A DNA stretch of 35,215 bases, from IMG/VR virus record IMGVR_UViG_3300046820_001656, positions 1 to 35,215 of that record. One strand, 5' to 3'. The position numbers and the translations under genes are program-made. Each line of letters starts with the position of its first letter. Positions within the stretch are counted from its first letter, which is position 1. This document shows, piece after piece, positions 1-35,215 of the stretch. The notes under the pieces are model-generated. The model saw only the letters and a list, made by a program, of their open reading frames with translations. It ran no database searches and had not been told where the DNA came from. The stretch comes from a virus.

Positions 1-79
1 CACTATGTCTTTAACTATAAAAGAAATAAATAAAAATTCGTTGATTAATAATCAACTTCTAAAATCATATCTAAATTAA
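1..79 (+). CDS. 3' end of an unidentified gene (partial)
   Basis: An open frame enters from the left edge (codons in phase with base 2) and stops at TAA 77-79. It gives at least 25 residues, ending QLLKSYLN. An ATG at 5-7 in the same frame could make it a 24-residue peptide, but a gene truncated by the window edge is more likely. Its stop overlaps the next gene's start as TAATG, the usual sign of translational coupling in one operon. The family cannot be recognised from so short a stretch. Confidence 0.5.
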   Translation, partial: TMSLTIKEINKNSLINNQLLKSYLN

Positions 80-468
80 TGGAGTTTTTCTGTGTCTATT
101 GTAAAACAAGAAAGAAGTTTGATAAGTTTGTAAAAGTCAATCGAATCAAAAACAAATACATAATTGATATCAAAAAGATAGTCGATGAAGAAGAGGTCGA
201 CTTTACAAATGATAAAACGTATTTAAAAATATTAATATTTAATAAAATACAGCAAGCAATAGACAAAAGAAAAGACATATACTACATTCCAGACTTTGAG
301 AATGAGTTTTCAATAGAAAAATTACTAAATCTTAAAAAAATACTCGGTGAAAATAACTTTAATGTTTTAATATTTTACAACGAGTTCAGAAAAAATCCAG
401 AATTTATAGAAGATGTTCTGGGAAATCTATCAAAATTTTCTAATTCACAAATCATAAGAGACTATTAA
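79..468 (+). CDS. Hypothetical protein upstream of baseplate genes
   Basis: This 129-residue protein has no family that I recognise. It opens MEFFCVYCKTRKKF, with one CxxC pair that is too little to call a zinc finger. It is then rich in Lys, Ile and Asp/Glu and looks alpha/beta, with hydrophobic strands near residues 52-56 (LKILIF) and 95-99 (VLIFY). The ATG overlaps the previous stop (TAATG), so translation is probably coupled to the upstream gene. A candidate late promoter begins right at its stop codon and serves the next gene. Its position suggests a tail or assembly role, but nothing in the sequence proves one. Confidence 0.6.
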   Translation: MEFFCVYCKTRKKFDKFVKVNRIKNKYIIDIKKIVDEEEVDFTNDKTYLKILIFNKIQQAIDKRKDIYYIPDFENEFSIEKLLNLKKILGENNFNVLIFYNEFRKNPEFIEDVLGNLSKFSNSQIIRDY

Positions 469-479
469 TTTAATATATA
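469..479 (+). promoter_or_regulatory. Candidate late promoter TTTAATATATA
   Basis: TTTAATATATA lies 23 bases before the ATG of the 710-residue structural gene. The same 11-mer recurs before at least seven other starts in the window. It resembles in style the single-element late promoter of T4 (TATAAATA). Promoter function is inferred from recurrence and position. Confidence 0.5.
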
Positions 480-502
480 AGAGAAAATATATTAAAAAAT
501 AA

Positions 503-2635
503 ATGGCTATATTAGGTGGTTCCCCATTGGGTCTTATTGGAGTTTTAAGTACACCAACTAGAGATGGTTTATCAACATTTAATGGAGGTAGAACTCGAAA
601 TGTTAATGTCAATCTTTATAATGTTGGTAAAGAAGCTGATAAAGAAAAACTTTCTAAATCTGGTAAAAAAGGAGGTATGTTTTCTTTATTTACTGGTGGT
701 AGTATAGTAACTGCCTGGCCAAACATTGGTAAAATTGGAAGTGATACTCCTAGTTTAGGTATTGCTGAGGATGATTTAAAAGGAGTTTCTAGAAAAACTC
801 TACATAATAATGACATTTATGATACTTCTATATTAAATATAATAGAGAAAACTGCCAATACAAGTGCTCAACTCAGACCATCTGATTTTGCTTATCTTAA
901 AAACTTAGGAGTTTATCCAAATAATAGACTTGTAATCGCTAGAAGATTTGGTGGTCCAATAAATGATGACATTTTTGCTAAAGGTAATCCACCAATGGCG
1001 GTCTTAATAACTTGGAGAACTCCTAGTGAAGATTTTCTTGAAATGAGTTTTGGTGAGGACTGGATAGAAGCAAAGGCTGACTTTACTGAGTTATTGAATA
1101 ACATGGCTCAAGATTTATTAAAGATGGGAGGAGCTGGAAGTGCAATGGGTGCTGCTTTTGGAGCTATTCCTTTACCTGGATTTACAGAAGCTATAACAAG
1201 AAATGTATTGGCGGGATTGGGAGTTTATGATGAGAATGCTGGTAAAAATATGTTACCGGCCGGAAATCCTAATCTAATAAAACAAGCAAAAAGAAGAAAA
1301 ACTGTTGGATACTCAGAAGCTGGATCTGGTCTTAAATGTACTTGTAGTGTTAAGATGACAGTTGAGTGGGAACAAAAATTCATATCAGGTATTGATCCAA
1401 CAATTGCATTTATGGATATACTATCAACTTGTTTGAGATTTAGTACATCACCCGGTGCTGATTATGGACTTAGTAAAGGATTTGGAGCTAAACTTATTGG
1501 ATGGGTAAGAAATCCAAGACAGATGATTAAAGACTTTACTTCATCATTGAGTGCTTCTATTAAAAAAGCTAAAGATGAGGTTCTTAAATTTATAGGAGAG
1601 GACTTTGATAATCAAATAAAGGATACTCCTGAGGAAGATCCAAATGCTGATTCAGAAACCGAAGATGGTGAAAAAGAAAAAGAACCAACTGAGAAGGAAA
1701 GATTAGAAGGTGAGAAGAAGAAGATGACAGATTTAGTCACTAAACAATTAGATAAATTAATTGGTGCTTTAGCTGGTGGACTTGAGAAGACGGTACAAAA
1801 GTACGAACACGAGGTTAGAGGTATTGTAGCTGCGTTATCAGGAGCTCCTTCAACACCTTGGCATGTGACTATTGGAAATCCATTAAGACCTGTTTTTTGT
1901 TCTGGTGATATGTACACAGATAATGCTACACTAAAATTAGGATCAACTCTGGCTTTTAATGACTTACCTGCAAATATAACTTTAGATTTTACTTTACAGA
2001 ATGCTAGACCTTGGGGTTTACAAGAGATAATAGCTAAGTTCAATACCGGTCACCTTAGAGTTGTTAATACACAAAAAGACTTTACTTCGCTTAATTCGGA
2101 TGAGTTACTTAATACAAATAAGTATGACTATGTTACTAGCTCATCTGGTACATCTGGAACATCAGGTGTTGGAACTAGTGGGACTTCTGGTGGCGGAAGT
2201 GTAAATGGTAATGTTGATAATAAAGTTGATTCAAATAGTGGAGCGGCTACAACTCCAACTAAAGAAGGACAAGATAGTCTTACTCAGAATTCAGATGCAA
2301 ACTCTAAAGAATCGGCAGTTCAGGGAGAAACTAAAAAAGAATCCATGGGAACTTCTGGTACTAGTGGTGTTGCTGGAACTTCTGGTAACTCTAAAACTGC
2401 TGTAGATCCCCTAGGTGATGCAAATGCCACTACTAAAAGAGGTTATACTTATGAAGTAGTAAGTAGAAATGGAAAAGTATTATTTGATATAGACTCAATT
2501 GTTACAACTATTTTAGTTAAGCAAAAAGATGGTGTTCTTGTGACTAATTTCTTCGATAAGGATCTTTCCACAGCTCAACCACCTAATATTTCTAGTTTAA
2601 TTGATGGCGCTAAAAAAGCAGCAAATGATGTATAA
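503..2635 (+). CDS. Probable baseplate/tail-tube junction protein with Gly-Thr-Ser repeats
   Basis: This is a 710-residue structural protein. The start MAILGGSPLG follows a candidate late promoter. Residues 1-300 are Gly-rich and globular. Residues 365-415 are a highly charged Glu/Lys linker. Residues about 450-522 form a beta-rich domain (PWHVTIGNPLRPVF, then LQNARPWGLQEI) of the sort seen in tube and tube-cap proteins. Two Gly-Thr-Ser triplet tracts lie near residues 549-565 and 616-628. The C-terminus is a short beta-rich module. The T4 counterpart may be gp48 or gp54, by context and the beta-domain only. Neighbours are a LysM-like baseplate protein and an M15 tail peptidase in the same direction, 19 bases apart or less, so this is one operon. 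Confidence 0.5.
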   Translation: MAILGGSPLGLIGVLSTPTRDGLSTFNGGRTRNVNVNLYNVGKEADKEKLSKSGKKGGMFSLFTGGSIVTAWPNIGKIGSDTPSLGIAEDDLKGVSRKTLHNNDIYDTSILNIIEKTANTSAQLRPSDFAYLKNLGVYPNNRLVIARRFGGPINDDIFAKGNPPMAVLITWRTPSEDFLEMSFGEDWIEAKADFTELLNNMAQDLLKMGGAGSAMGAAFGAIPLPGFTEAITRNVLAGLGVYDENAGKNMLPAGNPNLIKQAKRRKTVGYSEAGSGLKCTCSVKMTVEWEQKFISGIDPTIAFMDILSTCLRFSTSPGADYGLSKGFGAKLIGWVRNPRQMIKDFTSSLSASIKKAKDEVLKFIGEDFDNQIKDTPEEDPNADSETEDGEKEKEPTEKERLEGEKKKMTDLVTKQLDKLIGALAGGLEKTVQKYEHEVRGIVAALSGAPSTPWHVTIGNPLRPVFCSGDMYTDNATLKLGSTLAFNDLPANITLDFTLQNARPWGLQEIIAKFNTGHLRVVNTQKDFTSLNSDELLNTNKYDYVTSSSGTSGTSGVGTSGTSGGGSVNGNVDNKVDSNSGAATTPTKEGQDSLTQNSDANSKESAVQGETKKESMGTSGTSGVAGTSGNSKTAVDPLGDANATTKRGYTYEVVSRNGKVLFDIDSIVTTILVKQKDGVLVTNFFDKDLSTAQPPNISSLIDGAKKAANDV
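2147..2195 (+). repeat. Gly-Thr-Ser triplet tract (coding), first copy
   Basis: Degenerate 9-bp units encode GTSGTSGVGTSGTSGG in the 710-residue protein. Synonymous codons vary (aca/act, tct/tca/agt), so the protein repeat is being maintained rather than a recent DNA expansion. The same tract type occurs twice in the hub protein at 11,978-15,040. Confidence 0.8.
2348..2386 (+). repeat. Gly-Thr-Ser triplet tract (coding), second copy
   Basis: Encodes GTSGTSGVAGTSG, about 50 residues after the first tract of the same protein. The pair brackets a Ser/Asn/Lys-rich linker, so the whole 545-635 region is probably an extended spacer between folded domains. Confidence 0.75.
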
Positions 2636-2654
2636 TAAAAAATAATTTTAAAAA

Positions 2655-3164
2655 ATGGATATAATTTCACTAAATGAGTATTTAACATCTGATGTAAATC
2701 AAAATAATCTAGTTAATTTATTTAAACCCGCTATTATGAACCCAACACTTGATGGTGAGTTAGAAACCTATATTGTAGGTAGAGATGATGAGATGAGAAT
2801 AGATTTGATATTTAAAAATATTTATGAATTGGAATCTAACGAAGTTGGTATCTATTTGGGTAATATTGATGTATTATTAACATTAAATAATATTGATAAT
2901 CCTTTAAATATAAAAGAGGGTACTGTTATAAGATATCCACAATTAGGTCAGTTTGATTTATTTAGATTAAGAATTGATGAAAATCAATCAAAAATTAAAT
3001 CTTCAGTTGGTCAAAAACTTTCGGTTCCTAATAAAACTACTAGAAAAGATAAATCTAGAGGTAAATATTTAGAGAATGATTATTCATTACCACCAGTTGT
3101 TTTAGAAGCACCTAAAGAGCCAGTTAGAATAGAAGATAATATTTTTTCAATAGGAGGTTTATAA
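2655..3164 (+). CDS. LysM-like baseplate wedge protein (gp53-type)
   Basis: This 169-residue protein carries a central segment (residues about 40-95) with the look of a LysM-like fold used in phage baseplates: DEMRIDLIFKNIYEL, then VLLTLNNIDNPLNIKEG, then TVIRYP. The progression from a start-up helix, through 'lNnI..PlnI..G', to 'I.YP' is shared with LysM-like domains such as the one in T4 gp53. The N-terminal 35 residues and the Lys/Pro-rich C-terminal tail are unassigned. It follows the 710-residue protein by 19 bases and is followed after 3 bases by the M15 protein, so the three are probably one transcript. Assignment to gp53 is by fold-like motif and context. Confidence 0.5.
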   Translation: MDIISLNEYLTSDVNQNNLVNLFKPAIMNPTLDGELETYIVGRDDEMRIDLIFKNIYELESNEVGIYLGNIDVLLTLNNIDNPLNIKEGTVIRYPQLGQFDLFRLRIDENQSKIKSSVGQKLSVPNKTTRKDKSRGKYLENDYSLPPVVLEAPKEPVRIEDNIFSIGGL

Positions 3165-3167
3165 TTT

Positions 3168-5252
3168 ATGGATGAGTTAAAATCGGTTAGAGTTAGAAGA
3201 AAGTTGGCTAGCCTTGATGAAAGGCATGGTAGTCTTGATATAAAGGTTACTATTTATAAAGGTATAGGTAAAAAAAGAATAGTAAAAGGATTTAATAATG
3301 GAACTGCTGTTTGGCCCGAGGCTATCTATGATGGAGAAATTATAAGAGCCTTAGAAGATCTTAATGACCAATATAAAGATCAAGGTATCACACTTTCTAG
3401 TGTGGAGGATGATTGTATAAAAGATTTTATTAGAGTAAATACTTTAAGAGAAAGGCCAACCGGAGCGACAGTTTCAGTTTTTAATAGTAATACAGGAAAA
3501 CAAGAATCGGCCAATTATTATACAATAGTTCAAGATCCTTGGTCTGATACAGTACCCGCTCAAAGATCTTTTGGATTTGATCCGTATTATTTAAGTAATG
3601 GATCGGAAGTATATATAAAATGGTTAACAGAATCATATGATAAAATCTCATATGATATAAGTGGAATGACTGCATCTATAACTGCTAGTGGTTCAAGTTC
3701 ATCTGTTACAAAAATAGTTGTTGATGTTTATACTAATAACTCTAGTAAGTATCCAGATTTTGACTTGAAATTTGACTACAACGGTGGATCTCAATCTGAA
3801 ATAGATGCTGCAGTTTTAAATGTGACTAATCAATCAATTAATACTGGATTTTTTATTAATGGTATAACTTATTCAAAAGAGGGTGAGAATATTCCTAGTT
3901 CACTTACATATTTAATGAATGGTGGTGAACAGTATAGTGACCTAAATATGAAAGAAATAAACACTCCAAAAAATATTATAAAAAGAGTTGAGGTTATCCC
4001 ACCAAGGGACTCAAATGGTGGACTTACTGACAAAATATGGACACTCAGTGATAATAATGAATTTAAGTATGTAAGTGATATTTTAAGCGACCCTAATCTA
4101 AAACAAAAAACATATCTTTATAGTGATAAAGATGAGTATATAATAAAAAATTTGATAGATAGTTGGGTAACACAAGTACCGATTTATAAATCACAGGCTG
4201 CTTTAGTTGGAGTTGGTTTAATGTTATGTAATCCAAGTTATCAAAGTTGTTTATATACTAAATATCAAAGTCCTCTAAAGGAACCAGAACCTGAAATAAA
4301 ACCAACAACATCAACTCCTATTAGTGGATCTCCAAGTACGACTAAAACTAAATTATCTGTTGTATTTCCAACGGAGTTTGAAGTTAAAGTTAGAGAGGAT
4401 GTTCCTCCTTTTAAGATATACATAGGTGAACCTCCTGTTGAAGAAGAAGGATCTGGATTTATATTTCAAGATGAAGATGTTGATGCTGAATTATCACCTG
4501 AGTATCAAGAGTTGGCATTTAGGGGAGATGAAGAACAGATAGATTTTAACTTAAATTTAGAGACTGGTGATTCCGAAGGACAAGAGGAAGAGTCTAGTAC
4601 AACCACAACCACTCCAGCTAATGCTGATTCCACACAAGGTGATGTTCAAGTTTCAAAGAAAACAGCGACCGACTCTGCAACACAAGGAGGTGGATCAGGG
4701 GATAGAAGGTTTCAACAAAAACTTACAGTCGGTGGTAATAGTGTTAAGAATGGAGAGCTTCCTGATAGCTTATTAGCAAAATGTGACTTCATTGGACATA
4801 GGTTAGAAAAAAATGCTGTTAAAAAACTTAATGAGTTAAATAAAGCGTTTAAAGCTGAGTTTGGACATAATATTAAAATAACTGACGGATATAGAACATT
4901 TAATGTACAAAATCAAATATTTGATTGGAAATACTATGATACTTCATTAAATCCTTACTCAGGTAAAAGTGATTTACCAGGTGTGAAAAACAAAGGAAGA
5001 AAAAAAGACTCCTTTACTTCGAAAAAACCAATGGGTGTAGCAGCTGCTAAACCAGGTACGTCAAAACATGGATGGGGCCAGGCAATTGACTGTGATGGAT
5101 TTGGAAACGGACCTGGTAACAAGTATTTTGATTGGATGGAGGCGAATGCAAAGAAATATGGATGGATTAATCCAGCATGGGCTAAAAAAGCAGGAGCTGG
5201 TTATGAACCTTGGCATTTCGAGTATAATGGATCTGACCTATTTAAGCCTTAA
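3168..5252 (+). CDS. Tail-associated protein with C-terminal M15-family peptidoglycan peptidase
   Basis: This is a 694-residue multidomain virion protein. Residues 1-350 are a beta-rich structural part with no family I recognise. Residues 371-530 are a Pro/Thr/Glu-rich linker. Residues about 535-690 are a zinc peptidase of family M15 (VanY or L-Ala-D-Glu type): DGYRT at 573-577, SKHGWGQAID with His634 and Asp641, and EPWHFEY with Glu680 and His683. All the usual ligands and the catalytic acid are present. Such enzymes cut peptidoglycan stem peptides, here presumably during tail penetration. The linker contains FIFQDEDVDAELSPEY (431-446), closely matched in the muramidase/CHAP protein at 10,324-11,961. 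The gene ends directly against the convergent gene starting its stop at 5,253. Confidence 0.8.
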   Translation: MDELKSVRVRRKLASLDERHGSLDIKVTIYKGIGKKRIVKGFNNGTAVWPEAIYDGEIIRALEDLNDQYKDQGITLSSVEDDCIKDFIRVNTLRERPTGATVSVFNSNTGKQESANYYTIVQDPWSDTVPAQRSFGFDPYYLSNGSEVYIKWLTESYDKISYDISGMTASITASGSSSSVTKIVVDVYTNNSSKYPDFDLKFDYNGGSQSEIDAAVLNVTNQSINTGFFINGITYSKEGENIPSSLTYLMNGGEQYSDLNMKEINTPKNIIKRVEVIPPRDSNGGLTDKIWTLSDNNEFKYVSDILSDPNLKQKTYLYSDKDEYIIKNLIDSWVTQVPIYKSQAALVGVGLMLCNPSYQSCLYTKYQSPLKEPEPEIKPTTSTPISGSPSTTKTKLSVVFPTEFEVKVREDVPPFKIYIGEPPVEEEGSGFIFQDEDVDAELSPEYQELAFRGDEEQIDFNLNLETGDSEGQEEESSTTTTTPANADSTQGDVQVSKKTATDSATQGGGSGDRRFQQKLTVGGNSVKNGELPDSLLAKCDFIGHRLEKNAVKKLNELNKAFKAEFGHNIKITDGYRTFNVQNQIFDWKYYDTSLNPYSGKSDLPGVKNKGRKKDSFTSKKPMGVAAAKPGTSKHGWGQAIDCDGFGNGPGNKYFDWMEANAKKYGWINPAWAKKAGAGYEPWHFEYNGSDLFKP

Positions 5253-5513
5253 TTAATAAGTTCTTATATCATTATAAGCACCATTTCCAAGATCATTAAA
5301 AGATGAAGCAGTTGCTATATTTAATAGATTTGTTAATGCCGTTTGGTAAGATGATCCAGTTGCTGAAATTTTTAACTCTGGCATGTTTGCAACAAAATAA
5401 TCAGATGTGTAAAAAGGCATAGAAACTGTAGCACCACCGATATTTACTAATCTTTGACCTCCAAGTCTACTTGGTTCATGTGCTATTGTAACGAGATATG
5501 TAGGATTTTGCAT
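5253..5513 (-). CDS. Small hypothetical virion-region protein
   Basis: This 86-residue protein has no family I recognise. It begins MQNPTYLVTIAHEPSRL, has an even mix of polar and hydrophobic residues, no membrane segment and few charged residues, which suits a small structural or chaperone protein. A perfect TTTAATATATA element lies 21 bases upstream, so it probably has its own late promoter although it sits downstream of the gp5-like gene. Its stop abuts the convergent M15 gene without a spacer, and there is no terminator hairpin between them. Confidence 0.65.
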   Translation of the reverse strand: MQNPTYLVTIAHEPSRLGGQRLVNIGGATVSMPFYTSDYFVANMPELKISATGSSYQTALTNLLNIATASSFNDLGNGAYNDIRTY

Positions 5514-5534
5514 TTTATTAAATATATTTTCTAT

Positions 5535-5545
5535 TATATATTAAA
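5535..5545 (-). promoter_or_regulatory. Candidate late promoter TTTAATATATA
   Basis: Exact 11-mer on the minus strand, 21 bases before the ATG of the 86-residue gene, in the 49-base gap after the gp5-like gene. Confidence 0.5.
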
Positions 5546-5562
5546 TTAAATAAATCAATTTA

Positions 5563-7770
5563 TTAACTTTTAAATGGAATAAATTTAACCTCTACGAAAA
5601 ATATTACAGCTGATGCTCTTTCGTTCTCAATAACCCAAGAATTATTAGGAGATGGTCTATCAGGATTTATCTTTTTAGTTGTTATATCAAATATATTTGT
5701 ATATTTTGTCAAAAGTATAGTAAAGTCACTTGGTTTTAATTCGTGAAGTCCTTGTATATCAGTTTTTGTATCTTTATCAATTACACTAGTCCTCCAAACA
5801 ACCAATCCGTTTTCCTTATCATCATCTTTGAAATAATCTGATTTTTTTAATTTTCCTTTACTTATTAGATATCTAATGTGATTTATTAATTCTTTTCTTA
5901 ACTTAGGAAAAACTATCTTTGTAACAGCATCTTTTATCGATAATCCAGGATTGGATTTCATTATATTATCTAGGTTTATTTTTGTTAAACCTTCTCCAAA
6001 AGAGATAATTTTACTATTTAGATTAGCGTCGTCAAAATATCCATTTAATTCAGTTAAAGTAGCAGATGGCTTTCCAGGTTCTGGTTTGAACTCAAGTTCT
6101 TTTAGTTTATCTAAAGTTGTTTTAGTTTTCACCGGTGGTATTTTAGCAGCAAGATTTGCAGATGATCCTTTAGCAGATTCCATCTCAGCGCTAGTTTTTT
6201 CCTTAATATCATCTGCTAAACTTTTTCTCTCTATATTTTTAGTACCATCTGGATTAATCAATGGGACAAAATCCTCAAATTCTTTTTTAGAACAAAGTGT
6301 ATATGTGAATAAAGGCTTGTTAGCATTAGTTTCTTGATTTTCACAAAGTCTTATAAATTGATTATATTGATTAACATTTTTAAATACTTGAGAACCCTCT
6401 GAATAATTAAAAACATAATCAGCAGTAGAAATATCACTTGACCTATGAACATTTATTGAGAAGTTACCTATCTCAGTTGTAGACTCATAATTATATTTAG
6501 TTATATCATCGTTTCTATGTATAGCACATTTATCAAATTTTAAACATTTGTGTTTCTCATCATCTTTGTGATATCCAATTTTCAATTGGTCAACATATTG
6601 ACCAAGTCTTAATATTGCGACATTTTCTGGTAGTGTCTCGGTACCTAGTTTATAACCAGGAACTGTTGTTATTGAGTATTCCATTAAATCCCAATTTCCC
6701 TTAGAATTTTTAAAGAAAACGTGTAATTCATCGTCAAACAAATTTGTTGGTTTAGTATCCTTTTTTCTAAGAGCGACTATGTTTAATACTTCATTTTCTT
6801 CAAATACTTTATATGACTTTGAGTTTAAAAATCTTATCAAATCTTCAACCTTCTTATTTGATTGAGGAGTTGTTGGATCGGGTGTTGGTGGAATAACAGT
6901 TGAGCTAGTTTTTGTATCAGGTGTTCCTGGAACTTCAGTAGAAGGTGCAACATATTTATCGTCATACTCTGGTTTTGGACCATCTTTTGGCTCATGATTT
7001 TCTTCAGTGACCGTAGTTACAGTATTTTCTGTTTTTGTTGATGTCCAACCATCTCCTAGTTGTGCATTCTCTTCTCTCTTTTCTGATTTAACAGTACTAA
7101 CCTTATCATTATCAACAACATTAACATGTTTTGATAAAAGAACCGGATTTTTAATTGATTTATACTTTAATAGACTTCTGATTAACGCAGGACTGGGTAT
7201 TGTTGGTGATCCACCAGCTAGAAAAGCGGTACCCATTAAAGCCTCAACAAACTCATCAAACCAATCTAACCAGTGATTACCTAATAACATTTGTTGATTA
7301 GCTGTCTCATCTCCTATATTAACCATCATATTATTATCTTTTAGGTTAATATTTACTGAATTTTCTTTTAGGTTAATGTTATTATATTTATGGTCTATTT
7401 TCAATCCTTCACTATCATTTACATAAATTTGAGTTTTGTGATCAAAAATTAATGATTTCATTGATAAGTAATCGGAGTCTGATAAAGATTTTAATTTATT
7501 TTCAAGATTAACATTATAATGGTCAGAGAATATAAATTCTGGCTTATAAACATCACCTTGGTCAAAAACTACAATAACAACTTTTCCTTTGTCTGGAATA
7601 TTGGCTCCGTTTCCGTTTAGGTCTTTCCAGGGTGTTGCCCAAGGAATATCTTCGAGTTTTAAATCGTCAAAAACGTCCATAACTCTAACCTTTACTCTAC
7701 CCTCTTTTTTAGGATCTTGATTATCTTCAACAACTCCTACATATGTTTTACCTACTTGTACCTTTTTCAT
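5563..7770 (-). CDS. gp5-like baseplate spike protein: OB-fold domain plus YkuD-like domain
   Basis: This 735-residue protein has an N-terminal gp5/VgrG-type OB-fold (residues 1-85: GRVKVRVMDVFDD, IPWATPW, PDKGKVVIVVFDQGD, PEFIFSD). A short repetitive beta segment follows (100-155, alternating ...INLK/VNINLK...), reminiscent of spike beta-prism or helix repeats. Next comes a Pro/Thr linker (260-305). Residues 310-495 form a domain I recall from many phage lysin-like proteins (FDDELHVFF, PITT-like SITTVPGYKLG, INVHR at 439-443, SEGSQVF at 457-463). In the versions I remember the last motif reads S-x-GCQVF, similar to the Cys site of L,D-transpeptidases (YkuD). Here that Cys is Ser460. No T4-type lysozyme domain is present. 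It starts 2 bases after the stop of the 829-residue gene, so it is co-transcribed. Confidence 0.65.
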   Translation of the reverse strand: MKKVQVGKTYVGVVEDNQDPKKEGRVKVRVMDVFDDLKLEDIPWATPWKDLNGNGANIPDKGKVVIVVFDQGDVYKPEFIFSDHYNVNLENKLKSLSDSDYLSMKSLIFDHKTQIYVNDSEGLKIDHKYNNINLKENSVNINLKDNNMMVNIGDETANQQMLLGNHWLDWFDEFVEALMGTAFLAGGSPTIPSPALIRSLLKYKSIKNPVLLSKHVNVVDNDKVSTVKSEKREENAQLGDGWTSTKTENTVTTVTEENHEPKDGPKPEYDDKYVAPSTEVPGTPDTKTSSTVIPPTPDPTTPQSNKKVEDLIRFLNSKSYKVFEENEVLNIVALRKKDTKPTNLFDDELHVFFKNSKGNWDLMEYSITTVPGYKLGTETLPENVAILRLGQYVDQLKIGYHKDDEKHKCLKFDKCAIHRNDDITKYNYESTTEIGNFSINVHRSSDISTADYVFNYSEGSQVFKNVNQYNQFIRLCENQETNANKPLFTYTLCSKKEFEDFVPLINPDGTKNIERKSLADDIKEKTSAEMESAKGSSANLAAKIPPVKTKTTLDKLKELEFKPEPGKPSATLTELNGYFDDANLNSKIISFGEGLTKINLDNIMKSNPGLSIKDAVTKIVFPKLRKELINHIRYLISKGKLKKSDYFKDDDKENGLVVWRTSVIDKDTKTDIQGLHELKPSDFTILLTKYTNIFDITTKKINPDRPSPNNSWVIENERASAVIFFVEVKFIPFKS

Positions 7771-7772
7771 AA

Positions 7773-10262
7773 TTATACAATATTATCCAAACCATCACCC
7801 ATTGATCCACCAGCAAACTTAGTAACTTGGTCTTTAAGTGATCCATTTTTATCAAAGAACTGTGTTGATGATGGTGGATTAGATCCAGCTGTTAGATTAT
7901 CAACATTTGTGCTTTTATTCTTACCATCAAATATTTTACCAATAGTTTCATTTAAAAGATTCTTTCTTGTATCATTTGCTTCTGGTTGTTTATCCTTATC
8001 TCCTCTTATATTAAAGAAGTTACTAAATTTATTTTCTGAATTTTTAGCCTTATCACCGAGTGTTCCTGTACCACCAGCCGTAGCATCCTTGGCATCTTCT
8101 ACTTCTTTAGTTCTAAAAAATCTTTTCTTTTCACCAGCTTTATTATCAGTTACCTCACTGTCTTTATTTTTGTTAAATAAACTGAATTTTTTAGTTTTAT
8201 CTTCAAGTGTTCCTGTGCTACCAGATGAAGCATCTTTAGCATCTTCTACTTCTTTAGTTCTAAATCCTTTTATTTTTTCAGTCGCTTTATTTAGATTATA
8301 ATCAAATTGTTTAGACCTCAAATCAGCTTGTCTAAGAACCGAAGATGCTGCTCCTAAATTTCTAGCAAGTCCCTCTGCTGCTCCTAAATTTCCTCTTACA
8401 TCCGCAAATGTATTATTCAGTTTAGTGAAGGTTGACTTTCCTAATATTTTTTGTAATGGTAAAGATTTAGAAACTACATTCATAGTACCTTGTAACTTTC
8501 CAGTTTTAGCCAATATTGTCTTTGATATACTAGCAGATGATTTAGACATTTCACCTAATGTAAATTGTTTAGATATTTTATCTGCTAATTTTTTCCCTCT
8601 TTTTTCAGATTCTTTTTTAGATGATTCTAGTGTTTTTTCACCTGATCCACCCACATTACTATTATTTGGACCTGTATCTACACTGTTAGAGATTTCGGAT
8701 AAATCTGTCGCTTGTTCAGGTGGTGTTGGATTTTCTCCATATATGTTTAAGACATACGGTTTGTCTATTCCATTTTCTCTTTTTATTATATCAGACTGAC
8801 CAACTGTATAAAATTTTGGAATAGATGAGTCTGAACTTGTTGATCCTCTAGCACCTGCATTACCAATTTTCCAAATGGCACCTCCATTATAACCAACATA
8901 AGCTCCCCATCCACCAACAGGTACAAATTTTTCTAATTTAACACTTGAGTATTTATAATCAAACTGCATAGTGTAGTTCTCGTATGTAGTAGGACCTTCG
9001 CCGCCAATCGCTACCTCATTTGGGTGTGGCATTTTATCAAACCAAAATTGACACTCTCTTAGTGAGTATATGTATCTTGATAAGTTATCTTTTAATATCT
9101 CTATATTACCAGATTGTAAATTCTTTCTAGTTCTGTTGAAATTTCTACATTCTGATATAATTATTTCACAGTTAAATCTTAATAGATTTTCAGGAATCAT
9201 CAATTTACCATGTGGTCTAGACCAATATAATAACTTATATAGATGAGCTAATGTACCAACACTTAAAGAGACATCTTCTAGAAAGTCTAGTGTTATAAAG
9301 TCTTTTTTCCAATCAGATAGATATTTATAAACATCTCCCTTATTAGTCTCGACTAAATTATCCAGACCTCCTATTTTTTTTATATAATATCCCATGTAAG
9401 ATTTTTTACCTGGCCATGCTAAGTTAGTAGAGTTTTCGAGACCTGTTATTTTTGATTCGGTTCTAGTTATTCTAGTTAAATCATTATTAATTTTTACATC
9501 AGCATTTGTTCTGAAAAACTTAACAAACTGATTTTTAAAATCTTCGTATATTTGTCTCTTAGCTGCTATTTCATTAATAGATGTATATTGATTAACAAAA
9601 TCTAATATAGATCCATTTAATAAAGGAGAACTGACAGAATCTATTATTATTTCAAATCCATACATCACAGGATCACTATTTTCAAAAGGTGTATTTTTAA
9701 AGTTATCTAATCTTAACGTAGAATTACCACTTATAGGATTTTCTATTGGAGTTAAGTTATCAATTACTTGTAAACCGTGTCTAAAATAGTCCATTCTAGA
9801 GTCGTTAAATATCAATGGTATATCTCTCATTGAATAAGGAACCTCTTTTAACTCATCTTGTGATTTCTCAAAATCCTTTCCTAATTTAAATCTATCTTCT
9901 GTGCTTAAAGGAGTTATATTTTCTCCTTCATAGTTTAACTTTTGTCCTCTCCAATCCTCATATTCATAACCTGGTTCGACTTTTTTCTTACCACCGGTTG
10001 TCTCTAATGTTGGTTGTAAAAGAATAGATGGTAGAATACCTCTGGTTTTAAATCCTGGTTGAATTTCATTCTGTGGCCAATCTTTAGGAGCAACTGTTAA
10101 AACTTTTAAGGCGTTTCCATAAGATTTTGACAAATTCTCTTGAGTATAAGTAGCCTGACTTAAAATACCCTCCAGTGTTTGTTGCTCACCACCCAATGAT
10201 AATTGATCTCCTTGGTCTGATTGAGATAATAATAACGAAGGTTGTGTATAGCTTGTTGCCAT
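7773..10262 (-). CDS. Probable baseplate or tail-tube junction structural protein
   Basis: This is an 829-residue protein in the baseplate operon. Residues 1-160 are Gln/Ser/Thr-rich. Residues about 190-470 are the folded core, with LEDVSLSVGTLAHLYKLLYW, MIPENLLRFNCEIIISE, SLRECQFWFDKMPHP and YTMQFDYKYSSVKLEKF. This series of beta strands with a conserved Cys/Trp-rich turn suggests a tube-like fold such as T4 gp48/gp54 or a tube initiator. Residues 530-829 are a low-complexity Ser/Lys/Asn tail containing a tandem duplication (FRTKEVEDAKDA twice, near residues 667 and 716). A near-consensus late element lies upstream at 10,290-10,298. Overall call rests on context plus strand pattern; the exact T4 counterpart is uncertain. 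Confidence 0.5.
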   Translation of the reverse strand: MATSYTQPSLLLSQSDQGDQLSLGGEQQTLEGILSQATYTQENLSKSYGNALKVLTVAPKDWPQNEIQPGFKTRGILPSILLQPTLETTGGKKKVEPGYEYEDWRGQKLNYEGENITPLSTEDRFKLGKDFEKSQDELKEVPYSMRDIPLIFNDSRMDYFRHGLQVIDNLTPIENPISGNSTLRLDNFKNTPFENSDPVMYGFEIIIDSVSSPLLNGSILDFVNQYTSINEIAAKRQIYEDFKNQFVKFFRTNADVKINNDLTRITRTESKITGLENSTNLAWPGKKSYMGYYIKKIGGLDNLVETNKGDVYKYLSDWKKDFITLDFLEDVSLSVGTLAHLYKLLYWSRPHGKLMIPENLLRFNCEIIISECRNFNRTRKNLQSGNIEILKDNLSRYIYSLRECQFWFDKMPHPNEVAIGGEGPTTYENYTMQFDYKYSSVKLEKFVPVGGWGAYVGYNGGAIWKIGNAGARGSTSSDSSIPKFYTVGQSDIIKRENGIDKPYVLNIYGENPTPPEQATDLSEISNSVDTGPNNSNVGGSGEKTLESSKKESEKRGKKLADKISKQFTLGEMSKSSASISKTILAKTGKLQGTMNVVSKSLPLQKILGKSTFTKLNNTFADVRGNLGAAEGLARNLGAASSVLRQADLRSKQFDYNLNKATEKIKGFRTKEVEDAKDASSGSTGTLEDKTKKFSLFNKNKDSEVTDNKAGEKKRFFRTKEVEDAKDATAGGTGTLGDKAKNSENKFSNFFNIRGDKDKQPEANDTRKNLLNETIGKIFDGKNKSTNVDNLTAGSNPPSSTQFFDKNGSLKDQVTKFAGGSMGDGLDNIV
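8054..8264 (-). repeat. Tandem duplication within the 829-residue protein (64 bp twice)
   Basis: Copies at 8,054-8,117 and 8,201-8,264 share an identical 26-base stretch and most other positions. They encode FRTKEVEDAKDASSGSTGTL and FRTKEVEDAKDATAGGTGTL. The spacing is 147 bp (49 codons), so the reading frame is kept. It lies in a disordered Ser/Lys-rich tail and looks like an in-frame segment duplication. Confidence 0.85.
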
Positions 10263-10289
10263 CTATTTTTAATATAATTTTTATTAAAC

Positions 10290-10298
10290 TATATATTA
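10290..10298 (-). promoter_or_regulatory. Variant late promoter core TAATATATA
   Basis: Minus-strand TAATATATA, preceded by ATTTAA rather than the exact 11-mer context, 27 bases before the 829-residue gene. Lies in the 61-base gap after the muramidase gene. Confidence 0.35.
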
Positions 10299-10323
10299 TT
10301 AAATGAAGTCTCTATCTTACTAC

Positions 10324-11961
10324 TTAAGCCGTTTCACCTGGTTTTAATTTAGGACCTTTATATCTCCAACAAAAAGTTTTAGTAGGGTTTCTTTTTGTAA
10401 CAGACTCCCATGTTTTAATACTATAGTTTTTCTTTCCACATCCTAATGGATCTGCTTTGTTACCAAAACCACCCGAACTATTTGATGCCACAACATAAGT
10501 ACCATTCTTATGCATTTCGTTTAAAACAACCCCAACGTGACCTGCTGAGCTTCCACGTTCTGTGTTAATAACATCTCCTGGTTTTCCTTCTTTCCATGGA
10601 ATTTTTTCCCACATTGTTGGATTTTTTCCAAACCAAGCACCTAATTCACCAGTACCTGCACTTCCAAAATCTCCTATACTTTTTGGTATTTTTTTAACTG
10701 GCTTTCCATCTCGCATATGAACACCAAATGCTCTATAAAACACCATTGATACCCATGACGCACATCCCAAAGATCCTTTTTCGGTTCCTGGTATATCAAA
10801 TGTAGGATGTTCTATGTGAGCTAGTGCTGATGTTAATATATCACCATACCAAAGAGAGTTTGTTAAATTATATCCTTGTGTTTCATTATGTGAATAAGCC
10901 GTTCTTCCAGTTGGTACTTTAGGTACTTCTGTTAAAGATACTGGACCCGTAGTTCCATTAGTACTTGTTGTTGGGTTATTAACTTGATTTGACCCCTCAT
11001 CAGGTTTTGAATCATATGTAGCAGTGTCGACTTCTGGTATATCGGATGGTGATTCTTCCTCTCCAATAAATCCAGTTTCTTTATATTCATCACTAAGTCC
11101 ACTAAGGTCTTCTTCTTGAAATAAGAACATTTCATCTTCGGGAACTTCTTCTACTACAAATAAGTCTCCGAAATTATGTTTTGAATTTATAGCCTTAAAA
11201 GTGTCTTTTTGTTCAACATTAAATCTTACCGCATTTTCCTCAATCTTTGGAATTGGTGGAATTGGTGGTATCGGTGGAGCTGCTGGTGTTGTCGTTCCTG
11301 TGTCTCCTGTTCCCGTTCCTCCTCCAGTATCACCACCAGGTATTGCGCCTGCATCACCACCTGAGACTTTTCTCCTATATTCTGGTAAAGTAGATGGAAC
11401 TTGATCTAACGGAAAAGGTGGATTACTTAGAGCTTTTTTAGCATAGTCCATAGGTGTTTTTATACCACCATTTGCTTTCTGAACATCTGCATTAAACTGA
11501 TAATCTGGCTTACCAATAGCGGCCGGATAAAAGATTGTCATAAATAGGTCAGGTTGTTGAAACTTATCATTCACCTTTCCATTAGTTAATATTCCCCTTT
11601 TTTTCCAAGTTGACTTCCAACCATCTAGATATTTATCAACCCATTCTAACTGACCTTGAAAAGATAAGGAAGCTAACGCGCTTGTTGTTGTTCCAAGTGA
11701 TTTTGCTGTGCTTGTTAAAAATTGTATTAATCCGGTAGCACCGATACTATTTTTTATAGCTGGGTTAAATGTTCCAGCTGACTCGTGATTCATCAAGTTA
11801 CACAACCACTCAAATGGTATTCCCCATTTATCACCTAATTCTTTTAACTTACCAATATCAGCGGCTGTGAGATTATAGACACTAAATCCTATGTACTTAT
11901 AGTTCTTTTTTACTCTTCTTTGTATAAATTCAAAAAAATCTTTTTCTGCTTGAGTTGCCAT
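10324..11961 (-). CDS. Bifunctional tail lysin: N-terminal muramidase/transglycosylase-like, C-terminal CHAP/NlpC-type cysteine peptidase
   Basis: This 545-residue protein has two lytic domains. Residues about 35-180 are a lysozyme-like (SLT-type) fold: catalytic Glu60 in NHESAGTFNPAIKN and GATGLIQF at 74-81. Residues about 350-535 are a papain-like amidase/endopeptidase of CHAP or NlpC/P60 type: LGCASW with Cys400, PGDVINTERGSSAGHVGVV with His475, then VASNSSGG. Between them is a Gly/Pro linker (IPPIPPIP near 231-238) and an acidic block, FLFQEEDLSGLSDEY (279-293), that matches the linker of the M15 protein at 3,168-5,252. Its place between hub genes indicates a tail-borne enzyme for wall penetration rather than a lysis endolysin, though either is possible. 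It begins 16 bases after the hub gene. Confidence 0.75.
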   Translation of the reverse strand: MATQAEKDFFEFIQRRVKKNYKYIGFSVYNLTAADIGKLKELGDKWGIPFEWLCNLMNHESAGTFNPAIKNSIGATGLIQFLTSTAKSLGTTTSALASLSFQGQLEWVDKYLDGWKSTWKKRGILTNGKVNDKFQQPDLFMTIFYPAAIGKPDYQFNADVQKANGGIKTPMDYAKKALSNPPFPLDQVPSTLPEYRRKVSGGDAGAIPGGDTGGGTGTGDTGTTTPAAPPIPPIPPIPKIEENAVRFNVEQKDTFKAINSKHNFGDLFVVEEVPEDEMFLFQEEDLSGLSDEYKETGFIGEEESPSDIPEVDTATYDSKPDEGSNQVNNPTTSTNGTTGPVSLTEVPKVPTGRTAYSHNETQGYNLTNSLWYGDILTSALAHIEHPTFDIPGTEKGSLGCASWVSMVFYRAFGVHMRDGKPVKKIPKSIGDFGSAGTGELGAWFGKNPTMWEKIPWKEGKPGDVINTERGSSAGHVGVVLNEMHKNGTYVVASNSSGGFGNKADPLGCGKKNYSIKTWESVTKRNPTKTFCWRYKGPKLKPGETA

Positions 11962-11977
11962 TTTTATTTAATTAATT

Positions 11978-14900
11978 TTATTTATTGTATTGTGAAACAT
12001 TACTATTGTAGTAGTTTTTATAAACTGGGTGTATTCCATCATTTGCCGGTGTAAATTCACCTAAGAAAGTAAATCCATACTCATCTGCTACTGACTTTAA
12101 CTGTGTGTTCGCATCTGATAATCCAGCAGGATAAGCACCTGATAAATTTTGAGGTGGTTTATTTGTTGCTCCAACTAAATAAACTTTACAACCCCATCCT
12201 TTTAGTAACGCCAATTGGTCTTTTACTTTTTGTTTTTGAGTGGGTCCGTTTGTATATCCAGATGAAAGTAATACCTTTTTACCGGATAGTTTAGCGCTTC
12301 CTATTTCATTTATAAATCCTAAAATAGTTGTAGGGTTAGCTCCAACTTGTGATATACCCCAGTCATCTTTTGATGGTGCTACTCCAAATGCACCACTTCT
12401 TTTTGTAGTAGATATTGCTAATGATGCTAATCCAGCTGCAATTGAATCACCAATAACAAAATTAAACTTACCAGAAGCTGTTGTGGATACACCTGATGTT
12501 CCAGCAGATCCAGAGGTTCCAGCAGATCCAGAGGTTCCAGCAGATCCAGAGGTTCCTGATAATCCCGATGTTCCCGATGTTCCGGTAGAACCATTTGATA
12601 ATGTTGGTGGTACATAGTTTGGATCTGGTCTTGGAGTATAATATAACTCCATAATATTACCAACCACTTCTAATCCATTTTCAGATACCTCTGTTATTTT
12701 TATTGTAAATTCCTTACCTAACTTATCAACTACTAATACTTGTTGATCAACTTTATAAACACTATTTGGTATACCACTTTGAGATCCGACTATCTTATTC
12801 TCATTTCTCTCAGCATTATTTTCATTTTTAGTATCAGTTGTTTGATTATTTATCTCTTCTGGTAATTTTCCTAATTCTTTTCTAGATGCTACTAATTTTT
12901 GAGTTAGTTTTCCAGCCTGCCAAATATAATTTATCTCAGTTATTATCCACTCTCCACTTATTCTCTTTTGTAAGTATTCATCATTAGTTACTGTTTTAGC
13001 TGGATTTATAAACTGTATTTCTACTTTTTGATATTTATATAAATTAAAATTAGGATTTGGTATATCTAGTTCGACAGTTATTCTACCTAGGTTGTCAAAA
13101 TTTACTTTATTCTGAGTCTCTGCGTATAGATAGTTTTTATGTACATTTTCCATGTCAATTCTACCTCCAAAAATTGTCCTAAAGTTAGTTTTTAATTCTT
13201 TCTCATCACCAGGTTGTCCTTTTAGAATCACAGTTTTCTCACCATCTGATGTTAGTGAATCAATATCAAATATTAAAAATGATTTACTAGCTGTATCATA
13301 AAATTTAGTGGTTGTAAATTGACCTTTCGTTATCGACTTTCTTGTTGATTCATTATTCAACTTATAACTTGAAAATTTTAAGTTTGTATATTGACCACTT
13401 TCATCATTCGATAAAATCATCCTAGATAATTTAGTCTCATCACCCGTTGGTGGTGTAGCTAAAGTACCTCCAACACCTTGTGATGTTATACCTAGGTCTT
13501 TTGTTATATCTCTTACCCATTCTTTTTCAACATCAACGTAATTAAAACAATAGTAAAAATCTATATATCCTGTTACAAAAGATGTATCTGATATGTAAGA
13601 ATGTCTTACTATATCAGCCATGAAGTCTTTGAATACTTTTCCAGTATTTGTCCACTTCATCGAATCGGTTGTATTTGTTATATTAGAGTTAAATCCTATT
13701 CCTAGTTCTTTTGATATATTTCTAAGAGCCTCAAATGACGTTCCTATATATGACTTATAATTAACTTTGTAAAAGTCTGTTAAATCTATAGATCCTGATA
13801 TTGTATATGATTTATCTTTGTTTTCTTGAAAGTCCGTCAATTTAAATTTCATATGTATAGATTTCAAATTCTTTGATCCTGAATTTAAAAAGACCTCAAA
13901 TTTTGTATTATCTAATGGAAATCCGTCTCTTTTCATTAGGCCAAGTGAATCCACAAAAGTTATTGTAACAACTGGTAACATCTTATCATGTGACAATTTT
14001 AATTGTCTAATGTCTCTGTCCATTATTTGATATCCCATATACCAAAAGAATGGTGTGAATCCTAATCCATAAGCTATTTCAGCATCTTGTTGTTCACCTT
14101 TATCTTTAGGTCTTTCATACTCAATTGGTTTGAGTGTTATTGTTGGTTTGTCTATTTGTGCAATTATTGGTCTAGACCCTTCTACTTTTTCTTCTTCTTT
14201 TCCTCTAGGTTCTTGTTCTTTTGGTTGAGGATCACCAGTAACTGTGATAGTAAACTCTGTTTCTTCAAATTCCGGAGAAGATGGTATAACTGAAACAACA
14301 TAAGTTCCTGGTTGGTCAAACTGTAACCCAGTGAATTGTGCTTCTCCAAGATAAATACCCTTTTCGACTTCTCCCATTATCTCACCTGGTCCACTTTTCT
14401 TTTTTAGTGTTAATGTTGGTGTTAATGTCTTTGGATCCACTTTACCTGATGTACCTGACGTTCCACTTGTACCTGACGACCCAGAAGTTCCACTTGTACC
14501 CGATACTCCAGAAGTTCCACTTGTGCCTGATGTTCCAGAAGTTCCTGATGTTCCAGAGTTTGTAACTGGAGTAGGTGATATCTCGGATATTAATTTACCT
14601 AATGGTGTTAGAGATTGAAAGTGTGAAGTTCTACCAGTTAGTTTAGTATGACCCGATATATTATTTCCAGTACAATCTGATCCACCAGAATAAACATTTG
14701 ATTTAGGCACACCTAAATTTATCGCCGCATTAACTATACCTTTTGTTCCGTCTGAACAAGTGTATGGCTCATTTATATGTAAAAGTTTAAGAGATTGATT
14801 TTTACTTTTTAAGTGATTTGCAATAGTTTTTGACTTTACACAACCCGCACTGAATAAAATTATTGGAGCCCCTGGATTATCATCAATTGATTTAAGAACT

Positions 14901-15040
14901 ACTGAATCTTTTTCACTATATCTAAAGGATGCTATATTAGCGGATGATCCATAGCCATTCTTAACTAACTCTGTTTGTTTACTCAGATTTAAGTCACCTT
15001 TCCTATCATCAAGACCGGCAACAAATATTATATTTGCCAT
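11978..15040 (-). CDS. gp27-like baseplate hub protein with SGNH/GDSL esterase domain
   Basis: This is a 1,020-residue fusion. Residues 1-155 are an alpha/beta domain (IIFVAGL; PIILFSAGC with Ser64; GHTKLTGRTSH) that may be hydrolase-like, uncertain. Residues 162-199 are a Gly-Thr-Ser triplet tract. Residues 205-270 look Ig-like. Residues 320-725 are the hub: YGLGFTPFFWYMGYQI, SFEALRNISKELGIGF and YIDFYYCFNYVDVEKEW fit the gp27/gpD family that forms the trimeric baseplate hub. After a second triplet tract (818-850), residues 857-1020 carry SGNH hydrolase marks: GDS with Ser866, Gly900, Asn931, and DGIH with Asp1001 and His1004. A surface esterase could deacetylate host glycan. A late-type element lies 30 bases upstream; the gene heads the baseplate operon. 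Confidence 0.7.
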   Translation of the reverse strand: MANIIFVAGLDDRKGDLNLSKQTELVKNGYGSSANIASFRYSEKDSVVLKSIDDNPGAPIILFSAGCVKSKTIANHLKSKNQSLKLLHINEPYTCSDGTKGIVNAAINLGVPKSNVYSGGSDCTGNNISGHTKLTGRTSHFQSLTPLGKLISEISPTPVTNSGTSGTSGTSGTSGTSGVSGTSGTSGSSGTSGTSGTSGKVDPKTLTPTLTLKKKSGPGEIMGEVEKGIYLGEAQFTGLQFDQPGTYVVSVIPSSPEFEETEFTITVTGDPQPKEQEPRGKEEEKVEGSRPIIAQIDKPTITLKPIEYERPKDKGEQQDAEIAYGLGFTPFFWYMGYQIMDRDIRQLKLSHDKMLPVVTITFVDSLGLMKRDGFPLDNTKFEVFLNSGSKNLKSIHMKFKLTDFQENKDKSYTISGSIDLTDFYKVNYKSYIGTSFEALRNISKELGIGFNSNITNTTDSMKWTNTGKVFKDFMADIVRHSYISDTSFVTGYIDFYYCFNYVDVEKEWVRDITKDLGITSQGVGGTLATPPTGDETKLSRMILSNDESGQYTNLKFSSYKLNNESTRKSITKGQFTTTKFYDTASKSFLIFDIDSLTSDGEKTVILKGQPGDEKELKTNFRTIFGGRIDMENVHKNYLYAETQNKVNFDNLGRITVELDIPNPNFNLYKYQKVEIQFINPAKTVTNDEYLQKRISGEWIITEINYIWQAGKLTQKLVASRKELGKLPEEINNQTTDTKNENNAERNENKIVGSQSGIPNSVYKVDQQVLVVDKLGKEFTIKITEVSENGLEVVGNIMELYYTPRPDPNYVPPTLSNGSTGTSGTSGLSGTSGSAGTSGSAGTSGSAGTSGVSTTASGKFNFVIGDSIAAGLASLAISTTKRSGAFGVAPSKDDWGISQVGANPTTILGFINEIGSAKLSGKKVLLSSGYTNGPTQKQKVKDQLALLKGWGCKVYLVGATNKPPQNLSGAYPAGLSDANTQLKSVADEYGFTFLGEFTPANDGIHPVYKNYYNSNVSQYNK
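12498..12569 (-). repeat. Three perfect 18-bp repeats plus a diverged fourth, coding Gly-Ser-Ala/Thr-Ser triplets
   Basis: The plus-strand unit gttccagcagatccagag is repeated exactly at 12,498-12,515, 12,516-12,533 and 12,534-12,551, followed by a diverged unit. On the coding strand it gives three GTSGSA-type hexapeptides in the linker before the SGNH domain. Perfect identity suggests recent copy-number change here, unlike the synonymous drift in the other triplet tracts. Confidence 0.85.
14442..14557 (-). repeat. Gly-Thr-Ser triplet tract between the N-terminal domain and hub
   Basis: Twelve or so degenerate 9-bp units encode (GTS)n with occasional Val/Ser substitutions, residues about 162-199 of the hub protein. 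Every third residue is Gly, a collagen-like periodicity without Pro. Confidence 0.8.
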
Positions 15041-15070
15041 AAATAAATCACACTAATATATTTTTATTAC

Positions 15071-15080
15071 TTATATATTA
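15071..15080 (-). promoter_or_regulatory. Variant late promoter CTAATATATAA
   Basis: Minus-strand TAATATATAA core 30 bases before the hub gene, in the 66-base gap after uvsW. It matches the core of the recurrent element but is preceded by AC rather than TT. Confidence 0.4.
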
Positions 15081-15106
15081 GTAATGGTCATTTCTATGAT
15101 GATAAA

Positions 15107-16717
15107 TTAAAGATTAACTTTTAATATTTTATAAGGATATTGTCTTTTAATGTAGAATTTCTCTCTTTCCTTAAAGTGTCTAAATAATATATTACCCATA
15201 TTATTAGCATTAAAGACATCAACTAAGTCAAATATATTAGCTTTCTTTTTATCAGAGTGTAGACGAAGAGCACGTCCTATTGATTGGATAATAATTTGTT
15301 CAGATTTAAATGAATCAGCAAATATAACATTGAATATCGCATTAATAGAAACACCCGTTGATAAAGTACCATAAGAAGCTATTAGAACTTTAACTTTATC
15401 ACTAGTATTCTCCATTTCTTTTTTAATGATTTCTCTTTTCTTACCAGATATCTCACCGTCAATATAATAAAAATCCTTATCAGGTAATTCTTCTTTTAAT
15501 TTACTTAAAATTCTTTGACCATACTCAATTGTGTGAAATAGTAAAAGAGTATTTGAATCACATTTCTCAACTATCTTTTTAATAAAGTCTAATCTTTTTT
15601 CAGATATGTGTATGTAATCTTTTTCTAAATCGAAAGCATCTTTACCATTACCACTTTTCTTTATAATAGACATTCTTTCATCAAATTCCAAATCATTATG
15701 ATTCATAATAACTACTCGAACCTCCATTGGTGTAATGATTCCTTTTTCTTTTAATTCATTTGCTGATACTTCTGTAATCTTTGGACCCAATACAGATTGA
15801 ATTGTTAGCACTTCACAAGTATCATCTTCTGGAAATGTACCAGATACTCCAAATCTTGAGTAAGCATATCCAAATGTGTTTTTAAGTATCGTCGTTATTG
15901 TTTTTGCTTTAGCACCGTGAGCCTCATCTGTTACAACTGTATGAAACTGTTGAAAAAATTCTTTAGGCCATTTTTCAAGTGATTGGTAAGTTCCAATATA
16001 AACATTAGCATCTAAAGTACCTGACCACTTACGAGGTCTTTCAGACATTACTTCTTCAATTCTAATTTCACAAGGTAAATGAGAATCATTTAGAATATGG
16101 TCTATTTTCTTTTCTCTCATTTCTATAATATTATTAACACCTAAGTTATATTCAACAATATTATCATAAAACTGAGTTACTAATGTAATTGAGGGAACTA
16201 TAATTAAGAATTTAGCTTTTGGATCTATATACTTTAATGTGTAAAACATTACAATAGATATAATAAGTGATTTACCACCTGATGTAGCTACTTCAGCCAT
16301 ACAGTATCTATTTTTTAAGATTTTATAAGCGGCTTCTATTTGATGATCATATGGTGTAAAAGGCACCCAACTACCATCTTTCATTCTGACTTTATGTGTT
16401 TTGAAAAAATCAGTACAGAAATCTCTTACTCCTTGTAAAGTTACATCTCTGTTTAGAGGAAAGTCTTCTTTGTTTTCTAATATAAAAGGCATGTCAATTT
16501 CTTTACAACCTCTCATAGCTTCTTTCCAAAGTCCCAAATTTATTTTACCATTTCTAAAATATGTTTGTTGACCATTCCACACACCCATTTTAAATGCTGG
16601 CATGTATCTGTAACCCTTTACATGACGGGTTAACCATAAATCTAATTGATGATATTCGATTCTTGTAGCCTCACTGACAACAAGTTCTTCGTTTTTCTTG
16701 TCATATCTAAACTTCAT
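15107..16717 (-). CDS. uvsW: UvsW-type superfamily 2 DNA/RNA helicase
   Basis: This 536-residue helicase resembles T4 UvsW (503 residues), which unwinds branched DNA and R-loops and drives the change from origin-dependent to recombination-dependent replication. Visible motifs are an N-terminal UvsW-type domain (GYRYMPAFKMGVWNGQ, 35-50), Walker A ATSGGKS at 144-150, Walker B/DEAH at 264-267, motif III GVSGTFP, and motif VI SIGRALRLH near residue 480. It ends KVNL, like T4 UvsW's own C-terminus as I recall it. It is transcribed on the minus strand ahead of the baseplate block. No exact late element precedes it, only a TTTTATATATAA variant close to the start. Confidence 0.92.
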   Translation of the reverse strand: MKFRYDKKNEELVVSEATRIEYHQLDLWLTRHVKGYRYMPAFKMGVWNGQQTYFRNGKINLGLWKEAMRGCKEIDMPFILENKEDFPLNRDVTLQGVRDFCTDFFKTHKVRMKDGSWVPFTPYDHQIEAAYKILKNRYCMAEVATSGGKSLIISIVMFYTLKYIDPKAKFLIIVPSITLVTQFYDNIVEYNLGVNNIIEMREKKIDHILNDSHLPCEIRIEEVMSERPRKWSGTLDANVYIGTYQSLEKWPKEFFQQFHTVVTDEAHGAKAKTITTILKNTFGYAYSRFGVSGTFPEDDTCEVLTIQSVLGPKITEVSANELKEKGIITPMEVRVVIMNHNDLEFDERMSIIKKSGNGKDAFDLEKDYIHISEKRLDFIKKIVEKCDSNTLLLFHTIEYGQRILSKLKEELPDKDFYYIDGEISGKKREIIKKEMENTSDKVKVLIASYGTLSTGVSINAIFNVIFADSFKSEQIIIQSIGRALRLHSDKKKANIFDLVDVFNANNMGNILFRHFKEREKFYIKRQYPYKILKVNL

Positions 16718-16829
16718 CTCATTATTATATATAAAATAACACCTGTTGTTTAATTTCCTAAAAATTTTGAGGTTTTTTACAGAGGGAAATGAAACATCTG
16801 GATATATAATTAAAAAATAATTAAAAATT

Positions 16830-17216
16830 ATGGGACTATTATCATTCTTTAAAGGGTTATTCGGTAAAAAGGAAGCTCAAATTAAGGCTGAAATCAAAGA
16901 GGTAGTTGCTGAAGTTAAAGAGGTTGTTGAAACTGTTGAAGTTAAACCAGTAGTTGAAGCTAAGGTTGAATTCAAAGGTGGAGAAGTTAAAGCTGAAGTT
17001 AAAGCTGAAGTTGAACTTAAACCTAAGGCACCTAAATCTAAGAAACCTAAAACTCCTAAGACTGAGGTTAAGACTGAAGTTGTTGAAGAGAAAAAGGTTA
17101 CAGCTAAAGAAATTAAGGCTAAGGTTAAACCAACACAAGTTGCTGATAAAGCAGTTGAAGTTGAGAAGAAATCAAAACCTCGTAGAAGACCGGCTAAACC
17201 TAAAAAAGCTGAGTAA
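16830..17216 (+). CDS. Lys/Glu/Val-rich repetitive protein with basic C-terminus
   Basis: This 128-residue low-complexity protein opens with an amphipathic, Phe-rich helix (MGLLSFFKGLFGKKEA). It continues with repeating Val-Glu-Val-Lys/Ala-Glu-Val-Lys units (residues 18-65), then Lys/Pro segments (KPKAPKSKKPKTPKTE) and a very basic end (KKSKPRRRPAKPKKAE). The C-terminal half resembles histone H1-like tails in composition. This suggests nucleic-acid or membrane association, but composition alone cannot assign function. It faces uvsW across a 112-base divergent gap. A hairpin terminator follows 21 bases after the stop. Confidence 0.65.
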   Translation: MGLLSFFKGLFGKKEAQIKAEIKEVVAEVKEVVETVEVKPVVEAKVEFKGGEVKAEVKAEVELKPKAPKSKKPKTPKTEVKTEVVEEKKVTAKEIKAKVKPTQVADKAVEVEKKSKPRRRPAKPKKAE

Positions 17217-17237
17217 TCAAAATTCTTTAAAAAAATT

Positions 17238-17264
17238 AAACCCACTTTCTGAGTGGGTTTTTTT
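17238..17264. terminator. Bidirectional intrinsic terminator (AAACCCACT stem)
   Basis: Stem aaacccact (17,238-17,246) pairs with agtgggttt (17,252-17,260) around a 5-base loop, with T-runs on both strands. It separates the convergent 128-residue (+) and 218-residue (-) genes. The same stem core recurs at 26,974-26,999. Confidence 0.85.
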
Positions 17265-17265
17265 A

Positions 17266-17922
17266 TTATCCTAAATCAGCGGCTTGAACCGTTTCTTTAT
17301 TATAAATGTATATCATAACATTGGATATCTTTTCATCATCATGTAAACCATTTAATATTAAATCATCAACATTTTTTGAATTTTTTGTCAATGATGTATT
17401 TCCAGTCTCTCTAGGACCTCTAGATTTTTTCACTTGTATAGTAAAATCAGAATCTAACATTTTTAACTTTCCGTGAACATCTGCTAAATCTTCAGCTATT
17501 TCTTCATTTGTGTTATATCTAATAGAAACTATATCAACAACAAAAGCTCCAAGTTCAAAGTCACCAGTGTCTTCTATATCATCTGTTCTATCTAATAACG
17601 GTCTAATACAATCCATTATGTCTTCGTGATTAACATTAATGTTAAAAGCTTGTAAGAATGATTCTTGAGAACCATCGTGTATTTCATATTGGAAATAATC
17701 TTTATAATCTTCTTCTACTTGATCAATAAACTGTTCAAGAAGTGATTTTGTTTTATCTGTGAAAACAGCATTTCCCGGACCTTGTACCTTTGATTGAAGA
17801 TTAGATTCAATATGTTCTATTAAAGGTTTGAATATCTCTTCCCAATCAACCGGATTTGTAAGAGGTCCCATTTTACGAATCTCATCTTTGGATTCTAATA
17901 TAAGTTTAGAGAATTTCTTCAT
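17266..17922 (-). CDS. Hypothetical protein with capsid-targeting-type N-terminus
   Basis: This is a 218-residue protein whose N-terminus MKKFSKLILE|S matches the T4 internal-protein capsid-targeting pattern (basic/aromatic start, then [LI]-x-E before a small residue). Cleavage would fall after Glu10. The rest is acidic and alpha/beta (DFELGAFVVDIVSIRYN, then KLKMLDSDFTIQVKK), with no recognised family. It starts 2 bases after the stop of the ferritin-like gene and probably shares that gene's late promoter. It ends at the bidirectional terminator. Confidence 0.6.
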   Translation of the reverse strand: MKKFSKLILESKDEIRKMGPLTNPVDWEEIFKPLIEHIESNLQSKVQGPGNAVFTDKTKSLLEQFIDQVEEDYKDYFQYEIHDGSQESFLQAFNINVNHEDIMDCIRPLLDRTDDIEDTGDFELGAFVVDIVSIRYNTNEEIAEDLADVHGKLKMLDSDFTIQVKKSRGPRETGNTSLTKNSKNVDDLILNGLHDDEKISNVMIYIYNKETVQAADLG

Positions 17923-17924
17923 TA

Positions 17925-18512
17925 TTATCCAAAATATTTATCTTCAAATATCAAAACATCAAGTTTATTTTCGATATTAACTAGTTGAAGAGCATTCAAT
18001 AAATCAGAGTACTCAGCAACTGAATCGTTTTGAATATCAACATACTTTTGTATAAAATTAAAAGTCGCTGGATGAACTCCAAATAAAGATTGTTGATCTT
18101 TAGAATACTTCATAAATAAACCATATTCTAAGTTATAAGCTTTATTGATGATATCAATTAAACTATTGAATGACTGATTAGAAGGAGCTGAAGGAATACT
18201 TGGTATTAAATTCCATTGAGTTAAATAATCTTGTAATCCTTGAGCATGTTCTAATTCACTATTAGCCTCACCTTCAAAAAAAGCTGTTGCTTTTTTATAA
18301 TTAGCGTTTCTACACCAATTAGCAGCATTTCTATAAAAATAATGAGCCGTGTATTCATCACCTATTCTTTCATTAAAGATAGAAACAATATCATCAGTTA
18401 AACTAACTGGGGTTACCAATCCACTCTCAACAACTTGTTCTTTTTGTTCGATTGGTTGTTCTTCATTGAACTCATCGTTTTCTTTTATACGGTTAAATTT
18501 CTTGATATTCAT
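17925..18512 (-). CDS. Ferritin-like iron-storage protein with capsid-targeting-type N-terminus
   Basis: This 195-residue protein has a four-helix ferritin domain (about 38-175) that aligns by eye with bacterial non-haem ferritin FtnA. Visible ferroxidase residues are Glu53 (GDEYTAHYFY), Glu86 and His89 (SELEHAQGL), Glu129 (NLEYGLF) and Gln161 (DIQNDSVAEY). The equivalent of FtnA Glu130 appears to be Ser164. Such proteins oxidise and store Fe(II). Residues 1-37 form an extra acidic N-terminal arm beginning MNIKKFNRIKEN, like the capsid-targeting starts of nearby genes. A perfect late element lies 23 bases upstream. The 218-residue gene follows after 2 bases. A phage ferritin with a possible packaging signal is unusual. 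Confidence 0.8.
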   Translation of the reverse strand: MNIKKFNRIKENDEFNEEQPIEQKEQVVESGLVTPVSLTDDIVSIFNERIGDEYTAHYFYRNAANWCRNANYKKATAFFEGEANSELEHAQGLQDYLTQWNLIPSIPSAPSNQSFNSLIDIINKAYNLEYGLFMKYSKDQQSLFGVHPATFNFIQKYVDIQNDSVAEYSDLLNALQLVNIENKLDVLIFEDKYFG

Positions 18513-18535
18513 AATATTTTTACTATTTTATAGCT

Positions 18536-18546
18536 TATATATTAAA
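18536..18546 (-). promoter_or_regulatory. Candidate late promoter TTTAATATATA
   Basis: Exact 11-mer on the minus strand, 23 bases before the ferritin-like gene, in the 42-base gap after the dehydrogenase gene. It would let the ferritin and 218-residue genes be expressed late and separately from clpP and serA. Confidence 0.55.
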
Positions 18547-18554
18547 AACAAAAA

Positions 18555-19544
18555 TTAATTTACTACCATCTCACCAAATTCTTCAACTATTAGATTAGCA
18601 AGTTCTGTTCCAATTCTATCTTGAGCTTCTGATGTAGCCGCTCCAATGTGTGGAGTTACTGATATTCTTGAATGTGATAACAATTCTTTCATTGGAGTTG
18701 GTTCGTTTTCGTAAACATCTAATGACGCGAATGATACTTTACCACTTTCTAAAGCTTTCAATAAGTCTAATTCATTAATAACACCACCTCTAGCAGTATT
18801 GATAACTCTAACTCCATCTTTCATTAGGTTAAACTCTCTTTCATTGATTACTGAGTTTCCGTTTTCTTGTTTAGGAACGTGAATAGAAATATAATCACAT
18901 AAAGGTAGAATCTCATCTAAGTTAGTTTTAGTTTTGATTTTTATACCCATACTATTTGATACTTTATTACCACTTTGAGCTGTCCAGTTTAAAGTAATTG
19001 GAACGTCTACCATTCTTTCTTCAACATCCATAGCAATAACATCCATTCCGATACCGATTGCGTATTGAGCTAAAGATTGACCAATTCGACCAAATCCAAT
19101 AATACCTAAGGTTTTACCTCTTAGTTCTACACCAGAGCCATATTGTTTTTTAAGTTTATTAAAATCACCAGTCTCCATATTTTTTTGAGAATCTCCTAAA
19201 AATCTAGACATTGAAAACATTTGACCAATAACTAATTCAGCAACTGATTGAGATGAAGAAGCTGGAGTATTGATTACTTTTATTCCTTTTTCTCTAGCAT
19301 AAGAAACATCAATATTATCCATTCCTACACCTCCTCTACCGATTAGTTTTAAGTTAGGACATTGGTCAATAACTTCTTTTCTAACGGTTGTTGCACTTCT
19401 AACAAGAACTATTTCATAATTCTCTTCATTTATTTTGTTGGCTAATTCGGACTGTTCAACTTTTTCAGTAATAACTGTGTAACCAAATTTTTCTAATTCT
19501 AATTTCCCTTCATTGGAAATTCCATCATTTGCTAAAATTTTCAT
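18555..19544 (-). CDS. serA: D-3-phosphoglycerate dehydrogenase-like D-2-hydroxyacid dehydrogenase
   Basis: This 329-residue enzyme is of the D-2-hydroxyacid dehydrogenase family, most like SerA, which oxidises 3-phosphoglycerate with NAD+ in serine synthesis. It has RSATTVR (49-55) and GRGGVGMDNID (69-79) in the substrate domain, the Rossmann motif GFGRIG (150-155), and the catalytic set Arg252 (NTARGG), Glu281 (ENEP) and His299 (TPHIG). It has no C-terminal ACT domain, so feedback inhibition by serine is not expected. About 20 extra residues near 178-207 resemble the form I recall from Bacteroidetes. It follows clpP after 2 bases, so they are probably one transcript. This is likely an auxiliary metabolic gene from a host. 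The exact hydroxyacid substrate is inferred. Confidence 0.85.
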   Translation of the reverse strand: MKILANDGISNEGKLELEKFGYTVITEKVEQSELANKINEENYEIVLVRSATTVRKEVIDQCPNLKLIGRGGVGMDNIDVSYAREKGIKVINTPASSSQSVAELVIGQMFSMSRFLGDSQKNMETGDFNKLKKQYGSGVELRGKTLGIIGFGRIGQSLAQYAIGIGMDVIAMDVEERMVDVPITLNWTAQSGNKVSNSMGIKIKTKTNLDEILPLCDYISIHVPKQENGNSVINEREFNLMKDGVRVINTARGGVINELDLLKALESGKVSFASLDVYENEPTPMKELLSHSRISVTPHIGAATSEAQDRIGTELANLIVEEFGEMVVN

Positions 19545-19546
19545 AT

Positions 19547-20209
19547 TTATTTTCTTTTTATTATGATATCATCTATCATTCCATATTTTTTGGCGTCTGT
19601 TGAAGACATCCAATAATCTCTATCACCATCTTTATAAACTCTATCATAGTTTTGACCAGTTTTTTCAGATATTATCTCATATAATTCTTTTTTAAGATGA
19701 TTCATTTCCCTAGCTTCAATTTCTACATCAGAGGCTTGTTGCATCCAACCACCATAAGTTAAAGGTTGATGTATCATTGTTCTACTTCTTTTAAGAGCTT
19801 TTCTCTTACCTTTAGTTCCTGAACAAAGTATAACAGCGGCCATTGATGCTGCTAAACCAGTATTTACTGTTGATATGTCACATTTAACATAGTCCATAAC
19901 ATCCAATAGCCCTAATCCAGAGTAAACTGAACCACCTGGAGAGTCAATATAGATAGAGATATCTTCATCACTTTCCATATCTAAATACATTAGTTGTGCT
20001 TTTATTACATTACAGATATCAGAGTCTACCTCATCAGATAAAAAGATGATTCTATCATCTAATAGTTTTGAGAATATATCAACAGGCATTCCATTACTTT
20101 CTAGTAGATTTGCTGTTGAACTCTTTTTTTGCATTTTTCTAAAGTAATCATCTTGAAAAGAACTAGTGATAGACTGACTTAGTAGATACTTATTAAAGTC
20201 TTTATTCAT
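19547..20209 (-). CDS. clpP: ClpP-family serine protease
   Basis: This 220-residue protein is close in length and motifs to bacterial ClpP. Ser122 lies in GLAASMAA, His147 in TMIHQPL, and the third residue, an Asp, probably lies in the KDGDRDYW segment (193-200). SIYIDSPGGSVYSGLG (85-100) and the handle region are also typical. ClpP forms a barrel peptidase that works with ClpX/ClpA-type unfoldases. No unfoldase is in the window, so it would use the host's or act alone. Some phages use ClpP-fold enzymes as prohead proteases, so a role in trimming the capsid-targeting peptides of neighbours is an alternative. It heads a minus-strand pair with serA and faces an acidic-protein gene across a 105-base divergent gap. 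Confidence 0.85.
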   Translation of the reverse strand: MNKDFNKYLLSQSITSSFQDDYFRKMQKKSSTANLLESNGMPVDIFSKLLDDRIIFLSDEVDSDICNVIKAQLMYLDMESDEDISIYIDSPGGSVYSGLGLLDVMDYVKCDISTVNTGLAASMAAVILCSGTKGKRKALKRSRTMIHQPLTYGGWMQQASDVEIEAREMNHLKKELYEIISEKTGQNYDRVYKDGDRDYWMSSTDAKKYGMIDDIIIKRK

Positions 20210-20282
20210 ATATAATATTATTTTTATAGTATTTCTATTAAAATACGAGTGAAAAGTTTTTATAATAAAAGTAGTTTTGACT

Positions 20283-20293
20283 TTTAATATATA
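20283..20293 (+). promoter_or_regulatory. Candidate late promoter TTTAATATATA
   Basis: Exact 11-mer, 21 bases before the ATG of the acidic-protein gene, in the divergent gap with clpP. A -7-like TAGTTTTG (20,272-20,279) lies just upstream but has no TTTG partner at the right distance. Confidence 0.5.
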
Positions 20294-20314
20294 CAGAAAA
20301 ATAAAAATAAAACT

Positions 20315-20617
20315 ATGGTAACTAAAGTTGAAATAAACGGATACGAAATCACTATCGAAGAATTAGAAGGTGTGATATCTGTAAAAGCTGAAAAAGACGA
20401 AGAAATCATCGAAGAGTTCACAATCGAAACTGAAGAAGGTGAAGAAGGTGAAGATGTTAAAGGATTCGGTGAATTCGGAGACGAAGAAGAAGATTTTGGT
20501 GGTGAAGAATCTCAAGATGACCTTGAAGATGAGCTACAAGATGAAGAAGAAGAGGATGAAGATGATAGCGAAAGACCTGCATTAGAGTCATTTCAGTCTT
20601 TTATCAATAAAAAATAA
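20315..20617 (+). CDS. Highly acidic small protein, possible scaffold or core protein
   Basis: This 100-residue protein has a short beta-rich start (MVTKVEINGYEITIEELEG) followed by a long Glu/Asp/Gly run (residues 44-87) and a basic end, FQSFINKK. It is about half acidic residues. The composition resembles small acidic prohead-core proteins of T4-like phages (gp67 type), but no homology can be shown by eye. It has its own late element, and the CTS-bearing HAD gene follows after 10 bases. DNA mimicry is another possibility for so acidic a protein. Confidence 0.6.
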   Translation: MVTKVEINGYEITIEELEGVISVKAEKDEEIIEEFTIETEEGEEGEDVKGFGEFGDEEEDFGGEESQDDLEDELQDEEEEDEDDSERPALESFQSFINKK

Positions 20618-20627
20618 TTAATTCACG

Positions 20628-21701
20628 ATGATTAAAAAGTTTAATCATTTTATTTCAGAGAGTAAAGACTCTGATTATTTATTATATTATGCCTTTGATT
20701 GGGATGATAATATCTTAAATATGCCTACTAAGATTCATATGGAACATTTAGTAGACGGTGAGTGGATACCAACATCGGTATCTACTGCAGAGTTTGCTGA
20801 CTACAGAAACGATAAAGAAAATTGGAGAGTTGACTATAATGTTGCCTTTGTTGATTTTAGAGATCAAGGAGAAAGAGGTGATAAAGCATTTTTAGAAGAT
20901 ACTAAAACTGCCATTTCACAAGGTAAACTTGGACCAGCATGGAATGACTTTATTGAGTGTTTATCAAATGGTTCAATATTTGCTATTATAACCGCTCGTG
21001 GTCACGAGGCTCCTGCTATGAGAATGGGTGTTGAGTGGATAATAGACAATATTCTAACTGAAGATCAATTATACCAAATGTATAATCAATTAATGAAATA
21101 TTCTTATTTCTTTGGTGATACTAATGTTGAAAATGAAAGAATATTAAGAGGTCAACCATCAAAGAATCCATTGATTAGTTCATATTTAGATAACTGTGAA
21201 TATGTTGGTGTTTCTTCTCCATCAAGAGGTGGCTCACCAGCTAATCCAGAAAAAGCTAAAGAAGATGCTCTTTTAGCCTTCAATGCTAAAGTAAATGATT
21301 ACGCAAAAAATGTTGGCATCTCCGCTAAAATTGGATTCTCAGATGATGATTTGGGAAATGTTAAACACATAGAAGATTTAATTGATAATTTACGAAATGA
21401 ACAATTTCCAAATATTGTAGAGTTTGTAGTTAAAGGAACTAAAGATCCAGAAAACATAACTAAGAAAGTTTTAAGTAGAGAAGAGCCGGTTACGGAAACA
21501 TCTCAACAAACACCTGGATTAGAATCATCAGTTCTTCCGTTTACACAGTTTAACAATATGACTAATAAACTTTACCCAAGTGGTCCATTAAACAGACAAG
21601 ATGATTTCGCTAATCAATTTAGAAGACAAGTTGATTATCTATCTAAGAACTCAAAAGAAATGAGAAAAGAAATTAAGAAAAATAAAAAATCCTCTAAATA
21701 A
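20628..21701 (+). CDS. HAD-superfamily phosphatase-like protein with capsid-targeting-type N-terminus
   Basis: This 357-residue protein starts MIKKFNHFISE|S, a close match to the T4 internal-protein targeting signal. The remainder has HAD motifs: motif I DWDDN (Asp24 and Asp26 in AFDWDDNIL), motif II Thr122 in AIITARGHE, a Lys in 209-221 for motif III, and motif IV GFSDDDLGNVKHI (236-248). The large insertion (40-110) between motifs I and II would be a cap. The last 80 residues are a linker ending in a basic tail (KKNKKSSK). HAD enzymes hydrolyse phosphate esters, often on nucleotides; the substrate here is unknown. It shares a transcript with the acidic protein and ends in an intrinsic terminator that overlaps its stop codon. 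Confidence 0.7.
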   Translation: MIKKFNHFISESKDSDYLLYYAFDWDDNILNMPTKIHMEHLVDGEWIPTSVSTAEFADYRNDKENWRVDYNVAFVDFRDQGERGDKAFLEDTKTAISQGKLGPAWNDFIECLSNGSIFAIITARGHEAPAMRMGVEWIIDNILTEDQLYQMYNQLMKYSYFFGDTNVENERILRGQPSKNPLISSYLDNCEYVGVSSPSRGGSPANPEKAKEDALLAFNAKVNDYAKNVGISAKIGFSDDDLGNVKHIEDLIDNLRNEQFPNIVEFVVKGTKDPENITKKVLSREEPVTETSQQTPGLESSVLPFTQFNNMTNKLYPSGPLNRQDDFANQFRRQVDYLSKNSKEMRKEIKKNKKSSK

Positions 21702-21711
21702 GAGGATTTTT
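21685..21711 (+). terminator. Intrinsic terminator overlapping a stop codon
   Basis: A perfect 11-bp stem, aaaaatcctct (21,685-21,695) with agaggattttt (21,701-21,711), has a 5-base loop, AAATA. The TAA stop of the HAD gene (21,699-21,701) sits in the loop and first stem base, so a terminating ribosome would cover the hairpin. Confidence 0.85.
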
Positions 21712-21728
21712 TATTTTAAATCTATTTA

Positions 21729-21739
21729 TTTAATATATA
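21729..21739 (+). promoter_or_regulatory. Candidate late promoter TTTAATATATA, 4 bases from ATG
   Basis: Exact 11-mer ending 4 bases before the ATG at 21,744. If it works like a T4 late -10 element, transcription would start at or inside the start codon, giving a leaderless message. Confidence 0.5.
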
Positions 21740-21743
21740 CCAT

Positions 21744-23579
21744 ATGAGATTTTTATCAAACTATTTAGATTTTATTTTTGAATCTGTTGCTAAACAAAAA
21801 ATGAGACTTTACTTCTCTGAGGATTTCAGAAATATATTAAGAAGAATTCAAGATAAATCGATTATCGCCCAAGCTCTTTTAGCATCAGAAGACTCAAATC
21901 AAATGACTGATATTTACACTTTAATTGATATCACGGAAAAGAATGATACTATTTCATTAATACAGGTAAATAGAATAGCAAGAGCTAATCCAGAGTTAGG
22001 TGAAACGTTACCTTATAATATTCGTGATAAAAAAAGAGGAAGTGAATTCTGGACCAAATCTAGAACTGATATAAGTATTGGTAGATGGACCAGAAGAATA
22101 TTCACAGAGGTTTATAAATCAACTATGACAGATTCTAAAATTGAAGAGTTTGTTAACTTATATAAATCATCTATTGATGGTGATGATCTTACTAATTTTG
22201 AAATGGTTAAAGGAGAAGATATTAGAAAATGGTATCATGAGAATACTTATCTAGAAAGAAGAGGCCAGTTGGGTAATTCCTGTATGAGATATCCTAAATG
22301 TCAAGAATATTTAGATATTTATGTCAAGAATCCTGAAGTTTGTCAATTACTTATATTAAAATCAGTAGATAAACCGGATAAAATTACAGGAAGGGCATTA
22401 GTTTGGAAACTAACAGATGATGAGTATTATATGGATAGAGTATATACTATAAATGACTCTGATAAATTACTATTTCAAGATTATGCTAGAGTTAATAAAA
22501 TTAAAAATTTATATGATCGTAGTTCTGATTCTTGGTTAGAAGTTAAATTAGGAGACCACAATTATGAGAAGTATCCTTATATGGATACATTTGTAGTTTA
22601 TAATACGGCAACCAAGATTTTAAGAGATAATGAAGAATTGTGGCCTAATCAAGGTTATATCAGTCTTCAACACACAGATGGTAGCTTCGATCCGGAAGAT
22701 GCTGTTTACTCAAATTGGGATGATGAGTACATAAGAAGAGAGAATGGTGTATATTGTTCCAATGTGGATGATTGGTTGCTTAGAAGCTCTGCTAGATATT
22801 TAGAGTATAAAGAAGAGTGGGCTGCTCCAAATGATGATATTGTTTATTCTGAATATCATGATGAATGGTTTTATGATAAAGATGTTGTTTACTCACAAGT
22901 TATGAATGATGTATTATATCCAGATAATGAAAATGTTATAGAAATAATAATAAACTCCAATGGTGATAATGATTGGTGTATTAAATCAAGACAAGATTTA
23001 TATATCAAAGTAGGTAATGATTATTATTCTAAAAAGGAGTGTATAAAAGATCCATTTACCAATGAATATAAATTCAAAGATAAAGCTTATCAAAAATCAT
23101 TAGATGAAAAACTAATGAAAGAATTTGGAATTGAGATAAATGAGGAAACTTATAAAATTGGTCAACCAACTAGAAAGACTGTAAACATGGTAAAAGAAGA
23201 ATTAGAATCAAAACTACTTAAATTGAAACTATCGGACAAAATTAAAGATCTAATTAGTCAAAATGAGAAGTATAAAAAGATTTTAAATAAGTATAAAAGC
23301 TATCAACAATCAGTTTTACCAACTGAAGAGGATATATTTATATTATTAAAATCATATCTATCAGATAGTGGTTTAAGCTACAAATTTACTTGGAGAATTG
23401 TAGGTACTTTACAAGGTAAATTTTTATTCTACGGTGGTGATAGAGATATAACTGAAAAAAGATTCGATGAGTTTAGAATGTTAGGAATACTAGAAGAAAT
23501 GATAGATGTTTGTGCTTCTTTTGATCTTAGTGAATTTCCAGAAGATATTTATAAAAGATATGTATTCTTGAGTTTTTAA
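21744..23579 (+). CDS. Large hypothetical phage protein with capsid-targeting-type N-terminus
   Basis: This is a 611-residue protein. The N-terminus MRFLSNYLDFIFE|S fits the targeting pattern, with possible cleavage after Glu13. Residues about 165-240 hold a conserved-looking block, GQLGNSCMRYPKCQEYLDIY, then NPEVCQLLIL and TGRALVWKL. I recall a block like it in other large-phage hypothetical proteins, possibly related to PcfJ-like proteins. Residues 310-380 contain repeated Trp/Tyr/Asp-rich units (VYSNWDDEYIRRENGVYCS, then IVYSEYHDEWFYDKDVVYS), each about 17-25 residues, like small beta hairpins. The C-terminal 130 residues are helical and charged. Function unknown. It has its own promoter between a terminator and the ATG, and its stop overlaps the convergent methyltransferase gene by 4 bases. 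Confidence 0.65.
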   Translation: MRFLSNYLDFIFESVAKQKMRLYFSEDFRNILRRIQDKSIIAQALLASEDSNQMTDIYTLIDITEKNDTISLIQVNRIARANPELGETLPYNIRDKKRGSEFWTKSRTDISIGRWTRRIFTEVYKSTMTDSKIEEFVNLYKSSIDGDDLTNFEMVKGEDIRKWYHENTYLERRGQLGNSCMRYPKCQEYLDIYVKNPEVCQLLILKSVDKPDKITGRALVWKLTDDEYYMDRVYTINDSDKLLFQDYARVNKIKNLYDRSSDSWLEVKLGDHNYEKYPYMDTFVVYNTATKILRDNEELWPNQGYISLQHTDGSFDPEDAVYSNWDDEYIRRENGVYCSNVDDWLLRSSARYLEYKEEWAAPNDDIVYSEYHDEWFYDKDVVYSQVMNDVLYPDNENVIEIIINSNGDNDWCIKSRQDLYIKVGNDYYSKKECIKDPFTNEYKFKDKAYQKSLDEKLMKEFGIEINEETYKIGQPTRKTVNMVKEELESKLLKLKLSDKIKDLISQNEKYKKILNKYKSYQQSVLPTEEDIFILLKSYLSDSGLSYKFTWRIVGTLQGKFLFYGGDRDITEKRFDEFRMLGILEEMIDVCASFDLSEFPEDIYKRYVFLSF

Positions 23580-24184
23580 ATTTTCTTAAAAACTACAATA
23601 TCATCTAATTCAATTTTTTGTAATCCTTCTATTTCAGTAAGAACTCCGTGTAATCCAAGCCCGGCATTTTTATTCTCAACCAAAATAGAACCAACCGAAA
23701 CCTCGGATACAATCTTATTATAAAGTTCTTTTAACTTTTCAACAGTTTGAAAAGGAGTGTAAGTATAAATGATATTGTATTTAGAATAGTTTTGATTCAT
23801 TATATCATCATGAATCACGTTAAGATTTCCTTCCCAGTATTTAATTAACTTATTGTTTAAGTATTCTAAATAAAGTTCTTGCTTTTCAATTCCAGTAAAT
23901 GTGAAAGTTTTACCATCTTCAAATAATTTTGACTGTGTGTAGATATCAAAAAGTGCTGTACCTAAACCAATACCACAATCACAGATGTGATTTTCTTCTT
24001 TAAGAAGATTTCTTTCATCTAATCTTTGTAGAAGGAATATATTTTGTTCTATATTTGAGAGAATATAGTGCCATTCACTAGCCTCAATAAATTCTTTTTT
24101 ACTACCATCAAATTCTGTCCATAAACCTCTTGATTCATGAAAATAGGCAACTAACTCTGGATTTGGATCTACTTCTTGTAACAT
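23576..24184 (-). CDS. Class I SAM-dependent methyltransferase-like protein
   Basis: This 202-residue protein has a Rossmann methyltransferase core. Motif I is HICDCGIGLGTALFDI (66-81). An acidic residue ends strand 2 (TGIEKQELY, Glu100). A DD pair (126-127) in VIHDDIM precedes a motif IV-like YTYTPF (140-145). The last looks like a variant of the N/D-P-P-[YF] motif of nucleic-acid methylases with the first Pro replaced by Thr, so the substrate is uncertain: protein, small molecule or nucleic acid. Residues 1-60 are helical. It stands alone on the minus strand, 30 bases downstream of a small-protein pair, with no late element. Confidence 0.6.
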   Translation of the reverse strand: MLQEVDPNPELVAYFHESRGLWTEFDGSKKEFIEASEWHYILSNIEQNIFLLQRLDERNLLKEENHICDCGIGLGTALFDIYTQSKLFEDGKTFTFTGIEKQELYLEYLNNKLIKYWEGNLNVIHDDIMNQNYSKYNIIYTYTPFQTVEKLKELYNKIVSEVSVGSILVENKNAGLGLHGVLTEIEGLQKIELDDIVVFKKI

Positions 24185-24214
24185 ATTATTTATATTACAA
24201 AAAAATGAAGATGT

Positions 24215-24574
24215 TTATTTATCTTCTAAGATATCATCAATTTTTTGGTCTCTAACCTCTTGAATTGTGTTATTAGAACCAGTTTCCCATTTTATTTTAT
24301 AATCTTGTATAAATTTAACACCTTCTTCTTTAGTTTCAAATTTCTTACCATATCTCGTTATAGTTTCATAAGAAGCTTCTTGATTATAAGAACACCCACA
24401 AACATCCATTGTTAACATAAATGAACTATTTGGTTTATTATAGTAAGAAATAACATAGTATTTCCATTCTACTTTCATAGTTTCAAAGACACCATAAACA
24501 GAAAGATCTACATCATTTCCACCAGATTTATGATCTTTTATTTTTTGTGTGTATAAGAATTTTCCTCGTTGCAT
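24215..24574 (-). CDS. Small hypothetical protein ending in an RDQKIDDI motif
   Basis: This 119-residue protein has no recognised family. It is beta-rich with a Cys pair (MDVCGCSY) and ends VRDQKIDDILEDK. The final motif is shared with the 76-residue protein at 28,495-28,725, down to an identical 23-base DNA stretch, and in weaker form with the 87-residue protein just upstream. The assigned ATG lies 37 bases inside the upstream gene; a later start is possible because the next Met is at residue 33. The two genes probably form one operon with the early-type promoter at 24,807-24,838. Confidence 0.6.
   Translation of the reverse strand: MQRGKFLYTQKIKDHKSGGNDVDLSVYGVFETMKVEWKYYVISYYNKPNSSFMLTMDVCGCSYNQEASYETITRYGKKFETKEEGVKFIQDYKIKWETGSNNTIQEVRDQKIDDILEDK
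24231..24253. repeat. 23-base repeat encoding RDQKIDDI (copy A)
   Basis: Identical over 23 bases to 28,514-28,536. Both lie at the 3' ends of minus-strand genes for small proteins and are read in the same frame. Confidence 0.85.
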
Positions 24575-24801
24575 ATCTCATCAATTTTAATATCTCTTTC
24601 AATTGCTTCTTTATTTTGAAAGTACCATCCTCTAAAATCACAAGCGTAGTAGATAAACTCTTTTATATTTCCATCTTCATCGACTTCAGCAGAACATGTT
24701 GAACCAAACATAAATTGGTCAAAACTTTCTCTCCACTCTGATGGAATTTGAGATTCTCTCACATCAACATTAGCTTCGTATAGTTCTTTTAGATTTTCCA
24801 T
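24538..24801 (-). CDS. Small hypothetical protein with an RDIKIDEI motif
   Basis: This 87-residue protein has no recognised family. It is acidic and rich in aromatic residues (SEWRESFDQFMFGSTC, then YYACDFRGWYF), with RDIKIDEI at 68-75, a variant of the C-terminal RDQKIDDI motif of two other small proteins nearby. Its 3' end overlaps the start of the 119-residue gene by 37 bases. A good Bacteroidetes -7 element, TATATTTG, lies 5 bases before its ATG, suggesting early expression from host polymerase. Confidence 0.6.
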   Translation of the reverse strand: MENLKELYEANVDVRESQIPSEWRESFDQFMFGSTCSAEVDEDGNIKEFIYYACDFRGWYFQNKEAIERDIKIDEICNEENSYTHKK

Positions 24802-24806
24802 AATTA

Positions 24807-24838
24807 CAAATATACTAATTATTTTACTTCTATAAAAA
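24807..24838 (-). promoter_or_regulatory. Possible Bacteroidetes-type promoter (TTTT-N20-TATATTTG)
   Basis: The minus-strand TATATTTG (24,807-24,814) fits the Bacteroidetes -7 consensus TAnnTTTG. The -33 position has TTTT instead of TTTG at a 20-base spacing. The close distance to the ATG would leave almost no leader, which lowers confidence. Confidence 0.35.
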
Positions 24839-24873
24839 GAAAACTAAATAGTTTTTCCAGAATATATCATGTG

Positions 24874-26070
24874 ATGGATAAGTCCTATATAAATGCTATA
24901 ATACAAAAGGTTCTCAATAAAGAATTTTCAAATGTTCAGAAGAGAAAAACTGTTGATTACAACGACAGAGTTAACTTTGCTTGTCCTTATTGTGGGGATT
25001 CACATCGAAATGCTCATGCGAAACGTGGTAATTTTTATTACAATCGACTTATTTATATTTGTTTTAACTGTGATAAGAAAACAACGTTTGATAGATTTTG
25101 TAAAGACTTTAATGAACAACTAGATCCTGATAAGAAATTAGAAATGATTGAACACTTAAATAGTGTTATGACTTATTCTGATTATGAAGGTGACTTTGTT
25201 GATGCTAGATTTGAAAATCTAATTGATATGTCTGAGTTAGAAAGAGTATTTAGTCAAGATATAACTCCTATATCCGATTTTAAACCAATTCAAGTAAATG
25301 GTGGTGTTTATAAATACTTAGTTGGTCGTGGAATACCACCTGAGTATCATAAAAATATTTATCAAGGTAAGTATTGGAAGAATGAAGATGAAAGTGAATG
25401 GATTATTATCTCACTAAATAGAAGAGGTGATAAGGTATTAGGTATGCAAATTCGTAACTTAAAAGAAGGTAGAAGAAGAACTTTCAAAATCTACAACTAC
25501 GAAAATCTTTTAGAGTGGGTGAGTCTAGGTAAAGACCTACCAGATCCTGATATGAATGATTTGGTTATTTATAATAAGCTATCTTATTACTTTAATATAC
25601 TTAATGTTGATTTCAATGAAAGAATAACTGTATTTGAAGGTTATTTAGACTCTTTATTCTATCCCAACTCAATTGGATTAGTTGGTGTAAATACCGATTA
25701 TAGATTTCTTGAAAATAACAATTTAGATATTCAATACTTCTTTGATAATGATGAAGCTGGATATAAAAAATCAGAAGAAAAATTAAAAGAAAACTTTTCT
25801 GTTTTTCTTTGGAAGAAACTATTTGAAGATATCGTAGATAAAAAGAATTCTAATGATCCATTCAAATTACTACATAGAATTAGTAAAGTGAAAGATATTA
25901 ATAAACTTGCTGAGTTAGTACCCGATCCTTATAAGAAATTAGAATTGCCAAAATTCTTTAGTTCTGATATATTAGATATCAAATGGATTCCTAAATTTAA
26001 GAAAAGAAGAAAAAATCAAGAAGATGATACAGACTATAATAAAAAGTTTGACTCTTTCAAATATCTTTAG
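24874..26070 (+). CDS. DNA primase (T4 gp61-like, DnaG-type TOPRIM)
   Basis: This 398-residue primase makes RNA primers for lagging-strand synthesis with the replicative helicase. It has an N-terminal zinc ribbon (CPYC at 37-40 and CFNC at 63-66, counting from this start), a middle RNA-polymerase region, and TOPRIM marks: VFEGYLDS with Glu255, and FFDNDEAG with Asp291 and Asp293. T4 gp61 is somewhat shorter (342 residues). A GTG codon directly before (24,871) would extend it by one residue; the ATG at 24,874 is preferred. No late element lies upstream, which fits a replication gene. The stop overlaps the convergent HNH gene by 4 bases. Confidence 0.88.
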   Translation: MDKSYINAIIQKVLNKEFSNVQKRKTVDYNDRVNFACPYCGDSHRNAHAKRGNFYYNRLIYICFNCDKKTTFDRFCKDFNEQLDPDKKLEMIEHLNSVMTYSDYEGDFVDARFENLIDMSELERVFSQDITPISDFKPIQVNGGVYKYLVGRGIPPEYHKNIYQGKYWKNEDESEWIIISLNRRGDKVLGMQIRNLKEGRRRTFKIYNYENLLEWVSLGKDLPDPDMNDLVIYNKLSYYFNILNVDFNERITVFEGYLDSLFYPNSIGLVGVNTDYRFLENNNLDIQYFFDNDEAGYKKSEEKLKENFSVFLWKKLFEDIVDKKNSNDPFKLLHRISKVKDINKLAELVPDPYKKLELPKFFSSDILDIKWIPKFKKRRKNQEDDTDYNKKFDSFKYL

Positions 26071-26540
26071 ATAAATGATTTTTTATTATTATGATAACCT
26101 CTGTTCTTCATAACTAAATAACTATTGAATTCTATATTACCTCTTTCTGTATTACAATCTTTACAACACACAATCAAATTAACCTGACAATTGTTACCAC
26201 CTTCTGATATTGGAATGATATGGTCGGCTGTGGCATTGTCATAAGTTAGTTTAGATGAACAATAAAGACATTTAGCATTTCTATGACCATCTATAAATTC
26301 TTTAGCGTATCCACTGGTTCTTCTTTTAACGTTTTTACCGTTATATTTTAATCCTACAACAACAAAATTTCTTAGAGACTTGAATTTCTTTCTAAATATC
26401 TCACAAGACTTATAATCCTTGTTTATCATAACGGCTAGTTTTATTAAAAACTTCCACTTGTTGTATGTCTTTATATCTACAGATAAAAAGTGTGAATGCT
26501 TTGATGTTATGATAAATTTTAATGTTTTAACTATATTCAT
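26067..26540 (-). CDS. HNH endonuclease
   Basis: This 157-residue protein has an HNH nuclease at its C-terminus: zinc Cys pairs CLYC (96-99) and CKDC (126-129), the catalytic ADHIIPISEGGNN core, then NLIVCC and NTERGN. The N-terminal 85 residues are basic and may bind DNA. Free-standing HNH genes in T4-like phages are usually homing endonucleases that spread at the cost of neighbouring genes, and this one sits convergent to primase. No recognition target can be read from sequence. A CAATATATA variant of the late element lies 16 bases upstream. Confidence 0.85.
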   Translation of the reverse strand: MNIVKTLKFIITSKHSHFLSVDIKTYNKWKFLIKLAVMINKDYKSCEIFRKKFKSLRNFVVVGLKYNGKNVKRRTSGYAKEFIDGHRNAKCLYCSSKLTYDNATADHIIPISEGGNNCQVNLIVCCKDCNTERGNIEFNSYLVMKNRGYHNNKKSFI

Positions 26541-26556
26541 ATTTGTTTAATTAGAT

Positions 26557-26565
26557 TATATATTG
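26557..26565 (-). promoter_or_regulatory. Variant late element CAATATATA
   Basis: Minus-strand CAATATATA 16 bases before the HNH gene; one mismatch to the recurrent TAATATATA core. Confidence 0.25.
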
Positions 26566-26619
26566 ACAAATATCTCTTTCCTAAATTGATATATATTTTA
26601 TAAAAAATAATTAATCACT

Positions 26620-26955
26620 ATGGCAAACGAAAAAAAGACGGTAACTACAGAACCTACAAAAAAGAAATGGTTCACAAGAGTTACAGACAAAGTAAAGTGG
26701 TTCTTCAGTGAATTACTAGCTATGTATAGCGGTAAACCTTCTTACTTTTCAAAGAAAAGAATTGAGTCTGGAGTAGCATTTATTATTGCACAATGGGGTA
26801 TGATTTTCTTTCTTTTAGAGAAGCATTCTACATTATCTATGGGGGAGTTCCTTCTATGGGCAGCAGCTGAGTTCGCAGTTTCTGGTTATATCATTAACAA
26901 GATACAACAAGAAAAGAAAACAGAATCTACAGAATCTGAAACTCCGGTTGAATAA
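26620..26955 (+). CDS. Small two-helix membrane protein, holin candidate
   Basis: This 111-residue protein has a charged N-terminal half, then two hydrophobic segments: about residues 50-66 (GVAFIIAQWGMIFFLL) and 73-92 (MGEFLLWAAAEFAVSGYII), joined by a short turn, and a charged C-terminal tail (KIQQEKKTESTESETPVE). Size, two helices and a charged end fit class II holins, which open the inner membrane at lysis. No endolysin gene adjoins it, so this is only a candidate; a membrane-anchored virion or takeover protein is equally possible. It ends at a strong bidirectional terminator shared with the next gene. Confidence 0.55.
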   Translation: MANEKKTVTTEPTKKKWFTRVTDKVKWFFSELLAMYSGKPSYFSKKRIESGVAFIIAQWGMIFFLLEKHSTLSMGEFLLWAAAEFAVSGYIINKIQQEKKTESTESETPVE

Positions 26956-26973
26956 TCAAACTTATTTAAAACT

Positions 26974-26999
26974 AAAAACCCACTCTAGAGTGGGTTTTT
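26974..26999. terminator. Bidirectional terminator, perfect 26-base palindrome
   Basis: Left half aaaaacccactct (26,974-26,986) is the exact complement of agagtgggttttt (26,987-26,999). T-runs flank it on both strands. It separates the convergent membrane-protein (+) and 185-residue (-) genes. The stem core equals that at 17,238-17,260. Confidence 0.85.
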
Positions 27000-27557
27000 T
27001 TATTTCTTAAATTTCTTTAGTCTTGTTTTTCTGTAACTTTTAGATTCAAAAGCATCATCGCCGTCTTCAAATTCGTCTTCATCGATATCATCTAAACTAA
27101 CTCTCCTTTCTCCTTCTATTTCTCCAGTCATTTCATTTTCTTCTTCTGGTGTAATTTTAGGTTCTTCGTTAGATCCTTCTAAATAGTTAAGAACATCTTC
27201 AACTGTATCAAATTTCTTTTTATCAACGTGGAATTTCTCAGTTTCTGAATAAAAGTTTACTTTTTTACCATTGTAATTAATAGAACCATCCTCATCAATA
27301 TCAGTTCCTAACTCTCTTGATAAATCATTCATCATTTTTTTACCAATGTATTCACCACCCTCTTCTTCACCTTCTTCATATTTAGCTAATGGTGCATCTT
27401 CTTCAGATGGTATAGTTGTTGGAACAACACCTGGTCTAGACGGTCTAGTATCTGGAGTTGTTGTTGGAGGAGCAGTAACCGGTTTAGTTTCTGGATCTGC
27501 CATTGTAAAATCTTCATTTACTTTACCTTTAACAAATTGATTATATCTTTTAATCAT
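27000..27557 (-). CDS. Acidic hypothetical protein with capsid-targeting-like N-terminus
   Basis: This is a 185-residue protein. It begins MIKRYNQFVKGKVNED, similar to the targeting starts of neighbouring genes though with a longer gap before the Glu. A Pro/Thr linker (26-50) follows, then an acidic middle with a small folded part (YIGKKMMNDLSRELG, then INYNGKKVNFYSE). It has a very acidic stretch near the end and a basic tail, SYRKTRLKKFKK. A perfect late element lies 20 bases upstream. No family is recognised; composition fits an internal or core protein of the head. Confidence 0.6.
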   Translation of the reverse strand: MIKRYNQFVKGKVNEDFTMADPETKPVTAPPTTTPDTRPSRPGVVPTTIPSEEDAPLAKYEEGEEEGGEYIGKKMMNDLSRELGTDIDEDGSINYNGKKVNFYSETEKFHVDKKKFDTVEDVLNYLEGSNEEPKITPEEENEMTGEIEGERRVSLDDIDEDEFEDGDDAFESKSYRKTRLKKFKK

Positions 27558-27577
27558 TTTTTCTATTTAATTTTTAG

Positions 27578-27588
27578 TATATATTAAA
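27578..27588 (-). promoter_or_regulatory. Candidate late promoter TTTAATATATA
   Basis: Exact 11-mer on the minus strand, 20 bases before the 185-residue gene. Confidence 0.5.
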
Positions 27589-27597
27589 TTTCTATAT

Positions 27598-28110
27598 TTA
27601 ATTTTTTTCTTCTAATTCAGAAACAACATAATCTATAAATGAGTCTAATTCATACTCCAATCCATTACAAAATTCAAATACGTCATAGTGTTCATGTGAT
27701 TTAGGATCTTTTTCAACTGAGTAAAAATCTGGAGAAGTAGAACCATTTTTATAAACAACTATTCGACCTTCTAATCTGCCTTCTATTTTTCTACCATTTG
27801 GCCATTCTAAATCTGGTACATAAAGTGTTCCTATATAATGTACTTCATCGCCATAATCTTCTGTTTCTGTATGTTCAAATTTGAAATAACCTTTATCATC
27901 TTCAAATACTGTTTCAGATTCTTCTTTTGCTAATTTATCGTGTAATTCTTCTTCATTTCCTATTTTATGAGAATCTAGAAAATCTTTTTCTAACTGCGTA
28001 AGCGATTTGATTCCATATTTAGATATTTTATCTAAAATGTCATCTACTCTTTCCATAGATGTATAACCTTCATATCTCATTAAATGTTTCATAGGTTTTA
28101 CTAGTTTCAT
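27598..28110 (-). CDS. Hypothetical protein, last gene of a three-gene operon
   Basis: This 170-residue acidic protein has an N-terminal MKLVKPMKHLMRYEGY; from Met7 the start MKHLMRYE|G resembles the short targeting starts such as MKYLKTFE|S. Residues 20-50 (VDDILDKISKYGIKSLTQLE) form a helical motif that I recall at the ends of some Bacteroidetes proteins ('ILDKI...G..SLT..E..FL'). The remainder is beta-rich. The ATG overlaps the upstream stop as TAATG, which favours the first Met and shows translational coupling. Function unknown. Confidence 0.6.
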   Translation of the reverse strand: MKLVKPMKHLMRYEGYTSMERVDDILDKISKYGIKSLTQLEKDFLDSHKIGNEEELHDKLAKEESETVFEDDKGYFKFEHTETEDYGDEVHYIGTLYVPDLEWPNGRKIEGRLEGRIVVYKNGSTSPDFYSVEKDPKSHEHYDVFEFCNGLEYELDSFIDYVVSELEEKN

Positions 28111-28490
28111 TAAGATATATATTTAGTTTGATTATTTGATATTTTCCATGCGCCTCTTGAAATTCCAGCGATTGGTGTCCACGGTTGGTCGGGAAATTGA
28201 CTTTTTTCTAATTTACTTCTTATTGTTTCATAAACAACATCTATTCCAACTCCTTCTGTTTGATAAATGCTTATATAATTATTCTCTAGTGTGTCCCATT
28301 TGAACTCATTGAATTCAACATTTTCAACTAATGATTCTAATTTTAATTCTCTGTTATAACTTCTTACTTCTTTAACCCAATTTTCAATAAAACAGAAAAT
28401 AAATCCATCTGATCCATCTTTGGGATGTTTAATTAGTTTATCGAAGTCTACACCGTTATAAAATTTAACTTTAGTGTGTTCATATTCCAT
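28110..28490 (-). CDS. Hypothetical protein, middle gene of a three-gene operon
   Basis: This 126-residue protein has no recognised family. A longer reading from 28,523 exists but would run back through the upstream stop region and begin with an unnatural MMIYLMILIDS. The ATG at 28,490 (MEYEHTKVKFYNG) lies 4 bases after the stop of the 76-residue gene and is preferred. It is mixed alpha/beta, ending GISRGAWKISNNQTKYIS. Its stop overlaps the next start (TAATG). Confidence 0.6.
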   Translation of the reverse strand: MEYEHTKVKFYNGVDFDKLIKHPKDGSDGFIFCFIENWVKEVRSYNRELKLESLVENVEFNEFKWDTLENNYISIYQTEGVGIDVVYETIRSKLEKSQFPDQPWTPIAGISRGAWKISNNQTKYIS

Positions 28491-28494
28491 AGAA

Positions 28495-28725
28495 TCAATC
28501 AATATCATCAAATATATCATCAATTTTTTGGTCTCTTATCTCAGAGGTATGTAGTTTTATAATTCTATTGGAAAAAAGTTCATCATTCTCATACTTAAAC
28601 TTAAAGTCTTCAAATGAATCATTACTAATTTTCAATAAAGAGAATGATCCTTTTGATATCTTTCCCTCGTTTAATCTACTTTCTAAATAAGTTAGATAAT
28701 ATGGATAAATTGTGTCATTTTTCAT
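28495..28725 (-). CDS. Small hypothetical protein ending in RDQKIDDI
   Basis: This 76-residue protein opens MKNDTIYPYYLTYLESRL and ends IRDQKIDDIFDDID. The terminal motif and the underlying 23 bases are identical to those of the 119-residue protein at 24,215-24,574. No family is recognised. It is the first gene of a tightly packed set of three on the minus strand and is divergent from the PD-(D/E)xK gene across 33 bases. Confidence 0.6.
   Translation of the reverse strand: MKNDTIYPYYLTYLESRLNEGKISKGSFSLLKISNDSFEDFKFKYENDELFSNRIIKLHTSEIRDQKIDDIFDDID
28514..28536. repeat. 23-base repeat encoding RDQKIDDI (copy B)
   Basis: Identical to 24,231-24,253; see that entry. Confidence 0.85.
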
Positions 28726-28741
28726 ATTTTATATATCCACT

Positions 28742-28752
28742 TTTAATATATA
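28742..28752 (+). promoter_or_regulatory. Candidate late promoter TTTAATATATA, 6 bases from ATG
   Basis: Exact 11-mer ending 6 bases before the ATG at 28,759; predicts a leaderless or nearly leaderless message. Confidence 0.5.
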
Positions 28753-28758
28753 CCTAAT

Positions 28759-29598
28759 ATGAAAAAATACTCAGACTTAATATCAGAAGCTGCTAATAGA
28801 ACCCTTAGTAGAAATAGATTTGTTCCTCGTGTTGGAATGTTGAGAAACTTTTTAATTTATAATTGTGGTATGTATGATGCTATTAATAAATTAATTGCGG
28901 ATAACTCTACTCTTAAAAACTATAATACAGATTACCAAAAACCTCTTTCCTATTTATTCCAAACTGGAAAATACACAGACATAAAAGACAATGGTGGAGT
29001 TTATTATACTGATAAACTAAATAATTTAAGTAGAGTATTGGATAATAAAGGAGATTGGGATCCTGTTAATAAACTAAATACAAACTCATTTGACCAAGCT
29101 GATTTATTATATGACTTATATAATAAGATTGGTGTTTATGATGAAGTTGGTGCAATACAAAATGATATTCAGTTAAAAAAGTGGATATTAGATTTTAGTA
29201 AGAATAATAATCTTTATGATTTAATAAGAAAAAATTTAAATTTCAAGGAATATACTTATTGGAACAGAAGAAACTCACTTACTGGTGAGATAGCTGAGAA
29301 TCAAGTTAGGGAAATGTTAGTTGATAAAGGATGTACTATACTATATCAAGGTGGCGACGGTGACTTTATTGATATGATATATGGAACAGATTTAATCGTT
29401 ACTAAAGGTGGTAAAATCTACACTGTCCAAGTTAAAAGTAAAGAAGACGCCGCTAAAAAAGCTTTAGACGGTAGTGGATATGCTAACATAGATTGGTTTT
29501 GTTCACCAATGGATGGTGGTTCAATTAAAATATTCACTTCTAAACAAAGTGATGGTAAAATTGTTTCTAAAGATATTCCAACTCCACCAGCTGTTTAA
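28759..29598 (+). CDS. PD-(D/E)xK nuclease-like protein with capsid-targeting-type N-terminus
   Basis: This 279-residue protein starts MKKYSDLISE|A, an excellent match to the T4 internal-protein signal. Residues 30-165 are a helical domain of unknown type. Residues about 174-260 have the look of a PD-(D/E)xK restriction-type fold: a helix with Glu177/Glu180 (TGEIAENQVREML), Asp211 in GTDLIV, and the QxK strand YTVQVKSK (Gln224, Lys226). This arrangement, with Gln replacing Glu, is seen in Holliday-junction and repair nucleases. If packaged and injected, it could attack host DNA or serve phage DNA processing. It has its own late element and its stop overlaps the polymerase gene's stop by 4 bases. 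Confidence 0.65.
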   Translation: MKKYSDLISEAANRTLSRNRFVPRVGMLRNFLIYNCGMYDAINKLIADNSTLKNYNTDYQKPLSYLFQTGKYTDIKDNGGVYYTDKLNNLSRVLDNKGDWDPVNKLNTNSFDQADLLYDLYNKIGVYDEVGAIQNDIQLKKWILDFSKNNNLYDLIRKNLNFKEYTYWNRRNSLTGEIAENQVREMLVDKGCTILYQGGDGDFIDMIYGTDLIVTKGGKIYTVQVKSKEDAAKKALDGSGYANIDWFCSPMDGGSIKIFTSKQSDGKIVSKDIPTPPAV

Positions 29599-31022
29599 AA
29601 ACCTCCTTTACCACCAAAGATATCCATCACAACTGATAATCTTTTAGTAACAGTTGGCATTCCTAATGGTTCAATAATTGAGTTAATAGGTGATAAGATA
29701 GATTTCTCAAACTGTGTATCATAATCGATTTCAGGTGCGAACTCATGTGGATAAGAACCACGAGTATATGCAAACATATCAGTTATTGACTTATCTTTAC
29801 AACAGTAATATTTAATCTTAACTCCGGATTTAATAAACTCATACTTTTGTTGCATATCTTTATCTTTTGCTAAAAGATAATTATGATGAGCTGCTGACTT
29901 AACAGCGAAGTGAGCACCACTTACAAATTGTAAAGGTAAAGATTTATCATTTAGAACCTTAGTATCATAGTTAGAAACTGATGATTGCATACAAATATCA
30001 TCAATATCAGCCAATTCAAACTCTTTTCTTAATCCTTTAACTAACTTCAATAAGTCTTTAATATTGAAAGTATCTGGATGTGAGAAAAGATATTTAACAA
30101 TACCAACAATCTTATCTCTCGCAAATGCTGGAGTAGAAGAGCGAACAAGTTCAACACCTTTAGGGAATATGTATTTCATTCTATCATATGGAATACCATC
30201 TTCAAATAATATATGTTGAATGTATTTCTTTTTAGCTATATTTATAATTGATTCTGATATTCTTTCTAACTCAAAATCTTCTCTGTTTTCAACTCCGAAA
30301 GAACCAGCATATTCTTCTAAACATTTTTTGAAATATCCAGCGTATCTATAATGGTCCATTCCTTGAATAAAGTCAATCTCATTTGACCAATTCCATCTTA
30401 TTTCAGATGTTATTGAACCAGAATCTATTATCTTGTTTAATCCTCTATCTTTAACATAGAAACCGTCTATTATTACTAATTCATAATCTTCTTTTAGAAG
30501 TTCTGTGAACTCATCAATAGAGTGAGCAACTCCTAAACAATTTGAATTATTATATCTTAGTTTCTCTTTAGAAAGTATAATGAATTTTTCATCGATGTTA
30601 TTTAGATAATCTTCGTTGAATATTAAGTCTTGCCAATCACAATGATCAATCGCTGGCTTGAATGATACAAATAATGAGTCGGTATCCGCATAGATACTAA
30701 CTTGTTCGTTTTTATTTAGAGGAGTGACATTTTTTATTGAAAGTGTTGAATGTAAAGCAAAGTCATTTTGCCATTGGTTATACCAATAGTCTTCATTAAC
30801 TTTATCCATTGTTTTTGTTAAATCACGACCTTGTGCTGTAATTGTACCGGCAACGTGATTGTTATATAAAATGAAATAAGAAGTTGCAAAGGCACCATAA
30901 GAACCATTAAGAACCAATTTAAGAGCGAGTTGTAGAGCATTGTAGTAATCAACCTCTTTTTTAATTTCAACGTTTTTCTTTTTAAGTTCTTCTATTTTCT
31001 TTATTCTTTCCTCTTTTGTCAT
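29595..31022 (-). CDS. Family B DNA polymerase, C-terminal half (split gp43)
   Basis: This 475-residue protein corresponds to the fingers, palm and thumb part of a T4 gp43-type polymerase. Motif B is KLVLNGSYG (35-43; usually K...NSxYG). Motif C is YADTDS at 111-116, with Asp113 and Asp115. The end VVMDIFGGKGGF resembles the clamp-binding tail of gp43. The exonuclease domain and motif A (DxxSLYP) are absent here and from the two genes upstream, so the N-terminal half must be encoded elsewhere. The ORF starts MTKEERIKKIEELKKK, in the fingers helix, and its ATG overlaps the upstream stop (ATGA), so it is a genuine start rather than a frameshift scar. Split gp43 genes are known in some T4-like Aeromonas phages. 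Confidence 0.85.
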   Translation of the reverse strand: MTKEERIKKIEELKKKNVEIKKEVDYYNALQLALKLVLNGSYGAFATSYFILYNNHVAGTITAQGRDLTKTMDKVNEDYWYNQWQNDFALHSTLSIKNVTPLNKNEQVSIYADTDSLFVSFKPAIDHCDWQDLIFNEDYLNNIDEKFIILSKEKLRYNNSNCLGVAHSIDEFTELLKEDYELVIIDGFYVKDRGLNKIIDSGSITSEIRWNWSNEIDFIQGMDHYRYAGYFKKCLEEYAGSFGVENREDFELERISESIINIAKKKYIQHILFEDGIPYDRMKYIFPKGVELVRSSTPAFARDKIVGIVKYLFSHPDTFNIKDLLKLVKGLRKEFELADIDDICMQSSVSNYDTKVLNDKSLPLQFVSGAHFAVKSAAHHNYLLAKDKDMQQKYEFIKSGVKIKYYCCKDKSITDMFAYTRGSYPHEFAPEIDYDTQFEKSILSPINSIIEPLGMPTVTKRLSVVMDIFGGKGGF

Positions 31023-31375
31023 AATGTATCTTTTTCGATTTTTATTATATCTAGAACCTCAGGATCGGTATATGGCGATATGACTTTAATCACTTTAGTT
31101 GTATCCGGTGCAGTTCTTTTAATTTTAACAGGGACTTGTTCTTTTACAATAGCTTCTTCTTTGGGTTTTGATAAAGAATCTACTTGATATCTTAACCTAG
31201 ATATCTCTGATTCTTTCTCTACTATATCATGTTCTAACATTTCTTTATCGGTTTCCAAATAGCTAGTATCATTATATTTTTTAATTAACCAAAGGCTAAG
31301 TATAAAAATAATTAAAGCCGCTAGATTTAATCTCTTACGATATTTTTGTATTCTTTTTTTATCTATTCCTATCAT
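31019..31375 (-). CDS. Single-pass membrane protein with coiled coil (spanin-like layout)
   Basis: This 118-residue protein from Met at 31,375 lies 10 bases after the clamp stop. A longer reading from 31,411 overlaps the clamp gene by 26 bases and is less likely. A basic N-terminus (DKKRIQKYRKRLN) precedes one membrane helix (LAALIIFILSLWLI, about residues 18-31). A coiled coil follows (DKEMLEHDIVEKESEISRLR), then a Pro/Lys region. N-in single-pass topology with a periplasmic coiled coil resembles inner-membrane spanins, but its place between clamp and polymerase, coupled to the latter by ATGA, leaves the role open. Confidence 0.6.
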   Translation of the reverse strand: MIGIDKKRIQKYRKRLNLAALIIFILSLWLIKKYNDTSYLETDKEMLEHDIVEKESEISRLRYQVDSLSKPKEEAIVKEQVPVKIKRTAPDTTKVIKVISPYTDPEVLDIIKIEKDTL

Positions 31376-31385
31376 ATTTTTTGTT

Positions 31386-32162
31386 TTAATCGTCTGAAAA
31401 ATCTTGTTCAAATGATAACATCAAGTTGGAGTTATCGTCTTTAATTAACATAAATGTATCAAATATGTTAAATTCTATCTTATCTACTTTGTCGTTTATA
31501 CAACTTAAAAACTTCTTGTTAAGAATAAGATTAGAGTTTCTTTCTTCTTCTAATTTATCAATTTCTAATTCCCAAGCTGATTTCTCGGACAAAGTAACCA
31601 ATCCTTTAACAACACTAATACTAATGATTCTATCGGCGTTTATATTAGATAGTTTTTTAACATCTAAGAAGTCACTATTTGATATTGAGAAAAACCATTT
31701 TCTGTTTTTCAAATCTAATCTTTGTTTAAGTGAGTTTTTATCAATGTCTCTCATCTCATAGTGTTCTCCACCTAACCAAGTAACTTTGAATTTACCTGAT
31801 GAAATCTGCATTGCTCTAGCCCAATAAAGTTCTTCATCATCTGGTGACTCTTTATAAGTAACATCTAAAGTAATTTTATCTTGGTCTTTTAAGAATGCTA
31901 AGTTTTTAACAAACTTCTTAGAGTTAGGAATGATAATATCTAATTTATAGTCAAAGTCTTCAACATCAAATACATCTTTTGTATTCATTAAGAAGTTCTT
32001 GAATGCTAAAAGAACATTACCACCTAACATAGAGTACATAAGTATATGTTGGTTATCAATTTTAAGTTTGATTGTATCATCGATTGATGATAACTCATCT
32101 AATCTTGATATAAAGGTTTCAAAGTTCTCACCTTTAATCTTAAATTTTAATTTATTTGCCAT
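31386..32162 (-). CDS. Sliding clamp (T4 gp45-like)
   Basis: This 258-residue protein begins MANKLKFKIKGENFETFI and consists of regular alternating strands and short helices like gp45/PCNA clamps (T4 gp45: 228 residues). Typical pieces are TIKLKIDNQHILMYSMLGG, LDIIIPNSKKFVKNL and the C-terminal KIEFNIFDTFMLIKDD. Clamps tether the polymerase and in T4 also activate late transcription. It leads a minus-strand operon with a small membrane protein and the C-terminal polymerase half, consistent with joint use. No late element or clear host promoter is seen in the 74-base upstream gap. Confidence 0.75.
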   Translation of the reverse strand: MANKLKFKIKGENFETFISRLDELSSIDDTIKLKIDNQHILMYSMLGGNVLLAFKNFLMNTKDVFDVEDFDYKLDIIIPNSKKFVKNLAFLKDQDKITLDVTYKESPDDEELYWARAMQISSGKFKVTWLGGEHYEMRDIDKNSLKQRLDLKNRKWFFSISNSDFLDVKKLSNINADRIISISVVKGLVTLSEKSAWELEIDKLEEERNSNLILNKKFLSCINDKVDKIEFNIFDTFMLIKDDNSNLMLSFEQDFSDD

Positions 32163-32221
32163 TTCGGATTTACACGTTTATTACATGATATATTGTAAAA
32201 TACCAATTTTGTTTATTTGAT

Positions 32222-32232
32222 TTTAATATATA
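32222..32232 (+). promoter_or_regulatory. Candidate late promoter TTTAATATATA, 4 bases from ATG
   Basis: Exact 11-mer ending 4 bases before the ATG at 32,237; third case of near-leaderless spacing, again before a gene with a targeting-type N-terminus. Confidence 0.5.
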
Positions 32233-32236
32233 AGTC

Positions 32237-32806
32237 ATGATTAAAAAATGGAATGAATTTATTAGAGAGTTTGTTGAGGATAATGCCAATAGCGTAGTTG
32301 ATGCTAAAATGGAAGAACTCAGAGACTTAATAAATGGAGTAACCGATGGTCAAAATATCATCTACGAATGGGAAAATAAAAATGACCACCAACTTTCTAT
32401 CAATTTTTCAGCGAATGGTTTAGATATTAAATATGAATTTGATATAGATGATTTACACGTTACTAAGGTAGCCGGTGAAACTATTGATTTTCAAACAGAT
32501 GTGGAATCTATTGATGAAGGATTAGATATTATAGAGAAAGATATTTATTCTATTTTAGGTATATCTGAGGCGAGAAAGGGAAGACCAAAAGCTCAAAGAT
32601 ACAAAGGTCGTAAAATACCTGGTAAATATTTGACTAAAAATCCAAGTCAGATGAAAAAAGAAATTGACACATTCAGAGGTAAAAAAGAGTATAAAAAGGA
32701 TTGGGATGCTGATTATAAATCTGGTAAAGGTGGTGAAGGTAAAAGAGTTAAAACTAAAAAATCTGCTGCTACAAAAGCCTACCAAAGAATGTTTGGTGAT
32801 AAATAA
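32237..32806 (+). CDS. Basic hypothetical protein with capsid-targeting-type N-terminus
   Basis: This is a 189-residue protein. MIKKWNEFIRE|F fits the targeting pattern up to the Glu, though Phe follows rather than a small residue. Residues 12-105 are acidic alpha/beta. Residues 112-189 are strongly basic (KGRPKAQRYKGRKIPGKYL, then KGGEGKRVKTKKSAATKAY) and probably bind DNA or RNA. The segment SAATKAYQRMFG looks like a conserved phage C-terminal module. The next gene, also with a targeting-type start, follows after 17 bases, so the two share the late promoter. Confidence 0.6.
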   Translation: MIKKWNEFIREFVEDNANSVVDAKMEELRDLINGVTDGQNIIYEWENKNDHQLSINFSANGLDIKYEFDIDDLHVTKVAGETIDFQTDVESIDEGLDIIEKDIYSILGISEARKGRPKAQRYKGRKIPGKYLTKNPSQMKKEIDTFRGKKEYKKDWDADYKSGKGGEGKRVKTKKSAATKAYQRMFGDK

Positions 32807-32823
32807 AATAATAAAATAAAAAT

Positions 32824-33525
32824 ATGAAATACTTAAAAACATTTGAATCATACACTTTTGAAGATTTCACACATGCTGATATGGAAGATGTGAAAGACTT
32901 ATTAGAAGAAGGTCTAACAGCTGAACAAATCGCTATTGAATTAGATTTTAGTTTAGATAAAGTCAATCAGATAATTTCTTCTTTAAGTAAAAATGAAGGT
33001 TTTGAATCTGAAAATAAAATTTATATTCCATCTCATTATACTGGTGTAATAATGGAACTTGGCGGTGAAGAAGTTGATCCAAACGATATTATCTCATTAT
33101 ATAATGAAATAGTTGAAGAGGGAACTCCATTAGTTAGTTACTCTGAGTATGGAACTGAAGGAAAATTCTATAATGAAGATGATGATGAGATACCTACAGA
33201 TGCTATTCTTGATGAATTGAATTATGCTATTGGTTTAGATGGTGGTGAGTTAGAAGGTTTAGATGAATCTAAAAAATCTGGAGTAAGTGCTTCATTAAAA
33301 AAGAAGTCTCAAGCTTCTGGAATTCCTATGGGTATTTTAAGAAAAGTATTTTCTAAAGGAATGCAAGCTTGGAATGCTGGTCACCGACCTGGTGTAGCTC
33401 AACATCAATGGGGAATGGGTAGAGTAAACTCATTTATCACTGGTGCTGGTGGTGCTAGAAAAGCTGATGCTGATTTATGGGCTAAAGCAAAAGCCGCAAA
33501 GGCAAGAAAAAAGAAAAAGAAATAA
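32824..33525 (+). CDS. Hypothetical protein: targeting-type N-terminus, helix-turn-helix, conserved phage C-terminal domain
   Basis: This 233-residue protein starts MKYLKTFE|S. Residues 20-55 (MEDVKDLLEEGLTAEQIAIE, then LDFSLDKVNQIISSL) read as a helix-turn-helix. The middle is acidic. Residues about 150-225 hold a conserved-looking domain, GILRKVFSKGMQAWNAGHRP, QHQWGMGRVNSFI and GGARKADADLW, which I recall from other large phages (similar, from memory, to a domain of unknown function such as DUF5824). It ends AKARKKKKK. It follows the 189-residue gene and ends at a strong terminator. Confidence 0.65.
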   Translation: MKYLKTFESYTFEDFTHADMEDVKDLLEEGLTAEQIAIELDFSLDKVNQIISSLSKNEGFESENKIYIPSHYTGVIMELGGEEVDPNDIISLYNEIVEEGTPLVSYSEYGTEGKFYNEDDDEIPTDAILDELNYAIGLDGGELEGLDESKKSGVSASLKKKSQASGIPMGILRKVFSKGMQAWNAGHRPGVAQHQWGMGRVNSFITGAGGARKADADLWAKAKAAKARKKKKK

Positions 33526-33526
33526 A

Positions 33527-33556
33527 AAAAACCCTCTGAGAAATCAGAGGGTTTTT
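33527..33556. terminator. Bidirectional terminator with GAAA tetraloop
   Basis: Stem aaaaaccctctga (33,527-33,539) pairs perfectly with tcagagggttttt (33,544-33,556) around the loop GAAA (33,540-33,543), a GNRA tetraloop on the plus-strand transcript. It separates the convergent 233-residue gene (+) and NAMPT (-). Confidence 0.85.
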
Positions 33557-33560
33557 AGTT

Positions 33561-34991
33561 TTAAGCCATTTCTTCAATTTGAATTTCGACTTGAGCTCGT
33601 TCACGAACTTCCTCAAACGTCCATTCTTTCATGACTTTACCATTTAAGAATACTTCAACCAATTCGTCTAATTCTTCATCGTGTGAATGTTCAACAGTTT
33701 GACCATTTACTAATTTCAAACGACCCGCTTTTGACTTTTTGAAAGATTGTACTCTTTCGCCTTTCTCGTTAATCTCAATTGGATTTTTACGAACTTCAGC
33801 TTCTTCACCATTGATAGTGATAGAAGAACATTTGAAGGCGAATTTTTGAGTATCTCTATCTACTCTTTGTAGAAGAGCACCACCCATTCCAAATGCGATG
33901 TTCTCAATTGAGAATCCTTCTTCAATCATCATATCACAGATGTCTGAGATTGATTCAAAGTTAACACCGTCTCCTTGGATTACTCTAACGTGTGGGTCAA
34001 GTACTTTGAACCCTTTATCGTTAGTTGTTCCACCAAACTTATCCCATAAAATATGAAAGATTTGTTTTAGCGTTTGTACTGGATCACCTGAGTCAGGACG
34101 AATTACCAAACGTCCATCACGAGATAAGATTTTATCTCTTAAAGCTGTTCCCCAATAATCTCTACAAGCACGGATGATATCGAAAGAGTCAGATACACAA
34201 GCAACTAAGCCTGTAGGATAAGAGTCTAACATATTTTCCATTGCTTTTACTTCGAATGGCTCACCCCAAGAAGTAATTGTAGAGTGCTCAGAAGCGGGAA
34301 TTGAGAAAGCTAGTGGATTCTCAGTATTGTAGAACTCTTGAGCGAACAAGATAGCTGATACAGTGTCAGTTCCCATAAAGTTAATGATATGAGAAGATCC
34401 ACCTAAACCAGATGATTCTACAGAACTTACACCTCGGAAACCGAAATCATGTAACATGAAAGCTACTACACCACTAATTTCTTCTGAGTTGTAAGATGTT
34501 GTTTTTTTAAGATAGTTGATAAGATTTTTCTTAACTTCTCTTGAAAGAGTACCAACTGTTGTTGGATACCAAACTTGAAGTAAGATACTTTCTAAGAAGT
34601 TAGTTAACCAAGGAACTTGTGGGTCAGTATTTTCAACTGTAACAAGAACGTTTCCTGTTTTAACTACTGTTCCTTCTGGAACCGCTTTGATACGAACTGG
34701 TAAATGTCCGTTGTGATTGTCTAAGATATGTCTCCAACCTGCTTCATTGAAGTGATCAGGTCCAAGGTGAGCATCCCAGAATTTTTTAGCTTTTTGAATT
34801 TTTTCTTCTGTTACAACTTGACCAGACAAATATTGTTTGATAAAGTATTGTAAACCATAGAACATCGTGTTGTCGAATTTACCACCTCTTGATTCAAGAT
34901 AAGAGTAAACTTTTGTCGTTCCTTTCGGATACTGCTTCCAGTGTGATGTTTTGTAACTGTCTGTCAGTGTTAGAATGTTATTATTATACAT
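33561..34991 (-). CDS. Nicotinamide phosphoribosyltransferase (NAMPT)
   Basis: This 476-residue full-length enzyme joins nicotinamide to PRPP to give NMN, the first step of NAD+ salvage. Recognisable family pieces are YLESRGG (31-37), FGFRGVSS (183-190), ASEHSTITSWG with the phosphorylatable His236, VIRPDSGDP (296-304), RVIQGDGVN, and GMGGALLQRVDRDTQKFAFK (compare GGGLLQKLTRD in human NAMPT). Phages use such genes to rebuild NAD+, including against NAD-depleting defences. A near-perfect Bacteroidetes promoter lies 22 bases upstream, so expression is probably early and host-driven. It uses more CGN arginine codons than its neighbours, a hint of host-derived origin. It ends at a terminator. Confidence 0.92.
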   Translation of the reverse strand: MYNNNILTLTDSYKTSHWKQYPKGTTKVYSYLESRGGKFDNTMFYGLQYFIKQYLSGQVVTEEKIQKAKKFWDAHLGPDHFNEAGWRHILDNHNGHLPVRIKAVPEGTVVKTGNVLVTVENTDPQVPWLTNFLESILLQVWYPTTVGTLSREVKKNLINYLKKTTSYNSEEISGVVAFMLHDFGFRGVSSVESSGLGGSSHIINFMGTDTVSAILFAQEFYNTENPLAFSIPASEHSTITSWGEPFEVKAMENMLDSYPTGLVACVSDSFDIIRACRDYWGTALRDKILSRDGRLVIRPDSGDPVQTLKQIFHILWDKFGGTTNDKGFKVLDPHVRVIQGDGVNFESISDICDMMIEEGFSIENIAFGMGGALLQRVDRDTQKFAFKCSSITINGEEAEVRKNPIEINEKGERVQSFKKSKAGRLKLVNGQTVEHSHDEELDELVEVFLNGKVMKEWTFEEVRERAQVEIQIEEMA

Positions 34992-35013
34992 AACTTATAG
35001 ATTTATTATTATA

Positions 35014-35045
35014 CAAATTTACGATTTTTTTATTAATCTATCAAA
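35014..35045 (-). promoter_or_regulatory. Bacteroidetes-type promoter for NAMPT (TTTG-N20-TAAATTTG)
   Basis: On the minus strand, TTTG (35,042-35,045) and TAAATTTG (35,014-35,021) are separated by exactly 20 bases. This fits the Bacteroidetes primary-sigma consensus TTTG-N19-21-TAnnTTTG. The -7 element lies 22 bases before the NAMPT ATG and overlaps the end of the upstream gene. Confidence 0.6.
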
Positions 35046-35215
35046 ATATTCCACAAATAAATTATGATCTACTGATACGGAAATTCTTGATGAATTTTTC
35101 AAATGTTCTTCAGTATTTTTGAATGTGAATTTATTCAAAGGAACGCTTGATATTTTAACTGAAAGTAATTCATCGAATGTTTTATTGATGATAGCAAAAG
35201 GACCAGTTGGGATAT
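35019..35215 (-). CDS. 3' end of an unidentified gene upstream of NAMPT (partial)
   Basis: An open minus-strand frame enters from the right edge at 35,213 and stops at 35,019-35,021, giving 64 C-terminal residues that begin IPTGPFAIINKTFDELL and end EYFDRLIKKS. The family is not recognised from this piece. It lies 27 bases upstream of NAMPT on the same strand, so it could be an NAD-pathway partner, but the sequence does not show this. NAMPT also has its own promoter inside its 3' end. Confidence 0.65.
   Translation of the reverse strand, partial: IPTGPFAIINKTFDELLSVKISSVPLNKFTFKNTEEHLKNSSRISVSVDHNLFVEYFDRLIKKS

Follow-up and report, generated by a model that had tools for sequence, protein, structure and literature searches.

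Results

Nine proteins with unrelated bodies share an N-terminal tag

Why do nine proteins encoded in one stretch of viral DNA open with a similar N-terminus when the rest of their sequences are unrelated? The window, i.e., the whole stretch of 35,215 bases analyzed here, is a fragment of a virus record. By its UvsW-like helicase, the window is closest to LR756502 (642 kb) and LR745206 (634 kb), complete genomes of uncultured phages (82 to 83% identity), and the next-closest matches came from 636-, 735-, and 462-kb relatives. We take the window to be a piece of a Mahaphage-type giant phage genome, a clade for which Bacteroidetes hosts have been predicted (PMC7162821). Five huge-phage relatives, 462 to 735 kb in size, were compared, namely W01 (LR745206), W03 (LR756504), and W04 (LR756501), all covered whole, W02 (LR756502), covered up to base 640,000, and W05 (LR756500), of which only 140 kb was covered; the genomes are AT-rich (26 to 32% GC). 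Open reading frames (ORFs) were called mechanically as the longest ATG ORF of at least 70 aa, and the tag counts given below are therefore approximate.

The original prediction held that eight or nine proteins carry a shared N-terminus, that their remaining sequences are unrelated, and that four obey a T4-like [LI]-x-E rule. The first two claims held, since all nine N-termini were found and the eight bodies that were scored fell into eight separate blastp clusters. The third was an understatement: six of the nine fit [LI]-x-E (the genes starting at 17266, 17925, 20628, 21744, 28759, and 32237), the four being the subset with Ser or Ala next. Five of these six have S, A, or N after the Glu (marked E|), and genome-wide only part of the tags fit. 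Relaxing the rule to [LIV]-x-E included 7/9 window tags, and the fuller T4-like pattern [YFW]xx[FYWLIM][ILV]xE matched 5/9, the aromatics of the class A tags described below being placed differently.

On the minus strand, a ferritin-like protein of 195 aa (17925..18512; tag MNIKKFNRIKE|N at 18480-18512) heads a unit whose second gene encodes a 218-aa protein (17266..17922, minus strand; tag MKKFSKLILE|S at 17893-17922), in which ILE|S obeys [LI]xE and for which Pfam and PHROG profile searches returned no match. The former matched Ferritin (PF00210, E=1.3e-16) beginning at residue 46; a search for a bacterial relative found none. Its relatives in viral contigs mostly lack the tag or begin at the ferritin domain, and ferritin was dropped as evidence of tag conservation for this reason.

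The 357-aa DWDDN-motif protein (20628..21701, plus strand; tag MIKKFNHFISE|S at 20628-20660) retains its tag in the W01 and W02 orthologs and in most of 19 viral loci, and the W03 ortholog begins at the domain itself. Residues 1 to 14 had a pLDDT below 50 in the structure model. A HAD fold, considered on account of the HAD-like DWDDN motif, was not confirmed, the fold search giving no significant match. The unit is headed by an acidic 100-aa protein (20315..20617, plus strand). As a separate observation, the C-terminus of this acidic protein, LESFQSFINK, resembles the tag core and is conserved in W01 and W02; genome-wide, a C-terminal version of the tag showed no enrichment.

A tagged protein of 611 aa (21744..23579, plus strand; tag MRFLSNYLDFIFE|S at 21744-21782), belongs to a multi-copy megaphage family with 48 members across the window and W01 to W04, as found by iterated profile search. 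This family is mixed, with the tag on some members and absent on others, and only one relative was found in viral contigs. An acidic protein of 185 aa (27000..27557, minus strand; tag MIKRYNQFVKGKVNE|D at 27513-27557) has tagged orthologs in W01 (MIKKYNQFVNDRINE|D) and W02 (MAIIKKYNQYIKKINE|D). The neighboring ORF (27598-28110) has its true start at Met7, as the W02 ortholog opens exactly with MKHLMRYEGY, and thus encodes a tagged DUF6576 protein (27598..28092, minus strand; PF20216, E=6e-8) with MKHLMRYE|G at 28069-28092.

A 279-aa protein (28759..29598, plus strand; tag MKKYSDLISE|A at 28759-28788), whose ISE|A obeys the T4 rule, is possibly a PD-(D/E)XK nuclease, an assignment resting on weak PF11645 and phrog_5018 matches. 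A basic-tailed protein of 189 aa (32237..32806, plus strand; tag MIKKWNEFIRE|F at 32237-32269) has tagged orthologs in W01 (MIKKWNQFIREF) and W02 (MIKKWGDFIREF); it contains a further possible cleavage site, GISE|A, at residues 109 to 110, and its N- and C-terminal halves were matched separately in viral contigs. Finally, a DUF5824 protein of 233 aa (32824..33525, plus strand; PF19141, E=1e-12) bears MKYLKTFE|S at 32824-32847. Its tag and that of the DUF6576 protein end in KTFE|S and MRYE|G, outside the [LI]-x-E rule. The junction MKYLKTFE|SYTFEDF corresponds to MNFGTFVNE|SYDFEDF in W02, so that the two orthologs differ in tag at a shared junction.

The tag is enriched throughout related huge-phage genomes

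Tags were counted with one fixed union definition. Within the window, 8/35 ORFs were tagged compared with 0.7 expected from internal Met residues (p=2e-7), and residue shuffles, for which 0.8 was expected, reached 8 in 0/300 cases. A large excess of the same start was also found in the relatives: 153/853 ORFs in W01 (14.8 expected), 182/866 in W02 (17.4), 91/825 in W03 (17.9), and 107/884 in W04 (20.1), corresponding to 11 to 21% of genes and an excess of 73 to 165 per genome. None of these counts was attained in 300 residue shuffles per genome. After removal of the first 22 residues, the tagged bodies formed 141, 161, 81, and 86 clusters, respectively. Phages without an S77 protease detected by profile search showed no significant excess (crAss001, 3/98 with 1.0 expected; MaF61, 4/178 with 3.2 expected). 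In the T4 control, 9/220 proteins were tagged (4.4 expected), and a stricter pattern recovered IPII and IPIII. Chance or AT bias as the cause of the tags was ruled out by the internal-Met and shuffle controls.

Two classes of tag were distinguished, class A (MKYLKxYKxFE|S, MKHLKxYNE|S, and MKYLKTFE|S) and class B (MIKKYxxFIxE|S). When 253 proteins were selected by M[KR][YHFW][LI] only, the first Glu was residue 8, 9, or 11 in 196, and the residue after it was S, N, A, D, E, or G in 200/243, Ser being the commonest (92), followed by Asn or Ala; in controls, both the Glu position and the next residue were flat. Viral contigs were also scanned independently with a DNA pattern that left the next residue unspecified, which yielded 81 N-terminal and 0 internal instances, with Ser (51) and Asn (14) as next residues and bodies in 35 clusters. 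The first 11 residues have a helical moment exceeding that of their own shuffles, i.e., they are amphipathic. About one-third of tagged proteins have no clear xxE|small site within residues 6 to 22, and the [LI]xE rule is missed by many tags of class A, such as KYNE|S and TFE|S.

The tag is constrained as a peptide and can be swapped or lost

Where W01-W02 orthologs are both tagged, residues 2 to 12 were 57% identical and the following 30 residues 47%, whereas untagged pairs showed the opposite direction (50% versus 53%; p=7e-5). Orthologs may also differ in tag class: a pair with 84% identity begins with MIIKKYIKFINE|EFDHL in one genome and MKYLRTYE|GFDHL in the other, and a pair with 60% identity with MKYILSKKIFE|N and MIIKRYNEFVFE|N. 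The RNA ligase has a tag ahead of its domain in W01 and W02 and begins at the ligase domain in W03 and W04. Synonymous codon choice was ordinary at tag positions (Leu4, Ser, and Glu), which ruled out mRNA-level conservation of the tag. These data showed that the tags are constrained at the amino acid level, swappable, and detachable.

The tag is in register with repeats of a fused protease-scaffold

No gp21-like protease was found in the 35-kb fragment, and a match to the S77 family (PF03420) was present in 5/5 relatives, in a protein of ca. 630 to 810 aa. The Pfam score was above the curated cut-off for W05 and below it for W01 to W04 (E=1e-4 to 4e-6), and the W02 protein matched the head maturation protease phrog_207 with E=6e-28. 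Its N-terminal part has invariant GE[FL]DHP and SSRAAG motifs of the catalytic His and Ser type, for which the T4 counterparts are GELNHP and SSRGLG, and in W01 the gene lies between those for the portal (phrog_213) and the Gp23 capsid protein (PF07068, E=1.8e-26).

The rest of the protein contains tandem 14-residue repeats (YSEYIAE|NLDKNI). All 80 viral loci (80/80) had 11 to 14 repeats each, with a main spacing of 14, and the repeats carried Tyr at P7 (91%) and P4 (96%), L/I/V at P3, and Glu at P1, followed mostly by N or H; the residue classes at P7, P4, P3, and P1 were built into the search pattern. The repeat YSEYIAE|N, the class B tag YNQFINE|S (YxxFIxE|S), and MKTYQEFIAE|A of T4 align in register. 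In the T4 capsid-targeting sequence (CTS), residues 4 and 7 direct targeting and residues 8 and 10 direct processing under the rule L/I-X-E (PMC9026906), and the positions common to all three are exactly these T4 targeting and processing residues. With a PSSM built solely from the scaffold repeats, N-termini exceeded internal segments by no more than ca. 2- to 7-fold (higher cut-offs, whole genomes). The Gp23-type capsid protein has INE|N in 66/66 readable loci, the same ending as common tags. The structure model of the protease-scaffold was of low confidence (pTM 0.21) and showed no more than a long helix over the repeats, and a PDB sequence search with it gave no match.

An upstream motif is common to tagged units and structural genes

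The window contains 9 TTTAATATATA sites versus 0.6 expected, 6 ahead of tagged units and 3 ahead of tail-region genes (503, 5253, and 7773). On the plus strand, the promoter-like motif occurs at 20283..20293 (ahead of the 20315-20628 unit), at 21729..21739 (ahead of 21744), at 28742..28752 (ahead of 28759), at 32222..32232 (ahead of the 32237-32824 unit), and at 469..479 (ahead of the tail-region genes from 503 on); on the minus strand, it occurs at 18536..18546 (ahead of the 17925-17266 unit) and 27578..27588 (ahead of 27000). In the window, it was absent ahead of the genes for UvsW, ClpP, a primase-like protein, DNA polymerase, and NAMPT. The W01 genome has the strict motif ahead of the portal and protease genes and near matches at the capsid and sheath genes. 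AATATATA or TAATATAT was present within 50 bases of 49/70, 58/79, and 30/55 tagged unit leaders in W01, W02, and W03, and of 71/318, 77/318, and 63/424 untagged leaders, respectively. The motif is limited to this lineage, being found in 7/80 cases in other tag-bearing phages. The T4 late promoter TATAAATA, unlike this different motif, showed no clear enrichment ahead of tagged genes. The motif may represent a late-type promoter, which is only inferred, and a translation signal remains possible.

Tagged proteins include recognizable enzymes

Tagged families in W01 and W02 comprise methyltransferases, 2′-5′ RNA ligase/Acb1, T4-type RNA ligase, CCA/poly(A) polymerase, a weak DHH match, SMODS-associated NUDIX, PPK2, lysozyme, M15 peptidase, and ankyrin proteins, and the tagged Acb1-like (anti-CBASS) protein of W02 scored above the Acb1 cut-off. 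Judged from their families, several of these enzymes could plausibly have counter-defense or RNA-repair roles. For comparison, IPI to IPIII of T4, once injected, act as inhibitors of type IV restriction enzymes (PMC12373910).

Discussion

We consider it likely that these N-termini act in the manner of the T4 CTS, as removable capsid-targeting sequences that mimic one repeat of the scaffold, while packaging, cleavage, and delivery are inferred. This reading is supported because the tags are enriched over controls, an S77 protease and a Gp23-type capsid protein with INE|N are present in the relatives, tags and scaffold repeats are in register, tags can be swapped, the upstream motif is common to structural genes, and, as described below, tagged proteins of phage PAU lie by head genes. 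Weighing against it are the tags without a clear site or outside [LI]xE, the modest PSSM margin, the restriction of the upstream motif to one lineage, the low-confidence scaffold model, and the patchy presence of the tag in the ferritin family. The T4-like capsid targeting originally proposed was thus supported by independent computational checks, virion presence and cleavage after the Glu being inferred; the mixed cargo including enzymes was supported insofar as tagged enzyme families exist, their packaging being likewise inferred; and the proposed scale of eight or nine proteins was far too low, as each of the four relatives sampled genome-wide encodes 91 to 182. What is shown at the sequence level is the enrichment of the tag on unrelated bodies, its amino acid constraint, its register with the scaffold, its swapping and detachment, and the presence of the protease and capsid site in relatives. 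Core binding, cargo cleavage, packaging, and ejection are inferences from sequence alone, and natural tag swaps bear only indirectly on whether a tag suffices to package a foreign protein. Packaging and cleavage are unproven because there are no virion proteomics data, and the tags cannot be placed in the T4 CTS family with full certainty, since some of them fail the strict rule and the experiments that define the family are lacking.

Under this model, during prohead assembly the amphipathic tag (aromatic-x-x-aromatic/Leu-[ILV]-x-Glu) would imitate one unit of the protease-scaffold repeats and recruit unrelated proteins to the inner core. Once active, the fused S77 protease would cleave after the same Glu in three kinds of substrate, namely the scaffold repeats, the tags, and the Gp23-type capsid protein, and tag cleavage would release the cargo inside the head. 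The released proteins would be injected with the DNA, so that counter-defense and repair enzymes may act ahead of any phage gene expression.

The T4 CTS (IPI, IPII, and IPIII; Mullaney and Black 1996, reviewed in PMC9026906 and PMC9958956) resembles the present tags in comprising ca. 10 N-terminal residues, in the unrelated mature proteins, and in a phage-encoded S77 protease, and resembles part of them in its aromatics at targeting positions and its I/L-x-E|small site. T4 gp21 (Peptidase_S77, PF03420) likewise has GExxHP and SSR motifs and a gene between those for the portal and Gp23 capsid protein. However, the internal proteins number three in T4, with no fewer than 10 reported for related phages (PMC12373910), versus an excess of 73 to 165 per genome here; the present tags fall into two interchangeable classes; and gp21 and gp22 of T4 are separate proteins, whereas the protease of the relatives is fused to a scaffold-like region with 11 to 14 tandem 14-residue repeats. 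In phiKZ and SPN3US, a gp21-related protease likewise processes many head proteins after Glu, some of which are injected (PMC10052503, PMC9026906), but the motifs are S/A-x-E or A-x-E, not I/L-x-E; the PF03420 profile did not detect the phiKZ protease.

The cultured Sphingomonas phage PAU has a shared N-terminal tag with a Glu site, MK[TS][LI]xxL[FY]E|x, with the pattern MK[TS][LI]xxL[FY]E starting 16/274 proteins and 0/1223 segments from internal Met. Many of its tagged proteins are clustered near the protease gp151, flanking head genes. In the GenBank notes, gp142 and gp154 are each labeled "internal capsid protein" and the tagged gp152 "scaffolding," without a stated basis. The PAU capsid protein loses ca. 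65 residues, as determined by N-terminal sequencing (PMC5646251), and LME|N occurs in it at residue 64, one residue or less from the sequenced cut. The wording of the PAU tag is nevertheless distinct, and its tagged proteins are far fewer.

Among the alternatives, the one that survives best, although we regard it as unlikely, is that the tagged proteins are prohead scaffold or inner-body parts, largely digested or kept rather than delivered to the host. In its favor, the same protease breaks down gp22, gp67, and gp68 within the T4 core (PMC9958956), small unknown proteins are numerous among those tagged, and the tagged PAU gp152 is noted as scaffolding. On the other hand, tagged Acb1/LigT, RNA ligase, CCA-adding, DHH, PPK2, methyltransferase, and ferritin proteins have no obvious assembly role, and 141 to 161 unrelated bodies per genome (W01 and W02) far exceed a scaffold inventory.

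Less credible still is that the tag is an address for a phage compartment, a membrane, or a host partner rather than the capsid. Some tags do not meet the T4 cleavage rule and capsid localization is inferred; yet the register with scaffold repeats and the T4 CTS, the Glu/small-residue site, the protease, and the INE|N capsid site all argue against it, as does the lack of a significant tag excess in crAss001 and MaF61, in which S77 was undetected. Moreover, nucleus import is reportedly independent of terminal signals (PMC13282480).

Common descent as one big paralogous family with eroded bodies can be all but discarded. An acidic module after the tag is common to some MKYLK-type proteins, and the family of the 611-aa protein has 48 members, but the tagged proteins of W01 (153) and W02 (182) resolve into 141 and 161 clusters, recognizable bodies come from different families, and orthologs carry the other tag class or none. 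A start-codon effect, in which similar N-termini arise from starts rich in AT and Lys or from an element acting at the mRNA level, could be suspected from the 26 to 32% GC content and the common AT-rich motif often lying a few bases 5′ of the start codon, but is virtually excluded by the controls drawn from internal Met residues and shuffles of these genomes, the ordinary codons at Leu4, Ser, and Glu, and the constraint on Glu position and next residue.

Returning to the capsid-targeting reading, the novelty relative to known systems lies in the number of tagged proteins, the interchangeable tag classes, and the apparent mimicry of a scaffold repeat; the open-access literature searched, which left preprints and subscription journals mostly outside, contained no description of such tags in huge phages. 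A bolder version, toward which we lean by a narrow margin, is that giant Bacteroidota phages run genome-wide protein loading, in which the repeat of the fused protease-scaffold also serves as a docking code, with ca. 100 genes per genome, acquired enzymes among them, having gained a detachable repeat copy. The head would therefore be a programmable container, delivering a large counter-defense, RNA-repair, and metabolic arsenal at infection.

Functions are missing for most huge-phage genes, and the tag, if it is a packaging label, nominates ca. 100 virion proteins per genome. Sequence alone would then point to the effectors of the first minutes of infection, a rich source of counter-defense proteins. 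The mechanism of T4-type targeting was called "mysterious" in a 2023 review (PMC9958956); the match to the scaffold repeat offers a direct, testable answer and suggests that portable tags may serve to load very large capsids.

Tagged families in the window and its relatives

The family of the tagged gene 21744-23579 comprised 48 members across the window and four huge-phage relatives (W01, LR745206; W02, LR756502; W03, LR756504; W04, LR756501), some carrying the T4-like N-terminal tag and some lacking it. In W04, several members are located just upstream of its head genes. At 10-45 kb of W02 (L045-L047), small tagged proteins were found in dense arrays; in many of these proteins, the tag is followed by a common acidic module resembling DIxDILxDLxDDGF. 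The phage-encoded ferritin-like family of 17925-18512 occurred in more than 80 viral contigs, with highly variable N-termini, and had no match among the named phage collection.

The phage genome also encodes NAMPT (33561-34991), a 2-hydroxyacid dehydrogenase (18555-19544), and a ClpP-type protease (19547-20209), all without the tag. The DNA polymerase B at 29595-31022 is a 475-aa open reading frame whose match covers only part of the family, and it could be a split polymerase.

Additional tag-like sites

The acidic product of 20315-20617 ends in LESFQSFINKK, which resembles the tag core but lies at the wrong end of the protein. This ending was kept in W01 and W02, and it may represent a C-terminal core-binding motif.

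In the 32237-32806 protein, a possible internal GISE|A site (residues 109-110) precedes a basic tail, and the two halves had separate matches in other contigs. Thus, this protein is possibly cut twice.

Promoter-like motif and start codons

At window sites 21729, 28742, and 32222, the ATG lies only 4-6 bases past the end of the promoter-like motif, and motif-to-start spacing was bimodal in W01 and W02. These spacings suggested that many tagged genes might have leaderless mRNAs.

Follow-up and report, generated by a model that had tools for sequence, protein, structure and literature searches.

We found that a 35,215-base stretch of viral DNA, a complete IMG/VR record referred to below as the window, encodes a ferritin with an N-terminal arm that may act as an address to the phage head. 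With moderate confidence, we read the protein as a late, head-targeted, H-type ferroxidase ferritin that would be loaded through a capsid-targeting signal (CTS), cleaved and enclosed with the DNA. We infer this packaging and cleavage together with a biological role, which is probably to protect the DNA in the head, or the cell that has just been infected, from oxidation driven by iron. The features concerned are the following.

17266..17922, minus strand: 218-aa gene of no family, N-terminus MKKFSKLILESKDE; next gene in the ferritin's proposed late unit
17925..18512, minus strand: ferritin gene, 195 aa plus stop; matches to PF00210, H. pylori Pfr and E. coli FtnA
17928..18401, minus strand: ferritin domain, residues 38-195, four-helix bundle plus short fifth helix (from model and alignment)
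18402..18479, minus strand: hypervariable linker spanning residues 12-37; contains another candidate site, FNE|E (from disorder and divergence)
18480..18512, minus strand: residues 1-11 (MNIKKFNRIKE), proposed to form a capsid-targeting peptide; candidate prohead-protease site IKE|N (marginal alone; the M.IKKF start is kept in relatives)
18534..18548 in plus-strand coordinates, minus strand: late-type element TTTTTAATATATAAG, between the 2-hydroxyacid dehydrogenase gene and the ferritin gene
18555..19544, minus strand: 2-hydroxyacid dehydrogenase gene (PF02826, E=3e-47), directly upstream of the ferritin

The ferritin gene lies in a variable spot of a Mahaphage-like genome

The window covers part of the genome of a Mahaphage-like phage. 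Its UvsW and NAMPT share 82.6% and 83.2% identity with their counterparts in LR756502 (642 kb), and UvsW shares 81.9% with the LR745206 (634 kb) protein; passages of PMC7162821 describe genomes above 634 kb as Mahaphages with predicted replication in Bacteroidetes. Synteny with these two genomes covers most window genes, and a small plus-strand gene beside UvsW is common to all three. The interval between UvsW and ClpP (window 16717-20209) differs among them, containing the 218-aa gene, the ferritin and the 2-hydroxyacid dehydrogenase in the window and one different gene each, of 146 and 210 aa, in LR756502 and LR745206. The dehydrogenase gene thus belongs to the same accessory insertion as the ferritin and is absent from the corresponding interval of both relatives. 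Because the ferritin is likewise missing there, and because a tblastn search with it against 50,697 phage records gave no match at E 0.01, we regard the gene as accessory in this group of phages. Elsewhere in the window, two large proteins (503-2635 and 11978-15040) contain long GTSGTSGTSG repeats.

The protein is a predicted H-type ferritin with a complete diiron site

The original prediction of a ferritin-like open reading frame at this locus was borne out by homology searches, in which the protein matched the Pfam Ferritin family (PF00210) at E=1.3e-16 and H. pylori Pfr at E=1e-14; it aligned with E. coli FtnA at 26% identity. An AlphaFold2 monomer model built with 49 viral sequences had a mean pLDDT of 88.4, with helices at residues 40-69, 73-99, 118-142 and 148-175 and a short fifth helix at 183-193, while residues 1-27 fell below 50 and are modeled as disordered. 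The closest solved folds were V. cholerae and E. coli FtnA, at a target TM-score of about 0.9.

Alignment with E. coli FtnA also confirmed the five ferroxidase ligands named at the outset, with FtnA E17/E50/H53/E94/Q127 corresponding to E53/E86/H89/E129/Q161, so that the diiron site is complete. The change of the Glu130 equivalent to Ser, which had been taken as the one altered position, is real (S164), but the whole of site C is gone, with E49, E126 and E129 replaced by S85, I160 and D163, respectively. All 68 of the distinct viral homologues compared have E53, E86, H89 and E129, and 66 have Q161, one of the two exceptions being a truncated copy. Position 164 is occupied by Ser in 43 homologues and by Ala in 24, with a gap in the remaining one, and Glu stands at position 85 of site C in only 2 of the 68. 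Ala or Ser at the position equivalent to FtnA E130 is normal in animal H-type ferritins. The suggestion that this Ser might change iron turnover therefore carries little weight, as 67 of the 68 homologues have Ser or Ala there. Ligand invariance, together with the Ser/Ala pattern, points to an H-type site that works and not to an FtnA in decay, and the loss of site C argues against classing the protein as a classical three-site FtnA. Judged from its sequence, it is an H-type ferritin of the FtnA fold, and its identification as a working ferritin is strongly supported; it would be expected to assemble into a 24-mer and to have ferroxidase activity.

A virus-specific ferritin family

Two scans of IMG/VR returned 82 and then 194 relatives, and the best 80 of the 82 and best 80 of the 194 were combined into a set of 101 distinct proteins, the window's included. 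The window ferritin belongs to a virus-specific ferritin family of T4-type megaphages. When 84,980 cellular genomes were scanned with a pattern that detects only proteins with the conserved motif, a single relative (L134/L151) emerged, on a 3,210-base contig of an Actinomycetota metagenome-assembled genome. This protein nests within the viral family in the tree, and from that position we conclude that the contig is probably a misbinned phage contig. Ordinary bacterial ferritins among the plasmid-collection matches listed (15/20) reached at most 29% identity. The closest BFVD entry was a 51% identical fragment named Ftn from an uncultured phage, and databases already name metagenomic phage ferritins as such (51% identity for A0A6J5MFB8).

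The tree had a poor cellular outgroup, consisting of two very long branches, and was therefore used only within the viral family, where the window's clade comprises 21 rows with an SH-aLRT support of 97. One sequence without a phmmer match (L152) was left out of the tree, two with a cut 5' end or a stop (L031, L065) were left out of the arm counts below, and L204 was omitted as it had no usable open reading frame under the start rule. In a sister clade (L003, L004, L005 and L169; 4 of the 120 loci searched), a gene for Fapy-DNA glycosylase (MutM) lies 94-706 nt downstream of the ferritin, and in L003-L005 a DnaK-like gene is also close by. This neighbor is consistent with a function against oxidative DNA damage; the window has no Fapy-DNA glycosylase gene beside its ferritin.

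A T4-type capsid-targeting signal is common in these phages

We built a CTS profile from 64 seed N-termini of such phages, with ferritins and T4 excluded, and applied it to bases 1-150000 of T4 (249 open reading frames). There, ipII ranked first, ipIII second, gp61.1 third and ipI fifth. Since a profile made without T4 ranks the internal proteins (IPs) IPII, IPIII and IPI so highly, we equate the N-terminal signal of these phages with the T4 CTS, for which passages of PMC9026906 report that IPIII needs no more than its first 10 residues to be incorporated. Scores were low for alt, gp67, gp68, gp21, gp22, gp23 and gp24, and the profile therefore detects the CTS of internal proteins and not every head protein. 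By its third rank, the hypothetical T4 protein gp61.1 (MKTFKEFIKED...; L131, T4 record 18966-19130) may be a further internal head protein.

Scores of at least 6 were obtained for 101 of 776 genes, including 57/459 in G001 (a record of the window's wider lineage), 24/207 in G008 and 6/35 in the window. The commonness of such N-termini suggests that each phage packages dozens of proteins in its head. Examples are L092-L111 (G001), L112-L121 (G008) and those at window positions 20628, 27000, 32237 and 32824, and the CTS of the gene at 20628-21701 is kept across three phages. The 218-aa gene next to the ferritin is also CTS-like (score 3.0, p=0.009 versus internal segments), with a candidate site ILE|S. 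Mid-range scores can mislead, as the N-terminus of the window's ClpP scores 9.0 and those of its orthologues 3.7 and -7.4.

Lineage-specific motifs found by EM were present above the 1% internal threshold in 113/764, 53/152, 149/630 and 69/263 N-termini, and no clear motif emerged from the small lineage D set. Outside lineage A and the window's clade, ferritins did not match these motifs significantly. Other lineages have repeated N-termini that end in L/I-x-E, such as MKYIITESQ and MKKVIRLTESDL (L061) or MIKLIDILNES and MKLLDLLKEA (L020, L067), and these and their relatives are possibly lineage-specific forms of the CTS.

The ferritin follows a putative late promoter

The late element originally reported ahead of the ferritin is real: the AATATATA core of TTTTTAATATATAAG ends 23 nt before the ATG. 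In G001, 114 of 459 genes have AATATATA in the 60 nt ahead of them, compared to 16 expected, including gp23, the protease fusion described below and other head-region genes, and it precedes 35/69 CTS genes compared to 79/390 others (Fisher 5e-7). The association was borderline in G008 with the pattern [GA]ATATATA (5/24 CTS genes versus 14/183, p=0.05) and not significant among the few genes of the window (4/7 versus 8/28, p=0.20). In the first set of relatives, an element typical of the lineage preceded 43 of 66 distinct ferritins compared to 346 of 1807 other genes. We take these elements to be late promoters from the genes that they precede, and the ferritin would accordingly be expressed late, from a putative promoter of this kind.

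The N-terminal arm of the window's clade resembles a head address

A 37-residue arm, absent from E. coli FtnA and FtnB, precedes the ferritin fold. The extra arm described in the original prediction is therefore real, but it is only mildly acidic, with 8 D/E versus 5 K/R. The proposed likeness of its start, MNIKKFNRIKEN, to the N-termini of cargo-type neighbors proved marginal when the window is taken alone (p=0.09 when set against its own 34 neighbors, and 0.024 when 458 genes from a relative are the reference), and its CTS profile score of 2.3 corresponds to p=0.011 versus internal segments and 0.054 versus shuffles. An unsupervised comparison of ferritin and neighboring N-termini at 64 loci, the window among them, had little power and gave no p value below the 0.01 of L023.

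The likeness becomes credible through the relatives. Of the 21 clade members, 14 start with M(1-4)[FYL]xx[FY], here called FxxF-type (e.g., MKTFKHFKGGTNEG, MQEFNSFRKTKSGKLNEA, MEEFKTFRKNKVQAINEA and MSDFKTYKNFKSIKELNED), 6 start with MxIKKF (e.g., MQIKKFLKESVE, MQIKKFLKES and the window's own), 1 has neither and none is armless. The N-terminus of T4 IPI, MKTFKEFTSTTTPVSTITEA, resembles the FxxF-type starts, a pattern that has a background of 1192 in 19924 internal segments; both classes were named after the sequences had been read, and related sequences are not independent. Compared to the window, seven relatives with IKKF- or IRKF-type starts, two of which (L026 and L211) fall outside the clade of 21, are 67-83% identical over residues 1-6, 4-12% over residues 7-30 and 52-69% over residues 31-195. 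By this alignment, the IKKF-type group has a short conserved peptide ahead of a free linker.

Taken together, these comparisons support head addressing for the window's clade, as had been proposed for the window ferritin, but the address is not fixed in the family: 16 of the 101 distinct members are armless, some of them in phages rich in CTS genes, and in some phages the ferritin evidently can serve without a head address. The nearest homologue by path (L001/L002, MEIKKFGTQAQ) scores -13.5, has no L/I-x-E site and shows no CTS beyond MEIKKF.

A prohead-protease motif is enriched in ferritin arms

According to passages of PMC9026906, T4 gp21 cuts after L/I-X-E. The arm of the window ferritin has such a site at residue 11, the putative cleavage site IKE|N. 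Within the first 26 residues, L/I-x-E occurred in 22 of 32 non-redundant ferritin arms compared to 11.5 expected from shuffles; for reference, it occurred in 340/424 N-termini with a CTS and 142/631 without. Spacings of 0, 2 or 3 showed no enrichment. In a second set of 24 further arms, there were 10 with L/I-x-E compared to 6.6 expected (p=0.076), and when arms were grouped into 17 coarse families, there were 10 compared to 6.4 (p=0.042). The variant [LIVMFT]NE was picked after the first 32 arms had been seen, so only the 24 later arms test it, and 9 of these contain it compared to 2.1 expected. In gp23 of two relatives from the window's lineage, putative maturation sites SINE|N and SLNE|S lie in the stretch cut in T4 gp23, as judged by eye; in the MAFFT alignment, they did not coincide with the T4 site.

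Of 21 records searched, the window among them, 16 contained a gp21-type protease (PF03420) and 16 contained gp23; in the window's own 35-kb record, neither was found. In six records of the window's wider lineage (G001, G003, G006, G007, G013 and G014), the protease match lies in open frames of 606-712 aa, which indicates a fusion with another domain, perhaps a scaffold. The protease frames in seven records of other lineages measure 196-257 aa.

Possible roles of a head-targeted ferritin

In the sequence of events that we favor, the ferritin would be transcribed late from the TTAATATATA element, its N-terminal peptide would act as a T4-type CTS that binds the prohead core and loads the protein, and the gp21-type protease would then remove that peptide after a Glu. 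The enclosed ferritin, lying alongside the DNA, could oxidize and bind Fe(II), and the likeliest benefit would be that iron is kept off the packaged genome, or off the incoming genome just after entry. A ferritin 24-mer is about 12 nm across, too wide for a T4-like tail tube. Because it would hardly pass, assembly into a 24-mer would favor a role inside the virion; monomeric or dimeric ferritin could instead be injected. The most far-reaching form of this proposal is that in Mahaphage-like phages a T4-type head is filled, by way of a cleavable N-terminal address, with an active ferritin cage that remains inside the head and protects a very large genome from Fenton chemistry, the virion being an infectious analogue of an iron-storing encapsulin and the ferritin one of several dozen CTS-tagged proteins. 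In that full form, we judge it to be unlikely.

Injection itself is a variant of the favored reading, in which CTS-packaged monomers or dimers would pass the tail with the DNA, as other T4-type internal proteins do, and in the new host would immediately bind peroxide or free iron. The vicinity of the sister-clade ferritin (L003, L004, L005, L169) to the Fapy-DNA glycosylase gene provides a context of oxidative DNA damage for this, and T4 IPI is injected with the DNA according to passages of PMC9958956. The complete four-helix bundle and short fifth helix of the model, however, predict a 24-mer that is too wide for the tail tube, and we consider injection unlikely. We also weighed a late auxiliary ferritin that stores or detoxifies iron in the cytosol of the infected cell and is not packaged, its arm being a variable tail without targeting. 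Such a protein would fit the armless homologues (16/101), which keep the ligands and often the late-type element, as well as the want of significant ferritin matches to lineage CTS motifs outside the window's clade and the marginal CTS signal of the window itself. It does not account for the CTS-like starts of 20 of the 21 clade members, none of them armless, for the first six residues kept by the IKKF-type group beside a diverged linker, or for the enrichment of the prohead-protease motif in arms, and on this evidence we hold a purely cytosolic role to be somewhat unlikely. That the ferritin fold serves merely as a structural component of the prohead core, with iron chemistry incidental, seems highly improbable. 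Internal proteins of T4 type do form part of the prohead core, according to passages of PMC9958956, but the catalytic ligands are kept almost without exception as the residues of site C change, which is unexpected for a purely structural role, and the gene is missing from the syntenic LR756502 and LR745206, so the ferritin is dispensable for heads.

If the favored reading is true, a cellular iron-oxidizing cage has been taken over as phage head cargo, and the long-debated "Ferrojan horse" idea, which ties phage particles to iron, becomes testable with a defined gene. The T4 CTS is recognizable by profile in the largest known phages, marking about one gene in eight in G001, and this opens a route to predicting the cargo that megaphages carry into their hosts. 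The ferritin fold and the T4 CTS are already known, as are phage-encoded proteins of the ferritin superfamily. We found no paper with the phrase "phage-encoded ferritin," the main texts of PMC7162821, PMC12607003 and PMC12619734 nowhere contain the word "ferritin," and a literature search that covered few subscription journals gave no description of a packaged ferritin or of ferritin as CTS cargo.

Comparison with known systems

The window ferritin shares its fold and the A/B diiron ligands with E. coli FtnA and H. pylori Pfr and differs from FtnA in the loss of site C, a shorter fifth helix, the N-terminal arm and the late-type phage promoter element. Dps proteins are 12-mers with ligands at subunit interfaces; we rejected this identity for the window protein, whose ligands map within one subunit and whose best solved folds are of FtnA type. 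The Dps and Mn-catalase proteins of "Gratiaviridae" and Lactobacillus phages (PMC8008677) are likewise phage-encoded members of the ferritin superfamily with a link to oxidative stress; the window protein is distinguished by its FtnA-type fold and intrasubunit H-type site, and the passages concerned state no capsid targeting.

The N-terminal signal of T4 IPI, IPII and IPIII is found by the same profile as the cargo of these phages, and the T4 proteins and the window system have in common the L/I-x-E motif and, in the window's relatives, a T4-type protease and capsid. Unlike the T4 proteins, the cargo here is a ferritin, the CTS of the window copy is weak and its packaging is presumed. Encapsulins with encapsulated ferritin-like cargo, as described in PMC5012862 and PMC11202242, also place an iron oxidase in a capsid-like shell by means of a recognition sequence, and the encapsulin shell is related to HK97 (PMC8229669). 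Identity with EncFtn was rejected, as PMC5012862 gives that protein two main helices, compared to the four-helix bundle and fifth helix of the window ferritin. In contrast to encapsulin, an infectious T4-type head would serve as the shell, the signal would be N-terminal and cleavable, and the cargo would be a full-length classical ferritin.
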